Origin: Mumia sp. Pv4-285
Lineage (GTDB): Bacteria; Actinomycetota; Actinomycetes; Propionibacteriales; Nocardioidaceae
Reading direction: 5' to 3'
DNA: 64,000 nucleotides
Assembly: GCF_041320275.1 (NCBI RefSeq)
Contig: NZ_CP162023.1
Location: forward strand, 4,402,001 to 4,466,000
Positions 1 to 64,000 of this stretch are shown here, in pieces; within the stretch, counting starts at the first letter, position 1, and each line of letters starts with the position of its first letter. Under the pieces are notes generated by a model. The model was not told where the DNA came from. It did not search any database and was given only the letters and a program-made list of their open reading frames with translations. The position numbers and the translations under genes are program-made.

Positions 1-1522
1 CGCGCCCGAGGTTCCACTCCAGCCAGTCGTCGTCCGCGGGCTCCCAGTAGGCGAGCGCACACCCACGGTCCGCCGCCGGCAGGTCGGCGAGCACCGGGAC
101 CGCGTCGTCGGAGAGGTCGGCGAAGTAGGCCCAGTCGATCTTGCCCGTCTCGGCGTACCGCTCGAGGTTGCGCTCGGCGACCCACGCGTCCGGGTTGATC
201 GCCGCCAGGCCCAGCAGCACCACCGCACCGCTCAGCAGCGCGAACCGCGGAAGCCACCTGGCCCGGAGCGCGATGCCGCCGACCAGGACGGCGACGACAA
301 GCAGGCCGAGCCACGCCTCGAACACGTCGACCAGGACCCGGAGCTGGGTGAAGCCGTACGCCTCCTGGTAGACGTGCATGCGGTAGAGCGCCGACGCGAC
401 CACGACCAGCGTCTGCGCGCACAGCAGCCCGAGCGTCCCCCGCAGCCAGGCGCGGTCCGTGGCGGTCTCGCGCGGCGCCCGGCGCGTCGCCGCCCAGACC
501 ACGACCAGCGTCAGCGCGGTCGCGACCGTGAGCTGTCCGAACCCGCGGTGCACGTACTCGGCGTACGTGAGGCCCGTCGTCTCCCGCAGGTACGCGTGCC
601 CACCGAAGACCACCGTCGCCTGGGCGACCAGGAAGACCGCGAACACGGCGTTGACGGCGAGCACCGGCGTCAGCCACTCGAACCGCGCACCGGTCGAGCG
701 CGCGGCAGCGGCCGGTCGGTCGACGCGGGGAGGGTTGAGCGCCAGGTACGCCGCGGCGAGCACCGTGCCGCCGACAGCGACGGTGACGAAGGCGCGGAGC
801 ACGAACGTGTCGATCGTCAGGTCGGGGACGAGCACGTCGACCCACTCGGCGACCAGCGCGTCCGCCGAGACGAAGAGCGCCCCGAACACGAGGAGGCCGA
901 GCACCGACCACACCACCGTACGGAGCAGCGCCGCCCCGTGGCCCAATCCGGTGAGGACGGTCAGCGTCCGTCCCAGCCACGGCAGCCCGCGCAGTCCGGC
1001 GAGCGGCCAGGACAGGCCGGAGAGGACGAAGCCGGGCAGCGAACGAGCGCCGGTGACCGCGCACACGCACACCGCCGCGCCGGCAAGCAGGCACAGCACC
1101 ACGATCCACTCCGCCGCCCGGACGACGCTCGTCGCCGCGAGGAGCACGCAGACCACCGCACAGGCGACGACGAACGGGTCACGACGTCGGTGCTCGGACG
1201 CGAGGATCACCGCACCCGCGCCCATGAGGACGAGGAACGTGCCGATCCCGAGACTGCGGAAGGGCAGCACGATCGCGGCGAGGACACCGACGCCCAGCGC
1301 ACCGAGCAGGACCGCCAGTCGCGCGGGGGTGCCGCGCTCGGGCCAGAAGCTGCCGAAGAGGTCGTCGAGCAGCGGCTGGGCTCCGACCGGCGACGGTGCC
1401 GGGGACGGGTCTCGATCGCTCGTCCTGAGGGACCCGAGCTCGCGAGGGTTGCTCGAAGGGCTTCGCGCCTCGACCAGCGGAGGAAGAGGACGTCCGTGCG
1501 GAGGTGGCGGGACGGGAGTCAT
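1..1522 (-). CDS. DUF4153/DUF4173-family multi-pass membrane protein, partial (internal-start product)
   Basis: This is the product expected if translation starts at ATG 1522, which has AGGAGG 5 nt upstream. About 507 residues are visible. A Pro-rich head (residues 1-50) is followed by at least nine hydrophobic helices, then a soluble tail reaching the window edge. The motif YVHRGFGQL matches the conserved region of the DUF4153/DUF4173 families. Residues 15-38 are encoded by a copy of the dispersed palindromic repeat (1408-1480), so the head may be recent DNA with no conserved role. Function is unknown. The upstream kinase frame has no stop before this start, so it is either a fusion partner or the second gene of a coupled pair. 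Confidence 0.65.
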   Translation of the reverse strand, partial: MTPVPPPPHGRPLPPLVEARSPSSNPRELGSLRTSDRDPSPAPSPVGAQPLLDDLFGSFWPERGTPARLAVLLGALGVGVLAAIVLPFRSLGIGTFLVLMGAGAVILASEHRRRDPFVVACAVVCVLLAATSVVRAAEWIVVLCLLAGAAVCVCAVTGARSLPGFVLSGLSWPLAGLRGLPWLGRTLTVLTGLGHGAALLRTVVWSVLGLLVFGALFVSADALVAEWVDVLVPDLTIDTFVLRAFVTVAVGGTVLAAAYLALNPPRVDRPAAAARSTGARFEWLTPVLAVNAVFAVFLVAQATVVFGGHAYLRETTGLTYAEYVHRGFGQLTVATALTLVVVWAATRRAPRETATDRAWLRGTLGLLCAQTLVVVASALYRMHVYQEAYGFTQLRVLVDVFEAWLGLLVVAVLVGGIALRARWLPRFALLSGAVVLLGLAAINPDAWVAERNLERYAETGKIDWAYFADLSDDAVPVLADLPAADRGCALAYWEPADDDWLEWNLGR

Positions 1523-2557
1523 GGCGTCCTCCTGACGCGTGACGGGGCGGTCGTGGGGGTGGAGCGGGAGGTCGACACTCACGCGGGCACCGTCGGTGCC
1601 GGGCTCGGGGTCGACGAAGCTGATCGTGCCGCCGTGGAGGTCGGTGACCCACCGGGCGATCGCCAGCCCGAGGCCGGTGCCGCCCGTGCCCTCGGCTGCG
1701 TTCAGGGTGCCGAACGGCTCGAAGACGCGGTCACGGTCGGACGGGTCGACCCCGGGCCCACGGTCGTGGACCTCGAGCCGGTAGCGGTCGCCGTGCAGGG
1801 TGACCTTGACGCTCACGGTCTCGCCCGCCGGGCTGTGACGCGACGCGTTGTCGAGGAGGTTGGACACCAGCTGGCGCAGACGGGCAGGGTCCGCGTGCAC
1901 GACGAGGTCGTCCGGATCGACGTGCACCGCGTACGACACGTCGCGCCCGAGGACACGGCTCTCGGCGACCGCGTCGTCCAGAAGGTCGCGCATCTCCACG
2001 CGTTCGGGGACGAGCGGGGCCTTGCCGGCGTCGACGCGGGCGAGGTCGAGCAGGTCCTCGACGAGGCCCACGAGGCGCTCGGCCTGAGCGAGCGCAGCGG
2101 CGAACGAGGCGGGGTCACGAGGACCGACGCCGTCGACCAGGTTCTCGAGGACGGCGCAGAGAGCCGTCAGCGGCGTACGCAGCTCGTGGCTGACGTTGGC
2201 GACCAGCTCGCGTCGTTGCTGGTCGACCTCCGCGAGGTCGCGCGCCATCGTGTTGAACGCGCGTGCCAGCTGGCCGACCTCGTCGCGCGACGTCGCGGTG
2301 ACCCGTACGGCGTAGTCGCCGACCGCCATCCGTCGCGCCGCCGCGGTCATCTCGCGCAGCGGCGACGTCATGCCGACCGCGAGCAGCTGCGTGACCGCCA
2401 GGGCGAGCGCGATCGTCACCGGGATGCTGAGCCAGGCCGGCACCCCGCCGGCCCGCCCGAGGGACGCGACGACGAGCGCGACGACGACGCTCGCGACGAC
2501 CAGCAGACCGAGCTTGACCTTGAGGGAGGTGAGGCCTGCCAGCGGCTGGGCGGTCAC
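1..2557 (-). CDS. Sensor histidine kinase fused in frame to a DUF4153/DUF4173 membrane protein (3' end outside window)
   Basis: The GTG start at 2557 overlaps the stop of the response regulator (GTGA). The first 345 codons form a complete kinase: two N-terminal membrane segments, a HAMP-like linker, an H-box with His124 in VSHELRTPL, an N-box (LLDNASRH), and G-boxes (DRGPGV, GTGLGLAIA). I read every codon from 2220 to 1521 and found no stop. The frame continues through ATG 1522 into a many-helix membrane protein that runs off the window. A normal gene pair would have a stop near 1530. A perfect AGGAGG lies 5 nt before ATG 1522, so the membrane part may also be made separately. The kinase presumably phosphorylates the adjacent regulator; the signal is unknown. 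Confidence 0.75.
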   Translation of the reverse strand, partial: MTAQPLAGLTSLKVKLGLLVVASVVVALVVASLGRAGGVPAWLSIPVTIALALAVTQLLAVGMTSPLREMTAAARRMAVGDYAVRVTATSRDEVGQLARAFNTMARDLAEVDQQRRELVANVSHELRTPLTALCAVLENLVDGVGPRDPASFAAALAQAERLVGLVEDLLDLARVDAGKAPLVPERVEMRDLLDDAVAESRVLGRDVSYAVHVDPDDLVVHADPARLRQLVSNLLDNASRHSPAGETVSVKVTLHGDRYRLEVHDRGPGVDPSDRDRVFEPFGTLNAAEGTGGTGLGLAIARWVTDLHGGTISFVDPEPGTDGARVSVDLPLHPHDRPVTRQEDAMTPVPPPPHGRPLPPLVEARSPSSNPRELGSLRTSDRDPSPAPSPVGAQPLLDDLFGSFWPERGTPARLAVLLGALGVGVLAAIVLPFRSLGIGTFLVLMGAGAVILASEHRRRDPFVVACAVVCVLLAATSVVRAAEWIVVLCLLAGAAVCVCAVTGARSLPGFVLSGLSWPLAGLRGLPWLGRTLTVLTGLGHGAALLRTVVWSVLGLLVFGALFVSADALVAEWVDVLVPDLTIDTFVLRAFVTVAVGGTVLAAAYLALNPPRVDRPAAAARSTGARFEWLTPVLAVNAVFAVFLVAQATVVFGGHAYLRETTGLTYAEYVHRGFGQLTVATALTLVVVWAATRRAPRETATDRAWLRGTLGLLCAQTLVVVASALYRMHVYQEAYGFTQLRVLVDVFEAWLGLLVVAVLVGGIALRARWLPRFALLSGAVVLLGLAAINPDAWVAERNLERYAETGKIDWAYFADLSDDAVPVLADLPAADRGCALAYWEPADDDWLEWNLGR
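1408..1480. repeat. Palindromic repeat copy inside the kinase/DUF4173 reading frame
   Basis: The unit begins GGTCTCGATCGCT and ends CTTCGCGCCTCGACCAGCG. About 40 nt of extra sequence separates the two halves compared with the 30 nt form. It is read in frame and encodes a low-complexity Ser/Pro/Arg segment at the junction between the kinase and membrane domains. Confidence 0.75.
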
Positions 2558-3246
2558 GACGCACTGCCGATCTCGAACGCGTACCCGACGCCGTGCACCG
2601 TCCGGATCCGGTCCGCGCCGATCTTGGCGCGCAGCCCCTTCACGTGGCTGTCGACCGTGCGGGTGCCGGACGCTCCGACCCAACCCCACACCTGGGACAT
2701 CAGCTTCTCCCTCGTCACCACGGTGCCCGGCGACGCAGCGAGGCAGACGAGGAGGTCGAACTCGGTCGGGGTGAGCTTCACCTCCGCGTCTCCGCACCAC
2801 ACCCGGCGTGCCGCAGCATCGACCCGGACGTCTCCGAGCTCGAGCGCCCGTCTGCCGGCGATCTCGGAGGCGCGCTCGACGCGGCGCAGGAGCGCCGACA
2901 CCCGCGCCACGAGCTCACGCATCCGGAACGGCTTCGTGAGGTAGTCGTCGGCTCCCACCCCGAGGCCGACCAGCACGTCCGCCTCGTCCGCCCGTGCGGT
3001 CAGCATCAGCACCGGCACCGGTCGCTCGGCCTGGATCCGGCGACAGACCTCCAGGCCGTCGAACCCGGGCAGCATGACGTCCAGGACGACGACGTCCGGG
3101 GCGTGCTCGACGAACGCGGCGACCGCCGAGGGGCCGTCGGCGGCGCGAAGCACCTCGTACCCCTCGACCTCGAGACGGTCGGAGACGGCCTGGTTGATGA
3201 CCGGGTCGTCCTCGACGACGAGGACCCGACGGCTGGGGTTGCTCAT
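2554..3246 (-). CDS. OmpR/PhoB-family response regulator
   Basis: A 230-residue DNA-binding response regulator. The receiver domain (about 8-120) has the acidic pair EDD near residue 12, the phospho-acceptor Asp56 in VVVLDVMLPG, the Thr in LMLTAR, and the Lys in DDYLTKPF. A winged-helix output domain (about 135-228) has the usual LTPTEFDLL and RTVDSHVKGLRAKI signatures. The kinase gene follows with a 4-bp overlap, so the two are co-transcribed and presumably partners. The targets are not evident from sequence. Confidence 0.95.
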   Translation of the reverse strand: MSNPSRRVLVVEDDPVINQAVSDRLEVEGYEVLRAADGPSAVAAFVEHAPDVVVLDVMLPGFDGLEVCRRIQAERPVPVLMLTARADEADVLVGLGVGADDYLTKPFRMRELVARVSALLRRVERASEIAGRRALELGDVRVDAAARRVWCGDAEVKLTPTEFDLLVCLAASPGTVVTREKLMSQVWGWVGASGTRTVDSHVKGLRAKIGADRIRTVHGVGYAFEIGSAS

Positions 3247-3317
3247 GCTCGAATGCTAGGAGCGCTGCCGGCCGGGAGGCGGGGACGACCTGTGAAGGTT
3301 CTGTGCAGGTACGGGCG

Positions 3318-5399
3318 TCAGCCCTCGTCGTCGCGACGGCGCAGCCCCTTGCCGGCCCACAGAGCCCCGCCTCCGACCACCGCGAACGCGCCTCCGAGCA
3401 GCAAGGCGGCCAGCGCCGTACCGCCGGTGTCGGGCAGCTCGCCGCTGTCGCCGGTGCTGTCGTCACCCGTGCCGTCGCTGGGGTCGGACGGCTCGTCGGC
3501 AGGAGGGTCCGGCGTCCCGGCCGAGCCGCCGGGGGATGCTGTCGGGCCGGTGGTCGGCGCCGTCGGTGGCGCCGTGGTCGCGACCGCACGGACGACGAAG
3601 TCCTGCCCGCCCGCGACCTCGCCGGCATCGGTGATCGTCACGGTCAGCGTCGCCTCTCCGACGACCTCGTACCCGTCGGGCGGCGTCACGTCGATCGTGT
3701 ACGTCCCAGCCGGCAGGTCGCCCAGGTAGTAGCCTCCGTCCTCGTCGGTCGTCAGGGTCACCGGCTCGCCCGGCCCGTCGACCACGACCGAGACGCCCGG
3801 CTGCGGCCCGTCCTCACCGGTCACCTGCCCGCCGAGCGACCCCGGTCGCGTCAGCGCGAAGTCTTGACCGGTCACGTCGTCGTCGCCGACGGTCACGTCG
3901 CCGAGCGGCGGTTCAGGGTCGTACCCCGCCGGTGGCTCCACGGAGATCGCGTAGCCGTCGCCGGGAGGGACACCGTCGAACGTGTACGTGCCGTCCGCGC
4001 CGGTGACGGTCGTGACCGCCGGTCCACCGCCGTCAGGCGTCAGGGTCACGATCACCCCGCCGAGCCCCTCGCCGCCGCCGGTCACCGTGCCGCTCACCGA
4101 CACCGGCGCGGTGAGCACGAAGTCCTGGCCGGTCACCGGCGCGTCGTCCACGGCGAAGGGCGGCCGCTCGGTGGTTCCTGTGTAGCCAGCAGGCGGCTGG
4201 ACACTGACGACGTAGCCGGACCCGACCGGGTTGTCGTCGAAGAGGTAGCGGCCCTCACCGTTCGTGGTGGTGGTGATCGTCCCTCCGCCGGGCCCCTGCA
4301 GGGTCACCGTCACCCCAGCGAGCGGGGTACCGTCGTCGTCGGTCACCGTGCCCGACACAGGCTGCGGGACGATCTCGCGGACCTGGAAGGGCGGCACGGT
4401 CGTGTCGTCGCTCGCATCCGCGAGCTGCTCTGCCGGACCGACGACGGCGCAGACCTCGGGAGGCTCGACGACGACGCGGTAGCCGACCTGAGAGGCGACC
4501 TCGCCGAACGAGTACGACCCGTCCGCGGCGACCGGCGTCGTGCCGAGGTCACGACCGTTCTGGTCGAGCAGCCGGACCGTCGTCTCGTCGAGCGGGCACT
4601 CACCGGCACCGGTGGAGACGTCGGCGACCGACCCTGCCATGGCGTGCGTCCGGTTGAAGAACCACGTCTGGTACGACGGGAACCCCGAGCGCTGGACGAA
4701 GGAGACAGTCAGCGACCGCAGCCGAACCGTCGGCTGGAACCATCCGGACGCGCCGATCGAGTCCAGGGCATCGGGGTTGCCTGTCAGCGTGCGTGTCGCC
4801 GGATCCCAGTCAGGCACGTCGGCGATGCTGGCCGTGCAGCCGTTCGGCCGCGGCGTGCCGAACTCGCATGCGTTGAACCCGCCCTGGTACCCGAGTTCAG
4901 CACCGGTCGCCGCTCGGACCCCGCCCGCGCCTGTCACGGCGACGGCGCTGATCGTCACCGCGTCGGCGTCGACGTCGCCGAACGCGAAGCCCCACTGCTG
5001 CGCGGGCGTCGGACTCGCGAACGCGTACGTGGTCGTCGATGGGGCCGTCGCGTTGTCCGCCTTCGGTCGCAGCACCACGTAGGGCGTGCCTTGGCTCGAC
5101 CCGTACGCCTGGCCCACGGGGGTCGCCGCGTTGAAGAATGCGGACGTGGCGGGGCCGACGTTGCCACCGCGCGAGTCCGACGTCACGTCGGCCGCCGGGA
5201 AGCCGAGGCCGGACAGCGTCATGACCCCGGTGTAGGCGTTGGACGAGCCGCTGAATGCGCCCCAGGTCCCGTACGCGCTCGCCACGGCACCGGCGGGACC
5301 ACCGAAGACCGCCTGGCCGATGAGCAGGCCGACCACGCCGGCGGCGAGCGCAGCCTTGCCCAGAGCGCGCTTCTGCCTGAGCCTCCCCCGAGACGACAT
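3318..5399 (-). CDS. Sortase-anchored (LPXTG) surface protein with Cna-B/SdrD-like repeats
   Basis: A cell-wall surface protein of 693 residues. I chose ATG 5399 because the signal peptide (Arg/Lys-rich, then AALAAGVVGLLIGQAVFG) follows directly; a start 23 codons further upstream would add an unlikely leader. Residues about 40-300 form a secreted domain typical of the N-terminal part of surface adhesins. Four Cna-B/carboxypeptidase-regulatory-like beta modules follow, each opening with SGTVT or GGQVTG and containing the GYxVxVxPPxGY pattern. The tail is a Pro/Thr/Ser/Asp spacer, the sortase signal LPDTG, a hydrophobic helix, and a basic end. A structural or adhesive role is inferred. No sortase gene is visible in the window. 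Confidence 0.9.
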   Translation of the reverse strand: MSSRGRLRQKRALGKAALAAGVVGLLIGQAVFGGPAGAVASAYGTWGAFSGSSNAYTGVMTLSGLGFPAADVTSDSRGGNVGPATSAFFNAATPVGQAYGSSQGTPYVVLRPKADNATAPSTTTYAFASPTPAQQWGFAFGDVDADAVTISAVAVTGAGGVRAATGAELGYQGGFNACEFGTPRPNGCTASIADVPDWDPATRTLTGNPDALDSIGASGWFQPTVRLRSLTVSFVQRSGFPSYQTWFFNRTHAMAGSVADVSTGAGECPLDETTVRLLDQNGRDLGTTPVAADGSYSFGEVASQVGYRVVVEPPEVCAVVGPAEQLADASDDTTVPPFQVREIVPQPVSGTVTDDDGTPLAGVTVTLQGPGGGTITTTTNGEGRYLFDDNPVGSGYVVSVQPPAGYTGTTERPPFAVDDAPVTGQDFVLTAPVSVSGTVTGGGEGLGGVIVTLTPDGGGPAVTTVTGADGTYTFDGVPPGDGYAISVEPPAGYDPEPPLGDVTVGDDDVTGQDFALTRPGSLGGQVTGEDGPQPGVSVVVDGPGEPVTLTTDEDGGYYLGDLPAGTYTIDVTPPDGYEVVGEATLTVTITDAGEVAGGQDFVVRAVATTAPPTAPTTGPTASPGGSAGTPDPPADEPSDPSDGTGDDSTGDSGELPDTGGTALAALLLGGAFAVVGGGALWAGKGLRRRDDEG

Positions 5400-5477
5400 G
5401 ATGGGGACGCTAGCGGCTGATTGTCTGGCTTGTCCGATTGTTTGCACAATCTGCTCGCCCACGCGCATCCGCTACCA

Positions 5478-5515
5478 TCACCTGCGTGACATGCTCGATG
5501 TCACATCACAGGTGA
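5478..5515. promoter_or_regulatory. Nested inverted repeat upstream of the hydrolase gene
   Basis: GTGACAT (5486-5492) and ATGTCAC (5498-5504) are perfect 7-bp arms with a 5-bp spacer. They are flanked by TCACCTG (5478-5484) and CAGGTGA (5509-5515), a second matching pair. The array ends just before the ribosome site of the gene at 5528. It looks like an operator for a dimeric repressor; the regulator is unknown. A 5' leader hairpin is the alternative. Confidence 0.5.
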
Positions 5516-5527
5516 CAGGAGGCCTCG

Positions 5528-6319
5528 GTGAGCATCGTCTACTCCCGACGCGGAACCGGCGAGCCGCTCGTGCTCGTCCACGGGATCGGCCACCGCAAGG
5601 AGGCGTGGAACCCGGTCGTCGACCTGCTCGCCGCCCACCACGACGTCATCGCGATCGACCTGCCAGGATTCGGGGCGTCGCCCGCGCTCCCCAAGGTGGG
5701 AGCCGACTCGATGGTCGACTTCGTCGACGCGCTCGAGAAGTTCGTCGCCGATCTCGGCCTCGTACAGCCGCACGTCGTCGGCAACTCGCTCGGCGGTGCG
5801 ATCGCCCTCGAGCTGGCGGCACGAGGAACGGTTCGTACGGCCACCGCGCTGTCGCCGGCCGGGTTCTGGACCGAGCCGGGTCGCCTGTGGGCGTTCCTGC
5901 TGCTCATGAGCCTCAAGGGCACGTCAGGAGCGCCCGACAAGGTGGTCCGCGGCATCGCGACCCGACGCTGGGCGCGCGCCGCGGCGATGTCGACGCTGTT
6001 CGCCCACCCCGGACGCATCGAGCCCGACGACTTCCTCGGCGACACCTTCGCGCTCCGCGACTGCACGGCGTTCACGCGCGTGCTCCGGTCGGGCGCGAGA
6101 TACCGCTACGACGGGCGCCCGTCGGTCCCGACGACGGTGGCCTGGGGGACGAAGGACCGGATCCTCCTGCCGTCCCAGGCCCAGGAGGCGCGCCGACGGC
6201 TGCCCTGGGCCACCCACGTCTCGCTGCCCGACTGCGGTCACGTCCCGATGATCGATGCGCCCGAGCTGATCGCGGACCTGGTCGTCGAGCAGGCCCGCGC
6301 CGCCCGCGCCGCCGCCTGA
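5528..6319 (+). CDS. Alpha/beta-fold hydrolase
   Basis: A 263-residue cytoplasmic alpha/beta hydrolase. The oxyanion region is LVLVHGIGHRKEAW (residues 15-28), the nucleophile elbow is GNSLGG with Ser87, the acid is the Asp in WGTKDRIL, and the catalytic His is in CGHVPMI near the C-terminus, so the triad is complete. Translation starts at GTG 5528 behind a strong AGGAGG (5517-5522). The substrate cannot be predicted. It is a single gene between a divergent LPXTG gene and the convergent narK, with a possible operator upstream. Confidence 0.9.
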   Translation: MSIVYSRRGTGEPLVLVHGIGHRKEAWNPVVDLLAAHHDVIAIDLPGFGASPALPKVGADSMVDFVDALEKFVADLGLVQPHVVGNSLGGAIALELAARGTVRTATALSPAGFWTEPGRLWAFLLLMSLKGTSGAPDKVVRGIATRRWARAAAMSTLFAHPGRIEPDDFLGDTFALRDCTAFTRVLRSGARYRYDGRPSVPTTVAWGTKDRILLPSQAQEARRRLPWATHVSLPDCGHVPMIDAPELIADLVVEQARAARAAA

Positions 6320-6363
6320 GCTCGCTGCCTGCGCCGCCTCCTCCGCCGCTTCATCGTTAACTT

Positions 6364-6439
6364 CCGTTGGGCCCCACGCAGAGGCGCTGCCCCACCGGAG
6401 ATTTCAGGTGGGGCACGCACTCTCCGTGGGGCCCAACGG
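6364..6439. terminator. Large nested hairpin between convergent genes
   Basis: The outer arms are CCGTTGGGCCCCACG (6364-6378) and CGTGGGGCCCAACGG (6425-6439), 15 bp and perfect. The inner arms are TGCCCCACC (6388-6396) and GGTGGGGCA (6407-6415). The hairpin sits between the convergent hydrolase and narK genes, which fits a two-way terminator, although no T-tract follows either arm. Confidence 0.55.
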
Positions 6440-6465
6440 AGAGTGAACCGAGGTGACCGACGCGG

Positions 6466-7692
6466 TCAGGCTCTGCGACGACCGGCGGGACGTTCGCGGA
6501 GTCCGATCAGGGTGAACAGGAACGCGGCCACGGCGGTCGCGCAGAGCAGGATCAGACCGATCGTGTACGTCTGGTCCTGCTCGTTGTACGTCGCGCCCAT
6601 GACCAGCGGCGGGAAGAACCCGCCGAGCCCGCCCGCGGCGCCGACCAGCCCGGTGACCGACCCGGTCTTGTCGGCAGGCGCGCGTTGCGCGACCCAGGCG
6701 AACACCGAGCCCGACCCGAGCCCGAGGAACGCGGCCATCAGCACGAACGAGATGCCCGCCGGCCACTCCGGCTCCGGTCGCAGCGCCAGCACGATCGCCA
6801 TGACAGCGGCGCCCGCGAGGGACACGAGGGTGACCGCACGGGGCCCGACCTTGTCCGACAACGTCCCGCCGATGGGCCGCGCGATCACGGCCGCGATCGC
6901 GAACCCCGCCGTACGCTCACCCGCTTCCGTGAGGTCGTACCCGTAGGTCACGACGTCGCCGAGGTACGTCGGCAGGTACGTCGAGAACGCGACGAAGCCG
7001 CCGAACGTGACCGCGTACAAGATCGCCATCTGCCACGTCACCGGCTCCTTCAGCGCCGACATCAGCTTCGGTGCCGCCGGCTCGGTCGACGGGGTCCAGC
7101 GCGGGGAGTCCCGCATGAACGCCCAGCAGATCCCCGCGGTGATCAGCAGAGCGACGGCGATGATCACGTGCGTCGTCATGTAGCCGAAGTTCTCGACGAA
7201 GCGCGGCGTGAAGAACGACGACAGAGCCGTTCCGCCCATGCCGGCGCCGAACAGCCCCGTCGCGAAGCCCTGCCGCGGCTTCTCGAACCAGGCCTTCACC
7301 GTCGGGATGCCGACCGCGAACGTCGTGCCGCCGATGCCGAGGAAGAAGCCGAACAGGATCAGCAACGGGTACGAGTTGGCCTCGCCGGCGACCGCGACCA
7401 GCACCACGAACGGAGCCGTCAGGACCAGCAGCACCGTGAACAGGAACCGGCCGCCGTACCGGTCGGTCAGCGTGCCCGCCGCGATCCGCCCGAGCGAGCC
7501 GACGATCACCGGTACCGCGACCAGGAACGACTTCTGGTTGGCGCTCAGGTCCATGTCGACGGCGTACCGCCCGGCCAGCGGGCCGATCATGTTCCACGCC
7601 CAGAAGCTGATCGCGAACGCCCACGTGGCGAGGATCAGGTTGCGCGTCTGGTCGGCCTTGACGAGTGCGGGCCCCTCGGTCGCGGTGGTCAC
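6466..7692 (-). CDS. narK: NarK-type nitrate/nitrite transporter (MFS)
   Basis: A 408-residue, 12-helix major facilitator transporter and the last gene of the nitrate reductase cluster. The first half carries the MFS loop motif (GRIAAGTLTDRYGGR) and the nitrate-porter signature (GTTFAVGIPTVKAWFEKPRQGFATG is its core region). The second signature region, around GLVGAAGGLGGFFPP, is also present. The start is GTG 7692, with GGGGAG 7 nt upstream, just after the narI stop. It likely imports nitrate or exchanges it for nitrite at the membrane to feed the cytoplasm-facing NarG active site. A hairpin follows the stop codon. Confidence 0.93.
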   Translation of the reverse strand: MTTATEGPALVKADQTRNLILATWAFAISFWAWNMIGPLAGRYAVDMDLSANQKSFLVAVPVIVGSLGRIAAGTLTDRYGGRFLFTVLLVLTAPFVVLVAVAGEANSYPLLILFGFFLGIGGTTFAVGIPTVKAWFEKPRQGFATGLFGAGMGGTALSSFFTPRFVENFGYMTTHVIIAVALLITAGICWAFMRDSPRWTPSTEPAAPKLMSALKEPVTWQMAILYAVTFGGFVAFSTYLPTYLGDVVTYGYDLTEAGERTAGFAIAAVIARPIGGTLSDKVGPRAVTLVSLAGAAVMAIVLALRPEPEWPAGISFVLMAAFLGLGSGSVFAWVAQRAPADKTGSVTGLVGAAGGLGGFFPPLVMGATYNEQDQTYTIGLILLCATAVAAFLFTLIGLRERPAGRRRA

Positions 7693-7717
7693 GTGGTCTC
7701 CCCTGGTTCGGTGGACA

Positions 7718-8455
7718 TCAGCGGTCCCGGTCCCGCGTGCCGACGGGGTCCCAGCCGGGTCGCGGTGCGCGGGCGGTCGGGATGTCGTCGCGGCTGCGGT
7801 AGACGATGTACGGACGGAACAGGTAGTGCAGGGGCGCCGTGAAGGCGTGCACGAGCCGCGTGAACGGCCAGATCGCGAACAGCGCCAGGCCGACCAGCAC
7901 GTGCACATGGAACGAGGTGGACGCAGCCGCCATCGCGTCGACGTCGGGCTGGAGGACGAACAGGCTGCGGAACCACGGCGAGACCGTGTGCCGGTAGTCG
8001 GTGACGTCCGGGTCGAACACGCTCACGACGGTGGTCGCGAGCCCGGCGACGATCGCGGCCAGCAGCACGACGTACATGAGCTTGTCGTTCTTCGTCGTGG
8101 CCATGAACACCGGGCCGGTCTTGCGGCGCCGGTAGATCAGCAGCGCGACACCGACCAGCGTGGCGAAGCCGGCGACGGCCCCGAGCGAGAGCGCCATCAC
8201 GTGGTACATGTGCTCGCTGACGCCGACCGCGTCCGTCCACGACTCAGGGATCAGCAGCCCGACGACGTGCCCGACCACGACGACGAGGATCCCGAAGTGG
8301 AACAACGGCGACGCGACCCGCAGCAGCTTCGACTCGTACAGCTGCGAGGAGCGCGTCGTCCACCCGAACTGGTCGTACCTGTAGCGCCACAGCAGACCGC
8401 CGAAGAACACCACCAGGACCAGGTAGGGGATGACGCCCCAGAGGACGGTTCTCAT
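7718..8455 (-). CDS. narI: Respiratory nitrate reductase, gamma subunit (cytochrome b)
   Basis: A 245-residue membrane cytochrome b with five predicted helices. It passes quinol electrons to NarH through two b-type hemes. Candidate heme-ligand histidines are in FHFGILVVVVGHVVG (helix 2) and FHVHVLVG...LVHAF (helix 5), as in the NarI family. ATG 8455 overlaps the narJ stop by 4 bp (ATGA). Longer upstream starts read through the narJ gene in a shadow frame and are not credible. Confidence 0.95.
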   Translation of the reverse strand: MRTVLWGVIPYLVLVVFFGGLLWRYRYDQFGWTTRSSQLYESKLLRVASPLFHFGILVVVVGHVVGLLIPESWTDAVGVSEHMYHVMALSLGAVAGFATLVGVALLIYRRRKTGPVFMATTKNDKLMYVVLLAAIVAGLATTVVSVFDPDVTDYRHTVSPWFRSLFVLQPDVDAMAAASTSFHVHVLVGLALFAIWPFTRLVHAFTAPLHYLFRPYIVYRSRDDIPTARAPRPGWDPVGTRDRDR

Positions 8456-9141
8456 GCGTCGCCTCCCGATGAGAGCGGGAGGAGACGCGGGTCGTACGCA
8501 TCGAGCCCGACGGTCTCCGTCGGCGGCCCTGCCATCGCCATCGCCGCCGCCTTGTCGCGCGGCCCCGGTCCGTCGTACGCCGCGCAGACCCCGCGGAGCA
8601 CGTGCACCCACGGCGTCGGCGTGCGCGCGTCGATGGCCTCGAGCGCGAGCCGCAGCAGCTCGACGCTCGGCCGGTAGCGGTTCAGGAGCGCGGTGCCCCG
8701 GCCCGGGTCGTGGGCGGCGAGCTCAAGGACCATCGGAAGGTAGTCCGGGAGCTCGCCGCGCGTGTCCACGACCAGGCCCGAGTCGCGATAGGTCTGCTTG
8801 AACTCGGCCAGGACCTCGCCGCGCCTCCGCGTGTCGCCGTCGGTGAAGTACGACAGGTAGAGCGGGTGCTTGCGGTCCAGGTCGAACACCTCGACGTAGC
8901 GCCGGGCGAGTGCATCGACCGGCGTGCTCTCGGCCGCGTCGACGAAGGCGAGGAGGTCGGTGCGCGGACTCGGGACGGGCTCGTTCCTCGACGTCCGCGA
9001 CCGGCGCGACGGCTCGGCCTCCTCCAGAGCCGCGCGGACCAGCGGGAAGCGTTCGTACACCTCCGGTGTCGGGTACGCGAGGAGGATGGCCGCGGCGCGA
9101 TGGACCACACGTACGTCGTTCCTGCCGGCCGTCTTCTTCAT
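8452..9141 (-). CDS. narJ: Nitrate reductase molybdenum cofactor assembly chaperone
   Basis: A 229-residue NarJ/TorD-family chaperone that binds NarG and supports cofactor loading before membrane docking. The family hallmark YLSYFTDGDTRRRGEVL is present near residues 98-114, as is the LPDYLPMVLELAA region near 130. ATG 9141 overlaps the narH stop by 4 bp, and the narI start overlaps the narJ stop. Residues about 46-59 (SRTSRNEPVPSPR) coincide with a degenerate copy of the dispersed palindromic repeat, seemingly inserted in a loop near the N-terminal helices. Confidence 0.95.
   Translation of the reverse strand: MKKTAGRNDVRVVHRAAAILLAYPTPEVYERFPLVRAALEEAEPSRRSRTSRNEPVPSPRTDLLAFVDAAESTPVDALARRYVEVFDLDRKHPLYLSYFTDGDTRRRGEVLAEFKQTYRDSGLVVDTRGELPDYLPMVLELAAHDPGRGTALLNRYRPSVELLRLALEAIDARTPTPWVHVLRGVCAAYDGPGPRDKAAAMAMAGPPTETVGLDAYDPRLLPLSSGGDA
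8966..9006. repeat. Degenerate 41-nt palindromic repeat inside narJ
   Basis: The stretch matches the 41-nt form seen twice near 29.9 kb. The core GACGGGCTCGTTCCTCG is identical, and the ends (GGACTCG and CGACCGGCG) carry several substitutions. It is read in frame within narJ. Confidence 0.6.
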
Positions 9142-10805
9142 GACCGCTCACCCCTGTCGGGGAACAACCCCTCGGGGGCTCCGAGACCGTCCCAGTTGAG
9201 CAGGTTCACCTGTCCGCTCTGCTGCGGGTCGGGCGCGGCGATCGTGTCGGACTCCTGCCGCTGCTTGAGCGCGTGGAAGGTCTCGACCGCCACCGGAACG
9301 GGCCGTCCGCTCGCCTCGCCGACCGGCCCGGACTCGTACATGCCGGGGCCCTCGTCGAAGTCCAGCGAGCACCCCATCTCCTCGAGGTCGTGCGCCTGCT
9401 CGGTGTGCGCGGTCGGGATCACGTACCGCTCGTCGTACTTCGCGATCGCCATCAGCCGGTACATCGCGTACATCGACTCCTCGGACATCCCGACCGACTC
9501 CGGGATGGAGGCGTCCGGCTCCTTGCCGAGGTTGATCCCGCGCATGTACGACCGCATCGCGGCGAGCTTGCGCAAGACGTCCGTGACGATCGCCGTGTCG
9601 CCGGCGGTGAAGAGCTCGGCGAGGTACTCGACGGGGATCCGCAGCGCCTCGATCGCGCCGAACAGCGTCCCTGCGTCCTCCGCGTCGTGCCCCTGGTCCG
9701 CGAGCAGGTCGACGATCGGCGAGAGCGGCGGGACGTACCAGACCATCGGCATCGTCCGGTACTCCGGATGGAGCGGCAGCGCGACCCGGTACTTCTTCGC
9801 CAGCGCGTAGACCGGCGAGCGTCGGGCCCCGTCGATCCAGTCCTCCGGGATGCCCTCGCTGCGCGCCGCCGCGATCACCGCGGGATCGTACGGGTCGAGC
9901 ATCAGGTCGAGCTGCGCCTCGTACAGGTCCTGGTCGTCCTCGACCGACGCCGCCTCCGTCACGCGGTCGGCGTCGTACAGGAAGACGCCGATGTAGCGCA
10001 GCCGTCCGACGCAGGTCTCGGCGCACACGGTCGGGATGCCGACCTCGACGCGCGGGTAGCAGAACGTGCACTTCTCGGCCTTGCCCGACTTGTGGTTGAA
10101 GTAGATCTTCTTGTACGGACAGCCGGTGATGCACTGCCGCCAGCCGCGGCAGCGGTCCTGGTCGACGAGGACGATGCCGTCCTCCTGCCGCTTGTAGATC
10201 GCGCCGCTCGGGCACGACGCCACGCACGACGGGTTGAGGCAGTGCTCGCAGATGCGCGGCAGGTAGAACATGAACGTCCGCTCCAGGTCGAACCGGATCT
10301 TGTCCTCCGACTCGCGGCGCACCTTCTCGACGATCGGGTCCTGGAGCGCCGCGACCGGCCCGCCGCCCAGGTTGTCGTCCCAGTTCGCCGACCACGTGAT
10401 CGCCATGTCCTCGCCGGTGATCAGCGACTTCGGCCGCGCCACGGGGAAGTCGTCGCCGAGCGGGGCGCGGGTGAGGTTCTCGTAGTCGTACGTCCACGGC
10501 TCGTAGTAGTCCGAGAGCTCCGGCTGGACGGGGCTCGCGAAGATGCTGAACAGCCTGCGCGTACGACCGCCCGTCCGCAGCGACAGACGGCCCCGCTTGT
10601 TGCGCACCCAGCCGCCACGCCAGCGCTCCTGGTCCTCGTAGCGCCGCGGGTAGCCCTGACCGGGGCGGGTCTCGACGTTGTTGAACCACACGTACTCGAC
10701 GCCGGCGCGGTTGGTCCACGCCTGCTTGCAGGTGACCGAGCAGGTGTGGCAGCCGATGCACTTGTCGAGGTTCATCACCATCGCGACCTGCGCCATGACC
10801 TTCAT
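9138..10805 (-). CDS. narH: Respiratory nitrate reductase, beta (iron-sulfur) subunit
   Basis: A 555-residue iron-sulfur subunit that relays electrons from NarI hemes to NarG. Cysteine clusters appear at about 16-27 (CIGCHTCSVTC), in the central CEHCLNPSCVASCP and in CTFCYPRVEVG...CAETC. CRGWRQCITGCP carries the Trp that replaces a Cys and marks the 3Fe-4S cluster typical of NarH. A perfect GAGGAGG site overlaps the narG stop 15 nt upstream. The length matches actinobacterial NarH, and no repeat insertion is seen here. Confidence 0.97.
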   Translation of the reverse strand: MKVMAQVAMVMNLDKCIGCHTCSVTCKQAWTNRAGVEYVWFNNVETRPGQGYPRRYEDQERWRGGWVRNKRGRLSLRTGGRTRRLFSIFASPVQPELSDYYEPWTYDYENLTRAPLGDDFPVARPKSLITGEDMAITWSANWDDNLGGGPVAALQDPIVEKVRRESEDKIRFDLERTFMFYLPRICEHCLNPSCVASCPSGAIYKRQEDGIVLVDQDRCRGWRQCITGCPYKKIYFNHKSGKAEKCTFCYPRVEVGIPTVCAETCVGRLRYIGVFLYDADRVTEAASVEDDQDLYEAQLDLMLDPYDPAVIAAARSEGIPEDWIDGARRSPVYALAKKYRVALPLHPEYRTMPMVWYVPPLSPIVDLLADQGHDAEDAGTLFGAIEALRIPVEYLAELFTAGDTAIVTDVLRKLAAMRSYMRGINLGKEPDASIPESVGMSEESMYAMYRLMAIAKYDERYVIPTAHTEQAHDLEEMGCSLDFDEGPGMYESGPVGEASGRPVPVAVETFHALKQRQESDTIAAPDPQQSGQVNLLNWDGLGAPEGLFPDRGERS

Positions 10806-10820
10806 GTAGTCGCCACCTCC

Positions 10821-13800
10821 TCAGTACCTCACCGGAGCAGTCCGCTTGCGCACCGTGCAGACGATGTCGCGCTGGTTGCCCGTCGGCCCGAGGTAGTTGA
10901 ACGTGTAGGACAGCTGCGCGTACCCCCCGATCAGGTGGGTCGGCTTCACCAGCAGGCGCGTGACGGAGTTGTGGATGCCTCCGCGCCGTCCGGTCTTCTG
11001 CGACTTCGGGACGTCGATCGTGCGCTCCTGGGCGTGGTGCACGAAGACGACGCCCTTGGGCATCCGGTGGCTGACGATCGCGCGTCCGACGTAGACGCCG
11101 TTGGCGTTGTCGCACTCCACCCAGTCGTTGTCGACGACGTCGATCCGCTCGGCGTCCTCGACGCTCATCCACACGGTCGGCCCGCCGCGCGACAGCGACA
11201 GCATCAGCAGGTTGTCCTGGTACTCGGAGTGGATCGACCACTTGCTGTGCGGCGTCAGGTAGCGGACCGCGACCTGGAGGGCACCGTCGTCGCTCGCCAG
11301 GGGTCTCGATCCTCCGCTGGCGCTCCGGCCTCGACCATCGGCGGGGACCTCCACGTCGCCGAACAGGCGGTGCATGTCGAGCGGTGGCCGGTACGTCGGG
11401 AGCTGCTCGCCGTAGTCGCGCATCCACGCGTGGTCGAGATAGAAGTGCATCCGGCCCGTCAGCGTGTGGAACGGCTTGAGTCGCTCGATGTTCACGGTGA
11501 ACGGCGCATACCGGCGGCCGCCGGTCTCGGAGCCCGACCACTCCGGCGAGGTGATCACCGGCTGCGGCGAGTCCTGCGTCATCGAGAAGGTGATCTGCTT
11601 CTCCTCCGCGCCCTCGGCGAGGTCGACGAGGTGCCGACCCGTACGCCGCTCGAGGTCGCGGAACCCCTGGACGGCGAGGCGTCCGTTGGTCGTCCCGGAG
11701 AAGGTCAGGATCGCCTCGGCCATGCGCGCGTCGGTGTCGATCGCCGGACGCCCGGCTCCCGCGCCGGACGACATCACGCCGTGCTTCGCCGCGATCGAGG
11801 CGACGGCCTCCTCGAGGTCGTACGTGATGTTCTTGACCGTGAAGCCGAGCTGCTCCGCCTTCGGACCGACCGTCACGAGCTTGTCCGCGATCGCGGTGTA
11901 GTCGCGCTCCACGACGGCGACCGCCGGCATCGTCTTGCCGGCGACCGGGTCGGTCTGCCCCTCGCGCCAGTCGAGGCTGCGGCCACCCGGCTGCGCGATC
12001 TCACCCGGCGTGTCGTGCTGGAGCGGGACCGTCACCAGGTCCTTGCGGGTGCCGAGGTGGGTCGCCGCGAGCTCCGACAGCTTCCGCGCGAGCGCGGTGA
12101 ACGTGTCGAAGTCGCTGCGCGCCTCCCACGGTGGGTCGATCGCCGGCGTGAACGCGTGGACGTACGGGTGCATGTCGGTCGACGACAGGTCGTACTTCTC
12201 GTACCAGGTCGCGGCCGGGAAGACGATGTCGGACAGCAGCGTCGTCGACGTCATGCGGAAGTCGGCCGAGACGAGCAGGTCCAGCTTCCCCTGCGGCTGC
12301 TCCTCCCGCCGGCGGATCGTCCGCGGGCCCTCCGCTGCGTCCGTCGCCTCCAGGTTCGACTGCGTGCCGAGCAGGTTCTGGAGGAAGTACTCGTTGCCCT
12401 TGGCCGACGACCCGAACAGGTTCGAGCGCCACAGCACCAGCGTGCGCGGCCAGTTCTCCGGGGCGTCGACGTCGTCGATCGCCGCGTTGAGACTGCCGTC
12501 CTGGAGACGGTCCGCGATCCACGTGCCGGCATCGGCGGCACTGCCGTCGGCGGTGGCAGCGGTCGCCTCGTCCGCGAGGTCGAGGGGGTTGCGGTCGAAC
12601 TGCGGATAGAACGGCATCCAGCCCATCCGTGCGGACTTCGCGATCACGTCCGCCGTGTGCAGGCCTTCGAGGTGTCCCTCGGCCAGCGGTGACGTCAGCA
12701 CCTCCTGGCGCGACCCGTCGGAGCGCCACTGCCCGGTGTGCATGTACCAGTACGAGGTGCCGGTCATCGTCCGCGGCGGACGTGACCAGTCCAGGCCGTT
12801 CGCGAGCGAGATCCACCCGGTGATCGGGCGGCACTTCTCCTGCCCGACGTAGTGCGCCCAGCCGCCACCGTTGCGCCCCATCGCGCCGGTCAGCATCAGG
12901 AGGGTGAGGATCGCCCGGTAGGTGACGTCGCCGTGGAACCACTGGCAGATGCCCGCACCCATGATGATCATCGAGCGCCCGCCCGACTCCTCCGAGTTGC
13001 GGGCGATCTCACGGGCGATGCGGATGCACTGCGCCGCCGGGACCGAGGTGATCTCCTCCTGCCACGCCGGCGTGTACGGCGAGGTCGCGTCGTCGTACCC
13101 GGTCGGCCACTCGCCCGGCAGACCGTCGCGGCCGACGCCGTACTGCGCGAGGAGCAGGTCGAGCACGGTCGTGACGGCGCGGCCGGCGACCTGGCGTACG
13201 GGGATGCCGCGCCGGATCACGCTGCCCGAGCCGTCGGGCGCGTCGAAGGACGGCATCAGCACCTCGGCCGGCTGCGCGTCGGGCCCGATCACCGACAGTG
13301 CCGGGTCGACGTCGCCGAGGTCGAGGTTCCAGCTGCCCTCGCCGGACTCGCCGTAGCGGAAACCCATCGACCCGTTCGGGACCACCGGCTCCCCCGTACG
13401 GGAGTCGATGAGGACGGTCTTCCACTCGGCGTTCTCGGATGCCGCTGGTCGAGGCGACGAAGTCGATCGAGACCCACCCAGGTCCGCCTCCGTCAGGAAC
13501 GTCTCCGGGACGTACGCCCCGTCCTCGGCCTGCTTCAGGGTGACCAGCATCGGCAGGTCGGTGTACTGCTTGACGTAGTCGGTGAAGAACGGCACCTGCC
13601 GCTGCAGGTAGAACTCCGTCAGCATCACGTGGCCCATCGCCATCGCGAGTGCCGCGTCCGTCCCCGCCTGGGCGGGCATCCACTCGTCGGCGAACTTCGT
13701 GTTGTCGGCGTAGTCCGGTGACACGGCCACGACCTTGGTCCCGCGGTAGCGCGCCTCTGCCATCCAGTGCGCGTCCGGTGTGCGTGTGACCGGGACGTTC

Positions 13801-14636
13801 GAGCCCCACATCAGGAGGTACGACGCGTCCCACCAGTCGCCCGACTCCGGGACGTCGGTCTGGTCACCGAAGACCTGCGGGCTCGCGACGGGAAGGTCGG
13901 CGTACCAGTCGTAGAAGGACGTCATCACGCCGCCGATGAGCTGGATGAACCGCGTACCGATGCAGTGCGACACCATCGACATCGCCGGGATCGGGGAGAA
14001 GCCTGCGCAGCGGTCCGGGCCGTACGTCTTGATCGTGTTGACGTGGGCTGCCGCCGCGATCTCGATCGCCTCGTCCCACGAGATCCGTACGAGGCCGCCC
14101 TTGCCGCGCGCGCTCTGGTAGCGGCGCCGCTTCTCCGGGTCCGCCGCGATCTCGGCGAACGCGAGGACGGGGTCGCCGAGGCGCTGCTTCGCCTCCCGGT
14201 ACATCTCGATCAGCACCCCGCGGCCGTACGGGTAGCGGACGCGGGTCGGCGAGTACGTGTACCAGGAGAAGGCCGCACCACGCGGACATCCGCGAGGCTC
14301 GTACTCGGGCCGGTCGGGGCCGGTGCTCGGGTAGTCGGTCTGCTGCGCCTCCCACGTGATGATGCCGTCCTTGACGTACACCTTCCACGAGCACGAGCCG
14401 GTGCAGTTCACACCGTGCGTGGAGCGGACGACCTTGTCGTGGCTCCAGCGGTCGCGGTAGAAGACGTCACCGCGGCGCCCACCCTCCCGGTAGACCGCGC
14501 GCCGATCGGCGGACTCGTCCCACCGGGTGAAGAAGTCACCGAGCGCGAGGAGGGCCTCCGAGGCCGGGCCGTCCGTGCCGGACGACGCTCCTCGGCGTCG
14601 TGATCGGGCTCGTCCTTCGCGGGTCGTGTCCGTCAT
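10821..14636 (-). CDS. narG: Respiratory nitrate reductase, alpha (molybdopterin) subunit
   Basis: The 1271-residue catalytic subunit, which reduces nitrate to nitrite at a bis-MGD molybdenum centre on the cytoplasmic face. The N-terminal FS0 cluster motif is STHGVNCTGSCSW, and the Asp-ligand region is near ADLPVASPQVFGDQTDVPESGD. ATG 14636 has AGGAGG 6 nt upstream and is the first gene of narGHJIK. Two loops carry extra residues encoded by the dispersed palindromic repeat: about 388-398 (SRSTSSPRP) and about 1099-1112 (GRGRSASGGSRPL). Both keep the frame. The protein is slightly longer than typical NarG, as expected from these additions. It should be functional if the loops are exposed. Confidence 0.97.
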   Translation of the reverse strand: MTDTTREGRARSRRRGASSGTDGPASEALLALGDFFTRWDESADRRAVYREGGRRGDVFYRDRWSHDKVVRSTHGVNCTGSCSWKVYVKDGIITWEAQQTDYPSTGPDRPEYEPRGCPRGAAFSWYTYSPTRVRYPYGRGVLIEMYREAKQRLGDPVLAFAEIAADPEKRRRYQSARGKGGLVRISWDEAIEIAAAAHVNTIKTYGPDRCAGFSPIPAMSMVSHCIGTRFIQLIGGVMTSFYDWYADLPVASPQVFGDQTDVPESGDWWDASYLLMWGSNVPVTRTPDAHWMAEARYRGTKVVAVSPDYADNTKFADEWMPAQAGTDAALAMAMGHVMLTEFYLQRQVPFFTDYVKQYTDLPMLVTLKQAEDGAYVPETFLTEADLGGSRSTSSPRPAASENAEWKTVLIDSRTGEPVVPNGSMGFRYGESGEGSWNLDLGDVDPALSVIGPDAQPAEVLMPSFDAPDGSGSVIRRGIPVRQVAGRAVTTVLDLLLAQYGVGRDGLPGEWPTGYDDATSPYTPAWQEEITSVPAAQCIRIAREIARNSEESGGRSMIIMGAGICQWFHGDVTYRAILTLLMLTGAMGRNGGGWAHYVGQEKCRPITGWISLANGLDWSRPPRTMTGTSYWYMHTGQWRSDGSRQEVLTSPLAEGHLEGLHTADVIAKSARMGWMPFYPQFDRNPLDLADEATAATADGSAADAGTWIADRLQDGSLNAAIDDVDAPENWPRTLVLWRSNLFGSSAKGNEYFLQNLLGTQSNLEATDAAEGPRTIRRREEQPQGKLDLLVSADFRMTSTTLLSDIVFPAATWYEKYDLSSTDMHPYVHAFTPAIDPPWEARSDFDTFTALARKLSELAATHLGTRKDLVTVPLQHDTPGEIAQPGGRSLDWREGQTDPVAGKTMPAVAVVERDYTAIADKLVTVGPKAEQLGFTVKNITYDLEEAVASIAAKHGVMSSGAGAGRPAIDTDARMAEAILTFSGTTNGRLAVQGFRDLERRTGRHLVDLAEGAEEKQITFSMTQDSPQPVITSPEWSGSETGGRRYAPFTVNIERLKPFHTLTGRMHFYLDHAWMRDYGEQLPTYRPPLDMHRLFGDVEVPADGRGRSASGGSRPLASDDGALQVAVRYLTPHSKWSIHSEYQDNLLMLSLSRGGPTVWMSVEDAERIDVVDNDWVECDNANGVYVGRAIVSHRMPKGVVFVHHAQERTIDVPKSQKTGRRGGIHNSVTRLLVKPTHLIGGYAQLSYTFNYLGPTGNQRDIVCTVRKRTAPVRY
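11302..11340. repeat. 39-nt palindromic repeat inside narG (C-terminal part)
   Basis: A near-perfect unit beginning GGTCTCGATCCTCCGCTGG and ending GGCCTCGACCATCG. Its 39 nt equal 13 codons. narG reads it in frame from the opposite strand to that used in the monooxygenase copy at 31928. Confidence 0.85.
13443..13474. repeat. 30-nt-type palindromic repeat inside narG (central part)
   Basis: CGCTGGTCGAGGCG followed by CGAAG and CGATCGAGACC matches the 30-nt form with two single-base insertions (32 nt). It is read in frame inside narG. Confidence 0.75.
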
Positions 14637-14754
14637 CGGGGCCTCCTCGCGATCACGCTAGGGCTCCGACCCGGGGGCCGCATCCGGAAGCCGACCGGGC
14701 ACTTTCGGGCTACGCTCGCCGGACCGAGATCCTCACGGGAGACGGAGGTTCGCG

Positions 14755-15075
14755 ATGCGTGACATCGCCGCGCTGACCCAGGAGTACGTGGACGCTTCGA
14801 GCTCCGCGCCGCACGGTCGCAGCGCCGAGCTGGTGCTCCAGGACGGGCCGCTGCGCCAGAGCGTCCTCGGTCTCGCCGAGGGCGCGGTGCTCTCGGAACA
14901 CGACTCGCCGCCGGCCGGGAGCGTGCTGGTCCTGAGGGGTGCGATCGAGATCATCGGCGAGTCCCAGACGATCGCCCTCGAGACGGGGATGCTGTCTGAG
15001 CTGCCGCGGGAACGTCACTCCGTACGGGCGACGGTCGACTCCGCGTTCCTGCTGACCGCCGTGACAGACATCTGA
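14755..15075 (+). CDS. Small cupin-like protein divergent from narG
   Basis: A 106-residue protein with a predicted single beta-barrel (cupin) fold: EGAVLSEHDSPPAGSVLVLRGAIEI followed by ETGMLSELPRERHSVRA matches the two cupin half-motifs. Only one of the usual metal-binding His residues is obvious, so metal binding is doubtful. ATG 14755 has GGAGG about 8 nt upstream. It is divergent from the nitrate reductase operon across 118 nt, so the two may share regulation, but its role is unknown. Confidence 0.8.
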   Translation: MRDIAALTQEYVDASSSAPHGRSAELVLQDGPLRQSVLGLAEGAVLSEHDSPPAGSVLVLRGAIEIIGESQTIALETGMLSELPRERHSVRATVDSAFLLTAVTDI

Positions 15076-15083
15076 CCCACCCC

Positions 15084-15207
15084 CGCTGGTCGAGGCGCGA
15101 AGCGATCGAGACCCAGGTCTCGATCCTCCGCTGACGCTCCGGCCTCGACCACCGAAAACCACGCACGCCCACCCCCCGCTGGTCGAGGCGCGAAGCGATC
15201 GAGACCT
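15084..15207. repeat. Cluster of three palindromic repeat units between convergent genes
   Basis: Units at 15084-15113 (30 nt, CGCTGGTCGAGG...GATCGAGACC), 15117-15155 (39 nt, opposite orientation) and 15178-15207 (30 nt). They lie between the cupin gene (+) and the iron-transport ATPase gene (-). The last unit ends on the ATPase stop codon, whose TAG begins with the final C of GAGACC read on the other strand. Opposed units can pair into a long hairpin. Confidence 0.85.
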
Positions 15208-16000
15208 ATCCCGCGTGGTGACGTCCGCGGGGGACGACCATCGGCGTGCCGCTGACCGGATCCGGGACGACCTCGCACGGCAGCCCAAACACCTCCTGCA
15301 CGACCTCGGGTGTGATGACGCCGTGCGGCTTGCCCTCGGCGACGATGCGCCCGGCCTTCATCGCGATCAGGTGGTCGGCGTAGCGGCTGGCGAGGTTGAG
15401 GTCGTGCAGCACGATGACGATCGTCTTGCCGCGCTCGCGGTTGAGGTCGGTGAGGAGGTCGAGCAGCTCGACCTGGTGCGCGATGTCGAGGAACGTCGTG
15501 GGCTCGTCGAGCAGCAGCAGGTCGGTGTCCTGCGCGAGCGCCATCGCGACCCAGATGCGCTGCCGCTGCCCGCCGGAGAGGTCCTGGATGCGACGGTCGA
15601 TGAGCGCCACGGTGTCGGTGGCCTCGAGCGCCGCAGCGACCGCGGCCTCGTCGTCGGCGGTCCACCGGCGGAACCACCCCTGGTGCGGGTAGCGTCCGCG
15701 CCCGACGAGGTCGCCGACGGTGATGCCGTCGGGCGCGACCGGTGACTGCGGCAGCAGCCCGAGCACCTTCGCGAGCTCGATGCTGCGCATGTCGGTGACC
15801 GAGACGCCGTCGAGCATCACGGCTCCCACCTGCGGCTTCAAGAGGCGCGCGAGCCCGCGCAGCAGGGTCGACTTGCCACAGGCGTTCGCGCCTACGATGA
15901 CGGTGATCGCGCCGTCGGGCACGGCCACGGTCAGCTCGGAGACGACGGTGCGCTCGTCGTACCCGAGGGAGAGCCCGTCGGCTCGCAGGTCGTGCTTCAT
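15206..16000 (-). CDS. Iron-siderophore ABC transporter, ATP-binding protein (FecE/FepC type)
   Basis: A 264-residue ABC ATPase that powers ferric-siderophore import. Walker A is GANACGKST (about 38-46), with Ala-Cys in place of the common Gly residues. The signature is LSGGQRQR, Walker B is LLLLDEPTTFLD, and the switch His is in IVLHDLN. These are typical FecE/FepC features. ATG 16000 overlaps the downstream-facing permease stop by 4 bp. It is the last gene of a three-gene operon behind an IdeR-like box. No substrate-binding protein gene is present here. Confidence 0.93.
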   Translation of the reverse strand: MKHDLRADGLSLGYDERTVVSELTVAVPDGAITVIVGANACGKSTLLRGLARLLKPQVGAVMLDGVSVTDMRSIELAKVLGLLPQSPVAPDGITVGDLVGRGRYPHQGWFRRWTADDEAAVAAALEATDTVALIDRRIQDLSGGQRQRIWVAMALAQDTDLLLLDEPTTFLDIAHQVELLDLLTDLNRERGKTIVIVLHDLNLASRYADHLIAMKAGRIVAEGKPHGVITPEVVQEVFGLPCEVVPDPVSGTPMVVPRGRHHAG

Positions 16001-17073
16001 CCGCCTCGTCCTCCACGGTTGACGCTCACGAGGAGCCACAGCAGGTACGGCGCGCCGACCGCGCCGGTCACGACTCCCGTCGGCAGCGCCGTCGGGAGGA
16101 GGTGCGCGGCGACCAGCTCTGAGGACAGCACGAGGGCTGCTCCGACCAGTGCCGACGCCGCCAGCGCGCCCGGAGCGGGGCCCAGGAGGCGGTGGGCGAC
16201 CGGTCCTGCGACCAGCGCCACGAACATGATCGGTCCCGCCGCCGCGGTGGCGAACGCGACCAGCACGATCGCGAGGGTCATCAGGGCCCAGCGAGCGGTC
16301 TCGACGCGGATCCCGAGCGCCGACGCGGAGTCGTCGCCCAGCTCGAGCCCGCGCAGCGGGCGGGCGAGGAGCCCCGTGAGCGGCACCGAGAGGAGGAGCA
16401 CGACGAACAGGGCGCGCAGGGTGCCCGCGTCGGCCATCCCGACCGAGCCGATGATCCACGTCATCGCCTCGCGCGCGGCGTGGATGTCGGCGCGCGCCAC
16501 GAGGTAGCCGGTCAGCGACAGCATGAACTGCGAGATGCCGATGCCGATGAGGATGAACCGGTAGCCGGTGACGCCGCCGCGCCACGCCAGCGCGTAGACG
16601 AGGAGCCCCGAGACCAGCGCGCCGACCAGCGCCGCGATCGAGGTGGCGAAGCCGGAGAGCGAGACGACGATGATCGCGCCGGCCGCGAAGAGGCTCGCCC
16701 CGGACGAGACGCCGACGAAGTCGGGAGAGGCGAGCGGGTTCGCGAGGAGGGTCTGGAAGACGACCCCGGCCAGGCCGAGGGCCAGCCCGACCCCGAGGGC
16801 CGCGAGAGCGACGGGGAGTCGGATGCCCTGCACGACGAAGTCCACGGCCGGGTCGTGGCCGATGTGCAGCACGGACACGACCACGTCCATCAACGGCAGC
16901 CGGTAGCTGCCGACCATCAGCATCGTGACGAACAGTGCGACCACGACGACGGACAGACCGACGAGGACCACAGTCGTACGGCGCTGCAGCCGGTGGCGGT
17001 GCGCGGCGAGGGCGGCCGGCACGTCAGCCGACGACGGCACGGGTGGCCCGGGGCGGGTCGCGGTGGCGCTCAC
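15997..17073 (-). CDS. Iron-siderophore ABC transporter permease (FecCD family), second
   Basis: A 358-residue FecCD-family permease with 9-10 membrane helices. The family motif region GVVFQTLLANPLASPDFVGVSSGA (about 100-123) and the ATPase-coupling segment GLELGDDSASALG are clear. The GTG start at 17073 overlaps the previous permease stop by 4 bp (GTGA). It forms the import channel together with the permease encoded upstream. Confidence 0.93.
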   Translation of the reverse strand: MSATATRPGPPVPSSADVPAALAAHRHRLQRRTTVVLVGLSVVVVALFVTMLMVGSYRLPLMDVVVSVLHIGHDPAVDFVVQGIRLPVALAALGVGLALGLAGVVFQTLLANPLASPDFVGVSSGASLFAAGAIIVVSLSGFATSIAALVGALVSGLLVYALAWRGGVTGYRFILIGIGISQFMLSLTGYLVARADIHAAREAMTWIIGSVGMADAGTLRALFVVLLLSVPLTGLLARPLRGLELGDDSASALGIRVETARWALMTLAIVLVAFATAAAGPIMFVALVAGPVAHRLLGPAPGALAASALVGAALVLSSELVAAHLLPTALPTGVVTGAVGAPYLLWLLVSVNRGGRGG

Positions 17074-18119
17074 AGCTCGGTCAGGTTCCGGTAGCGGACG
17101 AGCAGGACGAAGAACGGGGCACCGAGCACGCCGAGCACGACGCCCACCTGGAGCTCACCGTCCGGCACGGCGAGGCGCCCGAGGATGTCGGCGACGAGCA
17201 GCACGATCGGGGACAGCACGAGGCTGAAGGCGAGGATCGCGCGATAGTCGGGCCCGCAGATCATGCGCGCGACGTGGGGCACCACGAGGCCGACGAAGAC
17301 GATCGGTCCGCAGGCCGCGGTCGCGGCGCCGCAGAGCACGGCGACGGTGACGAAGAGGACGGCTCGGGTGACGCCGACGCGCTGCCCGAGCGCGACCGCG
17401 ACGTCCTCGCCGAGCGCCAGCCCGTTGAGGGCGCGGCCTGCCCCGACGGCGACCACGAGGCCGATCACGATGAACGGCAGCGTCTGCCAGAAGACCGGCA
17501 TGTAGCGTCCGGCGAGAGCACCGACCTGCCAGAACCGCAGCTCGTTGAGCGCCTCGGTGCTCGTCATGACGAGGGCCGACGTGAACGCCGTGAGCCCAGC
17601 GGTGACTGCTGCTCCGGCGAGCGCCAGCTTGACCGGCGTTGCCCCCTCCCGCCCGAACGACGAGACGCCGTAGACGACCACCGTCGCGAGGCCGGCGCCG
17701 ACGAAGGCCGCCCAGATCTGGCCGGAGAGCGACCCGATGCCGAGCAGCGACGCCGACGCGACGACCGCGGCTGCCGCTCCCGCGTTGATGCCCATGATCC
17801 CGGGGTCGGCGAGCGGGTTGCGCGTGACGCCCTGCAGGATCGCGCCGCTCATCCCCAGCGCCGCGCCGACGGTGAGCCCGAGCAGGGTGCGCGGCACCCG
17901 CATCTCGCGGATCACCGCGTGCTCGGTGGACGACGGGTCGAACGCGTCGAACGCGTCCCAGACCGTGCGCAGCGTGATGTCTCGCGACCCCATCGAGATG
18001 CTGAAGAAGCAGACGACCAGCAGCAGGCCGACGAGCAGCACCCAGGAGACGCCGAGCCTGAGGAGTCGCCTGGGGCGCGCCGGCACCGCGGGCGCGGGAC
18101 GCGTCGCGACGTCGGTCAT
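17070..18119 (-). CDS. Iron-siderophore ABC transporter permease (FecCD family), first
   Basis: A 349-residue FecCD-family permease and the first gene of the operon. Conserved segments are GAILQGVTRNPLADPGIMGI, GLALGEDVAVALGQRV (coupling helix) and GPIVFVGLVVPHVAR. Divergent promoters and an iron box lie 45-65 nt upstream, so repression by iron-loaded IdeR/DtxR is likely. The operon order is permease-permease-ATPase. The extracytoplasmic binding lipoprotein must be encoded elsewhere. Confidence 0.94.
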   Translation of the reverse strand: MTDVATRPAPAVPARPRRLLRLGVSWVLLVGLLLVVCFFSISMGSRDITLRTVWDAFDAFDPSSTEHAVIREMRVPRTLLGLTVGAALGMSGAILQGVTRNPLADPGIMGINAGAAAAVVASASLLGIGSLSGQIWAAFVGAGLATVVVYGVSSFGREGATPVKLALAGAAVTAGLTAFTSALVMTSTEALNELRFWQVGALAGRYMPVFWQTLPFIVIGLVVAVGAGRALNGLALGEDVAVALGQRVGVTRAVLFVTVAVLCGAATAACGPIVFVGLVVPHVARMICGPDYRAILAFSLVLSPIVLLVADILGRLAVPDGELQVGVVLGVLGAPFFVLLVRYRNLTEL

Positions 18120-18164
18120 GGTGGTGCTCCTCGGCGGGCGGAGCCAGCAGTGTGGCGGATTGGC

Positions 18165-18183
18165 TTAGGGGAGCCTACCCTCG
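18165..18183 (-). promoter_or_regulatory. IdeR/DtxR-like iron box
   Basis: TTAGGGGAGCCTACCCT (18165-18181) matches about 14 of 19 positions of the known actinobacterial iron-repressor consensus, TTAGGTTAGGCTAACCTAA. It lies upstream of the siderophore permease operon (-) and of the DUF4383 gene (+). Confidence 0.75.
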
Positions 18184-18223
18184 TTCTGCCTGACCGCGGC
18201 CACCACGGGTACGCAACTCTTCC

Positions 18224-18610
18224 GTGGGTTTCGTCGTCGGGATCACCACCGACCTCGACACGATGACGTTCGCCGGACACGAGAGCGGCGCACAGCTGTT
18301 CGGGGTCTTCCAGGTCTCCGTGCTGCACAACGTGGTCCACCTGCTGTTCGGCGCGGTCGGCCTGGCCGTCGCCCGATCCACGACCGGCTCGATCCGCTAC
18401 CCCCAGTACGGCGGGGTGGCCTACCTGGTGCTGTGGGTGTACGGGGTGATCGTGGACCACGACCACGGCGCGAACGTCGTCGCCGTCGACGAGGCCGACA
18501 GCTGGCTCCACCTCGGACTGGGCATCGGGATGATCCTGCTGGCGGGCGTTGCCCGAGGTCTGCTCACGCCGCGCGGAGCCGCCCGGGCCCCTGGGACCCC
18601 GACGAGCTGA
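18224..18610 (+). CDS. DUF4383 membrane protein, N-terminally shortened
   Basis: A 128-residue membrane protein of the DUF4383 family, recognised by FQVSVLHNVVHLLFGAVGLA and YGGVAYLVLWVYG. Family members normally begin with another 20-25 residues that form the first helix. Here an in-frame TGA at 18191 leaves GTG 18224 as the only start, with no ribosome site, so the first helix is missing or the gene is leaderless. Function is unknown. It shares its upstream region, including the iron box, with the siderophore operon. Confidence 0.75.
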   Translation: MGFVVGITTDLDTMTFAGHESGAQLFGVFQVSVLHNVVHLLFGAVGLAVARSTTGSIRYPQYGGVAYLVLWVYGVIVDHDHGANVVAVDEADSWLHLGLGIGMILLAGVARGLLTPRGAARAPGTPTS

Positions 18611-18637
18611 CATCACCGCATCGGCGTCGGCTGACGG

Positions 18638-19936
18638 TCAGACGAGGAACTGGAACGCCGGATCGTCCGGCGAGAGCTTCTTCGCGCGCACCGGCGAGTC
18701 CGCCAACCGGGTGATCAGTCCGCCGAGCGCGTCCGGGGAACCCAGCTCGATGCCGACGAGCGCAGGCCCCGTCTCCCGGTTGTGACGCTTGACGTACTCG
18801 AACAGCGTGATGTCGTCGTCCGGCCCGAGCACCTCGTCGAGGAACCGGCGCAGCGCCCCGGGCTCCTGCGGGAACTCGACCAGCCAGTAGTGCTTCACGC
18901 CACGCGACACCAGCGCCCGCTCGATGACCTCCGCGTAGCGGCTCACGTCGTGGTTGCCTCCCGACACGACCGCGACCGCCGACTCCCCCGGTGCCACGAC
19001 ACCAGGCAGCCGGAGCGCCGCAGCGGCGAGCGCTCCCGCAGGCTCGGCGATCACGCCGTCCACCTCGAAGAGCGCCAGCATCTCCTCGCTCACCGTCCCC
19101 GGGTCCACGGTCACGAGCTCGACGGGACGGCCCGAGCGGGCGAGGTCCGCGAGCACCGCGTACGAGTGGTCGCCGACCCGACGGACCGCGGCGCCGTCGA
19201 CGAACGCATCCACCTCGTCGAGCGTCGTCGGTCCACCGCTCGCCACCGCGGCCACCATGCTCGCCGCGCCCGACGGCTCCACGCCCACGACACGCGTCTG
19301 GGGGTGGCGCGCGGCGAGCCACGCCGCCATGCCCGCGACCAGACCGCCGCCCCCGACCGGAACCACGATCACGTCCGGGGCGCCTTCAGGCTGCCGGTGC
19401 GCGGCGGCGAACTGCTCCACGACCTCACGCGCCACGGTGCCCTGCCCAGCGATCACGTCCGGGTGGTCGAAGGCCGGCACGACGGTGGCGCCGCTGCGCG
19501 AGGCGTCCTCGTACGCAGCCGCGCTGGCCGCGTCGTAGGTCTCACCGCCGACGATGAGCTCGACGGAGCTGCCGCCCAGCGACGCGATCCGGTCACGCTT
19601 CTGGCGAGGCGTGGTGCGCGGCAGGAAGATCCGCGCGAAGGTGCCGAGGCTGCGCGCGGCGTACGCGACACCCTGCGCGTGGTTGCCTGCGCTGGCCGCG
19701 ACCAGTCCGCGGTCACGCACCTCGGGATCGAGGCGCGCGATCATGTGGAACGCGCCGCGCAGCTTGTAGGACCGGACCACCTGCAGGTCCTCGCGCTTCA
19801 GCCAGACCTGCGCGCCGGACGCCTCGCTGAGCCTCGAGTTGTGCTCGAGCGCGGTACGAAGTGCGACGCCGGAGACAGGTTCGTACGCGGCATCGACGTC
19901 GTCAGCGGTCACAGGCACGTCGACCAGCGTAGGCAC
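18638..19936 (-). CDS. ilvA: Threonine ammonia-lyase (threonine dehydratase)
   Basis: A 432-residue PLP enzyme that converts threonine to 2-oxobutanoate, the first step of isoleucine synthesis. The PLP lysine is in SYKLRGAF (about residue 58), the phosphate-binding loop is VPVGGGGLVAG, and the substrate loop is SAGNHAQG. The C-terminal 85 residues (from about 340, HYWLVEFPQEPGALRRFL) are a single ACT-like domain, as in the short biosynthetic IlvA of actinobacteria. The upstream start is uncertain among GTG codons near 19936; the difference is small. Confidence 0.94.
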   Translation of the reverse strand: MPTLVDVPVTADDVDAAYEPVSGVALRTALEHNSRLSEASGAQVWLKREDLQVVRSYKLRGAFHMIARLDPEVRDRGLVAASAGNHAQGVAYAARSLGTFARIFLPRTTPRQKRDRIASLGGSSVELIVGGETYDAASAAAYEDASRSGATVVPAFDHPDVIAGQGTVAREVVEQFAAAHRQPEGAPDVIVVPVGGGGLVAGMAAWLAARHPQTRVVGVEPSGAASMVAAVASGGPTTLDEVDAFVDGAAVRRVGDHSYAVLADLARSGRPVELVTVDPGTVSEEMLALFEVDGVIAEPAGALAAAALRLPGVVAPGESAVAVVSGGNHDVSRYAEVIERALVSRGVKHYWLVEFPQEPGALRRFLDEVLGPDDDITLFEYVKRHNRETGPALVGIELGSPDALGGLITRLADSPVRAKKLSPDDPAFQFLV

Positions 19937-19978
19937 GCATCCGTACGAGGACGTGAGGCGCCCGACCCGCGAGACCGG

Positions 19979-20740
19979 TCAGCGATCCAGCTCGAGGCGG
20001 TTCCACGCCTGCAGCGACAGCACGCCGAACACGACCGGCACGGCGGCGACCAGGACGAGCTGACCCGGCGAGACGTCCGCCGGGTCCATGGCCCAGAGGG
20101 CCGGCGCGGCGAACGGCATCCAGCCGTCGCCACCGGCGACGACCACGACCTGGCAGACGACGACGATGCCGACGACGACCGCGACTCCGACGAGAAGCGA
20201 ACGGCCGACCGTGACCGCCCACGCGACGGGGAAGACCAGCAGCGAGGACAAGACCACGAGAACGGACAGCCGGGCGAGCGCTTGCGTCGCGTCTCCGTCC
20301 GGCATGCCGAGTCCTGAGGCGATGCCGACCGCGAGGAGCGCCATCGCAAGGAGCACGGCGACGCACACCGACCAGGCGACGTGGACGATCAGCTTCGCGG
20401 CGACGATCGTGCGCCGTGCCACGGGCAGGGCGAAGAGGCCGCTCATCGTGCCGTCCGCGAACTCCCTTCCGACCGACCAGCTGAGCGCGACCCCGAGGGC
20501 GAGCAGTCCCCCTGCCGCCGTGATCTGCGCGGAGATCGCGGTGTACCGCTCCCAGCCGACGAGGTCGGCAAGCGGTCCGAGCTGTGCGAGCACCTGCTCG
20601 TTGCCCGCAGCTGCCGCCCACGTCATCGTGCTTGTGAGCAGGACGACGCCGCCCACGAGGATCATGGTTGTCGCGCGGAGCACCGTCGATGCCAGGGCCT
20701 TCGTAGTCTCGACCCGCAGAGCCGCGCGGAGCGGTCTCAT
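19979..20740 (-). CDS. ABC transporter permease (ABC-2 type)
   Basis: A 253-residue six-helix ABC-2 permease, partner of the ATPase encoded just upstream (ATGA overlap at 20737-20740). The segment WSVGREFADGTMSGLFALPVARRTIVAAK is the usual cytoplasmic coupling region of this family. The substrate is unknown; exporters of this kind often confer drug or peptide resistance. It is the third gene of the tetR-ATPase-permease operon. Confidence 0.88.
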   Translation of the reverse strand: MRPLRAALRVETTKALASTVLRATTMILVGGVVLLTSTMTWAAAAGNEQVLAQLGPLADLVGWERYTAISAQITAAGGLLALGVALSWSVGREFADGTMSGLFALPVARRTIVAAKLIVHVAWSVCVAVLLAMALLAVGIASGLGMPDGDATQALARLSVLVVLSSLLVFPVAWAVTVGRSLLVGVAVVVGIVVVCQVVVVAGGDGWMPFAAPALWAMDPADVSPGQLVLVAAVPVVFGVLSLQAWNRLELDR

Positions 20741-21459
20741 CGCGACCTGCTCAGGTCGTCGGCGTGGACGGTCGCGAAGAACCTGCGCTCGAGCTCGGTC
20801 TCCCGCGGATCGAGAGTGCCGACCACGCGACCGCGGTTCATCACTGTGATGCGGTCGGCGACCCGGGCGACCTCGTCGAGGTGGTGGCTCGACACGAAGA
20901 TGCCGGCGCCGGCGTCGGCCCGTCGGCGCAGCGACGCCCGAAGCAGCAGCACCCCGGCTGGATCGAGGGCGTTGGTCGGTTCGTCGAGGACGGCCGCGAG
21001 CGGGTCGTGGACGAGCGCGACCGCGAGCCCCACCCGCTGGAGGTTGCCCTGCGAGAGCATGCGCGCTCGCTTGTCGGCGACAGGTCCCAGGTCGAGCTCC
21101 GCCATGATCTCGTCGACGACTCCCGTGATCTCGGGCTCCGGCACGAGCCGCAGGCGGGCGGCCACCACGAGGTTCGTACGGGTCGTCATCTCGGGATAGG
21201 CGAACGGGCCGCCCACCATGTGGCCGACCCGTCGCCACGAGTCTGGCGAACCAGGAGGGCGGCCATCGACGCGCACGACGCCGTCGGTCGGGCGAAGCAT
21301 CCCGAGGAGCATCCTCATCAGCGTCGTCTTGCCCGCGCCGTTGAGTCCGACGAGAGCGTGGATCTCTCCGGCGCGTACCTCGATGTCGACTCCCGAGACG
21401 CCCTCACCGTCGGCGAACCCACGAACCAGTCGTCGCGCCTCGAGACGCGCCTCACCCAT
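20737..21459 (-). CDS. ABC transporter ATP-binding protein
   Basis: A 240-residue ABC ATPase. Walker A is GLNGAGKTT (about 39-47). The signature is degenerate (LSQGNLQR), Walker B is AAVLDEPTNALDP, and the switch His lies in FVSSHHLDEV. The double-His SHH and the ALDP pattern are common in DrrA-like exporters. Its start overlaps the TetR stop by 8 bp, and its stop overlaps the permease start, so the three genes are translationally coupled. Confidence 0.93.
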   Translation of the reverse strand: MGEARLEARRLVRGFADGEGVSGVDIEVRAGEIHALVGLNGAGKTTLMRMLLGMLRPTDGVVRVDGRPPGSPDSWRRVGHMVGGPFAYPEMTTRTNLVVAARLRLVPEPEITGVVDEIMAELDLGPVADKRARMLSQGNLQRVGLAVALVHDPLAAVLDEPTNALDPAGVLLLRASLRRRADAGAGIFVSSHHLDEVARVADRITVMNRGRVVGTLDPRETELERRFFATVHADDLSRSR

Positions 21460-22015
21460 CGCGGCCCTCCACGACGTCCAGCGCGCGACCGATCGCGTCG
21501 CTGAGGGTGAGGTCGCCGTCCTGGGCCCAGAGGAACAGGGCAGCCATCAGGGCCGCGAGGGTCGCGCTCGCCGCCGCCGCCGCCGACAGGTCGTCGACGC
21601 CGTCACGCACCAGCTGATCCGCGATCAGCCGCTCGGTCTGCTGGTTGTTGCGCCACGCCGCGCCACGCAGAACCTCGCTCCCGGCGACGAGCCGGACGCG
21701 ACGTCGAGTCGTGCCGGTCGCCGGCTCGGGGAGCGAGGACCACGCCTCCCGGAGCCCGCGGGCTGCGCGTCGTATTGGGGCGAGACGGGGGTCCTGCCGA
21801 CCGACGGATGCCGCGACAAGCGGGTCGTACGGGTCGTCCAGCACGAGCCGGTCCTTGCTCGGGAAGTGGCGGTAGACCGTCATCTCCGTCACCCCCGCCG
21901 CTGCCGCGACCTCGGCGACCGTAGTGGCCTCGAATCCGCGCTCCTCGAAGAGGTCGAGCGCGCAGGACGCGATGCGCAATGACGTACGGCGCCGCTTCGG
22001 TGTCCCTTTGTCCAC
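21452..22015 (-). CDS. TetR-family transcriptional regulator
   Basis: A 187-residue repressor. The N-terminal helix-turn-helix reads ASCALDLFEERGFEATTVAEVAAAAGVTEMTVYRHFPSKDRL. The C-terminal ligand domain has no recognisable specificity. The GTG 22015 start lies 5 nt from a perfect 8-bp palindrome (22021-22039), so the protein probably represses its own operon with the downstream ABC exporter. Confidence 0.93.
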   Translation of the reverse strand: MDKGTPKRRRTSLRIASCALDLFEERGFEATTVAEVAAAAGVTEMTVYRHFPSKDRLVLDDPYDPLVAASVGRQDPRLAPIRRAARGLREAWSSLPEPATGTTRRRVRLVAGSEVLRGAAWRNNQQTERLIADQLVRDGVDDLSAAAAASATLAALMAALFLWAQDGDLTLSDAIGRALDVVEGRDG

Positions 22016-22020
22016 GTGTA

Positions 22021-22039
22021 AATGTTAGCACCTAACATT
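22021..22039 (-). promoter_or_regulatory. Probable TetR operator
   Basis: AATGTTAG-CAC-CTAACATT is a perfect inverted repeat with a 3-bp centre. It sits directly before the TetR start codon, and its AT-rich sequence stands out in this GC-rich window. Confidence 0.75.
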
Positions 22040-22058
22040 CTGGCTGACGCCGACCTCC

Positions 22059-22096
22059 GTCAAGATCGCGTCAAGACCGGTCAAGGCCCCGTCAAG
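22059..22096 (+). promoter_or_regulatory. Four phased GTCAAG repeats upstream of kdpF (candidate KdpE sites)
   Basis: GTCAAG begins at 22059, 22070, 22080 and 22091, spaced 11, 10 and 11 bp, so all copies face the same side of the helix. OmpR-family regulators bind tandem direct repeats of this kind. The array ends 41 nt before kdpF, and an OmpR-family regulator (KdpE) is encoded at the end of the same operon. Confidence 0.65.
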
Positions 22097-22136
22097 GACC
22101 GTGGGAACGCCGATGACGCCGCGTTGACTCGAGCTC

Positions 22137-22226
22137 ATGAGTCTTGACACCGGCCTCCTGATCACCCTGGTGGTCCTTCTGATCGGCTACCTCGTCGCGT
22201 CCCTCGTCAACCCGGAGCGCTTCTGA
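22137..22226 (+). CDS. kdpF: KdpF, small subunit of the K+-transporting ATPase
   Basis: A 29-residue single-helix peptide (TGLLITLVVLLIGYLVASLV, ending NPERF) with the length and C-terminal pattern typical of KdpF, which stabilises the KdpABC complex. ATG 22137 to TGA 22226. The stop overlaps the kdpA start (TGATG). It is the first gene of kdpFABCDE. Confidence 0.9.
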   Translation: MSLDTGLLITLVVLLIGYLVASLVNPERF

Positions 22227-23902
22227 TGGCCGCTCCGCCGATCAACGACGCCCTCGCAGGCGTGCTGAGCCTGCTTGCCCTCCTCGCGCTGCTCGCGCTG
22301 GCCTACCGGCCGCTGGGCGACTACATCGCCCGGACGCTCGAGAGCCCACGGCACCTCGGTGTCGAGCGCCCGATCTACCGCCTCGCCGGAATCAACCCGG
22401 ACGCGACGCAGACCACGCGGTCGTACGCGCTCGCCGTCGTCGGGTTCTCCGTCGTGAGCCTCGTCCTCCTCTACCTGCTGCTCGTGCTGCAATCCTTCCT
22501 GCCGTACTCGCGGGGCATGGACGGGATGCCGTGGGAGATGGCGCTCAACACGTCCGTCTCGTTCGTGACCAACACGAACTGGCAGTCGTACGCCGGTGAG
22601 TCGACGCTGGGCTGGACGGCGCAGGCGGCCGGCCTCGCGGTGCAGAACTTCGTCTCCGCCGCCGTCGGCATCGCCGTCGCGGTCGCACTCATCCGTGCCT
22701 TCACCCGCAACCGCTCCGACAAGCTCGGCAACTTCTGGGTGGACCTCGTCCGCGTCACGCTGCGCGTCCTGCTGCCGATCGCGTTCGTCGGAGCCGTGCT
22801 GCTCGTCCTGGCCGGTGTCGTCCAGAGCTTCACAGCCGACCAGGTCGTCGACACGATCACCGGCGGGCAGCAGACGATCACCACCGGACCGGCCGCGAGC
22901 CAGGAGGCCATCAAGGAGCTCGGGACGAACGGGGGCGGCTTCTTCAACGCCAACTCCGCGCACCCGTTCGAGAACCCGAACGGGTTCGCCAACCTGCTCG
23001 AGATCTTCCTCATCCTGCTGATCCCGGTCGCCCTGACCCGCACGCTCGGCACGATGCTCGGCAACCGTCGCCAGGGCTACGCCGTCCTGGGTGCGATGGG
23101 TGTCCTCTTCTTCACCTCGCTCGCGATCACCACCTGGGCCGAGGTCGGCGCCCACGGGCAGTCTGCGCAGGTCGCCGGCGCGGCGATGGAGGGCAAGGAG
23201 ACACGCTTCGGCGAATGGGCGTCGGCGCTCTTCGCCACGGCGACGACCGGCACCTCCACTGGCGCGGTCAACTCCGCCCACGACTCCTTCACGCCGACCG
23301 GAGGCGGAGCCGTGCTGGTGAACATGATGCTCGGCGAGGTCTCGCCCGGCGGTGTCGGAGCGGGCGTCTACGGCATCCTCGTGATGGCGATCCTCGCGGT
23401 CTTCGTCGCTGGCCTCATGGTCGGACGCACCCCGGAGCTCCTCGGCAAGAAGATCCGGTCGACGGAGATGCGCTACGTCGCTCTCTACACGCTGACCACG
23501 CCGGCGCTCGTTCTCGTCGGCGTCGGCATCACCATCGCGCTGCCCGGCACGGCTGACGTGATGGGCAACCCGGGAGGCCACGGGTTCTCCGAGGTCGTCT
23601 ACGCGTTCACGTCGGCGTCCAACAACAACGGCAGCGCATTCGGCGGAATCACGGTGACGTCGACCTTCTTCCAGCTGATGCTCGCCGCCGCGATGCTGCT
23701 CGGTCGGTTCGTCCCGATCCTGTTCGTGCTCGCCCTGGCCGGCTCGCTCGCCCGGCAGGGCAAGGTTCCCGCTACCGCCGGCACCCTCCCCACCAACACA
23801 CCCCTGTTCGCGGGCCTGCTCGTCGGCGTCGTCCTCGTGATGACCGGCCTGACGTACTTCCCCGCACTCGCTCTCGGTCCGATCGCGGAGGCCCTCGCAT
23901 GA
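22226..23902 (+). CDS. kdpA: Potassium-transporting ATPase, subunit A
   Basis: The 558-residue, ten-helix K+ channel-like subunit, the high-affinity potassium pathway of the Kdp pump. The selectivity-filter-like loops include [22 protein letters not shown] and [12 protein letters not shown], and [11 protein letters not shown] closes the fourth repeat. All are diagnostic of KdpA. Start and stop overlap its neighbours, so it is fully coupled within the operon. Confidence 0.98.
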
Positions 23903-25917
23903 CCCTCTCCCAGCTCGTGAGCCAGGTCCCCACGGCCATGGCCAAGCTCGATCCGCGCCACATGTGGCGCAATCCGGTGATGTTCGTGGTGCTCATCGGG
24001 TCCGTCCTCACGACGGTCCTCGCGGTGGCCGACCCGGACGGTTTCACGATCGCCATCGCCGTCTGGCTGTGGCTCACGGTGATCTTCGGCAACCTCGCCG
24101 AAGCGGTGGCCGAAGGGCGCGGCAAGGCACAGGCAGCGTCTCTGCGCGCCACCCGCAAGGACACGGTCGCGCGACGGGTCGGAAGAGACGGAACCGAGAC
24201 AGAGGTTCCCGGCACCGACCTGACGATCGGCGACCTGGTCGTCGTCGAGGCCGGCGAGGTCATCCCTGGCGATGGCGACGTCGTCGAGGGCATCGCCTCG
24301 ATCGACGAGTCGGCGATCACCGGCGAGTCCGCCCCGGTCATCCGTGAGGCCGGCGGTGACCGGTCTGCGGTGACCGGCGGTACGACCGTGCTGTCGGACC
24401 GCGTCGTCGTCAAGATCACCGCCGCTCCGGGCAGCACGTTCATCGACACGATGATCGCGCTGGTCGAAGGAACGTCGCGGCGCAAGACGCCCAACGAGAA
24501 CGCCCTGACGATCCTGCTCTCGAGCCTCACGATAGTCTTCCTGCTCGCGGTAGCGACGCTGGCACCGATGGCCGAGTACGCCGGCGCTCCGCAGCGGACC
24601 CTCGTCCTGGTGGCGCTGCTCGTGTGCCTGATCCCCACCACGATCGGCGCCCTGCTCTCGGCGATCGGCATCGCAGGCATGGACCGGCTCGTCCGGGTCA
24701 ACGTGCTGGCGATGTCCGGGCGGGCCGTCGAGGCCGCCGGCGACGTCGGCACGCTGCTGCTCGACAAGACCGGCACGATCACCTACGGCAACCGACGCGC
24801 GACCGCCTTCGTCCCGCAGGCGGGGCTCGACCCCGATGTCCTGCGCGACACCGCTCGCCTCTCCAGCCTGGCCGACCCCACTCCCGAGGGCCGTTCCATC
24901 GTCGAGCTGGCCCTCACGCAGGGCGCAGCGGACTCCACGCTCCCTCGCGGGGCGCAGGTCGTCGAGTTCTCGGCGACAACCCGGATGTCCGGGCTCGACC
25001 TCGCCGACGGGTCGCAGGTCCGCAAGGGCGCCGCGTCGGCAGTCCTCGCCTGGCTCGGCGACACCGCGCTCCCCCCGAGCGTCGAGTCGGCCGTCGAGCG
25101 GATCAGCGCCGACGGCGGGACGCCGCTGGTCGTCGCGGTACGTCCCTCGCAGAGCGGGGCGCCGACGTCGGGGCAGGTCCTCGGCGTCGTCCACCTCAAG
25201 GACGTCGTCAAGCCCGGCATGGTCGAGCGGTTCGCCGAGCTGCGGCGGATGGGCATCCGTACCGTCATGGTGACCGGTGACAATGCGATCACCGCAAAGG
25301 CGATCGCCGTCGAGGCGGGCGTGGACGACGTGCTCGCGGAGGCGACTCCCGAGGACAAGATGGCGTTCATCCGTCAGGAGCAGGCAGGCGGTCGCCTGGT
25401 CGCGATGACCGGTGACGGTACGAACGACGCCCCGGCCCTGGCCGCCGCGGATGTCGGTGTCGCAATGAGCTCGGGCACGTCGGCCGCCAAGGAGGCCGGC
25501 AACATGGTCGACCTCGACTCCGACCCGACGAAGCTCATCGACATCGTCGAGATCGGCAAGCAGCTGCTCATCACCCGCGGCGCACTGACGACGTTCTCGG
25601 TCGCGAACGACGTGGCGAAGTACTTCGCGATCATCCCCGCGATGTTCGTCGCGGCGTACCCGAGCCTGGAGGCTCTCGACATCATGCGGCTGCACAGCGC
25701 CGAGTCGGCGATCCTCTCCGCGGTGATCTTCAACGCGCTGATCATCGTCGCGCTGATTCCGCTCGCACTCCGGGGCGTGAAGTACCGCGTCACCTCGGCG
25801 GCGGGCCTGCTGCGACGCAACCTGCTCGTCTACGGGCTCGGCGGCCTGGCGGCGCCGTTCGTCGGGATCAAGATCATCGACCTCCTCCTCTCGAGCCTCT
25901 TCGGCTCCGCGCTCTGA
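23899..25917 (+). CDS. kdpB: Potassium-transporting ATPase, subunit B (P-type ATPase)
   Basis: A 672-residue type IA P-ATPase that hydrolyses ATP for K+ import. The phosphorylated Asp289 is in [12 protein letters not shown]. Other motifs are TGES in the actuator domain, the nucleotide-binding region around [11 protein letters not shown], and [21 protein letters not shown]. The size and motifs match KdpB, and its start overlaps the kdpA stop by 4 bp. Confidence 0.98.
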
Positions 25918-25954
25918 GCCGGACGGAACCAGCCACATGGAAGGGACAACCCGC

Positions 25955-26593
25955 ATGGCCACCACCACCTCACCCGCCCGGGACACCGATGCGACCCCGG
26001 GGCGGGGCCCGCTCGGTGCCGGACTGATCCGCCAGACCGCGACCGGCCTTCGGCTGCTGCTCGTTCTGACCGTCATCCTCGGCGTCGCGTACCCGGCGGC
26101 CGTCTGGGCCGTCGCCCAGGTCGTCGCGAACGGCCGTGCGAACGGTCAGATCGTCGAGGTCGACGGCTCACCGGTCGGCTCCGCGATCATCGGTCAGGCC
26201 TTCGACGACCCCGCGCTGTTCCACTCGCGCCCGTCGGCGACGGAGTACGACGGCCTGGCGAGCGCGGCGAGCAACCTCGGTCCGTCCAACCCGGACCTCC
26301 TCGCCTCGATCGAGGAGCGTCGCAACGCCGTCGCCGCGGAGGAGGGCGTCGCACCGGCCGACGTCCCCGCCGACGCGATCACGGCCTCGGGCTCGGGTCT
26401 GGACCCGCACATCTCTCCCGCGTACGCCGACATCCAGGCCGCGCGCGTCGCCGAGGCGAACGGGTTGAGCGACGCGACCGTGCACCGCCTCATCACCGAG
26501 TACACGGCCGGGCGGGCCTTGGGCGTGCTCGGCGAGGAGGGCGTCAACGTCCTGCTCCTGAACATCGCGATCCGCGACGCTGTGACGGACTGA
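25955..26593 (+). CDS. kdpC: Potassium-transporting ATPase, subunit C
   Basis: A 212-residue assembly/affinity subunit with one N-terminal helix (LLLVLTVILGVAYPAAVWAVAQ) and a periplasmic-side domain. Conserved KdpC segments are IGQAFDDPALFHSRPSAT, ASGSGLDPHISPAYADIQ and LGVLGEEGVNVLLLNIAI. I chose ATG 25955 because AAGGGA lies about 9 nt upstream; an in-frame ATG at 25937 lacks a good ribosome site and would add six residues. Confidence 0.96.
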   Translation: MATTTSPARDTDATPGRGPLGAGLIRQTATGLRLLLVLTVILGVAYPAAVWAVAQVVANGRANGQIVEVDGSPVGSAIIGQAFDDPALFHSRPSATEYDGLASAASNLGPSNPDLLASIEERRNAVAAEEGVAPADVPADAITASGSGLDPHISPAYADIQAARVAEANGLSDATVHRLITEYTAGRALGVLGEEGVNVLLLNIAIRDAVTD

Positions 26594-26597
26594 CAGG

Positions 26598-29174
26598 ATG
26601 GCCGGTATGGACCACCCGCCCACGCGTCGCGGGCGGCTCCGGGTCTATCTCGGTGCCGCGCCCGGCGTAGGGAAGACGTACCGGATGCTCGACGAGGGCC
26701 GCCGCCGCACCGATCGCGGCACCGACGTCGTCGTCGCGTACGTCGAGACCCACGGCCGCAAGCACACCGCCGAGCAGCTCGACGGCCTCGAGGTCGTCCC
26801 CCGTCGGGCCGTCGCGTACGGGGGCTCCTCGTACGAGGAGCTCGATCTCGACGCGGTGATCGCGCGACGGCCCGAGGTCGCCCTCGTCGACGAGCTCGCA
26901 CACACCAACGTGCCCGGGGTCGAGCACACGAAGCGCTGGGAGGACGTCGTCACCCTGCTCGACCACGGCATCGACGTCGTCACCACCGTGAACGTGCAGC
27001 ACCTCGAGTCGCTGAACGACGTCGTCGAGGCCATCACCGGCGTACGCCAGCGCGAGACCGTGCCCGACCAGGTGGTGCGCGACGCCGATGCCATCGAGCT
27101 CGTCGACATGAGCCCGCAGTCGTTGCGGCGTCGCCTCGCCCACGGCAACGTCTACGCCGCCGACAAGGTCGACGCGGCGCTCTCCCGCTACTTCCGCGAG
27201 GGCAACCTGTCGGCGTTGCGCGAGCTCGCGCTGCTGTGGGTCGCCGACCGGGTCGACGAAGGAATGACCCGGTACCGGCAGGAGCACCGCATCGACTCCA
27301 CCTGGCCGACCCGAGAACGCATCGTCGTGGCGGTCACCGGAGGTCCGGAGTCGCCGACCCTGCTCCGCCGTGCCGCTCTGATCGCCGGCCGGACAGCGGG
27401 CGGGGAGTGGATGGCCGTCTACGTCACTCGCGGCGACGGTCTGACGAGCACCTCGCCGGACCAGCTCGCCCGACAGCACACGATGGTGCACGACATGGGC
27501 GGCAGCTTCCACACCGTCGTCGCCGACGACGTCGCCACCGGGATCCTCGAGTTCGCCCGCGCGGAGAACGCCTCCCAGATCCTGATCGGCGCGTCACGCC
27601 GGGCGCGATGGTCGGCCGCACTTCGGCCCGGCGTCGGCGAGCGCGTGATCGCCGGTTCGGGCGACGTCGACGTCCACATCGTCAGCCACGGCGAGGCGGG
27701 CCGCGGAACGCGCAACCGTCAGCGCCGCCCCGACCTCGGCACGCGGCGTACGGTGCTGGGCTACGTCCTCGGCGTGCTCGCACCGGCAGTCGCGACCTTC
27801 GTGCTGCTGTCCACCGCTGACCTTCACGACCTCACGCTCGAGTCGATGGTCATGCTGAGCGTCGTCGTGGTCGTGGCACTCGTAGGCGGCCTGGTGCCCG
27901 CCCTGCTCGCCGCGGCACTGTCCGCCCTGCTCCTCAACTGGTACTTCGTGTCTCCGACGCAGACGCTGACGATCGCCGGCGGTCAGTACGTCGCGGTGAT
28001 CGCCGTCTTCGTCGTCGTGGGCGTGGCGGTCGCATCCGTCGTCGACCTTGCGGCCGGCCGCGCGGCGCAGGCACGACGCGCATCGACCGAGGCAGACGCC
28101 CTCGCGGTGCTGTCGCACAGCCTGCTGCGGGCCGGCGAGAGCCTCCCGGCCCTCCTCGCCCAGGCGACGGAGGTCTTCGGGATGCGCGGTGCCGCGATCC
28201 TGGCGAGGCACGGCGACGACGCCTGGACCACCGTCGTCGCACACGGCGACGCTCCCTCGTCGGTCAGCGCGTCCGACGTCGACGTGCCGATCGACGAGAC
28301 CACGACGCTGGTCCTGCGTGGGCGGACCCTGGCCGCCTCAGAACGACGGCTCGTCACGGCGTACGCCGCCCATGCCGGGGTCGTGGGCGAGCGGCTGCGG
28401 GCGGCGGAGGAGCAAGCCCGGGCCCACGAGCTTGCCGAGGCCGACCGGACCCGTACGGCGCTGCTGGCCGCGGTCTCGCACGACCTGCGGAGCCCGCTGG
28501 CCGCGGTCAAAGCAGCGGTCACGAGCCTCCGCAACGAGGACATCGTGTGGTCGGACGAGGACGAGGCCGACCTGTTGATGACGATCGAGGAGTCGGCCGA
28601 CCGGCTCGACGCCCTCGTCGAGAACCTGCTCGACATGAGCCGGCTGCGGACCGGTGCGCTCAGCGTGCTGCTGACCGACGTCGACCTTGTCGAGGTGGTG
28701 CACCGCGCGGTCGGTCCGCTCTCGGAGGCGCCTCGCATCGACGTGCGAGTCGACCCCGGTATGCCTCTCGCGTACGCGGATCCGGGGCTCCTCGAGCGGG
28801 TCCTCGCGAACCTGTGCGAGAACGCGCTCAAGCACACCGTCGGGCGCGTGACGGTCCAGGGCTCGGCGCACACGGAGCTCGGCGGTCGAGCGACAACGTG
28901 CATCCGCGTCGTCGACCACGGGCCAGGGGTCGAACCGGAGGCGTACGACCGGCTCTTCGCCCCCTTCCAGCGGCTCGGTGACGTCCCGCAAGGAGATGGC
29001 GTCGGGCTCGGCCTCGCCGTGGCCCGCGGCCTGACCGAGGCGATGTCGGGCACGCTCGAGGTCGATGAGACACCAGGCGGCGGTCTGACGTTCGTCGTGA
29101 CCCTGCCGCAGGCGAAGGCACCGGACGCCGCGGCCGTACAGGTCCCCGACGAGGGCGAGGAGGACCCGCGATGA
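26598..29174 (+). CDS. kdpD: Sensor histidine kinase KdpD
   Basis: An 858-residue osmotic/potassium sensor. The order is: N-terminal KdpD domain with Walker A GAAPGVGKT (about 16-24) and DELAHTN, then a universal-stress-like domain (about 235-370), four DUF4118 helices (about 385-495), a GAF-like region, then HisKA with His628 in AVSHDLRSPLAAVK and HATPase with the N-box NLCENALKHT and GVGLGLAVA. It presumably phosphorylates the adjacent KdpE. Translation begins 4 nt after the kdpC stop. Confidence 0.97.
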   Translation: MAGMDHPPTRRGRLRVYLGAAPGVGKTYRMLDEGRRRTDRGTDVVVAYVETHGRKHTAEQLDGLEVVPRRAVAYGGSSYEELDLDAVIARRPEVALVDELAHTNVPGVEHTKRWEDVVTLLDHGIDVVTTVNVQHLESLNDVVEAITGVRQRETVPDQVVRDADAIELVDMSPQSLRRRLAHGNVYAADKVDAALSRYFREGNLSALRELALLWVADRVDEGMTRYRQEHRIDSTWPTRERIVVAVTGGPESPTLLRRAALIAGRTAGGEWMAVYVTRGDGLTSTSPDQLARQHTMVHDMGGSFHTVVADDVATGILEFARAENASQILIGASRRARWSAALRPGVGERVIAGSGDVDVHIVSHGEAGRGTRNRQRRPDLGTRRTVLGYVLGVLAPAVATFVLLSTADLHDLTLESMVMLSVVVVVALVGGLVPALLAAALSALLLNWYFVSPTQTLTIAGGQYVAVIAVFVVVGVAVASVVDLAAGRAAQARRASTEADALAVLSHSLLRAGESLPALLAQATEVFGMRGAAILARHGDDAWTTVVAHGDAPSSVSASDVDVPIDETTTLVLRGRTLAASERRLVTAYAAHAGVVGERLRAAEEQARAHELAEADRTRTALLAAVSHDLRSPLAAVKAAVTSLRNEDIVWSDEDEADLLMTIEESADRLDALVENLLDMSRLRTGALSVLLTDVDLVEVVHRAVGPLSEAPRIDVRVDPGMPLAYADPGLLERVLANLCENALKHTVGRVTVQGSAHTELGGRATTCIRVVDHGPGVEPEAYDRLFAPFQRLGDVPQGDGVGLGLAVARGLTEAMSGTLEVDETPGGGLTFVVTLPQAKAPDAAAVQVPDEGEEDPR

Positions 29175-29848
29175 CGGTCGTGCTCGCGGTCGACGACGAC
29201 CCGGCGATCCTTCGCACGCTGCGCATCAACCTGCGGGCTCGCGACTACGAGGTGGAGACGGCCGGGGACGGCCGGTCGGCGCTGCAGGCTGTCGAGGACC
29301 GGGTACCTGACGTGATCCTTCTCGACCTCGGCCTCCCGGACCTCAGCGGCGTGGCAGTGATCCGGCGGGTCCGCGCGACGAGCAGGGTGCCGATCGTGGT
29401 GCTCTCGGCCCGGCACGAGTCCGACGACAAGGTCGAGGCGCTCGACGCGGGTGCCGACGACTACGTGACGAAGCCGTTCGGGATGGAGGAGCTCTTGGCC
29501 CGGGTGCGCGCCGCCGTCCGGCGTGGTGGCCTCGCCGAAGTCCCCGCCTCGGCGGTGACGATCGGCCGGCTTGTCCTCGACCCGGACGACGGCACCGCGA
29601 CGAGGGACGGAGCAGAGATCCACCTCACCCCCACGGAGTGGAGGATCGTCAGCACGCTGCTCAGGCGATCTGGCCGCCTCGTGCGCCAGGCGGAGCTGCT
29701 GCGAGAGGTTTGGGGACCGGCGTACGAGAAGGAGACCCACTATCTGCGTGTCTACATGGCGCAGATCCGTCGCAAGCTCGAGGACGACGCTGCGAACCCG
29801 CAGCACTTCGTGACCGAGCCGGGCCTGGGCTACCGCTTCGTCCCCTGA
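29171..29848 (+). CDS. kdpE: Response regulator KdpE
   Basis: A 225-residue OmpR-family regulator with receiver Asp52 in VILLDLGLPD, VLSAR, the Lys in DDYVTKPFG, and a winged-helix domain ending YLRVYMAQIRRKLE. Its start overlaps the kdpD stop by 4 bp. It likely activates kdp transcription through the GTCAAG array at 22059-22096. A repeat cluster follows the stop codon. Confidence 0.96.
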   Translation: MTVVLAVDDDPAILRTLRINLRARDYEVETAGDGRSALQAVEDRVPDVILLDLGLPDLSGVAVIRRVRATSRVPIVVLSARHESDDKVEALDAGADDYVTKPFGMEELLARVRAAVRRGGLAEVPASAVTIGRLVLDPDDGTATRDGAEIHLTPTEWRIVSTLLRRSGRLVRQAELLREVWGPAYEKETHYLRVYMAQIRRKLEDDAANPQHFVTEPGLGYRFVP

Positions 29849-29855
29849 GACACCT

Positions 29856-30058
29856 GGTCTCGAGACGGGCTCGTTCCTCGCCCTCCTCGACCAGCGAAAA
29901 AGGGGGTCCCGCTGGTCGAGGCCGGAGCGCCAGCCCCCCGCTGGTCGAGGCCGGAGCGCCAGCACCCCCGCTGGTCGAGGCCGGAGCGCCAGCGGAGGAT
30001 CGAGACCACCAGCGCGTGGTCTCGAGACGGGCTCGTTCCTCGCCCTCCTCGACCAGCG
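29856..30058. repeat. Cluster of five palindromic repeat units between convergent genes
   Basis: Two 41-nt units, 29856-29896 and 30018-30058, are identical (GGTCTCGAGACGGGCTCG start, CTCGACCAGCG end). Between them lie two truncated 25-nt units (29910-29934, 29939-29963) and one full 39-nt unit (29969-30007) in the opposite orientation. The 200-nt region between kdpE (+) and the SnoaL-like gene (-) is almost entirely this repeat. Confidence 0.9.
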
Positions 30059-30067
30059 GGGGACGAC

Positions 30068-30454
30068 TCACCGCACCGTCGGCCGGTCGATGATCCACCG
30101 CCACGTGCCGTCGGGCTGTCGGCGCGCGACCTCGCACGTGGCGCCGCCCGCCCCGGCGCTCATCGGGAGGACCGTCGTCGTCAGCGCCAGGTCGCCGCGC
30201 ACGAGCGGACGTCGCGGGATGCCGGCACGCACGGGCCGGTGCGCGGCGAGCGCGTGTGTGTAGAAGTCACGGATGTCGTCGTGACCGACGGCGACGCGGC
30301 CGTCGGGGAGCTCCAGCACAGCCGTCGGCTCGTACAGGGCGACCACCCCGTCGACGTCGCGGGCGGTGAGGCGGTCGACGAGCTGCGTGCTCAGCTCGTC
30401 AGGAGTGCGGGGGGCGGCGGGAGGGGCTGACCGGAGCGGCGACGGCGTGGACAT
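30068..30454 (-). CDS. SnoaL-like / NTF2-fold protein
   Basis: A 128-residue protein with the alpha+beta-barrel pattern of the SnoaL/NTF2-like superfamily: LVDRLTARDVDGVVALYEPTAVLELPDGRVAVGHDDIRDFYTHAL. No specific catalytic residues are assignable, so the activity is unknown. ATG 30454 is preferred; longer upstream frames overlap the divergent gene at 30525. It is a single gene. Confidence 0.82.
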   Translation of the reverse strand: MSTPSPLRSAPPAAPRTPDELSTQLVDRLTARDVDGVVALYEPTAVLELPDGRVAVGHDDIRDFYTHALAAHRPVRAGIPRRPLVRGDLALTTTVLPMSAGAGGATCEVARRQPDGTWRWIIDRPTVR

Positions 30455-30524
30455 GTGTTCGACCGTACGAGGAGGCGCCGACAGTTCTCCCGCGCCGTGC
30501 AGAGCGACGGTAGCGTCGCTACGC

Positions 30525-31105
30525 ATGAGCAGCTTCCAAGACGCGCCGCGCCTGCCGGTCACCTCGCCCGGGCAGTGGCGCGACTGGTTGGCCGAGCACC
30601 ACGACGACCCCGATCCTGGCGTGTGGATCGTGTGGGAACGGACGGCGGCGGCGCGCAGCGTGTCGTACGAGGAGCTCATCGAGGAGGCGCTCGCGTACGG
30701 CTGGATCGACGGTCAGGCGGCCACGCTCGACGACGAGCACTCGATGATGTGGATGACGCGCCGTCGGCGTGGCTCGGTGTGGAGCCGCCTGTCGAAGGAG
30801 CGAGTCGCCCGCGTGGTCGAGTCCGGGCGCATGACCCGGCGGGACAGGCGGCGATCGACCGCGCGAAGGCTGACGGCTCGTGGACGATCCTCGACAGCGT
30901 CGAGGCCTTGATCGTCCCGGACGACCTCGCCGCAGCGTTCGATACGGTCCCTGGCTCGCGGGAGCAGTACGAGTCCTTCACTCCCGGCCAGCGCAAGCAG
31001 GTCCTGCGCTGGCTGGTCGACGCGAAGCGACCGGCGACCCGCGAGAAGCGGATCACCGAGGCGGTGCGCCTCGCTGCCGAGGGAGTCCCCGCCAACAACC
31101 GGTGA
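30525..31105 (+). pseudogene. YdeI/OmpD-associated-family gene with a frameshift
   Basis: The first 102 codons from ATG 30525 encode the start of a YdeI-like protein (WRDWLAEHHDDPDPGVWIVWERTA, then AYGWIDGQ and SVWSRLSKERVARV). The matching C-terminal part (AGQAAIDRAKADGSW through ANNR, stop 31105) continues in another frame. Homologues read MTPAGxAAxxRAK at the junction, so one C appears lost from the CCC run at 30835-30837. Restoring it gives a normal protein of about 193 residues. This is either a true single-base pseudogene or a sequencing error. Confidence 0.8.
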
Positions 31106-31114
31106 CGCCCCCGC

Positions 31115-31510
31115 TCAGCCGAGCGGCTGCAGGAACTCGAGCCGGTTGCCGAACGGGTCATCCGCATAGAAGCGACGGTGGCCGGGGAACGCGTCGTCCC
31201 ACCGCACGTCGACGCCACCGGCCGTCAGCCGTTCCGCGACGTCGTCGATCCGCGCGACCAGGAACCCCGGGTGCGCCTTGCGTGCGGGCGCGAACTCCTT
31301 CTCGACACCCAGGTGGACCTCGATGCCGCCCGAGCGGAACCAGCATCCCCCGCGTGCCGCGAGCTCCGGCGGTTTCTCGAGCTCGTGCATCCCGAGCAGG
31401 CCGACCCAGAACGCGCGGCACGCGTCCTCCCCACCGGCGGGGATCGCGAGCTGGACGTGGTGCAGGTGGACGAACGCGAGGTGCTCGGGGTCGGAGTGCG
31501 GACCGGTCAT
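31115..31510 (-). CDS. VOC-family (glyoxalase/dioxygenase-fold) protein
   Basis: A 131-residue vicinal-oxygen-chelate protein with two beta-alpha-beta modules. The first contains LHHVQLAIPAGGEDACRAFWVGLLGM, the second HPGFLVARIDDVAERL and ends DPFGNRLEFLQ, a hallmark of this fold. Candidate metal ligands are the His of HHVQLAIP and the Glu of NRLEFLQ. The substrate is unknown. It is a single gene. Confidence 0.88.
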   Translation of the reverse strand: MTGPHSDPEHLAFVHLHHVQLAIPAGGEDACRAFWVGLLGMHELEKPPELAARGGCWFRSGGIEVHLGVEKEFAPARKAHPGFLVARIDDVAERLTAGGVDVRWDDAFPGHRRFYADDPFGNRLEFLQPLG

Positions 31511-31578
31511 GGGCCCACGCTAGCCGTGGCGCGTGCCACGTACGGAACACCCACGGGCGCAGGCTGGTTGTCCCGTAC

Positions 31579-32733
31579 GTGACCACCTCCCCGGACCCCA
31601 CGCGCCGCGTCGACGTCGTCGTCATCGGTGCGGGGCAGGCAGGGCTGTCGGCGGCGTACCACCTGAAGCGCCTCGGCGCCTCGTTCGTCGTCCTCGACGC
31701 CAACCCTGCACCGGGTGGCGCGTGGCAGCACCGCTGGCGGAGCCTGACGATGAGCGACGTCCACGGCATCGCGATGCTCCCCGGTCTCGACGTCCCCGAG
31801 CGGGTCAACGACGAGCCGGCGCGCACGTTCGTACCGGCGTACTACGCGGCGTACGAGGCGCGGTTCGACCTCCCGGTCGTACGCCCGGTCCGGGTGCTCC
31901 GGGTCGAGGACGCCGAGGCATCGGCGGGGTCTCGATCCTCCGCTGGCGCTCCGGCCTCGACCAGCGAGACCGCTGGTCGCGACCTCCTCGTCCGCACTGA
32001 CGTCGGCACCTGGCGCGCCCCCGCCGTCATCAACGCGACCGGGACGTGGGAGCGGCCGTTCTGGCCGTCGTACCCCGGAGGGTCGTCGTTCCGCGGGCGG
32101 CAGCTGCACACCGTCGACTACGAGGGCCCTGAGGCGATGGCCGGGCTCGACGTCGTCGTCGTCGGCGGCGGCGCGTCCGCCGTCCAGATCCTAGGCGAGG
32201 TCGCACCGGTCACCGCGTCGACGACGTGGGTGACGCGCCGCGAGCCGGTCTGGCGCGTCGGCGAGTTCAACCCCGATGCCGGCCGCGACGCGGCGGCGCT
32301 GGTCGAGGACCGCGTACGGCGTGGGTTGCCGCCGCAGAGCGTCGTCAGCGTCACCGGTCTGATGCTGCGGCCGCAGGAGCAGCGCGCGGCCGCGATGGGC
32401 GCGTACGACCGGCACCCGATGTTCACGCGGATCGAGCCGGACGGGGTGCGGATGGCGGACTGGTCGTTCCGGCACGCCGACGTGATCGTGTGGGCGACCG
32501 GGTTCCGCGCGGCGCTCGGACATCTCGCCCCGCTGCACCTGCGCGAGGACACCGGCGGCGTACGCCTCGTCGCTCGTGAGGACGCCCACACCCCGACGAC
32601 GGCGGCGCGCGACCACCGCGTGCAGCTCGTCGGGTACGGCCCGTCGGCGTCGACCATCGGCGCGAACCGCGCGGGACGCGTCGCGGCGCGCTCGGCGATG
32701 CGCGTCGTCGCGTCCCGGGCTGCAGCAGCCTGA
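31579..32733 (+). CDS. Flavin-containing monooxygenase-like FAD/NAD(P) oxidoreductase
   Basis: A 384-residue class-B-monooxygenase-like protein. The FAD-binding GAGQAG (about 14-19) and NADPH-binding VVGGGASAVQI motifs are present. A CzcO-like pattern (PGGAWQHRWRSLTMSD) and an ATG-type motif (WATGFRAAL) support this. Residues about 117-129 (SRSSAGAPASTSE) are encoded by a 39-nt palindromic repeat unit and would form an added loop. GTG 31579 was chosen because the Rossmann motif follows at the usual distance. The substrate is unknown. Confidence 0.88.
   Translation: MTTSPDPTRRVDVVVIGAGQAGLSAAYHLKRLGASFVVLDANPAPGGAWQHRWRSLTMSDVHGIAMLPGLDVPERVNDEPARTFVPAYYAAYEARFDLPVVRPVRVLRVEDAEASAGSRSSAGAPASTSETAGRDLLVRTDVGTWRAPAVINATGTWERPFWPSYPGGSSFRGRQLHTVDYEGPEAMAGLDVVVVGGGASAVQILGEVAPVTASTTWVTRREPVWRVGEFNPDAGRDAAALVEDRVRRGLPPQSVVSVTGLMLRPQEQRAAAMGAYDRHPMFTRIEPDGVRMADWSFRHADVIVWATGFRAALGHLAPLHLREDTGGVRLVAREDAHTPTTAARDHRVQLVGYGPSASTIGANRAGRVAARSAMRVVASRAAAA
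31928..31966. repeat. 39-nt palindromic repeat inside the monooxygenase gene
   Basis: A perfect consensus 39-nt unit: GGTCTCGATCCTCCGCTGG at the start and CGGCCTCGACCAGCG at the end. It is translated in frame from the strand opposite to that used in narG. Confidence 0.88.
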
Positions 32734-32804
32734 CCGCACCCGCTTTCGCGATCAGCGGCACCAGTACCGTCGTCGCAGCGGCAAGGACGATGTGAAGGAG
32801 TGCC

Positions 32805-33227
32805 ATGAAGTTCACCGAGCGGGAGATGACCATCGCCGTCGAGGCGGTGGCTCGCCAGGCGTTCGAGGCGCTGCCCGGGTTCATGCGCCGCAAGGTGGGC
32901 GCGGCGTCGTGGGAGGAGCTGCCGAAGATGAGCCGTTACCAGCTTCTGTCGGCGGCCAGCACCCTGCTCCTGCCGAGCCTGACCGCGCTGCCGGAGCGGC
33001 CGACGGTCGGCGCGACGCCGGAGTTCACGGACGAGGAGTACGACGCCGCTGCGGAGTCCGTGCTGCGTGAGCGCACCGACCGGTCGGACCCGGGCACCTG
33101 GGAGCGCATCTCGCCACGCAAACGTCGCAAGCAGGTCGAGGCCGCCGTGCTTGCCTTGCGAGCCGGCGTGGAGGCGATGCCGCACCGCCAGGACCCCGAC
33201 GCCCTGATCGTCCCGGACCACCTCTGA
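32805..33227 (+). CDS. Conserved actinobacterial hypothetical protein
   Basis: A 140-residue soluble protein with no recognised catalytic motif. A helical N-terminal half (MKFTEREMTIAVEAVARQAF) is followed by an acidic segment and a Lys/Arg-rich ISPRKRRKQVEAAVLALRAG helix. ATG 32805 has AAGGAG 6 nt upstream, so it is very likely translated. A hairpin element lies 14 nt after the stop. I do not recognise the family with confidence. Confidence 0.7.
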   Translation: MKFTEREMTIAVEAVARQAFEALPGFMRRKVGAASWEELPKMSRYQLLSAASTLLLPSLTALPERPTVGATPEFTDEEYDAAAESVLRERTDRSDPGTWERISPRKRRKQVEAAVLALRAGVEAMPHRQDPDALIVPDHL

Positions 33228-33241
33228 CCCCGCGCTCCTCT

Positions 33242-33312
33242 CGTCCCCGATTTGTGCACTTGTACCGGTTCTTGGCGCAGAAAACCTTGCACGAGTGCAC
33301 AAATCGGGGACG
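33242..33312. repeat. Hairpin element, copy 1 (CGTCCCCGATTTGTGC arms)
   Basis: Perfect 19-bp arms: CGTCCCCGATTTGTGCACT (33242-33260) and its complement (33294-33312), around a 33-nt centre with imperfect further pairing (CTTGTACC against GCACGAG). A second copy with the same outer 16 bp lies at 41209-41280. It could be a terminator or a small mobile palindrome. Confidence 0.7.
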
Positions 33313-33338
33313 GGGACGGGGCGAGGGGCCCTGCGCGG

Positions 33339-33374
33339 TGCAACTAGTTGCATATGCGCCGTGTTGCATAGATA
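33339..33374 (+). promoter_or_regulatory. PadR operator and promoter
   Basis: TGCAACTAGTTGCA (33339-33352) is a perfect 14-bp palindrome. TTGCATA recurs at 33348 and 33364. TTGCAT (33348-33353) and TAGATA (33369-33374) could serve as -35 and -10 with a 15-bp gap, ending just before ATG 33384. This layout suits an autoregulated PadR gene. Confidence 0.55.
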
Positions 33375-33383
33375 CTTGCCCGC

Positions 33384-34022
33384 ATGGCACTCGAGCACGC
33401 GATCCTCGTGTCGCTCGCCGAACGCACGGCGAGCGGCTACGACCTGACGCGCCGCTTCGACAAGTCGATCGGCCACTTCTGGAAGGCCAGCCACCAGCAG
33501 ATCTACAAGGTGCTCGGCCGCATGGAGTCCGACGGGCTCGTCGCGTCGAAGGCCGTCCCGCAGGAGGGTCGTCCCGACAAGAAGGTCTACGCGATCACCG
33601 AAGCCGGACGGTCGGCCCTCCAGGACTGGTCACGCACGCCGAGCGCTTTGGAGGCGTCCCGCAGCGAGTTCGCGGTGAAGCTGCGAGGGCTCCCATACGG
33701 CGATCGTGACGCGATCCTCGCTGACGTGCACCGCCGCGCCACCGCGCACCGCGAGCGCCTCGCCTACTACCGCGCCGACGAGGCGCGCACGTTCCCCGAC
33801 GTCGACGCGCTCGACGACGCCCAGCGCGCGCAGTACGCGGTGCTGCGCGGCGGCATCCTCCTCGAGCAGGCCGGGCTCGACTGGTGCGAGGAGATCGTGG
33901 AGCTGCTGGGGGGTCTCGATCGCTCCGCGCCTCGACCAGCAGGACCCTCCGCGCCTCGACCAGCAGGACCCTCCGCGCCTCGACCAGCGGGACCTACGAG
34001 CGACGGGAGCGCAGCGCGGTGA
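33384..34022 (+). CDS. PadR-family transcriptional regulator with repeat-encoded tail
   Basis: A 212-residue PadR regulator. The winged helix (about 1-85) includes LVSLAERTASGYDLTRRF and QIYKVLGRMESDGLV, and a C-terminal dimerisation helix runs to about residue 175. The final 30 residues contain three copies of SAPRPAGP, encoded by three 24-nt tandem units derived from the palindromic repeat. This tail is probably an extension caused by the repeat rather than a native domain. It also makes the gene overlap the convergent membrane protein gene by 29 bp. Confidence 0.88.
   Translation: MALEHAILVSLAERTASGYDLTRRFDKSIGHFWKASHQQIYKVLGRMESDGLVASKAVPQEGRPDKKVYAITEAGRSALQDWSRTPSALEASRSEFAVKLRGLPYGDRDAILADVHRRATAHRERLAYYRADEARTFPDVDALDDAQRAQYAVLRGGILLEQAGLDWCEEIVELLGGLDRSAPRPAGPSAPRPAGPSAPRPAGPTSDGSAAR
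33912..33994. repeat. Palindromic repeat with 24-nt tandem amplification in the PadR tail
   Basis: After GGTCTCGATCG, a 24-nt unit (CTCCGCGCCTCG plus ACCAGCAGGACC) occurs three times at 33923-33946, 33947-33970 and 33971-33994. The last copy has one substitution. The cluster ends on the stop codon of the convergent SCO4848-like gene. Confidence 0.85.
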
Positions 34023-34245
34023 ACGCCACCCACAGCACTCCCAGCGCGATCACGACGGCAGCCGCGATCAGCACCGCATGCACCCACAGGAACCCGGTCG
34101 GCGTCGAGTCCCCGACCGTTCCCTCCCAGGCCCGCTCGTCGTTCCAGATCGCCACCCCGAACCGCGGCCAGATGACGACGTTGAACACGCCGGCCAGCAC
34201 CAGGAACCACGCAGCACGTCGAGAGATCACCCGTCCAGTGAACAC
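33994..34245 (-). CDS. SCO4848-family small membrane protein
   Basis: An 83-residue, two-helix membrane protein of a family common in actinobacteria: ISRRAAWFLVLAGVFNVVIWPRF and SPTGFLWVHAVLIAAAVVIALG-like segments. The GTG at 34245 gives the form reported here; a later GTG at 34230 (start VISRRAAWF) is nearly as likely. The function is unknown. The TAG stop shares its first base with the end of the repeat cluster. Confidence 0.8.
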   Translation of the reverse strand: MFTGRVISRRAAWFLVLAGVFNVVIWPRFGVAIWNDERAWEGTVGDSTPTGFLWVHAVLIAAAVVIALGVLWVAFTALRSRRS

Positions 34246-34256
34246 CAGAGGTCACC

Positions 34257-36290
34257 ATGGCTGAGCAGCCCGCCCCCACCCCGTACCCGCACCTCCTCTC
34301 GCCGATCGAGGTCGCGGGTTTCACCCTGCGCAACCGCGTGATGATGGGCTCGATGCACACCAAGCTCGAGGACCGGGCGAGCGACGTGCCCAAGCTGGCG
34401 GCGTACTTCGCCGAGCGCGCCCAGGGCGGCACCGCACTCCTCGTCACGGGCGGGTACGCCCCGAGCTGGCGAGGCTGGCTCAGCCCGATGGGCTCGACGA
34501 TGGCGTCGCGCCGCCTGGCCGACCGCCACCGCGAGATCACCGACGCCGTCCACGTGCACGACAGCCGCATCCTCATGCAGGTGCTGCACGCGGGGCGCTA
34601 CGGCTACTCGCCCTTCTCGAAGGGCGTCTCCTCCAAGCAGTCCCCGATCACCCCGTTCAAGCCGAGCGCGATGAGCACCCGTGAGGTGGAGCGCACCGTG
34701 CACGACTTCGTGCGTGCGGCCATGCTTGCCCAGCGCGCGGGCTACGACGGCGTGGAGATCATGGGCTCCGAGGGCTACCTCATCAACCAGTTCCTCGCGG
34801 CCCGGACCAACGACCGTACGGACGCTTGGGGCGGCACCGCCGAGAAGCGGATGCGCTTCCCGGTGGAGGTCGTGCGGCAGATCCGCGAGGCGGCCGGCGA
34901 GCGGTTCATCGTCCAGTACCGGATCTCGCTCCTCGATCTCGTCGACGACGCCCAGACGTGGGAGGAGACCGTCGAGCTGGCACGCCGGCTGGAGGCGGCG
35001 GGCGCGTCGATCCTCAACACCGGCATCGGCTGGCACGAGGCGCGCGTCCCCACCATCGTCACGTCAGTGCCGCGGGCGGCGTTCGCCTGGGTGACCGGCA
35101 AGCTGCGTCCCGAGGTCGGCATCCCGGTCATCGCCTCGAACCGCATCAACACGCCTGAGGTGGCCGAGCAGATCCTCGCCGACGGCCAGGCCGACATGGT
35201 CTCGATGGCGCGCCCGCTGCTCGCCGACGCGGCATTCGTCAACAAGGCCGCCGCAGGCCGCGCCGACGAGATCAACACCTGCATCGCCTGCAACCAGGGC
35301 TGCCTCGACCACACCTTCAAGAACCAGCGCGCCACCTGCCTGGTGAACCCGCGCGCCGGGTACGAGACCGAGCTGCGCCTCCTGCCCGTGCCGAAGCCGC
35401 GGCGCAAGAGCATCGCCGTCGTCGGTGCCGGCCCCGCCGGGCTCGCCGCCGCGACCGAGCTGGCCGACCGCGGGCACGACGTCACGCTGTACGAGGCGGA
35501 CGACCAGGTCGGCGGCCAGTTCCGTCTCGCGCGACGCATCCCGGGCAAGGAGGAGTTCGCGGAGACGCTGCGCTACTACACGCGCCGGCTCGAGGTGACC
35601 GGCGTCGACGTCCGGCTCTCGACGCGGGCTACGGTCGCCGACCTGAGCGCGTACGACGAGGTCGTCGTCGCGACCGGGGTGGTCCCGAGGATCCCGGAGA
35701 TCAAGGGGCTCGACCACGCGAGCGTCGCCTCGTACCCGGACGTCATCGACGGCCGCGTCGAGGCAGGGCGTCGCGTCGCTGTCATCGGAGCCGGCGGGAT
35801 CGGCTTCGACGTCGCCGAGTTCCTGCTGCACCAGCCCGACGAGGAGCTCGGCGCCTGGATGGCGCGCTGGGGCGTCACCGACCCTGCGCTCGAGCCCGGC
35901 GGCCTCGCCACGAAGGTCAAGGCGCCGCCGGAGCGCGAGGTCTGGCTGCTCCAGCGCAAGGACGCCCCGCTCGGCAAGGGTCTCGCGAAGACGTCGGGCT
36001 GGGTGCACCGCGCGACGCTGAAGGACTCCGGCGTCAACATGCTCGCCGGCGTCTCGTACGAGTTCGTGGACGACGCGGGCCTGCACATCCTCGACCGGGA
36101 CGGCAACGCCCAGGTGATCGAGGTGGACACGGTCGTCGTGTGCGCCGGGCAGGAGTCGGTCACCGACCTCGCCGACCCGCTGCGTGCGGCCGGCGTGAGC
36201 GTGCACGTGATCGGAGGTGCCGACGTCGCAGCCGAGCTCGACGCGAAGCGCGCCATCCGCCAGGCCACGGAGCTCGCCGCCCGTCTCTGA
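34257..36290 (+). CDS. fadH: NADPH-dependent 2,4-dienoyl-CoA reductase-like flavoenzyme
   Basis: A 677-residue Old-Yellow-Enzyme/FAD fusion. The TIM-barrel FMN domain (about 12-340) includes VMQVLHAGRYG-type residues. The 4Fe-4S cysteines are in CIACNQGCLD and ATCLVNPR (about 340-365). A C-terminal FAD/NADPH domain carries GAGPAG (about 388) and GAGGIG (about 505). This order is the FadH layout, which reduces 2,4-dienoyl-CoA esters in unsaturated fatty acid breakdown. Related enzymes act on other enals, so the substrate is inferred. It is a single gene with no other beta-oxidation genes nearby. Confidence 0.9.
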   Translation: MAEQPAPTPYPHLLSPIEVAGFTLRNRVMMGSMHTKLEDRASDVPKLAAYFAERAQGGTALLVTGGYAPSWRGWLSPMGSTMASRRLADRHREITDAVHVHDSRILMQVLHAGRYGYSPFSKGVSSKQSPITPFKPSAMSTREVERTVHDFVRAAMLAQRAGYDGVEIMGSEGYLINQFLAARTNDRTDAWGGTAEKRMRFPVEVVRQIREAAGERFIVQYRISLLDLVDDAQTWEETVELARRLEAAGASILNTGIGWHEARVPTIVTSVPRAAFAWVTGKLRPEVGIPVIASNRINTPEVAEQILADGQADMVSMARPLLADAAFVNKAAAGRADEINTCIACNQGCLDHTFKNQRATCLVNPRAGYETELRLLPVPKPRRKSIAVVGAGPAGLAAATELADRGHDVTLYEADDQVGGQFRLARRIPGKEEFAETLRYYTRRLEVTGVDVRLSTRATVADLSAYDEVVVATGVVPRIPEIKGLDHASVASYPDVIDGRVEAGRRVAVIGAGGIGFDVAEFLLHQPDEELGAWMARWGVTDPALEPGGLATKVKAPPEREVWLLQRKDAPLGKGLAKTSGWVHRATLKDSGVNMLAGVSYEFVDDAGLHILDRDGNAQVIEVDTVVVCAGQESVTDLADPLRAAGVSVHVIGGADVAAELDAKRAIRQATELAARL

Positions 36291-36317
36291 CCCGTACCGC
36301 CTCGCCGGGCCGCTCGG

Positions 36318-39300
36318 TCAGCGGCCGAACACCTCCAGCTCCGCCAGCTGCAGGCGGTGGTAGCCGGCCCCCGACTCGTCGGGTGAAGGACGTCCGAGCG
36401 TGTGCGTGCGCAGACGCACGTACCGACCGTTCCCTTCGACCTCGTAGCCCAGCGGCCGGCTGCCGTCGGTGGCCTGGCCGACCAGCGACCGCACCGTACG
36501 CCACGTGGTCCCGTCGTCGGAGACCTCGAGGTCGAAGTCGAGCGGGAAGTTCGCGCCGCTCGTGCCCCGTCCGTCGCCCGGGACCTCGGTGCGCGGGTAG
36601 ACCCAGACGCTCCCCAGGTCGCGTGGGGCACCGAGGTCGACGGTGACCCACTCCTCGGACGCGGGGACGGTGCTCCACGGGTCGCTCGTGTAGCCCTTCG
36701 ACGCCGGCGTGCTCTCGCGGACGCCGTCGGTGAGGTTGGCCGCAGACCACCCGCAGCAGCTCAGCGTCCGACGCGCGGTGACCGGTCGCCCTGCCGCGAG
36801 GTTGCCGGCCTGGTCGGGCACCTGCGGGGCACGGTCGAGCGCGACCTGGTCGAGCTGGAAGCGTCCGCCCCAGGCCCCCGAGCTGCTCCCACGGAACGCG
36901 ACCTCGAGCCCCGTCACTGAGGTCGGCGTCCACTCGCGGAGGTCGATCTCCACCTTCGTCCACTGGTTGGGCGTGATCCGGACGACCTTCTCGTACGGCT
37001 CCGCGCCCTCACCGGTCGCACGCACGCGCACATCCGACACACTTCCTCCGCCGCCGTACGCGTTGACGTAGGCCAGGAGGCTCGTCGCGTCGCCGACCAC
37101 GATCGGAGACGACGGCGTCACTGCCACGCTCCGCCACGCGTCGGCCGGCCGGCCTGCGTCCGGGCTCGCCTCGAGGGCGCCCGTCCCCAGCCGCGGTCCG
37201 CCGGGCCCGTTCGCGAAGGAGCGCACCGACTCGACCGTCGCCGTCCCCTCGCCGGCGGTCCAGCCGTCGAGCCCGCCCTCGAAGTTGAAGAGCAGGTCCA
37301 TGCCGTCCGGCAGGCACGCCTCGCCGGAGGCGTCGGCGGAGCACCCCGGCCCGCGCAGGTACGCCTCTCCGCGGACGCGGCCGACGAAGGCGCCGTCGGC
37401 GTACGCGTCCAGGACGACGCGGCCGGTGGCGCTCGCACCGTCCGTCGCGGTGAGGGCGAGGGTGGCGGTGGCCGTGCCGTCGGCAGGCACGGTGAACACC
37501 CGCTCGTCGGCGAGCGTCCATCCGTCGGGGACCGTCACCGGCCGGAGCTCGACGCTCGCCGCGCGGCTGGTGCTCAGATTGCGCAGCGGCAGGCTGAGCG
37601 TGGCGGACTCGCGGGCGGTGACCACGCGCGGCGCGACGGTCAGCGTGCCGATCTCGACCGGCGCCTCCACCACCGCCTCGACGGTGAACGGGTGGTCGAC
37701 CTCGATGCCCTTCACCTCGTACGACACGGTGCCGGGGATGACGACGGGGCCGAGCTCCTGCGTCTTCGCGACCGACACCTCGACGCGTGCCGTGGCGGTG
37801 GACCTCGGCGCGATCCGCGCCGGGAGAGCCTCCACGGTCCGCATGCCCCAGCCGTCCGGCGCGTCGAACGCGAGGCCGTCGGTGGAGAGCGCCGTACGCC
37901 CGGTGTTCTCGACGCGCACCTCGACCGTCGCCGTCTCGCCCGGCAGCAGCCGCCCCGCGGCCGTCGCGGCGACCGTCACGCCGTTCGCACGCGAGACCTC
38001 CGGCGCCAGGAGACGCGCCACCCGGTCGACCAGCGGACGGAGGGTGGCGTACCCCTCGTCGCTGAGGGACCCCCGACGGTTCTCCCAGGCGACCGCGGCC
38101 GCCAGCAGGTTCGTGAGGCGCAGCGCCACCGCTGTCGCCTCGTCCGCGGCCTCGTCCTTGCCCTTGAGCCGCAGCGCCGACGCCACCCGCACGGAGGCGT
38201 CGGCCGCCGTGGTCGCCGCACGGATGCGGAGACGACCGGCGGACGAGAGGTCGCCGCTGCGCTGGAGCCGGTCGACCTCGGCGCGGACGGCCGCGAGCCC
38301 CGCCTCCGCGCGGCGCAGCGCGCCGGCAGTGCGGTCGACGACGAGCTCGTAGGAGCCGGAGCCCAGTGTCACGACCGCGTCCTTGCCCACCGTCTTCACG
38401 TCTCGTACACCCGGGCGGTCTGCGGCGTGGCCGAGCTCGCGTCCCGTCCCCTCCAGCACGTCCTCGGCGGCGGCAGCCGGCACGCGGACCTCGGCCGTCG
38501 CACCGACCGGCACGGTGACTCGCTGGACGAGCCCGCCGTCGCGGTGGAACCAGTGGGTCGACGCGTCGCCCCGCGGCGTCCGGATCGTCGCGCGCGCCTC
38601 GTCGAGCTCGGCGTGCAGCTCGGGGTCGACGCGGAGGTGGTCGTACCCCCTCGAGCCCGCGGTCTGCCCGAGGCCGGCGACCCGGTCGTACAGCCAGGCG
38701 TCGATCGAGCTGAACATCGGGTGGTTCAGCGACGACACGCCCCGCCAGTCCTCCCAGATCGTGCCCGGCCCGTTCGCGAGCATGTAGCCCCAGCCGGGGT
38801 ACTCCTCGTTGCGCACCACGTCGAGCACGAGGTCCGAGCGACCGTACGCGGCGAGCGCCTCCGGGATGTACTTGATGCCGGGCAGGCCACCGGTGAAGTG
38901 GCCGTCCTTCGCCTCGACCTGCGCGACGAGCGTCGCGAGGACGTCCTTCTCACGCCCGTCGGGGACGACGCCGAGCAGCAGCGGGAAGGCGTTCGAGAAC
39001 TGGCTCGGGCCGTACGTCGCGTCGACGCCGTCGAAGTAGCGGGCGTTGATCGCGTCCCGGACCTGGGCAGCGCGGGTGCGGAAGCGCGTGGCGTCGGCGT
39101 CGTGGCCGGTCTGCGTCGCCATCGCGGTCATCTCGCGGAGCACCCAGAAGTAGAACGCGCTCCGGAAGAGCGTCCCGTCGGTGCTCTCGACGGCGACCCA
39201 GTCCTGGCCCCACTGCTGCGAGGGACGAGTGACGAGCCCGCCGTCGGTCGTGGTCTCGACGTACGCGATCCAGCGCGCCATCGAGCCGTAGTGCGTGGAG

Positions 39301-41105
39301 ACGACGCGCTCGTCGCCGTACGTGCGCTGGAGGTAGCCCGGGATGAGCACGGTCGCCGCGGCCCACGCCGGGTCGGAGCGGTTCTGCCAGCCGGAGGTCG
39401 GCTCGACCGGAACGATGTCCGGGACCTGGCCGTCCGGGCGCTGCGCGTCGGACATGTCGCTCACGAACTTCTCGTAGAACGACTGCATGTCGAGGTTGTT
39501 GACGAGCGCCTCGGCAGCGATGTGCGCGTCGGCCATCCACCCCCGCTTCTCGCGGGTCGGGGTGTCCTCAGGGATGCCGTGCAGCCCGTTGAGCTGTGTC
39601 TGGACGTTGGCGGCGTGGAGCTTGTCGAGCATCGCGTCGGAGCTGTCGAAGGTCCCGGTCCGCGCGACGTCGTTGTGGATCTCCTGCGCGACCAGCGTCG
39701 TCGCGGACGGCGCCTCGGTCAGTCCGCTGACCTCGACCCACCGGAACCCGGCGTAGACGAACCGCGGCTGCCAGTCGACGGCACCCGCGCCCGCGGCCGT
39801 GTACGTGCTCGTCTGCGCGGCACCGATCACGCTGTTGTCGACGCGGCCGCCATTGAGGCGCTCGCCGTGCTTGATGGTCACCTTCGCCGCGGCGGGAAGC
39901 GTCGCACGCAGGCGGGTCCAGCCGGACATGTTCGTGCCGAAGTCGAAGACGTACACGCCGGCCGCAGGGTTGGTGACGGCCACCGCCTCGTGGCTGCGGG
40001 TCACACGCATCGGTTCGTACTGTGCCGAGGTCAGGGTGCCGAGCCCGCCGGCGACGACGGTCGCTGCGCTCCAGGTCGAGGCGTCGTACGCGGGCTCGTC
40101 CCAGCCCGCGACCTCGCGGCGCGCGTCGTACGTCTCGCCGTTGAAGCGGTTCGCGCGGACGACGGGACCGGCGTGCGAGGTCCAGCCCTCGTCCGTGCGG
40201 AGCGTCGTCGTCGCGCCGTCGGCGGTGGTGACCCGCAGCAGCGCGAGCACGTCGGAGTCCTCGCCGATCTGCAGCCCGAGCACGTTGCGGCCGTCCTCGA
40301 CCAGGTCGGTCACGTCGTACGTGCGGTAGAGCGAGCGGACTCGGCTGTCGACCGGCTCGCCCTGAAGTCGGTCGTCACCGACGCGCTTCCCGTTGAGCGT
40401 GGCCTCGTAGATGCCGCGCGCGAGGCCGAAGTTCTGCTCGCAGCAGATGCCCTGGCCGTCCGGCCCGCGCTCGAAGCTCCCCCGGCCCGCGACGTACAGG
40501 CGGGCGTTCGTGACGGAGCCGCCGACGTCGCCGCTGCCTCGCAGGTAGCTGCCACCGGCGGCCGTCGACGCGGGTGAGATCCACCGGGCGCCGTCCCAGT
40601 CGGCGGCGTCGAGCAGGCCGGTCTCGAAGCGCGCCGGCTCGCTCCACGGCGTCAGGCGCCCGGCCGCGTCCCACACCCGGACGCGCCAGTGGTACGCGGT
40701 CGCGCTGGTGAGGGCCGGCCCGTCGTAGGCAATGCCGAAGCTCTTCGCGGACGACGTCTTGCCGGTGTCCCACGCGTCCGCCTTGCCCGCGTCCAGCAGC
40801 GACGCCGTGCTGGCCACCTCCACCTCGTACGCCGACTGCGCCTGGTCGCGGACGTCGGAGCTGAGGATCCACGACAGCCGCGGGCGGGCTGCGTCGACGC
40901 CGAGCGGTGCGGGCTGGTTCTCGACCTCGAGACCGCCGACGCTCACGGGCGAGCGATCCGGTCGGCTGCTCGCCGACGCCGCGTCGGCGGCCGGGGCGCC
41001 CAGGCTGGTGACCGCGAGCGCCAGTCCGGCGGCCACGACCACCACCTTGCGAGACGCGGAGGACAGGACGGCTCTGGTCGCGCTCACGGCAGCTCCCGGG
41101 GTCAT
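36318..41105 (-). CDS. Secreted multidomain alpha-L-rhamnosidase (GH78)
   Basis: A 1595-residue secreted enzyme that cleaves alpha-L-rhamnose from glycosides or polysaccharides. The signal peptide (about 15-43) is followed by a rhamnosidase N-domain, jelly-roll modules with the PRFVYAGFRWVEVSG motif, and the GH78 catalytic barrel. The conserved acidic segment is EDTPTREKRGWMADAH. A C-terminal beta-sandwich, an NEW3-like module (about 1030-1130), and a discoidin-type carbohydrate-binding domain at the end follow. ATG 41105 was chosen as the first ATG before the signal peptide. A LacI-type palindrome sits 4 nt upstream. Confidence 0.92.
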   Translation of the reverse strand: MTPGAAVSATRAVLSSASRKVVVVAAGLALAVTSLGAPAADAASASSRPDRSPVSVGGLEVENQPAPLGVDAARPRLSWILSSDVRDQAQSAYEVEVASTASLLDAGKADAWDTGKTSSAKSFGIAYDGPALTSATAYHWRVRVWDAAGRLTPWSEPARFETGLLDAADWDGARWISPASTAAGGSYLRGSGDVGGSVTNARLYVAGRGSFERGPDGQGICCEQNFGLARGIYEATLNGKRVGDDRLQGEPVDSRVRSLYRTYDVTDLVEDGRNVLGLQIGEDSDVLALLRVTTADGATTTLRTDEGWTSHAGPVVRANRFNGETYDARREVAGWDEPAYDASTWSAATVVAGGLGTLTSAQYEPMRVTRSHEAVAVTNPAAGVYVFDFGTNMSGWTRLRATLPAAAKVTIKHGERLNGGRVDNSVIGAAQTSTYTAAGAGAVDWQPRFVYAGFRWVEVSGLTEAPSATTLVAQEIHNDVARTGTFDSSDAMLDKLHAANVQTQLNGLHGIPEDTPTREKRGWMADAHIAAEALVNNLDMQSFYEKFVSDMSDAQRPDGQVPDIVPVEPTSGWQNRSDPAWAAATVLIPGYLQRTYGDERVVSTHYGSMARWIAYVETTTDGGLVTRPSQQWGQDWVAVESTDGTLFRSAFYFWVLREMTAMATQTGHDADATRFRTRAAQVRDAINARYFDGVDATYGPSQFSNAFPLLLGVVPDGREKDVLATLVAQVEAKDGHFTGGLPGIKYIPEALAAYGRSDLVLDVVRNEEYPGWGYMLANGPGTIWEDWRGVSSLNHPMFSSIDAWLYDRVAGLGQTAGSRGYDHLRVDPELHAELDEARATIRTPRGDASTHWFHRDGGLVQRVTVPVGATAEVRVPAAAAEDVLEGTGRELGHAADRPGVRDVKTVGKDAVVTLGSGSYELVVDRTAGALRRAEAGLAAVRAEVDRLQRSGDLSSAGRLRIRAATTAADASVRVASALRLKGKDEAADEATAVALRLTNLLAAAVAWENRRGSLSDEGYATLRPLVDRVARLLAPEVSRANGVTVAATAAGRLLPGETATVEVRVENTGRTALSTDGLAFDAPDGWGMRTVEALPARIAPRSTATARVEVSVAKTQELGPVVIPGTVSYEVKGIEVDHPFTVEAVVEAPVEIGTLTVAPRVVTARESATLSLPLRNLSTSRAASVELRPVTVPDGWTLADERVFTVPADGTATATLALTATDGASATGRVVLDAYADGAFVGRVRGEAYLRGPGCSADASGEACLPDGMDLLFNFEGGLDGWTAGEGTATVESVRSFANGPGGPRLGTGALEASPDAGRPADAWRSVAVTPSSPIVVGDATSLLAYVNAYGGGGSVSDVRVRATGEGAEPYEKVVRITPNQWTKVEIDLREWTPTSVTGLEVAFRGSSSGAWGGRFQLDQVALDRAPQVPDQAGNLAAGRPVTARRTLSCCGWSAANLTDGVRESTPASKGYTSDPWSTVPASEEWVTVDLGAPRDLGSVWVYPRTEVPGDGRGTSGANFPLDFDLEVSDDGTTWRTVRSLVGQATDGSRPLGYEVEGNGRYVRLRTHTLGRPSPDESGAGYHRLQLAELEVFGR

Positions 41106-41108
41106 GGC

Positions 41109-41167
41109 GTTGAATCGATTCAACTCCGTGCCCGTTGAAAATATGAGCCACGTCACACGCTGGTCAA
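41109..41167 (-). promoter_or_regulatory. Rhamnosidase promoter and LacI-type operator
   Basis: GTTGAATCGATTCAAC (41109-41124) is a perfect 16-bp palindrome of the kind bound by LacI-family sugar repressors. Upstream on the minus strand are TTGACC (41167-41162) and CATATT (41145-41140) with a 16-bp gap, a good -35/-10 pair. The operator lies between the start point and the ATG, so binding should block transcription. Confidence 0.75.
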
Positions 41168-41208
41168 GACTGCGGGCGCGGGGTGACCGGTTCCGGCCAC
41201 GCGCCTCG

Positions 41209-41280
41209 CGTCCCCGATTTGTGCAGTTGGACAAGGAATCCGGTGCAGAGTTCCTTGTCTTATCGCACAAATCGGGGACG
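41209..41280. repeat. Hairpin element, copy 2 (CGTCCCCGATTTGTGC arms)
   Basis: The outer arms CGTCCCCGATTTGTGC (41209-41224) and complement (41265-41280) match copy 1 at 33242. The inner stem GACAAGGAA (41230-41238) pairs perfectly with TTCCTTGTC (41251-41259), but its sequence differs from copy 1. It lies 11 nt after the stop of the peptidase gene (ends 41292, minus strand). Confidence 0.72.
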
Positions 41281-41291
41281 GAGCCTCCGCG

Positions 41292-43205
41292 TCAGTCGGT
41301 CTCGTCCAGCGTCGCCGGGAGGCCCTGCTGCGGCGCGAGCTCGCTGCGCTTCGGCAACCAGCCCCAGCCCGACGCCCAGTTCGGGTGCGGCAGCGCGAGG
41401 CCGGGCAGGACGAAGCTCGACTTCGCGAGGTCCAGCGTGTACGTCGACGCCGTGGTGTCGACGTTGCGGACCCGACCGTTCGCCGCCGCGACGACGACCA
41501 CGCCGAGACGGTGTCCCTTCTTCACGAGAGCGTCGTCCGGGTCGAGCGTGACCGTCACGTCGTGCGTGCCGGCACCGTCCAGCCGCGCCCAGCCGCGACC
41601 GAGCACCTGCAGCGGCGTCGTCCCGACGTTGCGCGCCATCGTGAAGTAGCAGGCGTCGTCAGCGGCCGTCGACGCTCCCACACAGGTCTCGGTCGTCGTC
41701 GTGGATGCGCCGTCGCCGGTGGTGAGGACACGCTCGGCCTCGCCGTAGTCGACGAGCATGACCCCGACCTGCCCGGTCGGCACCTGCGTCGTCACTCGCA
41801 GCTTCGCGACCATCGATCCGCTCATCCGGGCGTCGGTCAGCAGCGGCGTGGTCGCGTACAGGAGCCGGTTGGGGTTCTCGCCCTCGGCGACGGCGGCGTT
41901 CTCGCGCTGGCTCGGTGAGTTGACCCAGCTCGCCGTCGCCCTCTCGACCGGCCGCGCGAGGGCGCCGTCGGCCTGCGGGCGGAGCGTCGTGGTCGTCAGC
42001 CGGACGGGCCACGTGTACGAGTCGACCCAGTGGTTCGGGGCGGTCTCCACCTTCACGCGCGGCTCGAGGAGGATCGTGTTCCTGATCCCCATCAGCTCAT
42101 GGTCGAACCACCGGTGCAGCGTCCTGACCCACTCGTCGCGGTCGATGTCGAACGGGTCGACGTGCCCGACGCGGCTCAGCCACATCTTGCGCGTGACGCC
42201 GGCCTTGCCCAGCGCGTCCCACCAGGTGGAGAAGTGACGCGTCTTGACGTTCGTGTCCTGCAGCCCGTGGTAGATGAAGACGCTCGCCTTCACCTTCTCG
42301 GCGCTGAGCTCGACCGAGTCTCGATAGTTCCGCTCGTCCCAGAACGCGTTGTGCTCGCCGGTCTCGTCGGCGTCCTCGTCGTTCATCCGCTGGTAGGTGG
42401 CCGAGCAGTCCTGCGGCTGCGTGCGGTTGTCGTCGACGCGGCTCGCCAGCCCGCTGGAGTAGTTCCAGCTGTACGGCAGGCCCTGCGAGCGGCTGTAGTC
42501 GTACCAGGAGCTGATCGCGCTCACCGGGACGATCGTCTCCAGACCCTTCACGCCCGTGGCGGCGACGCCGTTGGCGATCGTGCCGTCGTAGCTCTTCCCG
42601 ATCATGCCGGTCTTGCCGGTGGACCAGTCGGCCTCGACCGGGTTGCCGGCCGCGTCGACGGCCTCGGCGTTGCCGTTGAGCCACTCGACCACGGCCTTGA
42701 TCGAGCCGATGTCGGACTTGCCGCCGGTGTCGACGCAACCGGTCGAGCGCGAGGTGCCGGCGACGTCGGCGGCGACGTACGCGTAGCCGCGCGGAACGAA
42801 GTAGTTGTCGTAGAAGAGCGGGAACTTGTCGAGGTTGCCTGCCGCGTCGAAGGTCTTGCACTCGGACTCGTTGCCGCGGCACAGGCTCGTGTAGTAGGGG
42901 CTCGCATCCATGACGACAGGCACGTCCACGCCCGTCGCGTCGAGCTCGCGGGGACGCACGATGTCGGCGGCGATCTTGTCCTTCTCCCCGTCGCCGTCGA
43001 AGTCGGGAGCGATGACCCAGACGGTCTCGCGGATCGCGTCGGCGTAGCTGTAGACCGGGGAGGAGACTCCCCCGGACAGCACGTACGGCTTCGGGGCAGG
43101 GGCGGCGGTCGCGGTCGCGGTGGTGCCCGCGACCAGCGCCGTACCGGTGAGGGTGAGGGTCAGCAGGACGCCGACGGCGGTTCGGGATCTGCGAGTCGGA
43201 TGCAT
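41292..43205 (-). CDS. Secreted Xaa-Pro dipeptidyl-peptidase-like hydrolase (S15/CocE family)
   Basis: A 637-residue secreted serine hydrolase. The signal peptide is followed by an alpha/beta-hydrolase domain with nucleophile GKSYDG and a His late in the domain near LSRVGHVDPF. The C-terminal beta-sandwich matches the PepX_C/CocE module. Members either remove X-Pro dipeptides or hydrolyse esters and acyl groups; specificity cannot be told apart here. It lies divergent from the aldo/keto reductase operon, across a short promoter region. Confidence 0.85.
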   Translation of the reverse strand: MHPTRRSRTAVGVLLTLTLTGTALVAGTTATATAAPAPKPYVLSGGVSSPVYSYADAIRETVWVIAPDFDGDGEKDKIAADIVRPRELDATGVDVPVVMDASPYYTSLCRGNESECKTFDAAGNLDKFPLFYDNYFVPRGYAYVAADVAGTSRSTGCVDTGGKSDIGSIKAVVEWLNGNAEAVDAAGNPVEADWSTGKTGMIGKSYDGTIANGVAATGVKGLETIVPVSAISSWYDYSRSQGLPYSWNYSSGLASRVDDNRTQPQDCSATYQRMNDEDADETGEHNAFWDERNYRDSVELSAEKVKASVFIYHGLQDTNVKTRHFSTWWDALGKAGVTRKMWLSRVGHVDPFDIDRDEWVRTLHRWFDHELMGIRNTILLEPRVKVETAPNHWVDSYTWPVRLTTTTLRPQADGALARPVERATASWVNSPSQRENAAVAEGENPNRLLYATTPLLTDARMSGSMVAKLRVTTQVPTGQVGVMLVDYGEAERVLTTGDGASTTTTETCVGASTAADDACYFTMARNVGTTPLQVLGRGWARLDGAGTHDVTVTLDPDDALVKKGHRLGVVVVAAANGRVRNVDTTASTYTLDLAKSSFVLPGLALPHPNWASGWGWLPKRSELAPQQGLPATLDETD

Positions 43206-43282
43206 GGCCGGAGTCTCGCGCAGGGTCGCGGACCCGGCAATCCGTCACGTCGCCGATCGCGGCTGGGGGCCATGATGGCGGC

Positions 43283-44206
43283 ATGAGACTTGCCTACGGC
43301 TGCATGGGGCTCGGGTCCGCGACGCCGACGCCGAAGAGCGACGAGGTGGACCGGGCCGACGCGGCCGTCACGACGGCGTACGAGATCGGGATCCGGCTCT
43401 TCGACCACGCCGACATCTATGGCGGCGGAAGTGCCGAGACGGCGTTCGGGCAGGTCCTGGCCCGTCACCCGGGGCTGCGCGAGGAGCTGGAGATCCAGAC
43501 GAAGTGCGGCATCGTGATCGGCGGCGCTGAGGGCGGCAACGCGTACGACCTCTCGCAGGAGCACGTCCTCGCCTCGGTCGACGGAAGTCTCGACCGGCTC
43601 GGCATCGACCACGTCGACCGGCTCCTGCTGCACCGTCCGGACCCGCTCACCTCGCCGACCGCGATCGCCGACACGTTCGACGCGCTCGCAGCCGCCGGCA
43701 CCGTCCGCGCCTTCGGCGTCTCCAACATGGACGCGGCCCAGATCGCTCACCTCCGGACCGCCGTACGCCGTCCGGTCGACGTCAACCAGGTCGAGCTCGG
43801 CCTGCACCACCGCGACCTTCTCGAGGCCGGCGTCCTCGTGAACCACCCGGACGCGACGGCGTACGCACCCGTGGCGGGCACGCTCGACTACTGCGCGGAC
43901 CACGCGATCACTGTCCAGGCGTACGGTCCGCTGGCTCAGGGCCGCTTCACGGGTCAGCCGCGTGGAGCGGAGGACGAGGCGACGGCTCGTCTCGTCGACC
44001 GGTACGCCACCGCGCTCGGCGCCACGCCCGAGGCTGTCGTCCTCGGCTGGCTCCTCAAGCACCCCTCCGAGATCGTCGCCGTGATCGGGACGACCGACCC
44101 CGGCCGCATCCGGGCCTGCGCCACCGCGGAGCAGGTCGCCGAGGCGATGACGCGGGACCAGTGGTGGTCCCTGTGGACCGCCGCGCGTGGTAAGCCAATG
44201 CCGTGA
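43283..44206 (+). CDS. Aldo/keto reductase
   Basis: A 307-residue TIM-barrel NADPH oxidoreductase. The catalytic Asp and Tyr are in LFDHADIYGGG, the Lys in QTKCGI and the His in LLLHRPDP. The family motif PVDVNQVELGLHH and the C-terminal SEIVAVIGTTDP are also present. It resembles YdhF-like aldo/keto reductases. The stop overlaps the manA start by 4 bp (GTGA), so it belongs to a three-gene operon. Confidence 0.93.
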   Translation: MRLAYGCMGLGSATPTPKSDEVDRADAAVTTAYEIGIRLFDHADIYGGGSAETAFGQVLARHPGLREELEIQTKCGIVIGGAEGGNAYDLSQEHVLASVDGSLDRLGIDHVDRLLLHRPDPLTSPTAIADTFDALAAAGTVRAFGVSNMDAAQIAHLRTAVRRPVDVNQVELGLHHRDLLEAGVLVNHPDATAYAPVAGTLDYCADHAITVQAYGPLAQGRFTGQPRGAEDEATARLVDRYATALGATPEAVVLGWLLKHPSEIVAVIGTTDPGRIRACATAEQVAEAMTRDQWWSLWTAARGKPMP

Positions 44207-45270
44207 CCGCGATCCCTCAGCTGCTCCAGCCGAACCTCGTCCACCACTTCTACGCCGGCGGTGCCCGCATCGCCGCCCTCCGGGGCCTCCCGCCCGTCGA
44301 ACGGTGCCCGGAGGAGTGGGTCGGCGCGACCGTCTCGCGTGCCGACTCCGAGACCGTCGGACTGGCCCGTACGGTCGCCGGCGACCTGGTGCGCGACCTC
44401 GTCGCCGCCGATCCCGAGGGCTGGGTCGGGGCGGCGTCGGTCAGCGCAGCAAGCACGGCAGCGGTCCCGCCCGGAGACACAGGCATCCTGCTGAAGCTGC
44501 TCGACGCCGGCCAGCGGCTGCCGGTGCACGTCCACCCCGACCGCGCGTTCGCGTCCCGCCACCTCGACTGCCCGTACGGCAAGACCGAGGCGTGGCTCGT
44601 GCTGGACGCGTCCGACGACGCCGCCGTTTACCTGGGCTGGAGCACCGACGTCGATCCCGACGAGCTCGCCGCGCGGCGCGACGCGCAGGACAGCGACTGG
44701 CTGCTCGGGCACCTCCACCGCATCCCGGTCCGGCCCGGCGACGGCTTCCTCGTCCCCGCCGGCACACCGCACGCGATCGGCGAGGGCGTGTTCGTCGCGG
44801 AGATCCAGGAGCCGACCGACTTCTCGATCCTCCTCGAGTGGTCGATCACCACGTCGACCCGTGACGAGTCGCACCTCGACCTCGGGTTCGACCTGGCGAT
44901 GGAGGCGGTGGCGACGACGTCGCTCGACGCGACCGACCTCGAACGCCTCACCGTGCACCACGACCTGACCGCCCGCGGTCCCGCACCGGTCCCGCTGCTG
45001 CCGGAGGGCGGCGACCCGTTCTTCCGCCTCCACCTCCTCGCGGCACGTCCCGGCGATGCACCGGAGGTGCCCGCCGGGTTCGCCGCGCTCGTCGTCCTGT
45101 CGGGCACGGGCGTGATCGAGGGCGCCACCTCCGTACCCGTCGGCGGCGGGCAGTCCCTGGTCGTCCCAGCGGCGTTCGGCCCCTGGCGGCTGTCCGGCGA
45201 TGCCCGGGTGCTCGTGGCGCGGCCCGGGGAGAGGTGGCGCGGCACGCCCGAAAGGCGCATCGTGGGGTGA
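44203..45270 (+). CDS. manA: Mannose-6-phosphate isomerase, class I
   Basis: A 355-residue zinc enzyme linking fructose-6-phosphate and mannose-6-phosphate for glycan precursors. Metal-binding residues are in LPVHVHPDRAFA (about 102-113), the Glu in KTEAWLVL, and the His in PAGTPHAIGEG. The C-terminal half is a cupin of slightly unusual sequence with a sparse second metal site. It starts at GTG 44203, overlapping the previous stop, and its TGA overlaps the next start (TGATG). Sugar isomerisation is inferred from the family. Confidence 0.88.
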   Translation: MTAIPQLLQPNLVHHFYAGGARIAALRGLPPVERCPEEWVGATVSRADSETVGLARTVAGDLVRDLVAADPEGWVGAASVSAASTAAVPPGDTGILLKLLDAGQRLPVHVHPDRAFASRHLDCPYGKTEAWLVLDASDDAAVYLGWSTDVDPDELAARRDAQDSDWLLGHLHRIPVRPGDGFLVPAGTPHAIGEGVFVAEIQEPTDFSILLEWSITTSTRDESHLDLGFDLAMEAVATTSLDATDLERLTVHHDLTARGPAPVPLLPEGGDPFFRLHLLAARPGDAPEVPAGFAALVVLSGTGVIEGATSVPVGGGQSLVVPAAFGPWRLSGDARVLVARPGERWRGTPERRIVG

Positions 45271-46031
45271 TGCCGTCACGCAGCGCCGCGCTCCTCGCGT
45301 CCGCGGCGCTGCTTGCCGTCATCCCAATGCCGGGGTCCGTGGCGGGTGCGACCGGCGTCGTCACCGAAGCCGCACCGGCCGCGCCCGAAGCTGCCCGGGC
45401 TGTCGACACCGTCCGGCTCGACGGCGTCACCGTGCGTCTGCGCGCAGGGACGCGCCAGGTGGTGACGGTCAACCGCACGCGGTCCTACCGCGCCCGCGTC
45501 ACCTACTGGGTCCTGCGCGACGGACGGTGGACGATCAAGCGGCGGACGGCGAACGGTCGGATCGGGTACGGCGGGCTGGTCGCCGCGTCCAAGCGCAAGC
45601 AGTCGACCGGGACCACCCCTCTCGGCACCTTCGCGATGACGGAGGCGTTCGGGATCCGGGCGCACCCCAGCGGCGCCACCCTGCCGTACCGGAAGGTCCG
45701 CAAGGGCGACTACTGGGTGCAGGACAACCGCTCGGCGTACTACAACACCCTGCGCAACAAGCGCGCCGGTGGATTCCGGTGGTGGCTTCCGGGGTCGAGC
45801 CGCAACGCCTCCGAACGCCTGCGCGACTACCGCCGCGAGTACGTCTGGTCGATCGTCATCGACTTCAACCGGCCCCCGAACGCGGTGCGCTACCGGGGTT
45901 CGGGCATCTTCCTCCACGCCAACGGGAAGGGTGCGACCGCAGGTTGTGTGTCCGTTCCGCCCCGCTTTATGCGGTTTGTCCTAAACCGGCTCCGTGCCGA
46001 CCGAGCTCCGGTGACAGCGATCGGACGGTAA
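45270..46031 (+). CDS. L,D-transpeptidase-family (YkuD-like) secreted protein
   Basis: A 253-residue secreted protein with signal peptide LLASAALLAVIPMPGSVA. The catalytic region near the C-terminus has His in FLHANGKGATAGCVSVP followed by the nucleophile Cys. This HxnGC pattern is that of YkuD-type L,D-transpeptidases, which cross-link peptidoglycan at diaminopimelate, although the spacing is loose. ATG 45270 overlaps the manA stop. The operon AKR-manA-transpeptidase suggests a link to cell-envelope supply, which is inference. Confidence 0.82.
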   Translation: MPSRSAALLASAALLAVIPMPGSVAGATGVVTEAAPAAPEAARAVDTVRLDGVTVRLRAGTRQVVTVNRTRSYRARVTYWVLRDGRWTIKRRTANGRIGYGGLVAASKRKQSTGTTPLGTFAMTEAFGIRAHPSGATLPYRKVRKGDYWVQDNRSAYYNTLRNKRAGGFRWWLPGSSRNASERLRDYRREYVWSIVIDFNRPPNAVRYRGSGIFLHANGKGATAGCVSVPPRFMRFVLNRLRADRAPVTAIGR

Positions 46032-46080
46032 TCAGCGTTTCAATCTGACGGGTCCGGGAACCTCCACTAGCGTCGAAGTA

Positions 46081-46099
46081 GTGCGGCGAGCCGCCGCAC
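46081..46099. terminator. Perfect 8-bp hairpin in the leader of the small membrane protein gene
   Basis: GTGCGGCG-AGC-CGCCGCAC is a perfect stem with a 3-nt loop, 50 nt after the transpeptidase stop and 44 nt before the next start. No T-run follows. It may be an intrinsic terminator for the upstream operon or a leader structure for the next gene. Confidence 0.45.
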
Positions 46100-46142
46100 C
46101 TTATAAGCCTGGGTCCCCCGGCCTGGGAGAACGGAGTGAAGC

Positions 46143-46286
46143 ATGGCTTTTCTTCTTTGGATCCTCGCGGTCGTCCTCGTGGTGGCCGGAATCGTCGCAC
46201 TCGTGCGTCGCCAGTTCCTCTGGGGCGTCGTCCTCATCATCGTCGGCCTCCTGGTCGGCCCCGGCGGCGTGAGCGTGTTCGGTTAA
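46143..46286 (+). CDS. GPGG-motif small membrane protein
   Basis: A 47-residue peptide with two hydrophobic stretches (FLLWILAVVLVVAGIVALV and FLWGVVLIIVGLLV) and the invariant ending GPGGVSVFG. This is the known GPGG-motif small membrane protein family of actinobacteria, whose function is unknown. GGAG about 8 nt before ATG 46143 supports translation. It is preceded by a hairpin leader. Confidence 0.88.
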   Translation: MAFLLWILAVVLVVAGIVALVRRQFLWGVVLIIVGLLVGPGGVSVFG

Positions 46287-46310
46287 CCGATAGACGCGTA
46301 GGCTGACGGC

Positions 46311-47153
46311 ATGGAGCTCGTGATCCTTGTCGTCATCGCCGCGATCGCCCTGTACCTGGTCAGCGACCGTCGCAAGACGAAGGCGCGTGAGAGCGCCGAG
46401 CTCGCTGACCAGGTCGCGGCGGTCCGCAAGACCGCGTTCGAGGATGTCACCGCTCTCGGAGAAGAGCTCCAGCGCCTCGACGCAGACCTGATCGGCATCC
46501 CCCTCGACGAGGGCGCGCAAGCCGACTACCAGCGGGCGCTCGACGCGTACGAGTCCGCGAAGTACGCAGTCGACCGGCTGGAGAAGCCGGAAGAAGTCCG
46601 GCACGTGACCGAGATCCTCGAGGACGGACGCTACGCCATGGCGTGCGTCCAGGCCCGAGTCCTCAACAGCCCCCTCCCCGCGAAGCGGCCGATGTGCTTC
46701 TTCGACCCGCGCCACGGTCTCTCCGTCGAGGACGTCGAGTACGCCCCTGACAACGGCACCGTTCGCGAGGTCCCCGCATGCGCCCTCGACGCCGAGCGCG
46801 TCAAGGCTGGCGCCGAGCCCGACACCCGCAAGGTGATGGTCGGCCCGCAGCGCGTCCCGTACTGGCAGGGCGGTCCTGCGTACGCCCCGTACGCAGCCGG
46901 ATACTTCTCGGCGTTCGCCTTCATGCCCGCCCTGTTCATGGGCACGATGCTCGGCGGCGTGTTCGCCGGTGACGCCGGGCTCGACCCGAGCGCGTACGGC
47001 GACGGCAGCGAGGGCGGCGACGCCGGTGGTGATGCCGGTGGCGACGGCGGCGGCGACGGTGGAGGTGATGCCGGCGGTGATGGTGGCGGTGGCGGCGACT
47101 GGGGTGGCGGCGACGGCGGAGGCGGCTTCGACTTCGGCGGCTTCGATTTCTGA
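46311..47153 (+). CDS. Conserved membrane-anchored protein with Gly/Asp-rich tail
   Basis: A 280-residue protein. Residues 1-20 are a membrane segment, followed by a charged helical region (about 20-110), a conserved cysteine block (CFFDPRHG and REVPACALDAERV) and a membrane-like segment near 205-225. The last 55 residues are almost only Gly and Asp, with repeats of GGD and GGDGGG. Function is unknown. Similar proteins occur in other actinobacteria. Its end overlaps the start region of the next gene. Confidence 0.75.
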   Translation: MELVILVVIAAIALYLVSDRRKTKARESAELADQVAAVRKTAFEDVTALGEELQRLDADLIGIPLDEGAQADYQRALDAYESAKYAVDRLEKPEEVRHVTEILEDGRYAMACVQARVLNSPLPAKRPMCFFDPRHGLSVEDVEYAPDNGTVREVPACALDAERVKAGAEPDTRKVMVGPQRVPYWQGGPAYAPYAAGYFSAFAFMPALFMGTMLGGVFAGDAGLDPSAYGDGSEGGDAGGDAGGDGGGDGGGDAGGDGGGGGDWGGGDGGGGFDFGGFDF

Positions 47154-47673
47154 GAAGGTCGCCTACCTGCTGCGGGCGGTCAACGTCGGCGGCAACAAGG
47201 TGCCGATGGCCGAGCTGCGCACGCTCGCGGCCGACCTCGGAGCCGACGACGTCGAGACCTACGTCAACTCCGGCAACCTCGTCTGCGTCCCACCGGGCGA
47301 CGCGGACGACTTCGGCACCGCGCTCGTCGAGGGCATCTCGGAGCGCATGGGCGTGACGACGGACGCCATCGCGCGGACGGCGGCCGAGCTGCGCGCCGCA
47401 CGCGACGCGTTCCCGTACGACGTCCACGAATCCAAGTTCTGCTACGTCTGGTTCCTCGCTGCCGCCCCGTCCTCCGAGGCAAAGAGCGCCGTCGAGGCGT
47501 ACGACTTCGGTCCTGAGCGCGTCGCGCTGATCGGCCAGGACCTGCACATCTGGTACGCCGACGGTGCCGGCCGGAGCGCGATCACCGCGACGCGGCTGCA
47601 CCGGCTGTGCGGAGTCACCGGCACCGGGCGCAACCTTCGTACGGTCGAAAAGCTCGCCGCGATGGCGGAGTGA
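47104..47673 (+). CDS. DUF1697-family protein
   Basis: A DUF1697 protein recognised by YLLRAVNVGGNKVPMAELR (family consensus around YxALLRGINVGG), ETYVNSGNLV and ESKFCYVWFL. The function is unknown. Its family core starts at VAYLL (about 47158). There is no ATG or TTG between the previous stop and the core, so the start is unclear. GTG 47104 gives an 18-codon extension inside the Gly/Asp tail of the previous gene; ATT 47146 would give a start closer to the core. Confidence 0.72.
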   Translation: MAATAEAASTSAASISEKVAYLLRAVNVGGNKVPMAELRTLAADLGADDVETYVNSGNLVCVPPGDADDFGTALVEGISERMGVTTDAIARTAAELRAARDAFPYDVHESKFCYVWFLAAAPSSEAKSAVEAYDFGPERVALIGQDLHIWYADGAGRSAITATRLHRLCGVTGTGRNLRTVEKLAAMAE

Positions 47674-47689
47674 CGCGTCGTCCGTCTCC

Positions 47690-48385
47690 TCACACGTCGG
47701 CGACGGCCGCCGCGCTTGCCGGCGGTGCCCCGATGTTCTCGACGGGCTCGTCCACCGACGGCTCCGAGGTGATCTGCGCGCGCACGATGCGGTCGAGCCT
47801 GAACCAGCGGATGCCTTCCCGCTCGCGGCAGCGGGCCACGAGGTACCAGTGGTCGCGGGTGAAGGCGAGGATCTGTGGGTCCACCCGACGGTCGGACACC
47901 ACGCCCTCGCCGCCGCGATAGCGGAGCGACAGGACGCGCTTGTCGCGCAGCGACTGCTCGACCGCACGTCGGGTCCGCGCATCGGCGTCGACAGTGGCGT
48001 GATCGATCCAGATGCGCTCGGTCAGCGCGGCGGTCCGCAGGCGCGCCTGCGGGTCCATGACCCCGAGTACCTTGACGAGCGCGGCGCGCGCCTGGTCGTC
48101 GAAGGGCTGACCTCGGTGCGCGGCGATCGCGGCTGCGAGCCCGGACGCCTCGGCGTCGGTGAAGTTGACCGGTGGCAGCGTGGCCGCCGGGTCGACGACG
48201 TAGCGGCCGGTGCGGCCGAGGCGTGCCCAGATCGGGAACCCCGAGTGCTGCAGCGCTGCAACGTCGCGCTTGATCGTCCGCGTGCTCACCTCGTACGTCG
48301 TTGCCAGCTGCTCGGCGGTGCGGCCTTGCGTGCCGGCGCGCCGCAGCTCCTCGCGGATCGCGTAGAGCCGGTCGGTGCGGTTCAC
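47690..48385 (-). CDS. WYL-domain (YafY-type) transcriptional regulator
   Basis: A 231-residue regulator with an N-terminal HTH_11 domain (RTAEQLATTYEVSTRTIKRDVAALQHSG) and a WYL domain (about 130-215) containing RDHWYLVARCR and RWFRLDRI. These regulators usually sense ligands such as small molecules or DNA ends. Start GTG 48385 was chosen over an extension that would overlap the divergent hydrolase. It likely controls the divergent hydrolase gene. Confidence 0.9.
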   Translation of the reverse strand: MNRTDRLYAIREELRRAGTQGRTAEQLATTYEVSTRTIKRDVAALQHSGFPIWARLGRTGRYVVDPAATLPPVNFTDAEASGLAAAIAAHRGQPFDDQARAALVKVLGVMDPQARLRTAALTERIWIDHATVDADARTRRAVEQSLRDKRVLSLRYRGGEGVVSDRRVDPQILAFTRDHWYLVARCREREGIRWFRLDRIVRAQITSEPSVDEPVENIGAPPASAAAVADV

Positions 48386-48434
48386 CGCTAAATGGTGACA
48401 CAACGATGACAGAGCCGTGGTCGAGGATGGAGGC

Positions 48435-49127
48435 ATGACCTCCCACTCACCCGTTCTCCTGCTCAGCGGTGCCGGGCTCCCCGCCTGGATCTGGGACGAG
48501 ACGCGCGACCTCCTCGCCCTGCGCGAGACCGTCGTCGCTCCCCGTCCCGGCACCGGCGACGCCCCCTTGTCCGACTACGTCGACGCCGCGCTGCGGTCCG
48601 CGCCCTGGGAGCGTTTCGCCGTCGTCGCCCACTCGTCGGGCGGCGTCATCGGCGCGGAGCTCGCCCGCCGGGCCCCGCACCGGGTCACCGCGCTGCTCGC
48701 GGTGTGCGCCGTGGTCCCACGACCGGGCGCGTCCTTCGTCGCGTCGATGCCGTTCCCGCAGCGCCACGTGCTCAGCCTCGCCATGCGATTCGCGGGCACT
48801 CGGCCGCCGGACAGCGCCATCCGACGCGGGGTCGCCGCCGGCCTGGACGACGCGACGGCCGCTCGCATCGTCGCGGACTTCGCGCCCGAGTCGGTCGACC
48901 TCTACCGGGGCAGGGTCGGTCGAGCACCGCTGACCCAGCCGCGGGCGTACGTCACGACGACCCACGACCGCGAGCTCTCGCCCGCGCTCCAGGCCAGGTT
49001 CGCCGGCAACCTCGCGCCGTCGTGGCGCGGCAACCTCGGTGCGGGCCACCTGCCGATGCTCGAGGACGCACAGGGCGTCTCCCGCGCCGTCACAACCTTC
49101 CTTGCGGGTCCGCCTCAGCTCAGCTGA
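48435..49127 (+). CDS. Alpha/beta-fold hydrolase
   Basis: A 230-residue alpha/beta hydrolase. The oxyanion loop is LLLSGAGLPAWIW, the nucleophile elbow VVAHSSGGV (Ser near residue 67), and the His is in NLGAGHLPML; an Asp near TTTHDREL completes the triad. GGAGG lies 4 nt before ATG 48435. It is divergent from the WYL regulator across 49 nt. It ends 13 bp inside the convergent serA gene. The substrate is unknown. Confidence 0.88.
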   Translation: MTSHSPVLLLSGAGLPAWIWDETRDLLALRETVVAPRPGTGDAPLSDYVDAALRSAPWERFAVVAHSSGGVIGAELARRAPHRVTALLAVCAVVPRPGASFVASMPFPQRHVLSLAMRFAGTRPPDSAIRRGVAAGLDDATAARIVADFAPESVDLYRGRVGRAPLTQPRAYVTTTHDRELSPALQARFAGNLAPSWRGNLGAGHLPMLEDAQGVSRAVTTFLAGPPQLS

Positions 49128-50383
49128 CGCAGCCGGATGGTCTCCGGCAGCGTGCCGAGCGCGGTGAGCGTCTCCGGCTCGAGCTGCTTGTCGATGTCGG
49201 TGAGGACGTAACCGATGTCGCCGCGGGTCCCGAGCGTCTGTCCGTCGATGTTGACGCCGTGGTCGCCGAGGACGACGTTGATGGCCGACAGCACGCCCGG
49301 CACGTTGTGGTGGATGTGCACGAGGCGGTGGTGCTCCCCGTACGAGGGGAGCTGGAGGTGCGGCAGGTTCGGGGAGAGATCCGTCGATCCCTCGGCGAGG
49401 TAGGAGTGCAGCTTGCCGGCGACGAAACGACCGATGTCCTGCTGCGCCTCCATCGTCGACCCGCCGACGTGCGGCGTGAGGATGACGTTGGGGAGACCAC
49501 GCAGGTCGGACTCGAACGGGTCGCCCTGCTTCTTGGGCTCGACCGGGAAGACGTCGACAGCGGCTCCGGCGATGTGGCCCGACTCGATGTGCGCGCGCAG
49601 CGCCTTCGTGTCCACGAGGATGCCGCGCGACAGGTTGAGGAACAACGACCGCGGCTTCATCCGGGCGAACTCGGCAGCGCCGAACAGGCCCGCGTTGCCG
49701 GGACGACCGTCCACGTGGAGCGTGACGACGTCGACGGTCTCGAGGAGCTCGTCGATCGTGGCGCAGCGCTTGGCGTTGCCGAGCGCGAGCTTGTCGGCGA
49801 TGTCGAAGTAGAACACCTGCATGCCGAGCGCCTCGGCCACGACCGACAGCTGGCTGCCGATGTTGCCGTAGCCGACGATGCCGAGCTTGCGGCCGCGGAT
49901 CTCGTGGCTGCCCTGGGCGGACTTGTTCCAGACCCCCGCGTGCATGTCGTTGGTCTTCTCGTGGAGACGGCGGGCGAGCGAGATGATCTCGCCGATCGCG
50001 AGCTCGACGACCGAGCGGGTGTTGGAGTACGGCGCGTTGAAGACCGCGACGCCGCGCTGGGCGGCGGCCTTGAGGTCGATCTGGTTGGTGCCGATGCAGA
50101 AGGCACCGATCGAGAGCAGGTCGGGGGCGCTCGCGAGGACGCGTTCGGTGACGTACGTCGTGGAGCGGATGCCGAGCAGGTGCACGCCCTGCACGGCCTC
50201 GACCAGGTCGTCCTCACCGAGGGCGCCCTTGCGGGTCTCGACCTGGTAGCCCTGGGCGCGCAGGAACTCGGCGCCGTCCTCGTGGATGTTCTCCAGCAGC
50301 AGGACGCGGATGTCGCCGTCACCGAGGGGCGGCGTGCTCACGGGAAGATCAGCAGTCATGGTGTAGAGCGTCTGGGTCGTCAC
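49115..50383 (-). CDS. serA: D-3-phosphoglycerate dehydrogenase
   Basis: A 422-residue oxidoreductase for the first step of serine synthesis. The NAD-binding fold has GIVGYGNIGSQL, the catalytic Arg is in LNLSRGILVD, the Glu and His are in VEPKKQGDP and LTPHVGGST. A C-terminal ACT domain (about 345-420) starts near HHRLVHIHHNVPGVL, the serine-binding module. GTG 50383 was chosen because AGGAGAG lies about 8 nt upstream. It overlaps the convergent hydrolase stop. Confidence 0.95.
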   Translation of the reverse strand: MTTQTLYTMTADLPVSTPPLGDGDIRVLLLENIHEDGAEFLRAQGYQVETRKGALGEDDLVEAVQGVHLLGIRSTTYVTERVLASAPDLLSIGAFCIGTNQIDLKAAAQRGVAVFNAPYSNTRSVVELAIGEIISLARRLHEKTNDMHAGVWNKSAQGSHEIRGRKLGIVGYGNIGSQLSVVAEALGMQVFYFDIADKLALGNAKRCATIDELLETVDVVTLHVDGRPGNAGLFGAAEFARMKPRSLFLNLSRGILVDTKALRAHIESGHIAGAAVDVFPVEPKKQGDPFESDLRGLPNVILTPHVGGSTMEAQQDIGRFVAGKLHSYLAEGSTDLSPNLPHLQLPSYGEHHRLVHIHHNVPGVLSAINVVLGDHGVNIDGQTLGTRGDIGYVLTDIDKQLEPETLTALGTLPETIRLRQLS

Positions 50384-50595
50384 GGGCTCACTCTCCTGGT
50401 CAGGTCGCACCACCTCGGAGGTGGCGGTCGACCCAGGGCCCAGGCGAACGGTCCCGCGGTCTTTGCTGTGGTGTCGCTCCCTGGTGGTCGACCCACCTGA
50501 ACGCCAGTCGCGACGGGTTCAGTGTAGGCCGCAACGCCAGCAGCGACGAACCCGTTCCGCCGCCCGGACGGGCGGCGCCGGGTCGAGCGTGCGGG

Positions 50596-51021
50596 TCAGG
50601 CGTCGATCGCCGCGAGGAACTCCGGCGGCGGGGTGCCCGGGATGTGCGCGAGCCGGACCTGGCCGCGCGAGACGAGCTTGCCCTCGGCGTTGGTCGTCTC
50701 GATCTCCCAGAGCTGCGTCGTACGCCCCTGGTGGATCGGGGTCGCGACGCTCCGCAGCGTCTCTCCCGAGCGAGCCTGGCGCAGGAAGTCGGTGTTGTTG
50801 TTGACGCCGACGACGAGGCCCTGGTCGCGCAGCCAGGCCTGTGCGCCGATGCTGGCCGTGCTCTCGTTGACGGCACAGTGCACGCCACCGTGGACGATCC
50901 CGAACGGCTGCAGGTGCTGCGGGCCCACCGTCCAGGTGGCGACGACGCTGCCGCCGCTCACTTCTTCGTACCGGAAGCCGAGGACGCCGCCGAGGCCCGA
51001 ATCCATCTGTGCATCAGTCAC
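50596..51021 (-). CDS. PaaI-type hotdog-fold thioesterase
   Basis: A 141-residue hotdog thioesterase. The core motif is PFGIVHGGVHCAVNESTASIGAQAW (about 40-65), where His and Asn/Glu line the active site, followed by NTDFLRQARSGETL. It probably hydrolyses short or aromatic acyl-CoA thioesters. The start is uncertain: GTG 51021 or ATG 51006. It is divergent from csoR. Confidence 0.9.
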   Translation of the reverse strand: MTDAQMDSGLGGVLGFRYEEVSGGSVVATWTVGPQHLQPFGIVHGGVHCAVNESTASIGAQAWLRDQGLVVGVNNNTDFLRQARSGETLRSVATPIHQGRTTQLWEIETTNAEGKLVSRGQVRLAHIPGTPPPEFLAAIDA

Positions 51022-51054
51022 CCGACGAGTGTGACCGTCCGCACTTGGCAGACC

Positions 51055-51071
51055 ATACCCCCCAGGGGTAT
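51055..51071 (+). promoter_or_regulatory. CsoR operator
   Basis: ATACCCC-CC(A)GGGGTAT forms a GC-rich palindrome identical in pattern to the known CsoR site (TATACCC...GGGTATA). It ends 9 nt before the csoR start. Confidence 0.88.
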
Positions 51072-51080
51072 CGTTTCGGT

Positions 51081-51371
51081 ATGGACACCCACGCACCGGG
51101 CTACAGCGCCGACAAGGCCGCCGTTCTCAAGCGACTCAAGCGCGTCGAGGGGCAGGTCCGCGGCCTGCAACGCATGGTCGAGGAGGACACGTACTGCATC
51201 GACGTCCTCACCCAGGTCTCCGCCGCGACGAAGGCGCTCGAGTCCGTCGCGCTGACCCTGCTCGACGAGCACCTCGCGCACTGCGTCCACGACGCGATCG
51301 CCTCGGGGGACGGCGCCGAGGCGAAGATCGCCGAGGCCTCCGCCGCCATCGCCCGCCTCGTCCGTTCGTGA
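51081..51371 (+). CDS. csoR: Copper-sensing repressor CsoR
   Basis: A 96-residue DUF156/CsoR protein. The copper ligands Cys39, His64 and Cys68 (TYCIDV and EHLAHC) are in the classic C-H-C pattern. Apo-CsoR binds the operator at 51055-51071, and Cu(I) binding releases it. ATG 51081 was chosen because the family starts at this point. It is the first gene of csoR-copZ-copA. Confidence 0.96.
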   Translation: MDTHAPGYSADKAAVLKRLKRVEGQVRGLQRMVEEDTYCIDVLTQVSAATKALESVALTLLDEHLAHCVHDAIASGDGAEAKIAEASAAIARLVRS

Positions 51372-51413
51372 CTCGCGATCCTGACTCGCGATCCTGACCA
51401 GAAGGAGACCCTC

Positions 51414-51632
51414 ATGAAGAAGACCTACTCCGTCACAGGGATGACCTGCGGCCACTGCGCCGGCGCGGTCACCGAGGAAATCGGGGCGATCGAGGGCGTG
51501 CAGGCGGTCGAGATCGACCTCGTCGCCGGCGGCACGTCGTCGGTGCACGTGACGAGCGACGCTCCGATCGACGACACGGCCGTCGCTGCGGCAGTCGACG
51601 AAGCCGGGAGCTACCAGGTCGTCGACGCATGA
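51414..51632 (+). CDS. copZ: Copper chaperone CopZ
   Basis: A 72-residue HMA-domain protein with the metal motif MTCGHC (Cys12, Cys15). It carries Cu(I) to the ATPase CopA. AAGGAG precedes ATG 51414. The stop overlaps the copA start by 4 bp. Confidence 0.95.
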
Positions 51633-53833
51633 CCCTTCAGTCGCACGAGCTGGAGATCGGCGGCATGACGTGCGCCTCGTGCGCCGCACGCGTCGAGAAG
51701 AAGCTCAACAAGCTCGACGGTGTCGAGGCGAGCGTCAACTTCGCCACCGAGCGCGCGTACGTCTCCGCACCGGCCTTCGTCGACGTGGCGGACCTCGTCG
51801 CGACGGTGGAGCGCACCGGCTACTCCGCGGCACCCGTGCACGAGGCGGACCCGGAGGGTGACCGCGAGCCCGAGGACGACCCCGAGCTCGCCGAGCTGCG
51901 TCAGCGCCTGCTGATCTCGGCCGTCCTCGCCGCACCGGTCCTCGTCTTGTCGATGGTGCCGGCGTGGCAGTTCGACAACTGGCAGTGGCTCTCGCTCACC
52001 CTCGCCGCGCCGGTCGCCGTGTGGGGCGCGTGGCCCTTCCACCGCGCCGCGTGGATCAACGCCCGCCACGGTGCCGCCACGATGGACACCCTGATCTCGA
52101 TCGGCGTCGCGGCGGCGTTCGGGTGGTCGGTGTACGCACTGTTCTGGGGGCACGCCGGCGTCACCGGCATGACCATGGAGATCTCCTGGTTCAGCCAGGG
52201 TTCCGGCGCGGACGAGATCTATCTCGAGGTGGCGAGCGCCGTCACCGTCTTCATCCTCCTCGGCCGCTTCCTCGAGCAGCGCGCCAAGCGCGACTCGGGT
52301 GCGGCCCTGCGAGCCCTCCTCGCGCTCGGCGCCAAGGACGTCGTGGTCCTCCGCGAGGGACGTGAGGTGGAGATCCCGGTCGCCGAGCTCGGTGTGGGCG
52401 ACGTCTTCGTCGTACGCCCCGGCGACAAGGTCGCGACCGACGGCGACGTCGTCTCGGGCTCCGCCTCGGTCGACCTGTCGATGCTCACCGGCGAGAGCGT
52501 GCCGGTCGACGTCGGTGCGGGCGACCGCGTCGTCGGCGGCACCGTCGCCGCCGGCGGCCGCCTGATGGTGAGCGCCACCGCCGTCGGCGGGCAGACGCAG
52601 CTCGCGCAGATGGCACGCCTGGTCGAGAGCGCGCAGAGCGGCAAGGCGCCCGTCCAGCGACTCGCCGACCGCATCTCGGCCGTCTTCGTCCCGGTCGTCC
52701 TCGTGCTGGCCGTGCTCACGTGGATCGGCTGGATGGTCACCGGCGGAACGGCCACCGAGGCGTTCACGGCCGCTGTGGCGGTGCTCATCATCGCCTGCCC
52801 CTGCGCCCTCGGCCTCGCGACGCCGACCGCGCTCCTGGCCGGAACCGGCCGCGGCGCCCAGCGCGGGATCCTCGTGAAGGGCCCGGAGGTCCTCGAGTCG
52901 ACCCGCCGCATCGACACGATCGTGCTCGACAAGACCGGCACCGTCACCGAGGGCGCGATGCACGTCGCCGCCGTGACGACCGCACCCGGGTTCGACGAGC
53001 AGGAGCTGCTGCGCCTCGCCGGCGCGGTCGAGGCGGCCTCCGAGCACCCGCTCGGCCGGGCGGTGGCCGAGGCCGCTCGTGCCGCGACGTCGGACGGAGA
53101 CCTGCCGAAGGTCGACCGGTTCACCGCCTCCACCGGGCTCGGGGTCGCCGGCACCGTCGACGGTCGGTCGGTCCGCGTCGGCCGGCTCGCCTGGCTCGTC
53201 GACCACGGCGCGTGGCCGTCGACGTCGCTGCCGCCGGTCGACCCGGCGACCACGCCGGTCCACGTCGCCGTCGACGGTGTCGTACGCGGTGTCGTGGCGG
53301 TCGCCGACCGTGTGAAGCCGACGTCGGCCGAGGCGATCACGCGACTGCGTGGCCTCGGCCTCGACCCCGTGCTCCTCACCGGTGACCGCCAGTCCGTCGC
53401 CGAGGCGGTCGCCGGCGAGGTCGGCATCACCGAGGTCGTCGCCGAGGTGATGCCCGAGGGCAAGGCGGCCGTGATCGCCGAGCTCCAGGCGCGCGGTCGT
53501 ACGGTCGCGATGGTCGGTGACGGCGTGAACGACGCGCCGGCGCTCGCCGCCGCCGATCTCGGCATCGCGATGGGGACGGGCGCGGACGTCGCCATCGAGG
53601 CCTCCGACCTGACGCTCGTCCGTGGCGACCTTCTGCTCACCGCCGACGCGATCGCGCTGTCCCGGGCGACGCTGCGGACGATCAAGCAGAACCTCGGCTG
53701 GGCGTTCGGCTACAACGTCGCGGCGATCCCGCTCGCCGCGGCCGGCTTCCTCAACCCGCTGATCGCCGGTGCCGCGATGGCGGCGAGCTCGGTGCTCGTG
53801 GTCACGAACTCGCTGCGGCTGCGGAGCCTTTGA
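51629..53833 (+). CDS. copA: Copper-exporting P-type ATPase
   Basis: A 734-residue P1B-type ATPase. An N-terminal HMA domain has MTCASC (about 14-19). Eight transmembrane helices include the metal site CPC (IACPCALG). The phosphorylated Asp434 is in VLDKTGTVT, with TGES (actuator), HP (SEHPLGRA) and [10 protein letters not shown]. It exports Cu(I) from the cytoplasm using ATP. The start overlaps copZ by 4 bp. The convergent AraC-family gene begins 10 nt after its stop. Confidence 0.96.
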
Positions 53834-53842
53834 GCGGGGGGT

Positions 53843-54808
53843 TCACGCCAGCGAGAACGTCTTCCGGTACTCGCCTGGCGTGACCCCGACGATGCGCCGG
53901 AAGTGGTGGCGCAGCAGCGTCCCCGACGAGAAGCCGCACCGGTGCGCGACGTGGTCGACGTCGAGGTCGCTCGACTCCAGCAGCGTGCGCGCCTGCAGCA
54001 CGCGCTGCTGCGTCAGCCACTGGATCGGCGTCGTGCCGGTCTCCGCGGCGAAGCGACGTGCGAACGTCCGGGTCGACATGCCCGCAAGTCCAGCGAGCCG
54101 GGCGATGGGCTGCTGCTCGTCGAGGTGCTCGACCATCCAGTCGAGGACCTCGGCGAACATGTCGTCGCTGCACTCCGGCACCGGGTGCTCGATGAACTGA
54201 CGCTGACCACCGTCACGTTGCGGCGGCACCACCATGCGGCGCGCGATCGCGTTGGCCGCCTGGCTCCCGACCTCGCGGCGGACGAGGTGGAGCGCGGCGT
54301 CGATGCCGGCGGCCGTACCGGCGCTCGTGATGACGTCACCGTCGTCCACGAACAGCACGTTCTCGTCGACCTTGGCGACCGGGAAGGACTCGCGCAGGCT
54401 GGCGGCGTGCCGCCAGTGGGTCGTGCACGGGCGCCCGTCGAGGAGCCCGGCCTCGCCGAGGATGAACGCACCGCTGCACAGGCTGAGCATGATCGCTCCC
54501 TCGGCGTGGGCGGCGCGGAGCGCATCGAGGATGTGCTCCTCGATGGGCATCAGCGCCTCGCCCGTCCTGCGCCACGACGGCACCACCGCCACCAGGTCGG
54601 CTCCCCGGAGGCCGTCGAGGCCGTGGTCCGGCACGATCGAGCCGCCGACCGACAGCGACACCGGGCGTCCGGCCACCGGCCCGCAGATGCGGAAGTCGAA
54701 GGGCGGGACGCCGTCCTCGGTGCGGTCGATCCCGAAGACCTCGCACACGACACCGAGCTCGAAGGCGGTGACGTCGTCGAGGACGAGGGCGGAAACGGTA
54801 CGGATCAT
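53843..54808 (-). CDS. GlxA-family transcriptional regulator (DJ-1/PfpI domain plus AraC HTH)
   Basis: A 321-residue regulator. Residues 1-165 are a DJ-1/PfpI-like domain with the nucleophile-elbow-like LSLCSGAFIL. Residues 215-315 form a double-helix AraC DNA-binding domain ending in FSSGTLLRHHFRRIVGVTPGEYRKTF. ATG 54808 is preferred over an upstream TTG reading across the divergent promoter. The two direct repeats upstream are likely its binding sites. Confidence 0.93.
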   Translation of the reverse strand: MIRTVSALVLDDVTAFELGVVCEVFGIDRTEDGVPPFDFRICGPVAGRPVSLSVGGSIVPDHGLDGLRGADLVAVVPSWRRTGEALMPIEEHILDALRAAHAEGAIMLSLCSGAFILGEAGLLDGRPCTTHWRHAASLRESFPVAKVDENVLFVDDGDVITSAGTAAGIDAALHLVRREVGSQAANAIARRMVVPPQRDGGQRQFIEHPVPECSDDMFAEVLDWMVEHLDEQQPIARLAGLAGMSTRTFARRFAAETGTTPIQWLTQQRVLQARTLLESSDLDVDHVAHRCGFSSGTLLRHHFRRIVGVTPGEYRKTFSLA

Positions 54809-54823
54809 GTCTGCCACGCTACG

Positions 54824-54880
54824 TGGCAGGATCTGTTCGGTCAATGGCCCTTCAGCCACTTCTTGGCAGGATGTGTTCGG
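54824..54880. promoter_or_regulatory. Paired direct repeats, likely GlxA/AraC binding sites
   Basis: TGGCAGGAT-(C/G)-TGTTCGG occurs at 54824-54840 and 54864-54880, with one mismatch in 17 nt and a period of exactly 40 bp (close to four helical turns). The sites lie between the divergent regulator gene and a small gene. TTGGCA (54863-54868) and CATAGT (54884-54889) form a possible promoter for the small gene, so the distal site overlaps its -35. Confidence 0.75.
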
Positions 54881-54896
54881 GCGCATAGTGAATGCC

Positions 54897-55028
54897 ATGA
54901 GGTTCACACGCAAGCACTACGAGTCCAGGAAGACCCAGTTCCCCGCGTTCCGCGGCGGCAACCGCAACCGCGACGAGTCCCGGATGCGCGCTGAGATCGA
55001 CGCGATCAGAGCTCACAGCGGCCGATGA
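54897..55028 (+). CDS. Small basic protein (43 residues), unknown
   Basis: ATG 54897 to TGA 55028 encodes a 43-residue polypeptide rich in Arg and Lys (start MRFTRKHYESRKTQFPAF, then RGGNRNRDESRMR). It lies directly after a promoter and operator for a GlxA-type regulator and 21 nt before the next gene, so it may be its leader gene. No ribosome site is obvious. I do not recognise the family; it could also be a chance frame. Confidence 0.5.
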   Translation: MRFTRKHYESRKTQFPAFRGGNRNRDESRMRAEIDAIRAHSGR

Positions 55029-55049
55029 TCCGCGTGCCATGATCGGGGC

Positions 55050-55892
55050 ATGGCCACGCTCATCGGCATCACCGGTGCCACCGGCTCCGTCGGCGGCTCG
55101 GTCGCTCGCCACCTCGCCGACGGCGGGCGCACGACGCGGCTGATCGTCCGCGACGCCGCCCGAGCACCGCGTCTCCCGCGCGCCGAGGTCGCCGTCGCGT
55201 CGTACGACGACACCGAGGCGTGCCGCCGAGCGTACGCGGGCCTCGACACGCTGTTCCTCGTCTCGGCGACCGAGTCCGCCGACCGGGTCCAGCAGCACCA
55301 CGGCGCGATCGATGCCGCCGCGGCGGCCGGCGTACGCCAGGTCGTGTACCTCTCGTTCGCGGGCGCGGGGCCCGACGCCGGGTTCACGCTCGCCAGGGAC
55401 CACGGCGCGACGGAGGCGTACGCGCAGGAGTCCGGGCTCGCGTGGACGTTCCTGCGGGACAACTTCTACACCGACGCGCTCAGGATGATGTTCGGCGCCG
55501 ACGGAGTCATCCGTGGCCCTGCCGGGCACGGCCGGGTGGCCTGCGTCGCGCGCGACGACGTCGCCGCCGTCGCGGCGCTGGTGCTGGCGTCGCCGCGGTC
55601 GCACGCCGGCCGGGCGTACGAGCTCACCGGACCCGAGGCGCTCACCCTGAACCAGATCGCCGCGCTGATGACCGAGGCGACCGGCAGCCCGCACCGCTAC
55701 GTCGACGAGACGATGGCGCAGGCGCACGCCTCACGGGCGCACTACGGCGCGCCGGAGTGGATGGTCGACGCGTGGATCAGCACCTACACCGCGATCCGCG
55801 ACGGCGAGCTCGAACGCGTGACCAGCGACGTGCCCGACCTCCTCGGCCGCCCCGCCCTGTCGGCGCGCGAGGTCTTCAGCCGGCGTCGCTGA
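55050..55892 (+). CDS. NmrA-like NAD(P)-binding SDR protein
   Basis: A 280-residue atypical short-chain dehydrogenase-like protein. The Rossmann motif is GITGATGSVGGSVARHL (residues 6-22), followed by RLIVRDAARAP, and YLSFAGAGPDAG replaces the classic Tyr-Lys pair, as in NmrA/SDRa5 redox sensors or NAD(P)H:quinone reductases. The AraC-family control region upstream suggests inducible expression. Its 3' end overlaps the convergent dipeptidase gene by 17 bp. Confidence 0.9.
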   Translation: MATLIGITGATGSVGGSVARHLADGGRTTRLIVRDAARAPRLPRAEVAVASYDDTEACRRAYAGLDTLFLVSATESADRVQQHHGAIDAAAAAGVRQVVYLSFAGAGPDAGFTLARDHGATEAYAQESGLAWTFLRDNFYTDALRMMFGADGVIRGPAGHGRVACVARDDVAAVAALVLASPRSHAGRAYELTGPEALTLNQIAALMTEATGSPHRYVDETMAQAHASRAHYGAPEWMVDAWISTYTAIRDGELERVTSDVPDLLGRPALSAREVFSRRR

Positions 55893-56985
55893 CGCGCGCG
55901 GCCCAGGCGGCGTCCAGGACGCGCAGCACGTTGCCGCCGGCGAGCGCGGAGAGCTCGTCGGCGGTCCAGCCGCGCGCGGCGAGGGCCTCCAGGATCCGCG
56001 GATAGGTCGCGACGTCCTCCAGGCCTCGGGGGAACGACACGAACCCGTCGTAGTCGCCGCCGAGACCCACGTGCTCCACCCCCATCACCACTCGGGCGTG
56101 CTCGACGTGCGCGACGACGTCGTCCACCGAGACGACGGGCTCCGGACCGACGTTCCCGCCCTGACGCCAACGCGCCCACTCCTCGTTGAGGAAGCTCGGG
56201 ACGAACGCGATCATCACCACGCCACCGTTCTTGCGGACGCGGTACAGCACGTCGTCGGGGACGTTGCGGGGATGGTCGGAGACCGCGCGACAGCTGGAGT
56301 GGCTGAAGACCACCGGTGCCGACGTCACGTCGAGGGCGTCCTCCATCGTCGCCGGAGAGACGTGCGACAGGTCGACCAGCATGCCGAGCCGGTTCATCTC
56401 GCGGACGACCTCCCGTCCGACGTCAGTGAGGCCCCCGTGCACGGGCTCGTCGGTCGCCGAGTCGGCCCACGCGGTGTTGTCGTTGTGCGTGAGGGTCATG
56501 TAGGCGACGCCCAGACGGGCGTAGTTGCGGAGGACCGCGAGCGAGTCGTCGATGCAGTGGCCGCCCTCGGCGCCGAGCAGCGAGGCGATCCTGCCCTCGG
56601 CCCAGGCGGCACGGACGTCGTCGCCGGTCCGCGCGAGGCGGAAGTCGTCGGGATAGTCAGCGACGAGCCGGTGGACGAAGTCGATCTGCTCGAGGGTCGC
56701 GGTCACCGCGTCGGCACCCTTGATCCGGGTCGGGACGAAGACCGACCAGAACTGAGCCCCGACCCCACCGCGGCGCAGGCGCGGGACGTCGGTGTGGAAG
56801 CGGCCGTGCGGTGCGTCGGCGCCCAGGCCGTCGGTCGAGTACGCGGCCTCGGCGCGACACTCCCACGCCAGGTCGTTGTGCCCGTCGAAGACCAGTGCCT
56901 TCGCGAGCGCCGTACGGACTGTCTCGTCGTCGGTCACGGCCTGTGCCGCGGCCGGGTTGGGGGGAGGTGAGGTCGAGGGAGTCAC
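55876..56985 (-). CDS. Membrane dipeptidase (peptidase M19)
   Basis: A 369-residue zinc dipeptidase of the renal dipeptidase family. The metal-binding HxD is in FDGHNDLAWE (about 44-53). Further ligands are in LLGAEGGHCI, VDLSHVS and FSHSSCRAV, and GLGGDYDGF closes the site. GTG 56985 was chosen for its AAGGTGG site; a longer frame adds a Val-rich leader. A lipoprotein-type signal is absent, so it is probably cytoplasmic. Confidence 0.93.
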   Translation of the reverse strand: MTPSTSPPPNPAAAQAVTDDETVRTALAKALVFDGHNDLAWECRAEAAYSTDGLGADAPHGRFHTDVPRLRRGGVGAQFWSVFVPTRIKGADAVTATLEQIDFVHRLVADYPDDFRLARTGDDVRAAWAEGRIASLLGAEGGHCIDDSLAVLRNYARLGVAYMTLTHNDNTAWADSATDEPVHGGLTDVGREVVREMNRLGMLVDLSHVSPATMEDALDVTSAPVVFSHSSCRAVSDHPRNVPDDVLYRVRKNGGVVMIAFVPSFLNEEWARWRQGGNVGPEPVVSVDDVVAHVEHARVVMGVEHVGLGGDYDGFVSFPRGLEDVATYPRILEALAARGWTADELSALAGGNVLRVLDAAWAARVSDAG

Positions 56986-57066
56986 CGGTCCACCTTCTCG
57001 TACGACGACGAGAGCCACGCACAGACCCGGAGCGGAGCGTGTCGCGCCCCGGGCCGTGCGCGGAGA

Positions 57067-57624
57067 TCAGGCGAGGACCTTCTCGATCTCGCGGAGGAAG
57101 TCGTCGAGGTCCTTCGGCGTCCGGGAGGTGATGATCGTGGGTCGGCGCGAGTCGTCCACGACCGCAGCCGCATCCACCCACCGGCCGCCCGCGTTGCCGA
57201 TGTCGGTCTTCAGCGAGGCGTACGACGTGAGCCTGCGCCCGTCGACGATGTCCGCCTCGACCAGTGCCCACGGCCCGTGGCAGATCGCGGCGATCGGCCG
57301 GCCCTCGCCCTCGAAGGTGGAGACGATGCGTACCGCGTCCTCGTCCAGCCGCAGCTGGTCGGCGTTGACAGTGCCGCCGGGGATGACCAGGAGGTCGTAG
57401 ACGGTGGGATCGACCTGCCCGAGCGTGGTGGTCGGGTGGACCGTCTTGCCCGGATCCTTGTCACCGACGAGCGTCTCGATGGGCTCGTCCTCGACAGCCG
57501 CGACCTGGACGTCCGCGCCGCGCTCGCGCAGGTGGTCGACGGGAACGACGAGCTCGTCCTGCTCCACGCCGTAGTTCGTGACGATCGCCAGGACACGACG
57601 ACCGCTGAGGTCGGCCTCAGCCAT
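57067..57624 (-). CDS. DJ-1/PfpI-family protein
   Basis: A 185-residue DJ-1/PfpI-superfamily protein. The nucleophile Cys115 is in AAICHGPWAL, and the acidic partner is Glu near residue 24 or the loop of PGGTVNADQL. Such proteins act as proteases, glyoxalases or chaperones; actinobacterial members often belong to stress responses. The upstream minus-strand sequence has GTGT-N16-GGGTAC, a stress-sigma-like promoter. Confidence 0.92.
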   Translation of the reverse strand: MAEADLSGRRVLAIVTNYGVEQDELVVPVDHLRERGADVQVAAVEDEPIETLVGDKDPGKTVHPTTTLGQVDPTVYDLLVIPGGTVNADQLRLDEDAVRIVSTFEGEGRPIAAICHGPWALVEADIVDGRRLTSYASLKTDIGNAGGRWVDAAAVVDDSRRPTIITSRTPKDLDDFLREIEKVLA

Positions 57625-57661
57625 GGTGGGCTCCTCTCGATCGGGGACGTACTGCTCTCAG

Positions 57662-57687
57662 GTACCCCTCGGCCCCGCCCTTCACAC
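57662..57687 (-). promoter_or_regulatory. Sigma-B/F-like stress promoter
   Basis: On the minus strand GTGT and GGGTAC are separated by 16 nt, resembling the general-stress sigma pattern GTTT-N14-16-GGGTAY of actinobacteria. It lies 38 nt before the PfpI-like gene. Confidence 0.5.
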
Positions 57688-57722
57688 CTTCGTCGCCCGG
57701 CGTCGCGACCTACGCTCGATCC

Positions 57723-59738
57723 ATGACCACGCAGGAGACCCCGCCGGCCGTACGCCGTGCCGCCACCCGGGAGGACGCGGGGCGGGTGCTCCCGCGCATC
57801 GCCCACCTCCTGGCGCCCTACAAGGGCAAGATGCTCCTCGTCGGGCTCGCCGTCGTCACCGGCGCCGTGCTCGCCTCGCTCGCACCCTTCCTGACGAAGG
57901 CGGTCTTCGACGACGCACTCTTCCCGTCACAGAGCAGCCCGACGGACGGAGGCGCCCCGGACATCGAGCTCCTGGGCTGGCTCGTCGCCGGCCTGTGCGT
58001 GATCCCGATCCTGACGGCGCTGATCGGGATCGGTCAGAACTTCCTCACGTCGACGATCGGCAACTCGGCGATGGCCGACCTCCGGGGCAGGCTGTTCGCG
58101 CACCTGCAGACGATGGAGCTCGGGTTCTTCACCGCCACCAAGACAGGCGCGATCCAGTCCCGGCTCGCCAACGACGTCAGCGGTGTCCGGACCGTCCTCA
58201 CCGACACCGCGACGACGATCCTGCAGAACGCCGTCACCGTCATCTCGGCGTTCGTCGCGATGCTGATCCTCTCGTGGCAGCTCACGATCATCACGCTGGT
58301 CCTGATGCCGCTCTTCGTCGTCATCCAGGTCCGGGTCGGCCGGCGCCGTCAACGCCTCGCCCGCAAGACCCAGGAGTCGTTGTCGGAGATGACCGCGATC
58401 ACCGAGGAGGCGCTGTCGGTGTCCGGCATCCTGCTCGCCAAGGTCTTCAACCGCTCGGAGAGCGAGACGCTGCGCTACCGCGAGGAGAACCAGCGCCAGA
58501 CCCACCTCCAGGTCACGGCGGCGATGACCGGCAGGACGTTCTTCGCACTCGTGCAGACCTTCTTCGCGATCACGCCCGCGCTCATCTACCTCGTGGCGGG
58601 TCTGATGCTCACCGGCCGATTCGACTACTCCGGCGGGACGCTCACCGCCGGGACGCTGGTCGCGTTCACGACCCTGCAGGCGCGGCTCCAGATGCCGCTC
58701 ATCCAGCTCATGCGGGTCACGCTCGACGTGCAGACGTCGCTCGCGCTGTTCCGCCGGATCTTCGAGTACCTCGACCTCGAGCCCGCGATCGTCGAGCGGC
58801 CGGACGCGCGACCGCTGCCGGACACGGGCGAGGGCGGTCACGTCGAGTTCCGCGCGGTCTCGTTCCGCTATCCACCGCCGCGACTGCTCGGCGTCCAGGC
58901 CCGCGAGGACGAGGAGACCGGCGAGGTCTCGGCGACTGCTGCCCCGGCCGCCGCCGAGGAGCGGTGGACGCTGCACGACGTGTCACTGACGGTGGAGCCT
59001 GGTCGCCTCGCTGCCATCGTCGGGCCCTCGGGATCGGGCAAGACCACGATGACCTACCTCGTACCCCGCTTCTACGACGTCACCGAGGGCGCCGTCCTCA
59101 TCGACGGGGTCGACGTCCGGGAGGCGACGGAGCGGTCGCTGGCCACCGCTGTCGGGATGGTGACGCAGGAGCCGTACCTCTTCCACGGGACGGTCTACGA
59201 GAACATCGCGTACGCGAAGGAGGGCGCGACGCCCGCGGAGGTCGAGCAGGCCGCCCGCGACGCCAACATCCACGACCGGATCATGAGCTTCGCCGAGGGC
59301 TACGACACGGTGACCGGCGAGCGCGGCTACCGGCTGTCAGGCGGCGAGAAGCAGCGCGTCGCGATCGCCCGGGTGTTCCTGATGAACCCGCGGGTGCTGA
59401 TCCTCGACGAGGCGACGTCGGCGCTCGACACCGAGACCGAGCGCCTCGTCCAGGACGCGCTCGAGCGCGCCACCGCCGGGCGTACGACGATCGCGATCGC
59501 GCACCGCCTGTCGACGATCCAGAACGCGGACGTCATCTTCGGGCTGGAGGACGGTGAGCTCGTCGAGCAGGGCACGCACACCGAGCTGCTCGCCCACGGC
59601 GGGCTCTACTCGAGGCTGTACGTCGAGCAGTTCGGCGGCGGCCAGATCGAGGGACGCTTCCGCGACGGGGTCCTGTTCAGGGACGGCACGTGCGTGCGGG
59701 AGGGCGAGGACCACCCCCGCGCGGACGTACGCATCTGA
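57723..59738 (+). CDS. ABC exporter, fused permease/ATPase (MdlB/MsbA type)
   Basis: A 671-residue half-transporter. The first ~330 residues hold six helices with the coupling-helix pattern GFFTATKTGAIQSRLANDV. The nucleotide-binding domain has GPSGSGKTT, VTQEPYLFHGTVYENIAYA, LSGGEKQRVAIARVF and ILDEATSALDTETE. Between them, an insert of about 30 residues after RFRYPPPRLLGV (near 390-415) is Glu/Ala-rich and breaks the usual A-loop to Walker A spacing. It likely forms a homodimer that exports lipids, drugs or peptides. The substrate is unknown. Confidence 0.93.
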   Translation: MTTQETPPAVRRAATREDAGRVLPRIAHLLAPYKGKMLLVGLAVVTGAVLASLAPFLTKAVFDDALFPSQSSPTDGGAPDIELLGWLVAGLCVIPILTALIGIGQNFLTSTIGNSAMADLRGRLFAHLQTMELGFFTATKTGAIQSRLANDVSGVRTVLTDTATTILQNAVTVISAFVAMLILSWQLTIITLVLMPLFVVIQVRVGRRRQRLARKTQESLSEMTAITEEALSVSGILLAKVFNRSESETLRYREENQRQTHLQVTAAMTGRTFFALVQTFFAITPALIYLVAGLMLTGRFDYSGGTLTAGTLVAFTTLQARLQMPLIQLMRVTLDVQTSLALFRRIFEYLDLEPAIVERPDARPLPDTGEGGHVEFRAVSFRYPPPRLLGVQAREDEETGEVSATAAPAAAEERWTLHDVSLTVEPGRLAAIVGPSGSGKTTMTYLVPRFYDVTEGAVLIDGVDVREATERSLATAVGMVTQEPYLFHGTVYENIAYAKEGATPAEVEQAARDANIHDRIMSFAEGYDTVTGERGYRLSGGEKQRVAIARVFLMNPRVLILDEATSALDTETERLVQDALERATAGRTTIAIAHRLSTIQNADVIFGLEDGELVEQGTHTELLAHGGLYSRLYVEQFGGGQIEGRFRDGVLFRDGTCVREGEDHPRADVRI

Positions 59739-59741
59739 GCG

Positions 59742-59849
59742 GGTCTCGATCCTCCGCTGGCGCTCCGGCCTCGACCAGCGAAACTACCTCCGCTCGCACC
59801 GCCATAACTGACCCGCCCTCGCTGGTCGAGGCGCGAAGCGATCGAGACC
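59742..59849. repeat. Palindromic repeat pair between convergent genes
   Basis: A 39-nt unit (59742-59780, GGTCTCGATCCTCCGC start) faces a 30-nt unit (59820-59849, CGCTGGTCGAGGCGCG start) across 39 nt. Being inverted, they can pair end to end. They fill the gap between the ABC exporter (+) and VOC protein (-) genes and end on the latter's stop codon. Confidence 0.85.
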
Positions 59850-60226
59850 TACTCCTGGATGACGGAGAGGACGTTGCCGGCGGGGTCGGTGAACCACGCG
59901 ATGAGCGGGCCACCACCACGGAAGATCCCCTTCTCGTCGGTCTCCGTCGGCGTGCCCTCGTACTTCTCGAAGACCACCCCACGCTCGGTCAGGCCGTCGA
60001 CCGCCGCCTCGACGTCGGGCACGCGGAAGTTCAGGATCGTGTACGACGCCGGCTGGTGGTGCTCGCCCTTCGGATAGACGAGCGTGTCGCGCCCGCCTGC
60101 GAGGTGCAGGGTGAGCATGCCGTTCTCCTCGTCGACGTCGAGCCCGAGAGTGTCGGCGTAGAACGCCTTGGCCGTCGTCGTGTCGTCCACCGAGAAGCCG
60201 CTGAAGGCTGGTGTGTCGCCAAGCAT
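59849..60226 (-). CDS. VOC-family protein (glyoxalase/extradiol-dioxygenase fold)
   Basis: A 125-residue VOC protein. Segments FSGFSVDDTTTAKAFYADTLGLDV, YTILNFRVPDVEAAVDGLTERGV and IAWFTDPAGNVLSVIQE match the two-module fold; the usual His/Glu metal ligands are not all obvious. The substrate is unknown. GGAGCG lies 4 nt before ATG 60226. The TAG stop is shared with the repeat pair. Confidence 0.9.
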   Translation of the reverse strand: MLGDTPAFSGFSVDDTTTAKAFYADTLGLDVDEENGMLTLHLAGGRDTLVYPKGEHHQPASYTILNFRVPDVEAAVDGLTERGVVFEKYEGTPTETDEKGIFRGGGPLIAWFTDPAGNVLSVIQE

Positions 60227-60291
60227 GGTGCGCTCCTGTCCGGGGCCACGGACGGGCCCCACTCCATGCTGACCCGCCGTGAGCCCGGAAG

Positions 60292-61737
60292 TCACCGGTG
60301 CGGGAGGGGGCGGGTCGCCGGACCCTCGAGGACCGAGCCGTCCTCGCCGAACCTCGACCCGTGCAGCGGGCAGTCCCACGACCGCTCGGCGTCGTTCCAC
60401 TCGACGATCCCGCCGAGGTGCGTGCAGACCGCCGACAAGGGCGCCCCGTCACCGGAGTCGGCGCACGGTGGCACGCCGCGGACCGACGGCGTGCTGTCGC
60501 CGCGTGTCAGCGCCGCAGTCACCCAGCCCTTGCCGAGCTCGAACCCGACCGAGGCGTTGACGGCCGCCGCGGTGGCCGCGTCACGTAGCCCCGGACGACG
60601 CCAGGCGCGGACGGCGTCACGCCACGGGGGTGTCTCGCCGAGGACGTCGCCGGCCAGAGCCAGACCCGCGGCCGCTCCCATCGCCATCCCCCACTTGTCG
60701 AACCCGGTCGCCACGTGGAGAGAAGGGTCGGTCGGGAACAGCCTTCCGACGTACGGCAGCCCGGCCGCCGGCGAGTAGTCCTGCGCCGACCACGTCGCGA
60801 GCGGCTCCCCCGCCTCGAACGTCTCCCCTGCCCACGCGACGAGGTCGGCGACCTTCTGCGCCTCCGAACGAGCGCGACCGGTGGTGTGCCCGTTCCCGCC
60901 GACGATGAGCACGGTCTCGTCCGGCGTCGACGTCCGCAGGGAGCGCGTCGGCGCGTCGATCGACAGGTGCATCGCGTCGACGGCAGGTCCGTCGGTCCTG
61001 AACGCCGCGGCGTACGACCGCTTGGGCGAGAGCCGCGCGAAGAACCCGCCGCGGTCGAGGATCGGCGTCCCGGTGGCCAGCACGACGTGGCGTGCGGTGA
61101 CGGTCGCGCGCTCGGTCCGGACGCGCGAGCGATCTCCGCCGTCGACGCCGAGCACGCGGGTGTCCTCGAAGACCTGCGCACCGGCCTCGACGGCGTCAGC
61201 AACGATCCGGTCGGTGACCGCGACGGCGTCGATCTGTCCCTGGTCAGCCAGCCGGATCGCTCCGCGCACCGCGTACGGCAGGCCGGGGTCCGGATCGCGC
61301 ACCACCGGCAACCCAGCCTCGATGCACGCCCCCTGCTCGTCCTGCAACGACTCCTCGCCCCGGGCGGTCGTCGCGTACGTGACCGCGTCGCGCACGTCGT
61401 ACGGGAGGCCGCTGCTCTCGCAGAAGGCGCGGATCCACTCCTGCCCGGAACGGTTCGCGTCGACGTAGCCCTGAAGGTGCTCGGAGTGGTGCCGGCGGAT
61501 CGTCGAGAGCCGTGACCCTTGCAGGAGGCTCACCTTGCCGGTCGTACCGCCGGTCGTCCCGGCGGCGACCGTACGACCCTCGAGGACGACGACCGACGTG
61601 CCGGCCCGAGCGAGCGCGAGCGCCGTCGTCGCGCCCACGAGGCCGGCACCCACCACGACGACGTCGCAGGAGAGGTCGTCGCTGAGGGGGGCGTACGTCG
61701 GTCGGGCATGGCTCTGGTCGTACCACCAGGAGTGCAT
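60292..61737 (-). CDS. FAD-dependent oxidoreductase with C-terminal Rieske domain
   Basis: A 481-residue DAO-type flavoprotein fused to a Rieske iron-sulfur domain. FAD binding is by VVVVGAGLVGATTALALARAG (about 27-45). The Rieske cluster has CTHLGG and CPLHGSRF near the C-terminus. This domain order is known from oxidoreductases in actinobacterial stress clusters. GAAAGGAA precedes ATG 61737. It is divergent from the next gene, with GGGTAC in the shared region. Confidence 0.92.
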   Translation of the reverse strand: MHSWWYDQSHARPTYAPLSDDLSCDVVVVGAGLVGATTALALARAGTSVVVLEGRTVAAGTTGGTTGKVSLLQGSRLSTIRRHHSEHLQGYVDANRSGQEWIRAFCESSGLPYDVRDAVTYATTARGEESLQDEQGACIEAGLPVVRDPDPGLPYAVRGAIRLADQGQIDAVAVTDRIVADAVEAGAQVFEDTRVLGVDGGDRSRVRTERATVTARHVVLATGTPILDRGGFFARLSPKRSYAAAFRTDGPAVDAMHLSIDAPTRSLRTSTPDETVLIVGGNGHTTGRARSEAQKVADLVAWAGETFEAGEPLATWSAQDYSPAAGLPYVGRLFPTDPSLHVATGFDKWGMAMGAAAGLALAGDVLGETPPWRDAVRAWRRPGLRDAATAAAVNASVGFELGKGWVTAALTRGDSTPSVRGVPPCADSGDGAPLSAVCTHLGGIVEWNDAERSWDCPLHGSRFGEDGSVLEGPATRPLPHR

Positions 61738-61793
61738 CGCGTTCCTTTCGTCGGCCGTCCGCCCTGTACCCATCCGCGTCGGGGACACTCCGC

Positions 61794-61819
61794 GTTTCAC
61801 CGGGGCCGGTCCGGGGTAC
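61794..61819 (+). promoter_or_regulatory. Sigma-B/F-like stress promoter
   Basis: GTTT (61794-61797) and GGGTAC (61814-61819) with a 16-nt spacer match the stress-sigma consensus. A further GGGTAC reads on the opposite strand (about 61767-61772) toward the FAD/Rieske gene, with a weaker -35. Confidence 0.55.
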
Positions 61820-61861
61820 CGCCAGGACGCCGACACACTCGCGAGCTCGGAGGGAGCCGAC

Positions 61862-63508
61862 GTGGTCGCGACCGAGCACGACGTGGCCGTCGTGGGAGCC
61901 GGACCGAACGGGCTCGTCGCAGCGAACCTGCTCGCCGAGGCCGGCCTCGACGTCATCGTCCTGGAAGCGCAGGCCGAGGTGGGCGGCGCCGTCCGCAGCG
62001 CCCGCGACGTGCATCCCGACTACGTCCACGACACCTTCAGCTCGTTCTACCCCCTCGCCGCGGCGTCGGACGCGATCGGAGGACTCGGGCTGGAGGCGTA
62101 CGGCCTGGAGTGGAGCCATGCCCCGGCCGTGCTCGGCCATCCCCTTCCGGACGGCGAGTGGGCGCTCCTGCACCGCGACGTCGACGCGACGGCCCGGTCC
62201 CTCGACGCCCTGGGCGCGGGCGACGGGGACCGCTGGCGCGCCTGGGTCGACGACTGGGGCCACGTGGGGGACGCGATCGTCGACGCCCTGACCACGCCGT
62301 TCCCGCCGGTACGCGCGGGGGCGCGGGCGCTGTGGGCGCTGCGGTCCGTGGGCGGGCTCGACTACGTACGCCGGCTGCTGGAGCCCGCGAGCTCCCTTGG
62401 TCGCGACGGATTCCGTGGACCGGGTGCGGCCCTGCTGCTCGCCGGAAACGCGGGGCACGCCGACATCCCCACCGACGCGGCAGGATCCGGACTCATGGGT
62501 CTGCTCATGACGATGCTCGGCCAGACCGTCGGCTTCCCGGTGCCACGCGGTGGGGCCGGACGGCTCGCCGCAGCGCTCGAGAGCCGCTTCACGTCGCTCG
62601 GCGGCGAGGTCCGCACGTCGTCGCGCGTGGACCGCGTCCTGCTGCGCGGTGGACGTGCGGTCGGGGTCCGCATCGCCGGTGGCGAGGTCGTCCACGCCCG
62701 ACGTGCCGTGGTCGCCGACGTCGTGGCCTCGTCGCTGTACGGGGGGCTGCTCGCGGAGGACGAGCTGCCCGCCCGGCTGCTTCGGCGGATGCGCTCCTTC
62801 GAGCTCGACCCGGGCACGGTCAAGGTCGACTGGGCCCTGGACGGGCCGGTGCCCTGGTCCTCGTTCCCCGAGACGGCACCCGGCACCGTCCACATCGCCG
62901 ACTCCGTCTCAGCGATCGCCGAGGCCACCGCACAGATCACCGCGTACGCCGTACCCGCCGAGCCGCTCCTCATCGTCGGCCAGATGACGACCGCGGACCC
63001 GACCCGGTCACCGGAAGGGACCGAGGCGCTGTGGGCGTACGCGCACGTCCCACAGCGCGTCCGGCACGATGCCGGCGGCGACGGCATCACCGGACGGTGG
63101 GACCGGGACGAGGTCGAACGGTTCGCCGACCGCATGCAGCGCCGGCTCGAGTCGTACGCGCCCGACCTGGCGAGCCGGGTCGTCACCCGCCGGGCGCTCG
63201 GGCCCCACGATCTCGAGGAACGCGACGCGAACCTCGTCGGAGGCGCCATCAACGGCGGCACCTCCGCGATCCACCAGCAGCTCGTCTTCCGTCCCGTCCC
63301 GGGCAACGGCCGCGCCACGACCCCGGTCCCCGGCCTGTTCCTGGCGTCGGCGTCCGCCCACCCGGGCGGCGGGGTCCACGGCGCTCCCGGCGCCAACGCC
63401 GCGCGCGCGGTCCTCGCCGAGCCCGGCCTCCTCCGCCGTACCCGCCCGCTCGTCGCCCGCGCGCGCGGCGTCAGAACCTCACGTCCTTCGAGAAGGAGCC
63501 CCCGATGA
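61862..63508 (+). CDS. Phytoene-desaturase-like NAD(P)/FAD oxidoreductase
   Basis: A 548-residue flavoprotein. The N-terminal FAD motif AVVGAGPNGLVAANLLAEAGLDV is followed by EAQAEVGGAVRSA, and the C-terminal region ends with the family ASASAHPGGGVHGAPGANAARAVL. This is the carotenoid-oxidoreductase/CrtI-like superfamily; no carotenoid genes are nearby, so the substrate is unknown. GGAGG 8 nt before GTG 61862 sets the start. Its stop overlaps the next gene's ATG. Confidence 0.92.
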   Translation: MVATEHDVAVVGAGPNGLVAANLLAEAGLDVIVLEAQAEVGGAVRSARDVHPDYVHDTFSSFYPLAAASDAIGGLGLEAYGLEWSHAPAVLGHPLPDGEWALLHRDVDATARSLDALGAGDGDRWRAWVDDWGHVGDAIVDALTTPFPPVRAGARALWALRSVGGLDYVRRLLEPASSLGRDGFRGPGAALLLAGNAGHADIPTDAAGSGLMGLLMTMLGQTVGFPVPRGGAGRLAAALESRFTSLGGEVRTSSRVDRVLLRGGRAVGVRIAGGEVVHARRAVVADVVASSLYGGLLAEDELPARLLRRMRSFELDPGTVKVDWALDGPVPWSSFPETAPGTVHIADSVSAIAEATAQITAYAVPAEPLLIVGQMTTADPTRSPEGTEALWAYAHVPQRVRHDAGGDGITGRWDRDEVERFADRMQRRLESYAPDLASRVVTRRALGPHDLEERDANLVGGAINGGTSAIHQQLVFRPVPGNGRATTPVPGLFLASASAHPGGGVHGAPGANAARAVLAEPGLLRRTRPLVARARGVRTSRPSRRSPR

Positions 63509-63942
63509 CCGTCGTCTCCCGCGAGATCGCCGCCTCCGCGGACCAGGTGTTCGCCGTCCTCTCCGACGGCTGGACGTACGCGTCGTGGGTGGTGGGTGCC
63601 TCGCGCATCCGCCACGTGGACGCGTCGTTCCCCGCGCCGGGGGCAGAGATCCACCACTCGGTCGGGTCGTGGCCGATGCTCGTCGACGACACCACGAGCG
63701 TGATCGCCTGCGAACCCGGACGGAGGCTCGAGCTGCGCGTGCGGGCGTGGCCGTTCGGTGAGGGCTTCGTCGGCCTCACGCTGCACGACGAGGGTGACAC
63801 GACGACGGTCGACATGGAGGAGCACACCGTCAACGGCCCCGCCAAGCTGCTCCCGAAGCCCGCGGAGGCAGTGGCGTTGAAGGCCCGCAACCGCGAGGCG
63901 CTGCGACGGCTGGCGTACCTGGCGGAGGGCCGCAGCCGCTAG
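63505..63942 (+). CDS. SRPBCC-family (START/Bet v1-like) protein
   Basis: A 145-residue SRPBCC-fold protein with MTVVSREIAASADQVFAVLSDGWTYASWVVGASRIR at the start, and TSVIACEPGRRLELRVRAWPFGEG further on. It binds a hydrophobic ligand in a deep cavity. ATG 63505 overlaps the previous stop, so it is co-transcribed with the phytoene-desaturase-like gene, and AAGGAG precedes it. The exact ligand is unknown. Confidence 0.9.
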   Translation: MTVVSREIAASADQVFAVLSDGWTYASWVVGASRIRHVDASFPAPGAEIHHSVGSWPMLVDDTTSVIACEPGRRLELRVRAWPFGEGFVGLTLHDEGDTTTVDMEEHTVNGPAKLLPKPAEAVALKARNREALRRLAYLAEGRSR

Positions 63943-64000
63943 CCCGTCGCCCGTGCCTTCGCCGCGTAGACCTCGCGTTCACGGGCGTTGCCCGACAGCG
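63939..64000 (-). CDS. C-terminal end of an unidentified gene (partial)
   Basis: An open frame enters from the right edge and ends at TAG 63939-63941, with visible residues LSGNAREREVYAAKARATG. It overlaps the SRPBCC stop by 3 nt. Too little is visible to identify the protein. Confidence 0.5.
   Translation of the reverse strand, partial: LSGNAREREVYAAKARATG

Follow-up and report, generated by a model that had tools for sequence, protein, structure and literature searches.

The short repeats dispersed in the genome of Mumia sp. Pv4-285 (G000) are best described as a family of hairpin elements of the REP/BIME kind, a reading to which we give a probability of about two in three. The units crowd behind stop codons and into the spacers between convergent genes, they occur singly or as inverted pairs with the left ends together, and a minority of them lie inside protein genes. 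Their form and distribution were analyzed in the window (the whole stretch of DNA studied, 64 kb), in a larger sample of the same genome and in the genomes of relatives.

Form and copies of the repeat unit

The search for exact full units of the form GGTCTCGA-N-CTCGACCA gave 12 copies in the 64-kb window and none in each of 20 randomised sequences having the dinucleotide frequencies of the window. When the partial copies are added, namely two truncated units (29910-29963), two extra right halves (33954-33989) and a compound of 72 nt (1408-1479), the total comes to about 17, in agreement with the first-pass annotation, which had counted at least 17. The whole genome has 102 pattern matches. The copies of the window are as follows.

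1408..1479, + strand: 72-nt compound copy running from a left half to a right half, within the frame of a histidine kinase-DUF4153 protein (gene on - strand), with HATPase on one side and DUF4153 on the other (Pfam)
8965..9006, + strand: eroded copy of the 41-nt form, 83% match, inside narJ (8452-9141, - strand)
11302..11340, + strand: 39-nt unit inside narG (gene on - strand), residues 1100-1112, ahead of the Molydop_binding match
13443..13474, - strand: 32-nt unit inside narG, in gene direction, residues 388-397
15084..15113, - strand: 30-nt unit in a convergent spacer, facing the unit at 15116-15154
15116..15154, + strand: 39-nt unit in a convergent spacer, facing the unit at 15084-15113
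15177..15206, - strand: 30-nt unit in a convergent spacer, abutting the stop codon of an ABC transporter gene, kept in M. xiangluensis
29856..29896, + strand: 41-nt unit in a convergent spacer
29910..29963, - strand: two tandem truncated 39-nt units, right part only
29969..30007, - strand: 39-nt unit in a convergent spacer
30018..30058, + strand: 41-nt unit in a convergent spacer, facing the unit at 29969-30007
31928..31966, + strand: 39-nt unit inside a flavin monooxygenase (31579-32733, + strand; Pfam)
33912..33989, + strand: 30-nt-type unit accompanied by a further two right halves, within the gene of a PadR-type regulator (33384-34022, + strand)
59742..59780, + strand: 39-nt unit in a convergent spacer
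59820..59849, - strand: 30-nt unit in a convergent spacer, abutting the stop codon of a gene on the - strand

The description of the repeats as a dispersed family which enters coding frames is supported. Pfam confirms the copies reported in narG (twice), the monooxygenase and the kinase frame; narJ, also named, has only the eroded match, and the domain following the kinase is DUF4153 and not DUF4173. The narG and monooxygenase copies had been said to be translated from opposite strands, which is correct for the narG copy at 11302 (against its gene) and the monooxygenase copy (with its gene), but the narG copy at 13443 also runs with its gene. The PadR-type regulator is a genic site absent from the earlier list.

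The consensus units are 30, 32, 39 and 41 nt long, with GGTC and AGCG as termini and a variable core between fixed, covarying ends (GGTC/GACC stem; TCGA versus CTC). GTAG is found only internally and in the forms of relatives, where it stands beside the core (CTAC on the displayed strand). No stop codon is present in any of the six frames of the four consensus forms, as had been stated for the 30-, 39- and 41-nt forms; the remark that 30 and 39 nt are multiples of three is correct and does not extend to 32 and 41 nt. Shuffles of each unit are free of stops in a proportion of 0.47-0.58, and two longer consensus forms from relatives carry TAG in one reverse frame.

The outer stem pair is C-G in 151 units, T-A in 9, C-A in 1 and T-G in none (window and loci L031-L181, all four combinations being searched; overlapping loci cause a few units to be counted twice). 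The inner pair is T-A in 35, C-G in 13 and G-C in 11 among 92 distinct units, while 33 of the 92 are without a Watson-Crick inner pair, 23 of these being T/C of the Mumia type; this search took only matching outer pairs, which by itself makes its outer pairing 100%. A 4-kb stretch of G138 and seven further stretches entered both pair counts. On RNA folding, the facing units 15084-15113 and 15116-15154 gave z of -5.6 on one strand and -4.5 on the other, the pair 29969-30007/30018-30058 gave -4.4 and the stretch 59742-59849 gave -4.5; two single units gave +0.3 and -1.0, a lone 39-nt unit folding no better than its shuffles. Facing pairs are composed of unlike units in 22/24 cases, or 8/9 when counted by locus, which is not significant (p 0.10).

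At the gathering score Rfam gave no match to the repeats of the window, the sole match there being a ZTP riboswitch (50431-50521). No paper on these repeats was found in the literature searched by sequence strings and topic, a search of titles and abstract openings with subscription journals largely outside its coverage.

Placement between and inside genes

Placement was analyzed in a sample of 924 kb having 110 copies, with genes called by a codon model of our own. Only 22 of the 110 copies are in genes, which account for 91% of the sample; genes are thus avoided. Occupied spacers number 22/127 for convergent, 21/355 for tandem and 4/140 for divergent neighbours, and the corresponding numbers in M. 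xiangluensis (G064), counted with a slightly different pattern, are 16/131, 18/314 and 4/144. The suggested bias towards convergent genes is therefore borne out; the stronger statement, that every intergenic cluster lies between convergent genes, is true of all three clusters in the window, but in the 924 kb convergent spacers are only 22 of the 47 occupied. Stop codons lie within 15 nt of a copy in 27 cases, of which 18 are in gene direction, including all 11 at 4 nt or less. A partner facing left to left within 20 nt is present for 35/88 intergenic copies against 1/22 genic copies (p 9e-4), and the remaining 53/88 intergenic copies have no such partner. The sites are also more frequent near the origin, 32/67 being 650 kb or less from dnaA, a zone that covers 28% of the genome (p 4e-4), and 40/67 are in the nearer half of the genome (p 0.07).

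Genic copies are mostly single and are carried by 20 protein genes, including those of proteins with Mfd and DnaX domains. Eighteen of 22 genic sites are outside Pfam domains and 4/22 are inside Pfam matches (p 1e-5). One presumed genic copy, G000:C1:231463, was rejected as a chance match, G064 having the same stretch at equal length; it stays in the counts of 110 and 22 and was dropped from the linker test, where addition of the compound at 1408 brings the number to 22 again. The codon phases of genic copies are 2, 13 and 4 in G000 (p 0.004) and 7, 10 and 3 in G064, where the bias is not significant (p 0.16); the phase bias looked for is thus significant in one genome only. Among opposite-strand genic copies of both genomes 15/19 are in one phase (p 6e-5; some of them in the same gene).

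Distribution and turnover in related genomes

The repeat architecture recurs in Nocardioidaceae and some other Actinomycetia as species-specific bursts, with pattern matches reaching 250 in a genome and ranging from 4 to 165 within Mumia. Orthologues without the inserted residues were found for two genic copies of the window: the narG copy at 13443 is a net gain of 30 nt against M. xiangluensis and against G021 (G049 carries a GGTTTCGA/CTCAACC unit at this site), and the monooxygenase copy is a net gain of 45 nt relative to four other Mumia genomes, which have no unit there apart from a lone left half-site in G021. Half-sites of the family are present in narJ of G064, G049 and G021 also, and the site in the PadR-type regulator has other subfamilies in G064 and G049 and none in G038 and G021.

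At 16 sites filled in both G000 and M. xiangluensis a common unit (subfamily and orientation) is kept at 9 and none at 7, as read by eye with the chance match excluded. A count of orientation came to 7/8, also read by eye; it omits narJ, the narG copy at 11302 (both with both orientations) and the monooxygenase (G021 having a half-site alone), and AccA and the empty cases offer no comparison. Exactly alike 30-nt units amount to 44/72 in G000 and 30/43 in G064, and aligned blocks are mostly 77-93% identical. Tandem arrays differ in length, with five 30:39 pairs in G000 versus one in G064 and, at another site, six versus two. A close pair with clean empty sites was sought for one 4-kb stretch of G138 against 215 genomes of its genus and was not found, the best other genome being 80% identical.

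No RAYT gene (Y1_Tnp) was found in the genome of Mumia sp. Pv4-285, and Y1_Tnp is absent from 147/149 Nocardioidaceae genomes; the search does find a Y1_Tnp match in E. coli. The two family genomes which have it contain 2 and 7 pattern matches, and all those with more than 100 copies are without it. Target-site duplication was not seen at 44 singletons of G000 and G064, a result which depends on the assumed unit ends: flank matches of 2 nt number 14, with 10.8 expected and a permutation maximum of 17, those of 3 nt number 1 against 1.2, and there are none of 4-8 nt. DUF222 genes, of the 13E12 type, were rejected as a candidate mobiliser: they are present in 147/149 family genomes, so their presence is uninformative, and over 35 genomes of one genus the rank correlation between pattern count and first-look DUF222 candidates is 0.25 (p 0.15), a weak test with few genomes above 14 scored matches.

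Known systems and candidate explanations

According to PMC3733652, REPs of the GTAG and CGTC super-families are palindromes of 20-40 bp in high copy, placed downstream of coding regions in convergent or unidirectional spacers; they form inverted dimers, some are intragenic with replication and repair genes among the hosts, CGTC REPs are without a dedicated transposase, and RPE-4 and RPE-6 of R. conorii are classed among the CGTC repeats. None of ten group or genus words for actinobacteria (eight distinct taxa words plus 'high GC') is found in the main text of PMC3733652. The Mumia repeat is likewise a short, high-copy hairpin that lies mostly in intergenic DNA, behind genes and in convergent spacers, and its hosts with Mfd and DnaX domains recall the replication and repair genes. 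It differs in having no terminal GTAG or CGTC tag; the missing RAYT gene separates it from RAYT-linked REPs and REPINs and is a point of likeness to CGTC REPs. Inverted pairs and tandem arrays of pairs are shared with the BIMEs of E. coli, in which unlike units are set in inverted order with short spacers and the pair is repeated in tandem. The E. coli BIME sequence itself is not known to be related to the Mumia repeat.

The likeness to Rickettsia palindromic elements proposed in the first-pass annotation fits the genic minority, which also includes in-frame inserts in unrelated protein genes. Those elements, however, were first reported as about 150 bp long and noted for genic insertion (PMC10969869), whereas the Mumia copies are 30-41 nt and mostly intergenic; the whole pattern of placement behind genes, convergent spacers, inverted pairs and tandem arrays is that of REP/BIME elements. 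Selfish elements of this kind, kept open in every frame by selection and so able to survive in genes, would explain the clean in-frame inserts missing from orthologues, the phase bias of G000 and of opposite-strand copies and the position of genic copies mostly outside Pfam domains. But stop-freeness is expected from composition, two consensus forms of relatives carry TAG, the lengths 32 and 41 nt are not divisible by three and few of the copies are genic; removal of harmful insertions accounts for the phase and linker bias. The claim of selection for harmlessness in coding DNA is accordingly weak and not supported, and we consider such an origin very improbable. It is unlikely, though a little less so, that the repeats are static functional sites, such as terminators or sites bound by a chromosome-organising protein, which arise and persist by selection without mobility. 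The convergent and 3′ placement, the enrichment near the origin and the nine shared sites with the same subfamily and orientation in G064 agree with this, against which stand the many copies that are exactly alike although aligned blocks are less identical, the seven sites without a common unit, the copies in 20 protein genes and the uneven counts within Mumia. Between these two in likelihood, and improbable as well, are RAYT-mobilised REPs with a recently lost transposase or MITEs of an unseen transposon. The repeat resembles MITEs in being small and dispersed with related inverted ends and differs by its missing target-site duplication; mobility of the Y1 type is consistent with the hairpins, the inverted pairs, the absent duplications and GTAG beside the core in relatives, but the rarity of Y1_Tnp in the family and its absence from all family genomes with over 100 copies argue against it, and flank matches of 3 nt or more not above permutation argue against a DDE-type MITE.

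Under the REP/BIME reading, copies would increase locally by tandem duplication, some sites may be rewritten when one repeat is copied onto another (by template switching or gene conversion), and genic copies would be by-products that are tolerated where a linker can take some 10-15 extra residues without harm. From placement and folding it is possible, with nearly an even chance, that paired copies mainly act as RNA, as putative bidirectional 3′ hairpins which end or protect converging transcripts. A wider proposal is more doubtful: an Actinomycetia hairpin super-family may both spread and be rewritten without RAYT. Some chromosomal sites (including linkers of proteins of DnaX, E2, PabAB and PadR type) would still hold an element after speciation, but at many of these the core, and even the covarying end pair (C-G or T-A), would have been swapped for that of another subfamily, which would be in-place copying between dispersed hairpins by an undescribed host process.

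GTAG REPs are tied to RAYT, and a similar family in a group where 147/149 genomes are without it would be a clean system for finding other movers or rewriters of hairpins. The family may also serve for asking whether, in GC-rich bacteria, such hairpins terminate transcription where genes converge, and for studying how repeated DNA supplies proteins with linker peptides.

Structure and stop codons of the units

The units (left half, variable core and right half) occur in four main lengths of 30, 32, 39 and 41 nt, and the window contains 12 exact full copies, whereas 20 random sequences that preserve its dinucleotide frequencies contain none. Genome-wide, the strict AGCG-terminated pattern gave 51 matches per strand (control 0), at least three of the matches listed being nested inside another. 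In the outer stem, position 4 and its partner were C-G in 151 cases, T-A in 9, C-A in 1 and T-G in 0. The inner pair (base following TCGA, base preceding CTC) was T-A in 35, C-G in 13 and G-C in 11 of 92 distinct units; of the 33 others, 23 had the T/C combination seen in the 30- and 39-nt units of Mumia. Many cores are themselves inverted repeats.

All four lengths are free of stop codons in six frames, yet so are 47–58% of the dinucleotide shuffles of each unit; a TAG interrupts one reverse frame in two longer consensus forms from other genera, and a TGA is present in the 23-nt GGTTTCGA form. The base after the right end was G in 37 of 44 single units of this genome and Mumia xiangluensis, and G is also common at the following positions; these bases may either belong to the element or reflect a preferred target.

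Distribution across and within genomes

A looser pattern matched 143 of 149 Nocardioidaceae genomes, with at least 50 matches in 31 of them (maximum 250; controls 0–2); the few matches in each of the many low-count genomes look like chance hits in coding sequence. Six Mumia genomes gave 122 (own genome), 95, 4, 25, 165 and 148. Two variant forms were searched in 396 Actinomycetota genomes.

Genomes matching the variant forms
T-A outer-stem form (replacing C-G), 17 genomes: G156 28, G445 25, G435 6, own genome 3, G372 2; remaining 12 genomes 1–2 each, unlike the family in appearance
TA-core form, 4 genomes: G019 243, G372 24, G415 5, own genome 2

Units were present at 6 of 80 named narG loci (Mumia, Agromyces, Nocardioides, two Gordonia and a Propionibacteriaceae MAG). 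The window's NarG shares 94% identity with its M. xiangluensis counterpart and 70–76% (best segment) with those of the other 79 loci kept. The genome is a single contig of 4.65 Mb, in which the window spans 4402001-4466000 and dnaA is at position 607. Element sites are in excess near the origin: the 650 kb to either side of dnaA, 28% of the genome, hold 32 of 67 (p 4e-4), and 40 of 67 lie in the nearer half (p 0.07). A ZTP riboswitch (Rfam RF01750, 47.6 bits) is present at 50431-50521 (-), and in the Mumia genome G049 about 38 kb of extra DNA separates the nar region from the next syntenic block, between the points that correspond to 15.1 and 18.6 kb of the window.

Placement between and inside genes

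Placement was surveyed over 924 kb of this genome, where a purpose-built codon model supplied the gene calls; the 110 exact units fell in convergent spacers (52), tandem spacers (30), divergent spacers (6) and genes (22). The stretches were chosen mostly for holding copies, so all rates of spacer occupancy (convergent 22/127, tandem 21/355, divergent 4/140) are raised and no spacer class should gain. Convergent spacers differed from divergent (Fisher, 6e-5) and tandem ones (4e-4), and tandem and divergent spacers showed no difference (p 0.25). A slightly modified pattern applied to 880 kb of M. xiangluensis gave 86 units, divided into 27 convergent, 28 tandem, 11 divergent and 20 genic, with 16/131, 18/314 and 4/144 spacers occupied respectively. 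Of 27 unit-to-stop-codon distances of at most 15 nt, 18 belonged to units in gene direction, including 11 of 11 at 4 nt or less.

Units facing left-to-left (gaps 1–13 nt) were unlike in 22 of 24 pairs here and 12 of 13 in M. xiangluensis; as arrays repeat themselves, pairs were also scored by locus, and were unlike in 8 of 9 (37% expected alike, p 0.10). In BIMEs, unlike units are inverted and the pair is tandemly repeated. A left-to-left partner was found for 35 of 88 intergenic copies versus 1 of 22 genic copies. Two single units gave fold z of +0.3 and -1.0, and three stretches of the window gave the following:

15084-15154, two strands: fold z -5.6 and -4.5
29969-30058: fold z -4.4
59742-59849: fold z -4.5

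Inside genes, the insert at NarG 388-397 (net 30 nt) is missing from M. xiangluensis and the Mumia genome G021, and the monooxygenase insert (net 45 nt) from four Mumia. At the narG 11302 site the relatives are too diverged for a clean empty site, and the equivalent stretch in G021 is 126 nt longer, with TA-form units. Among the host proteins, Pfam identified NarG, an ABC ATPase, a 2-oxoacid dehydrogenase E2, proteins of biotin carboxylase and DnaX type, an Mfd-type helicase, a MiaA-type transferase and a chorismate-binding/aminotransferase/amidotransferase fusion (here called PabAB). Only 4 of 22 genic sites (20 proteins) lie within a Pfam match, where 13.7 were expected (p 1e-5). Codon phases were 2, 13 and 4 in this genome (p 0.004) and 7, 10 and 3 in M. 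xiangluensis (p 0.16); of the 19 opposite-strand genic copies of both, some sharing one gene, 15 had a common phase (p 6e-5). This phase bias and the placement outside domains are the expected residue of purging harmful insertions. At 2-2557 (-), a DUF4153 domain lies in one frame with a histidine kinase, and the stretch between them holds the compound repeat.

Turnover and mechanism

Aligned blocks of this genome and M. xiangluensis are mostly 77–93% identical. Of 31 sites compared, 16 were filled in both (one of them a chance match), 4 partial, 5 empty in M. xiangluensis and 6 without usable synteny. Where units could be typed in both species (16 sites), 9 retain one or more units that agree in subfamily and orientation and 7 retain none; among the 7, for example, a 30-nt unit stands against a TA-type unit in PabAB and a T-A type unit in the PadR-type regulator (window 33912-33989). 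Pairs are conserved and amplified between the two species: pairs of 30:39 number five here versus one in M. xiangluensis at one site and six versus two at another, while a 30:41 array is longer in M. xiangluensis at one place but shorter elsewhere. At 4264228-4265038 of this genome (L132:9228-10038), five 30:39 pairs, accompanied by extra right halves, form a 162-bp tandem array; M. xiangluensis has one such pair. In genic copies extra right halves are placed after the right end (L-R-R-R), and an extra left half was seen at one locus, the PadR of G049.

The genic sites could reflect either independent insertions or an old element that descended with its core rewritten. Of eight clear genic comparisons, 7 showed the same orientation (one-sided chance 0.035) and 6 a different subfamily, which on small numbers favours descent with a rewritten core.

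REPs, as described in PMC3733652, have placement, dimers and intragenic copies in common with the Mumia family, but differ in a GTAG or CGTC tag at one end. Y1_Tnp, the RAYT domain, was absent from this genome and present in 2 of 149 family genomes, with 2 and 7 pattern matches, and flanks of 44 singletons showed no target duplication above permutation. No prior description of this actinobacterial repeat family was found in the open-access literature by title or abstract start.

The best-supported account is that of a REP/BIME-like family. Its pairs, whose placement between converging genes and strong folding are shown, may act there as 3′ hairpins; the arrays point to amplification by tandem duplication, and copying between repeats may have rewritten the units at some sites.
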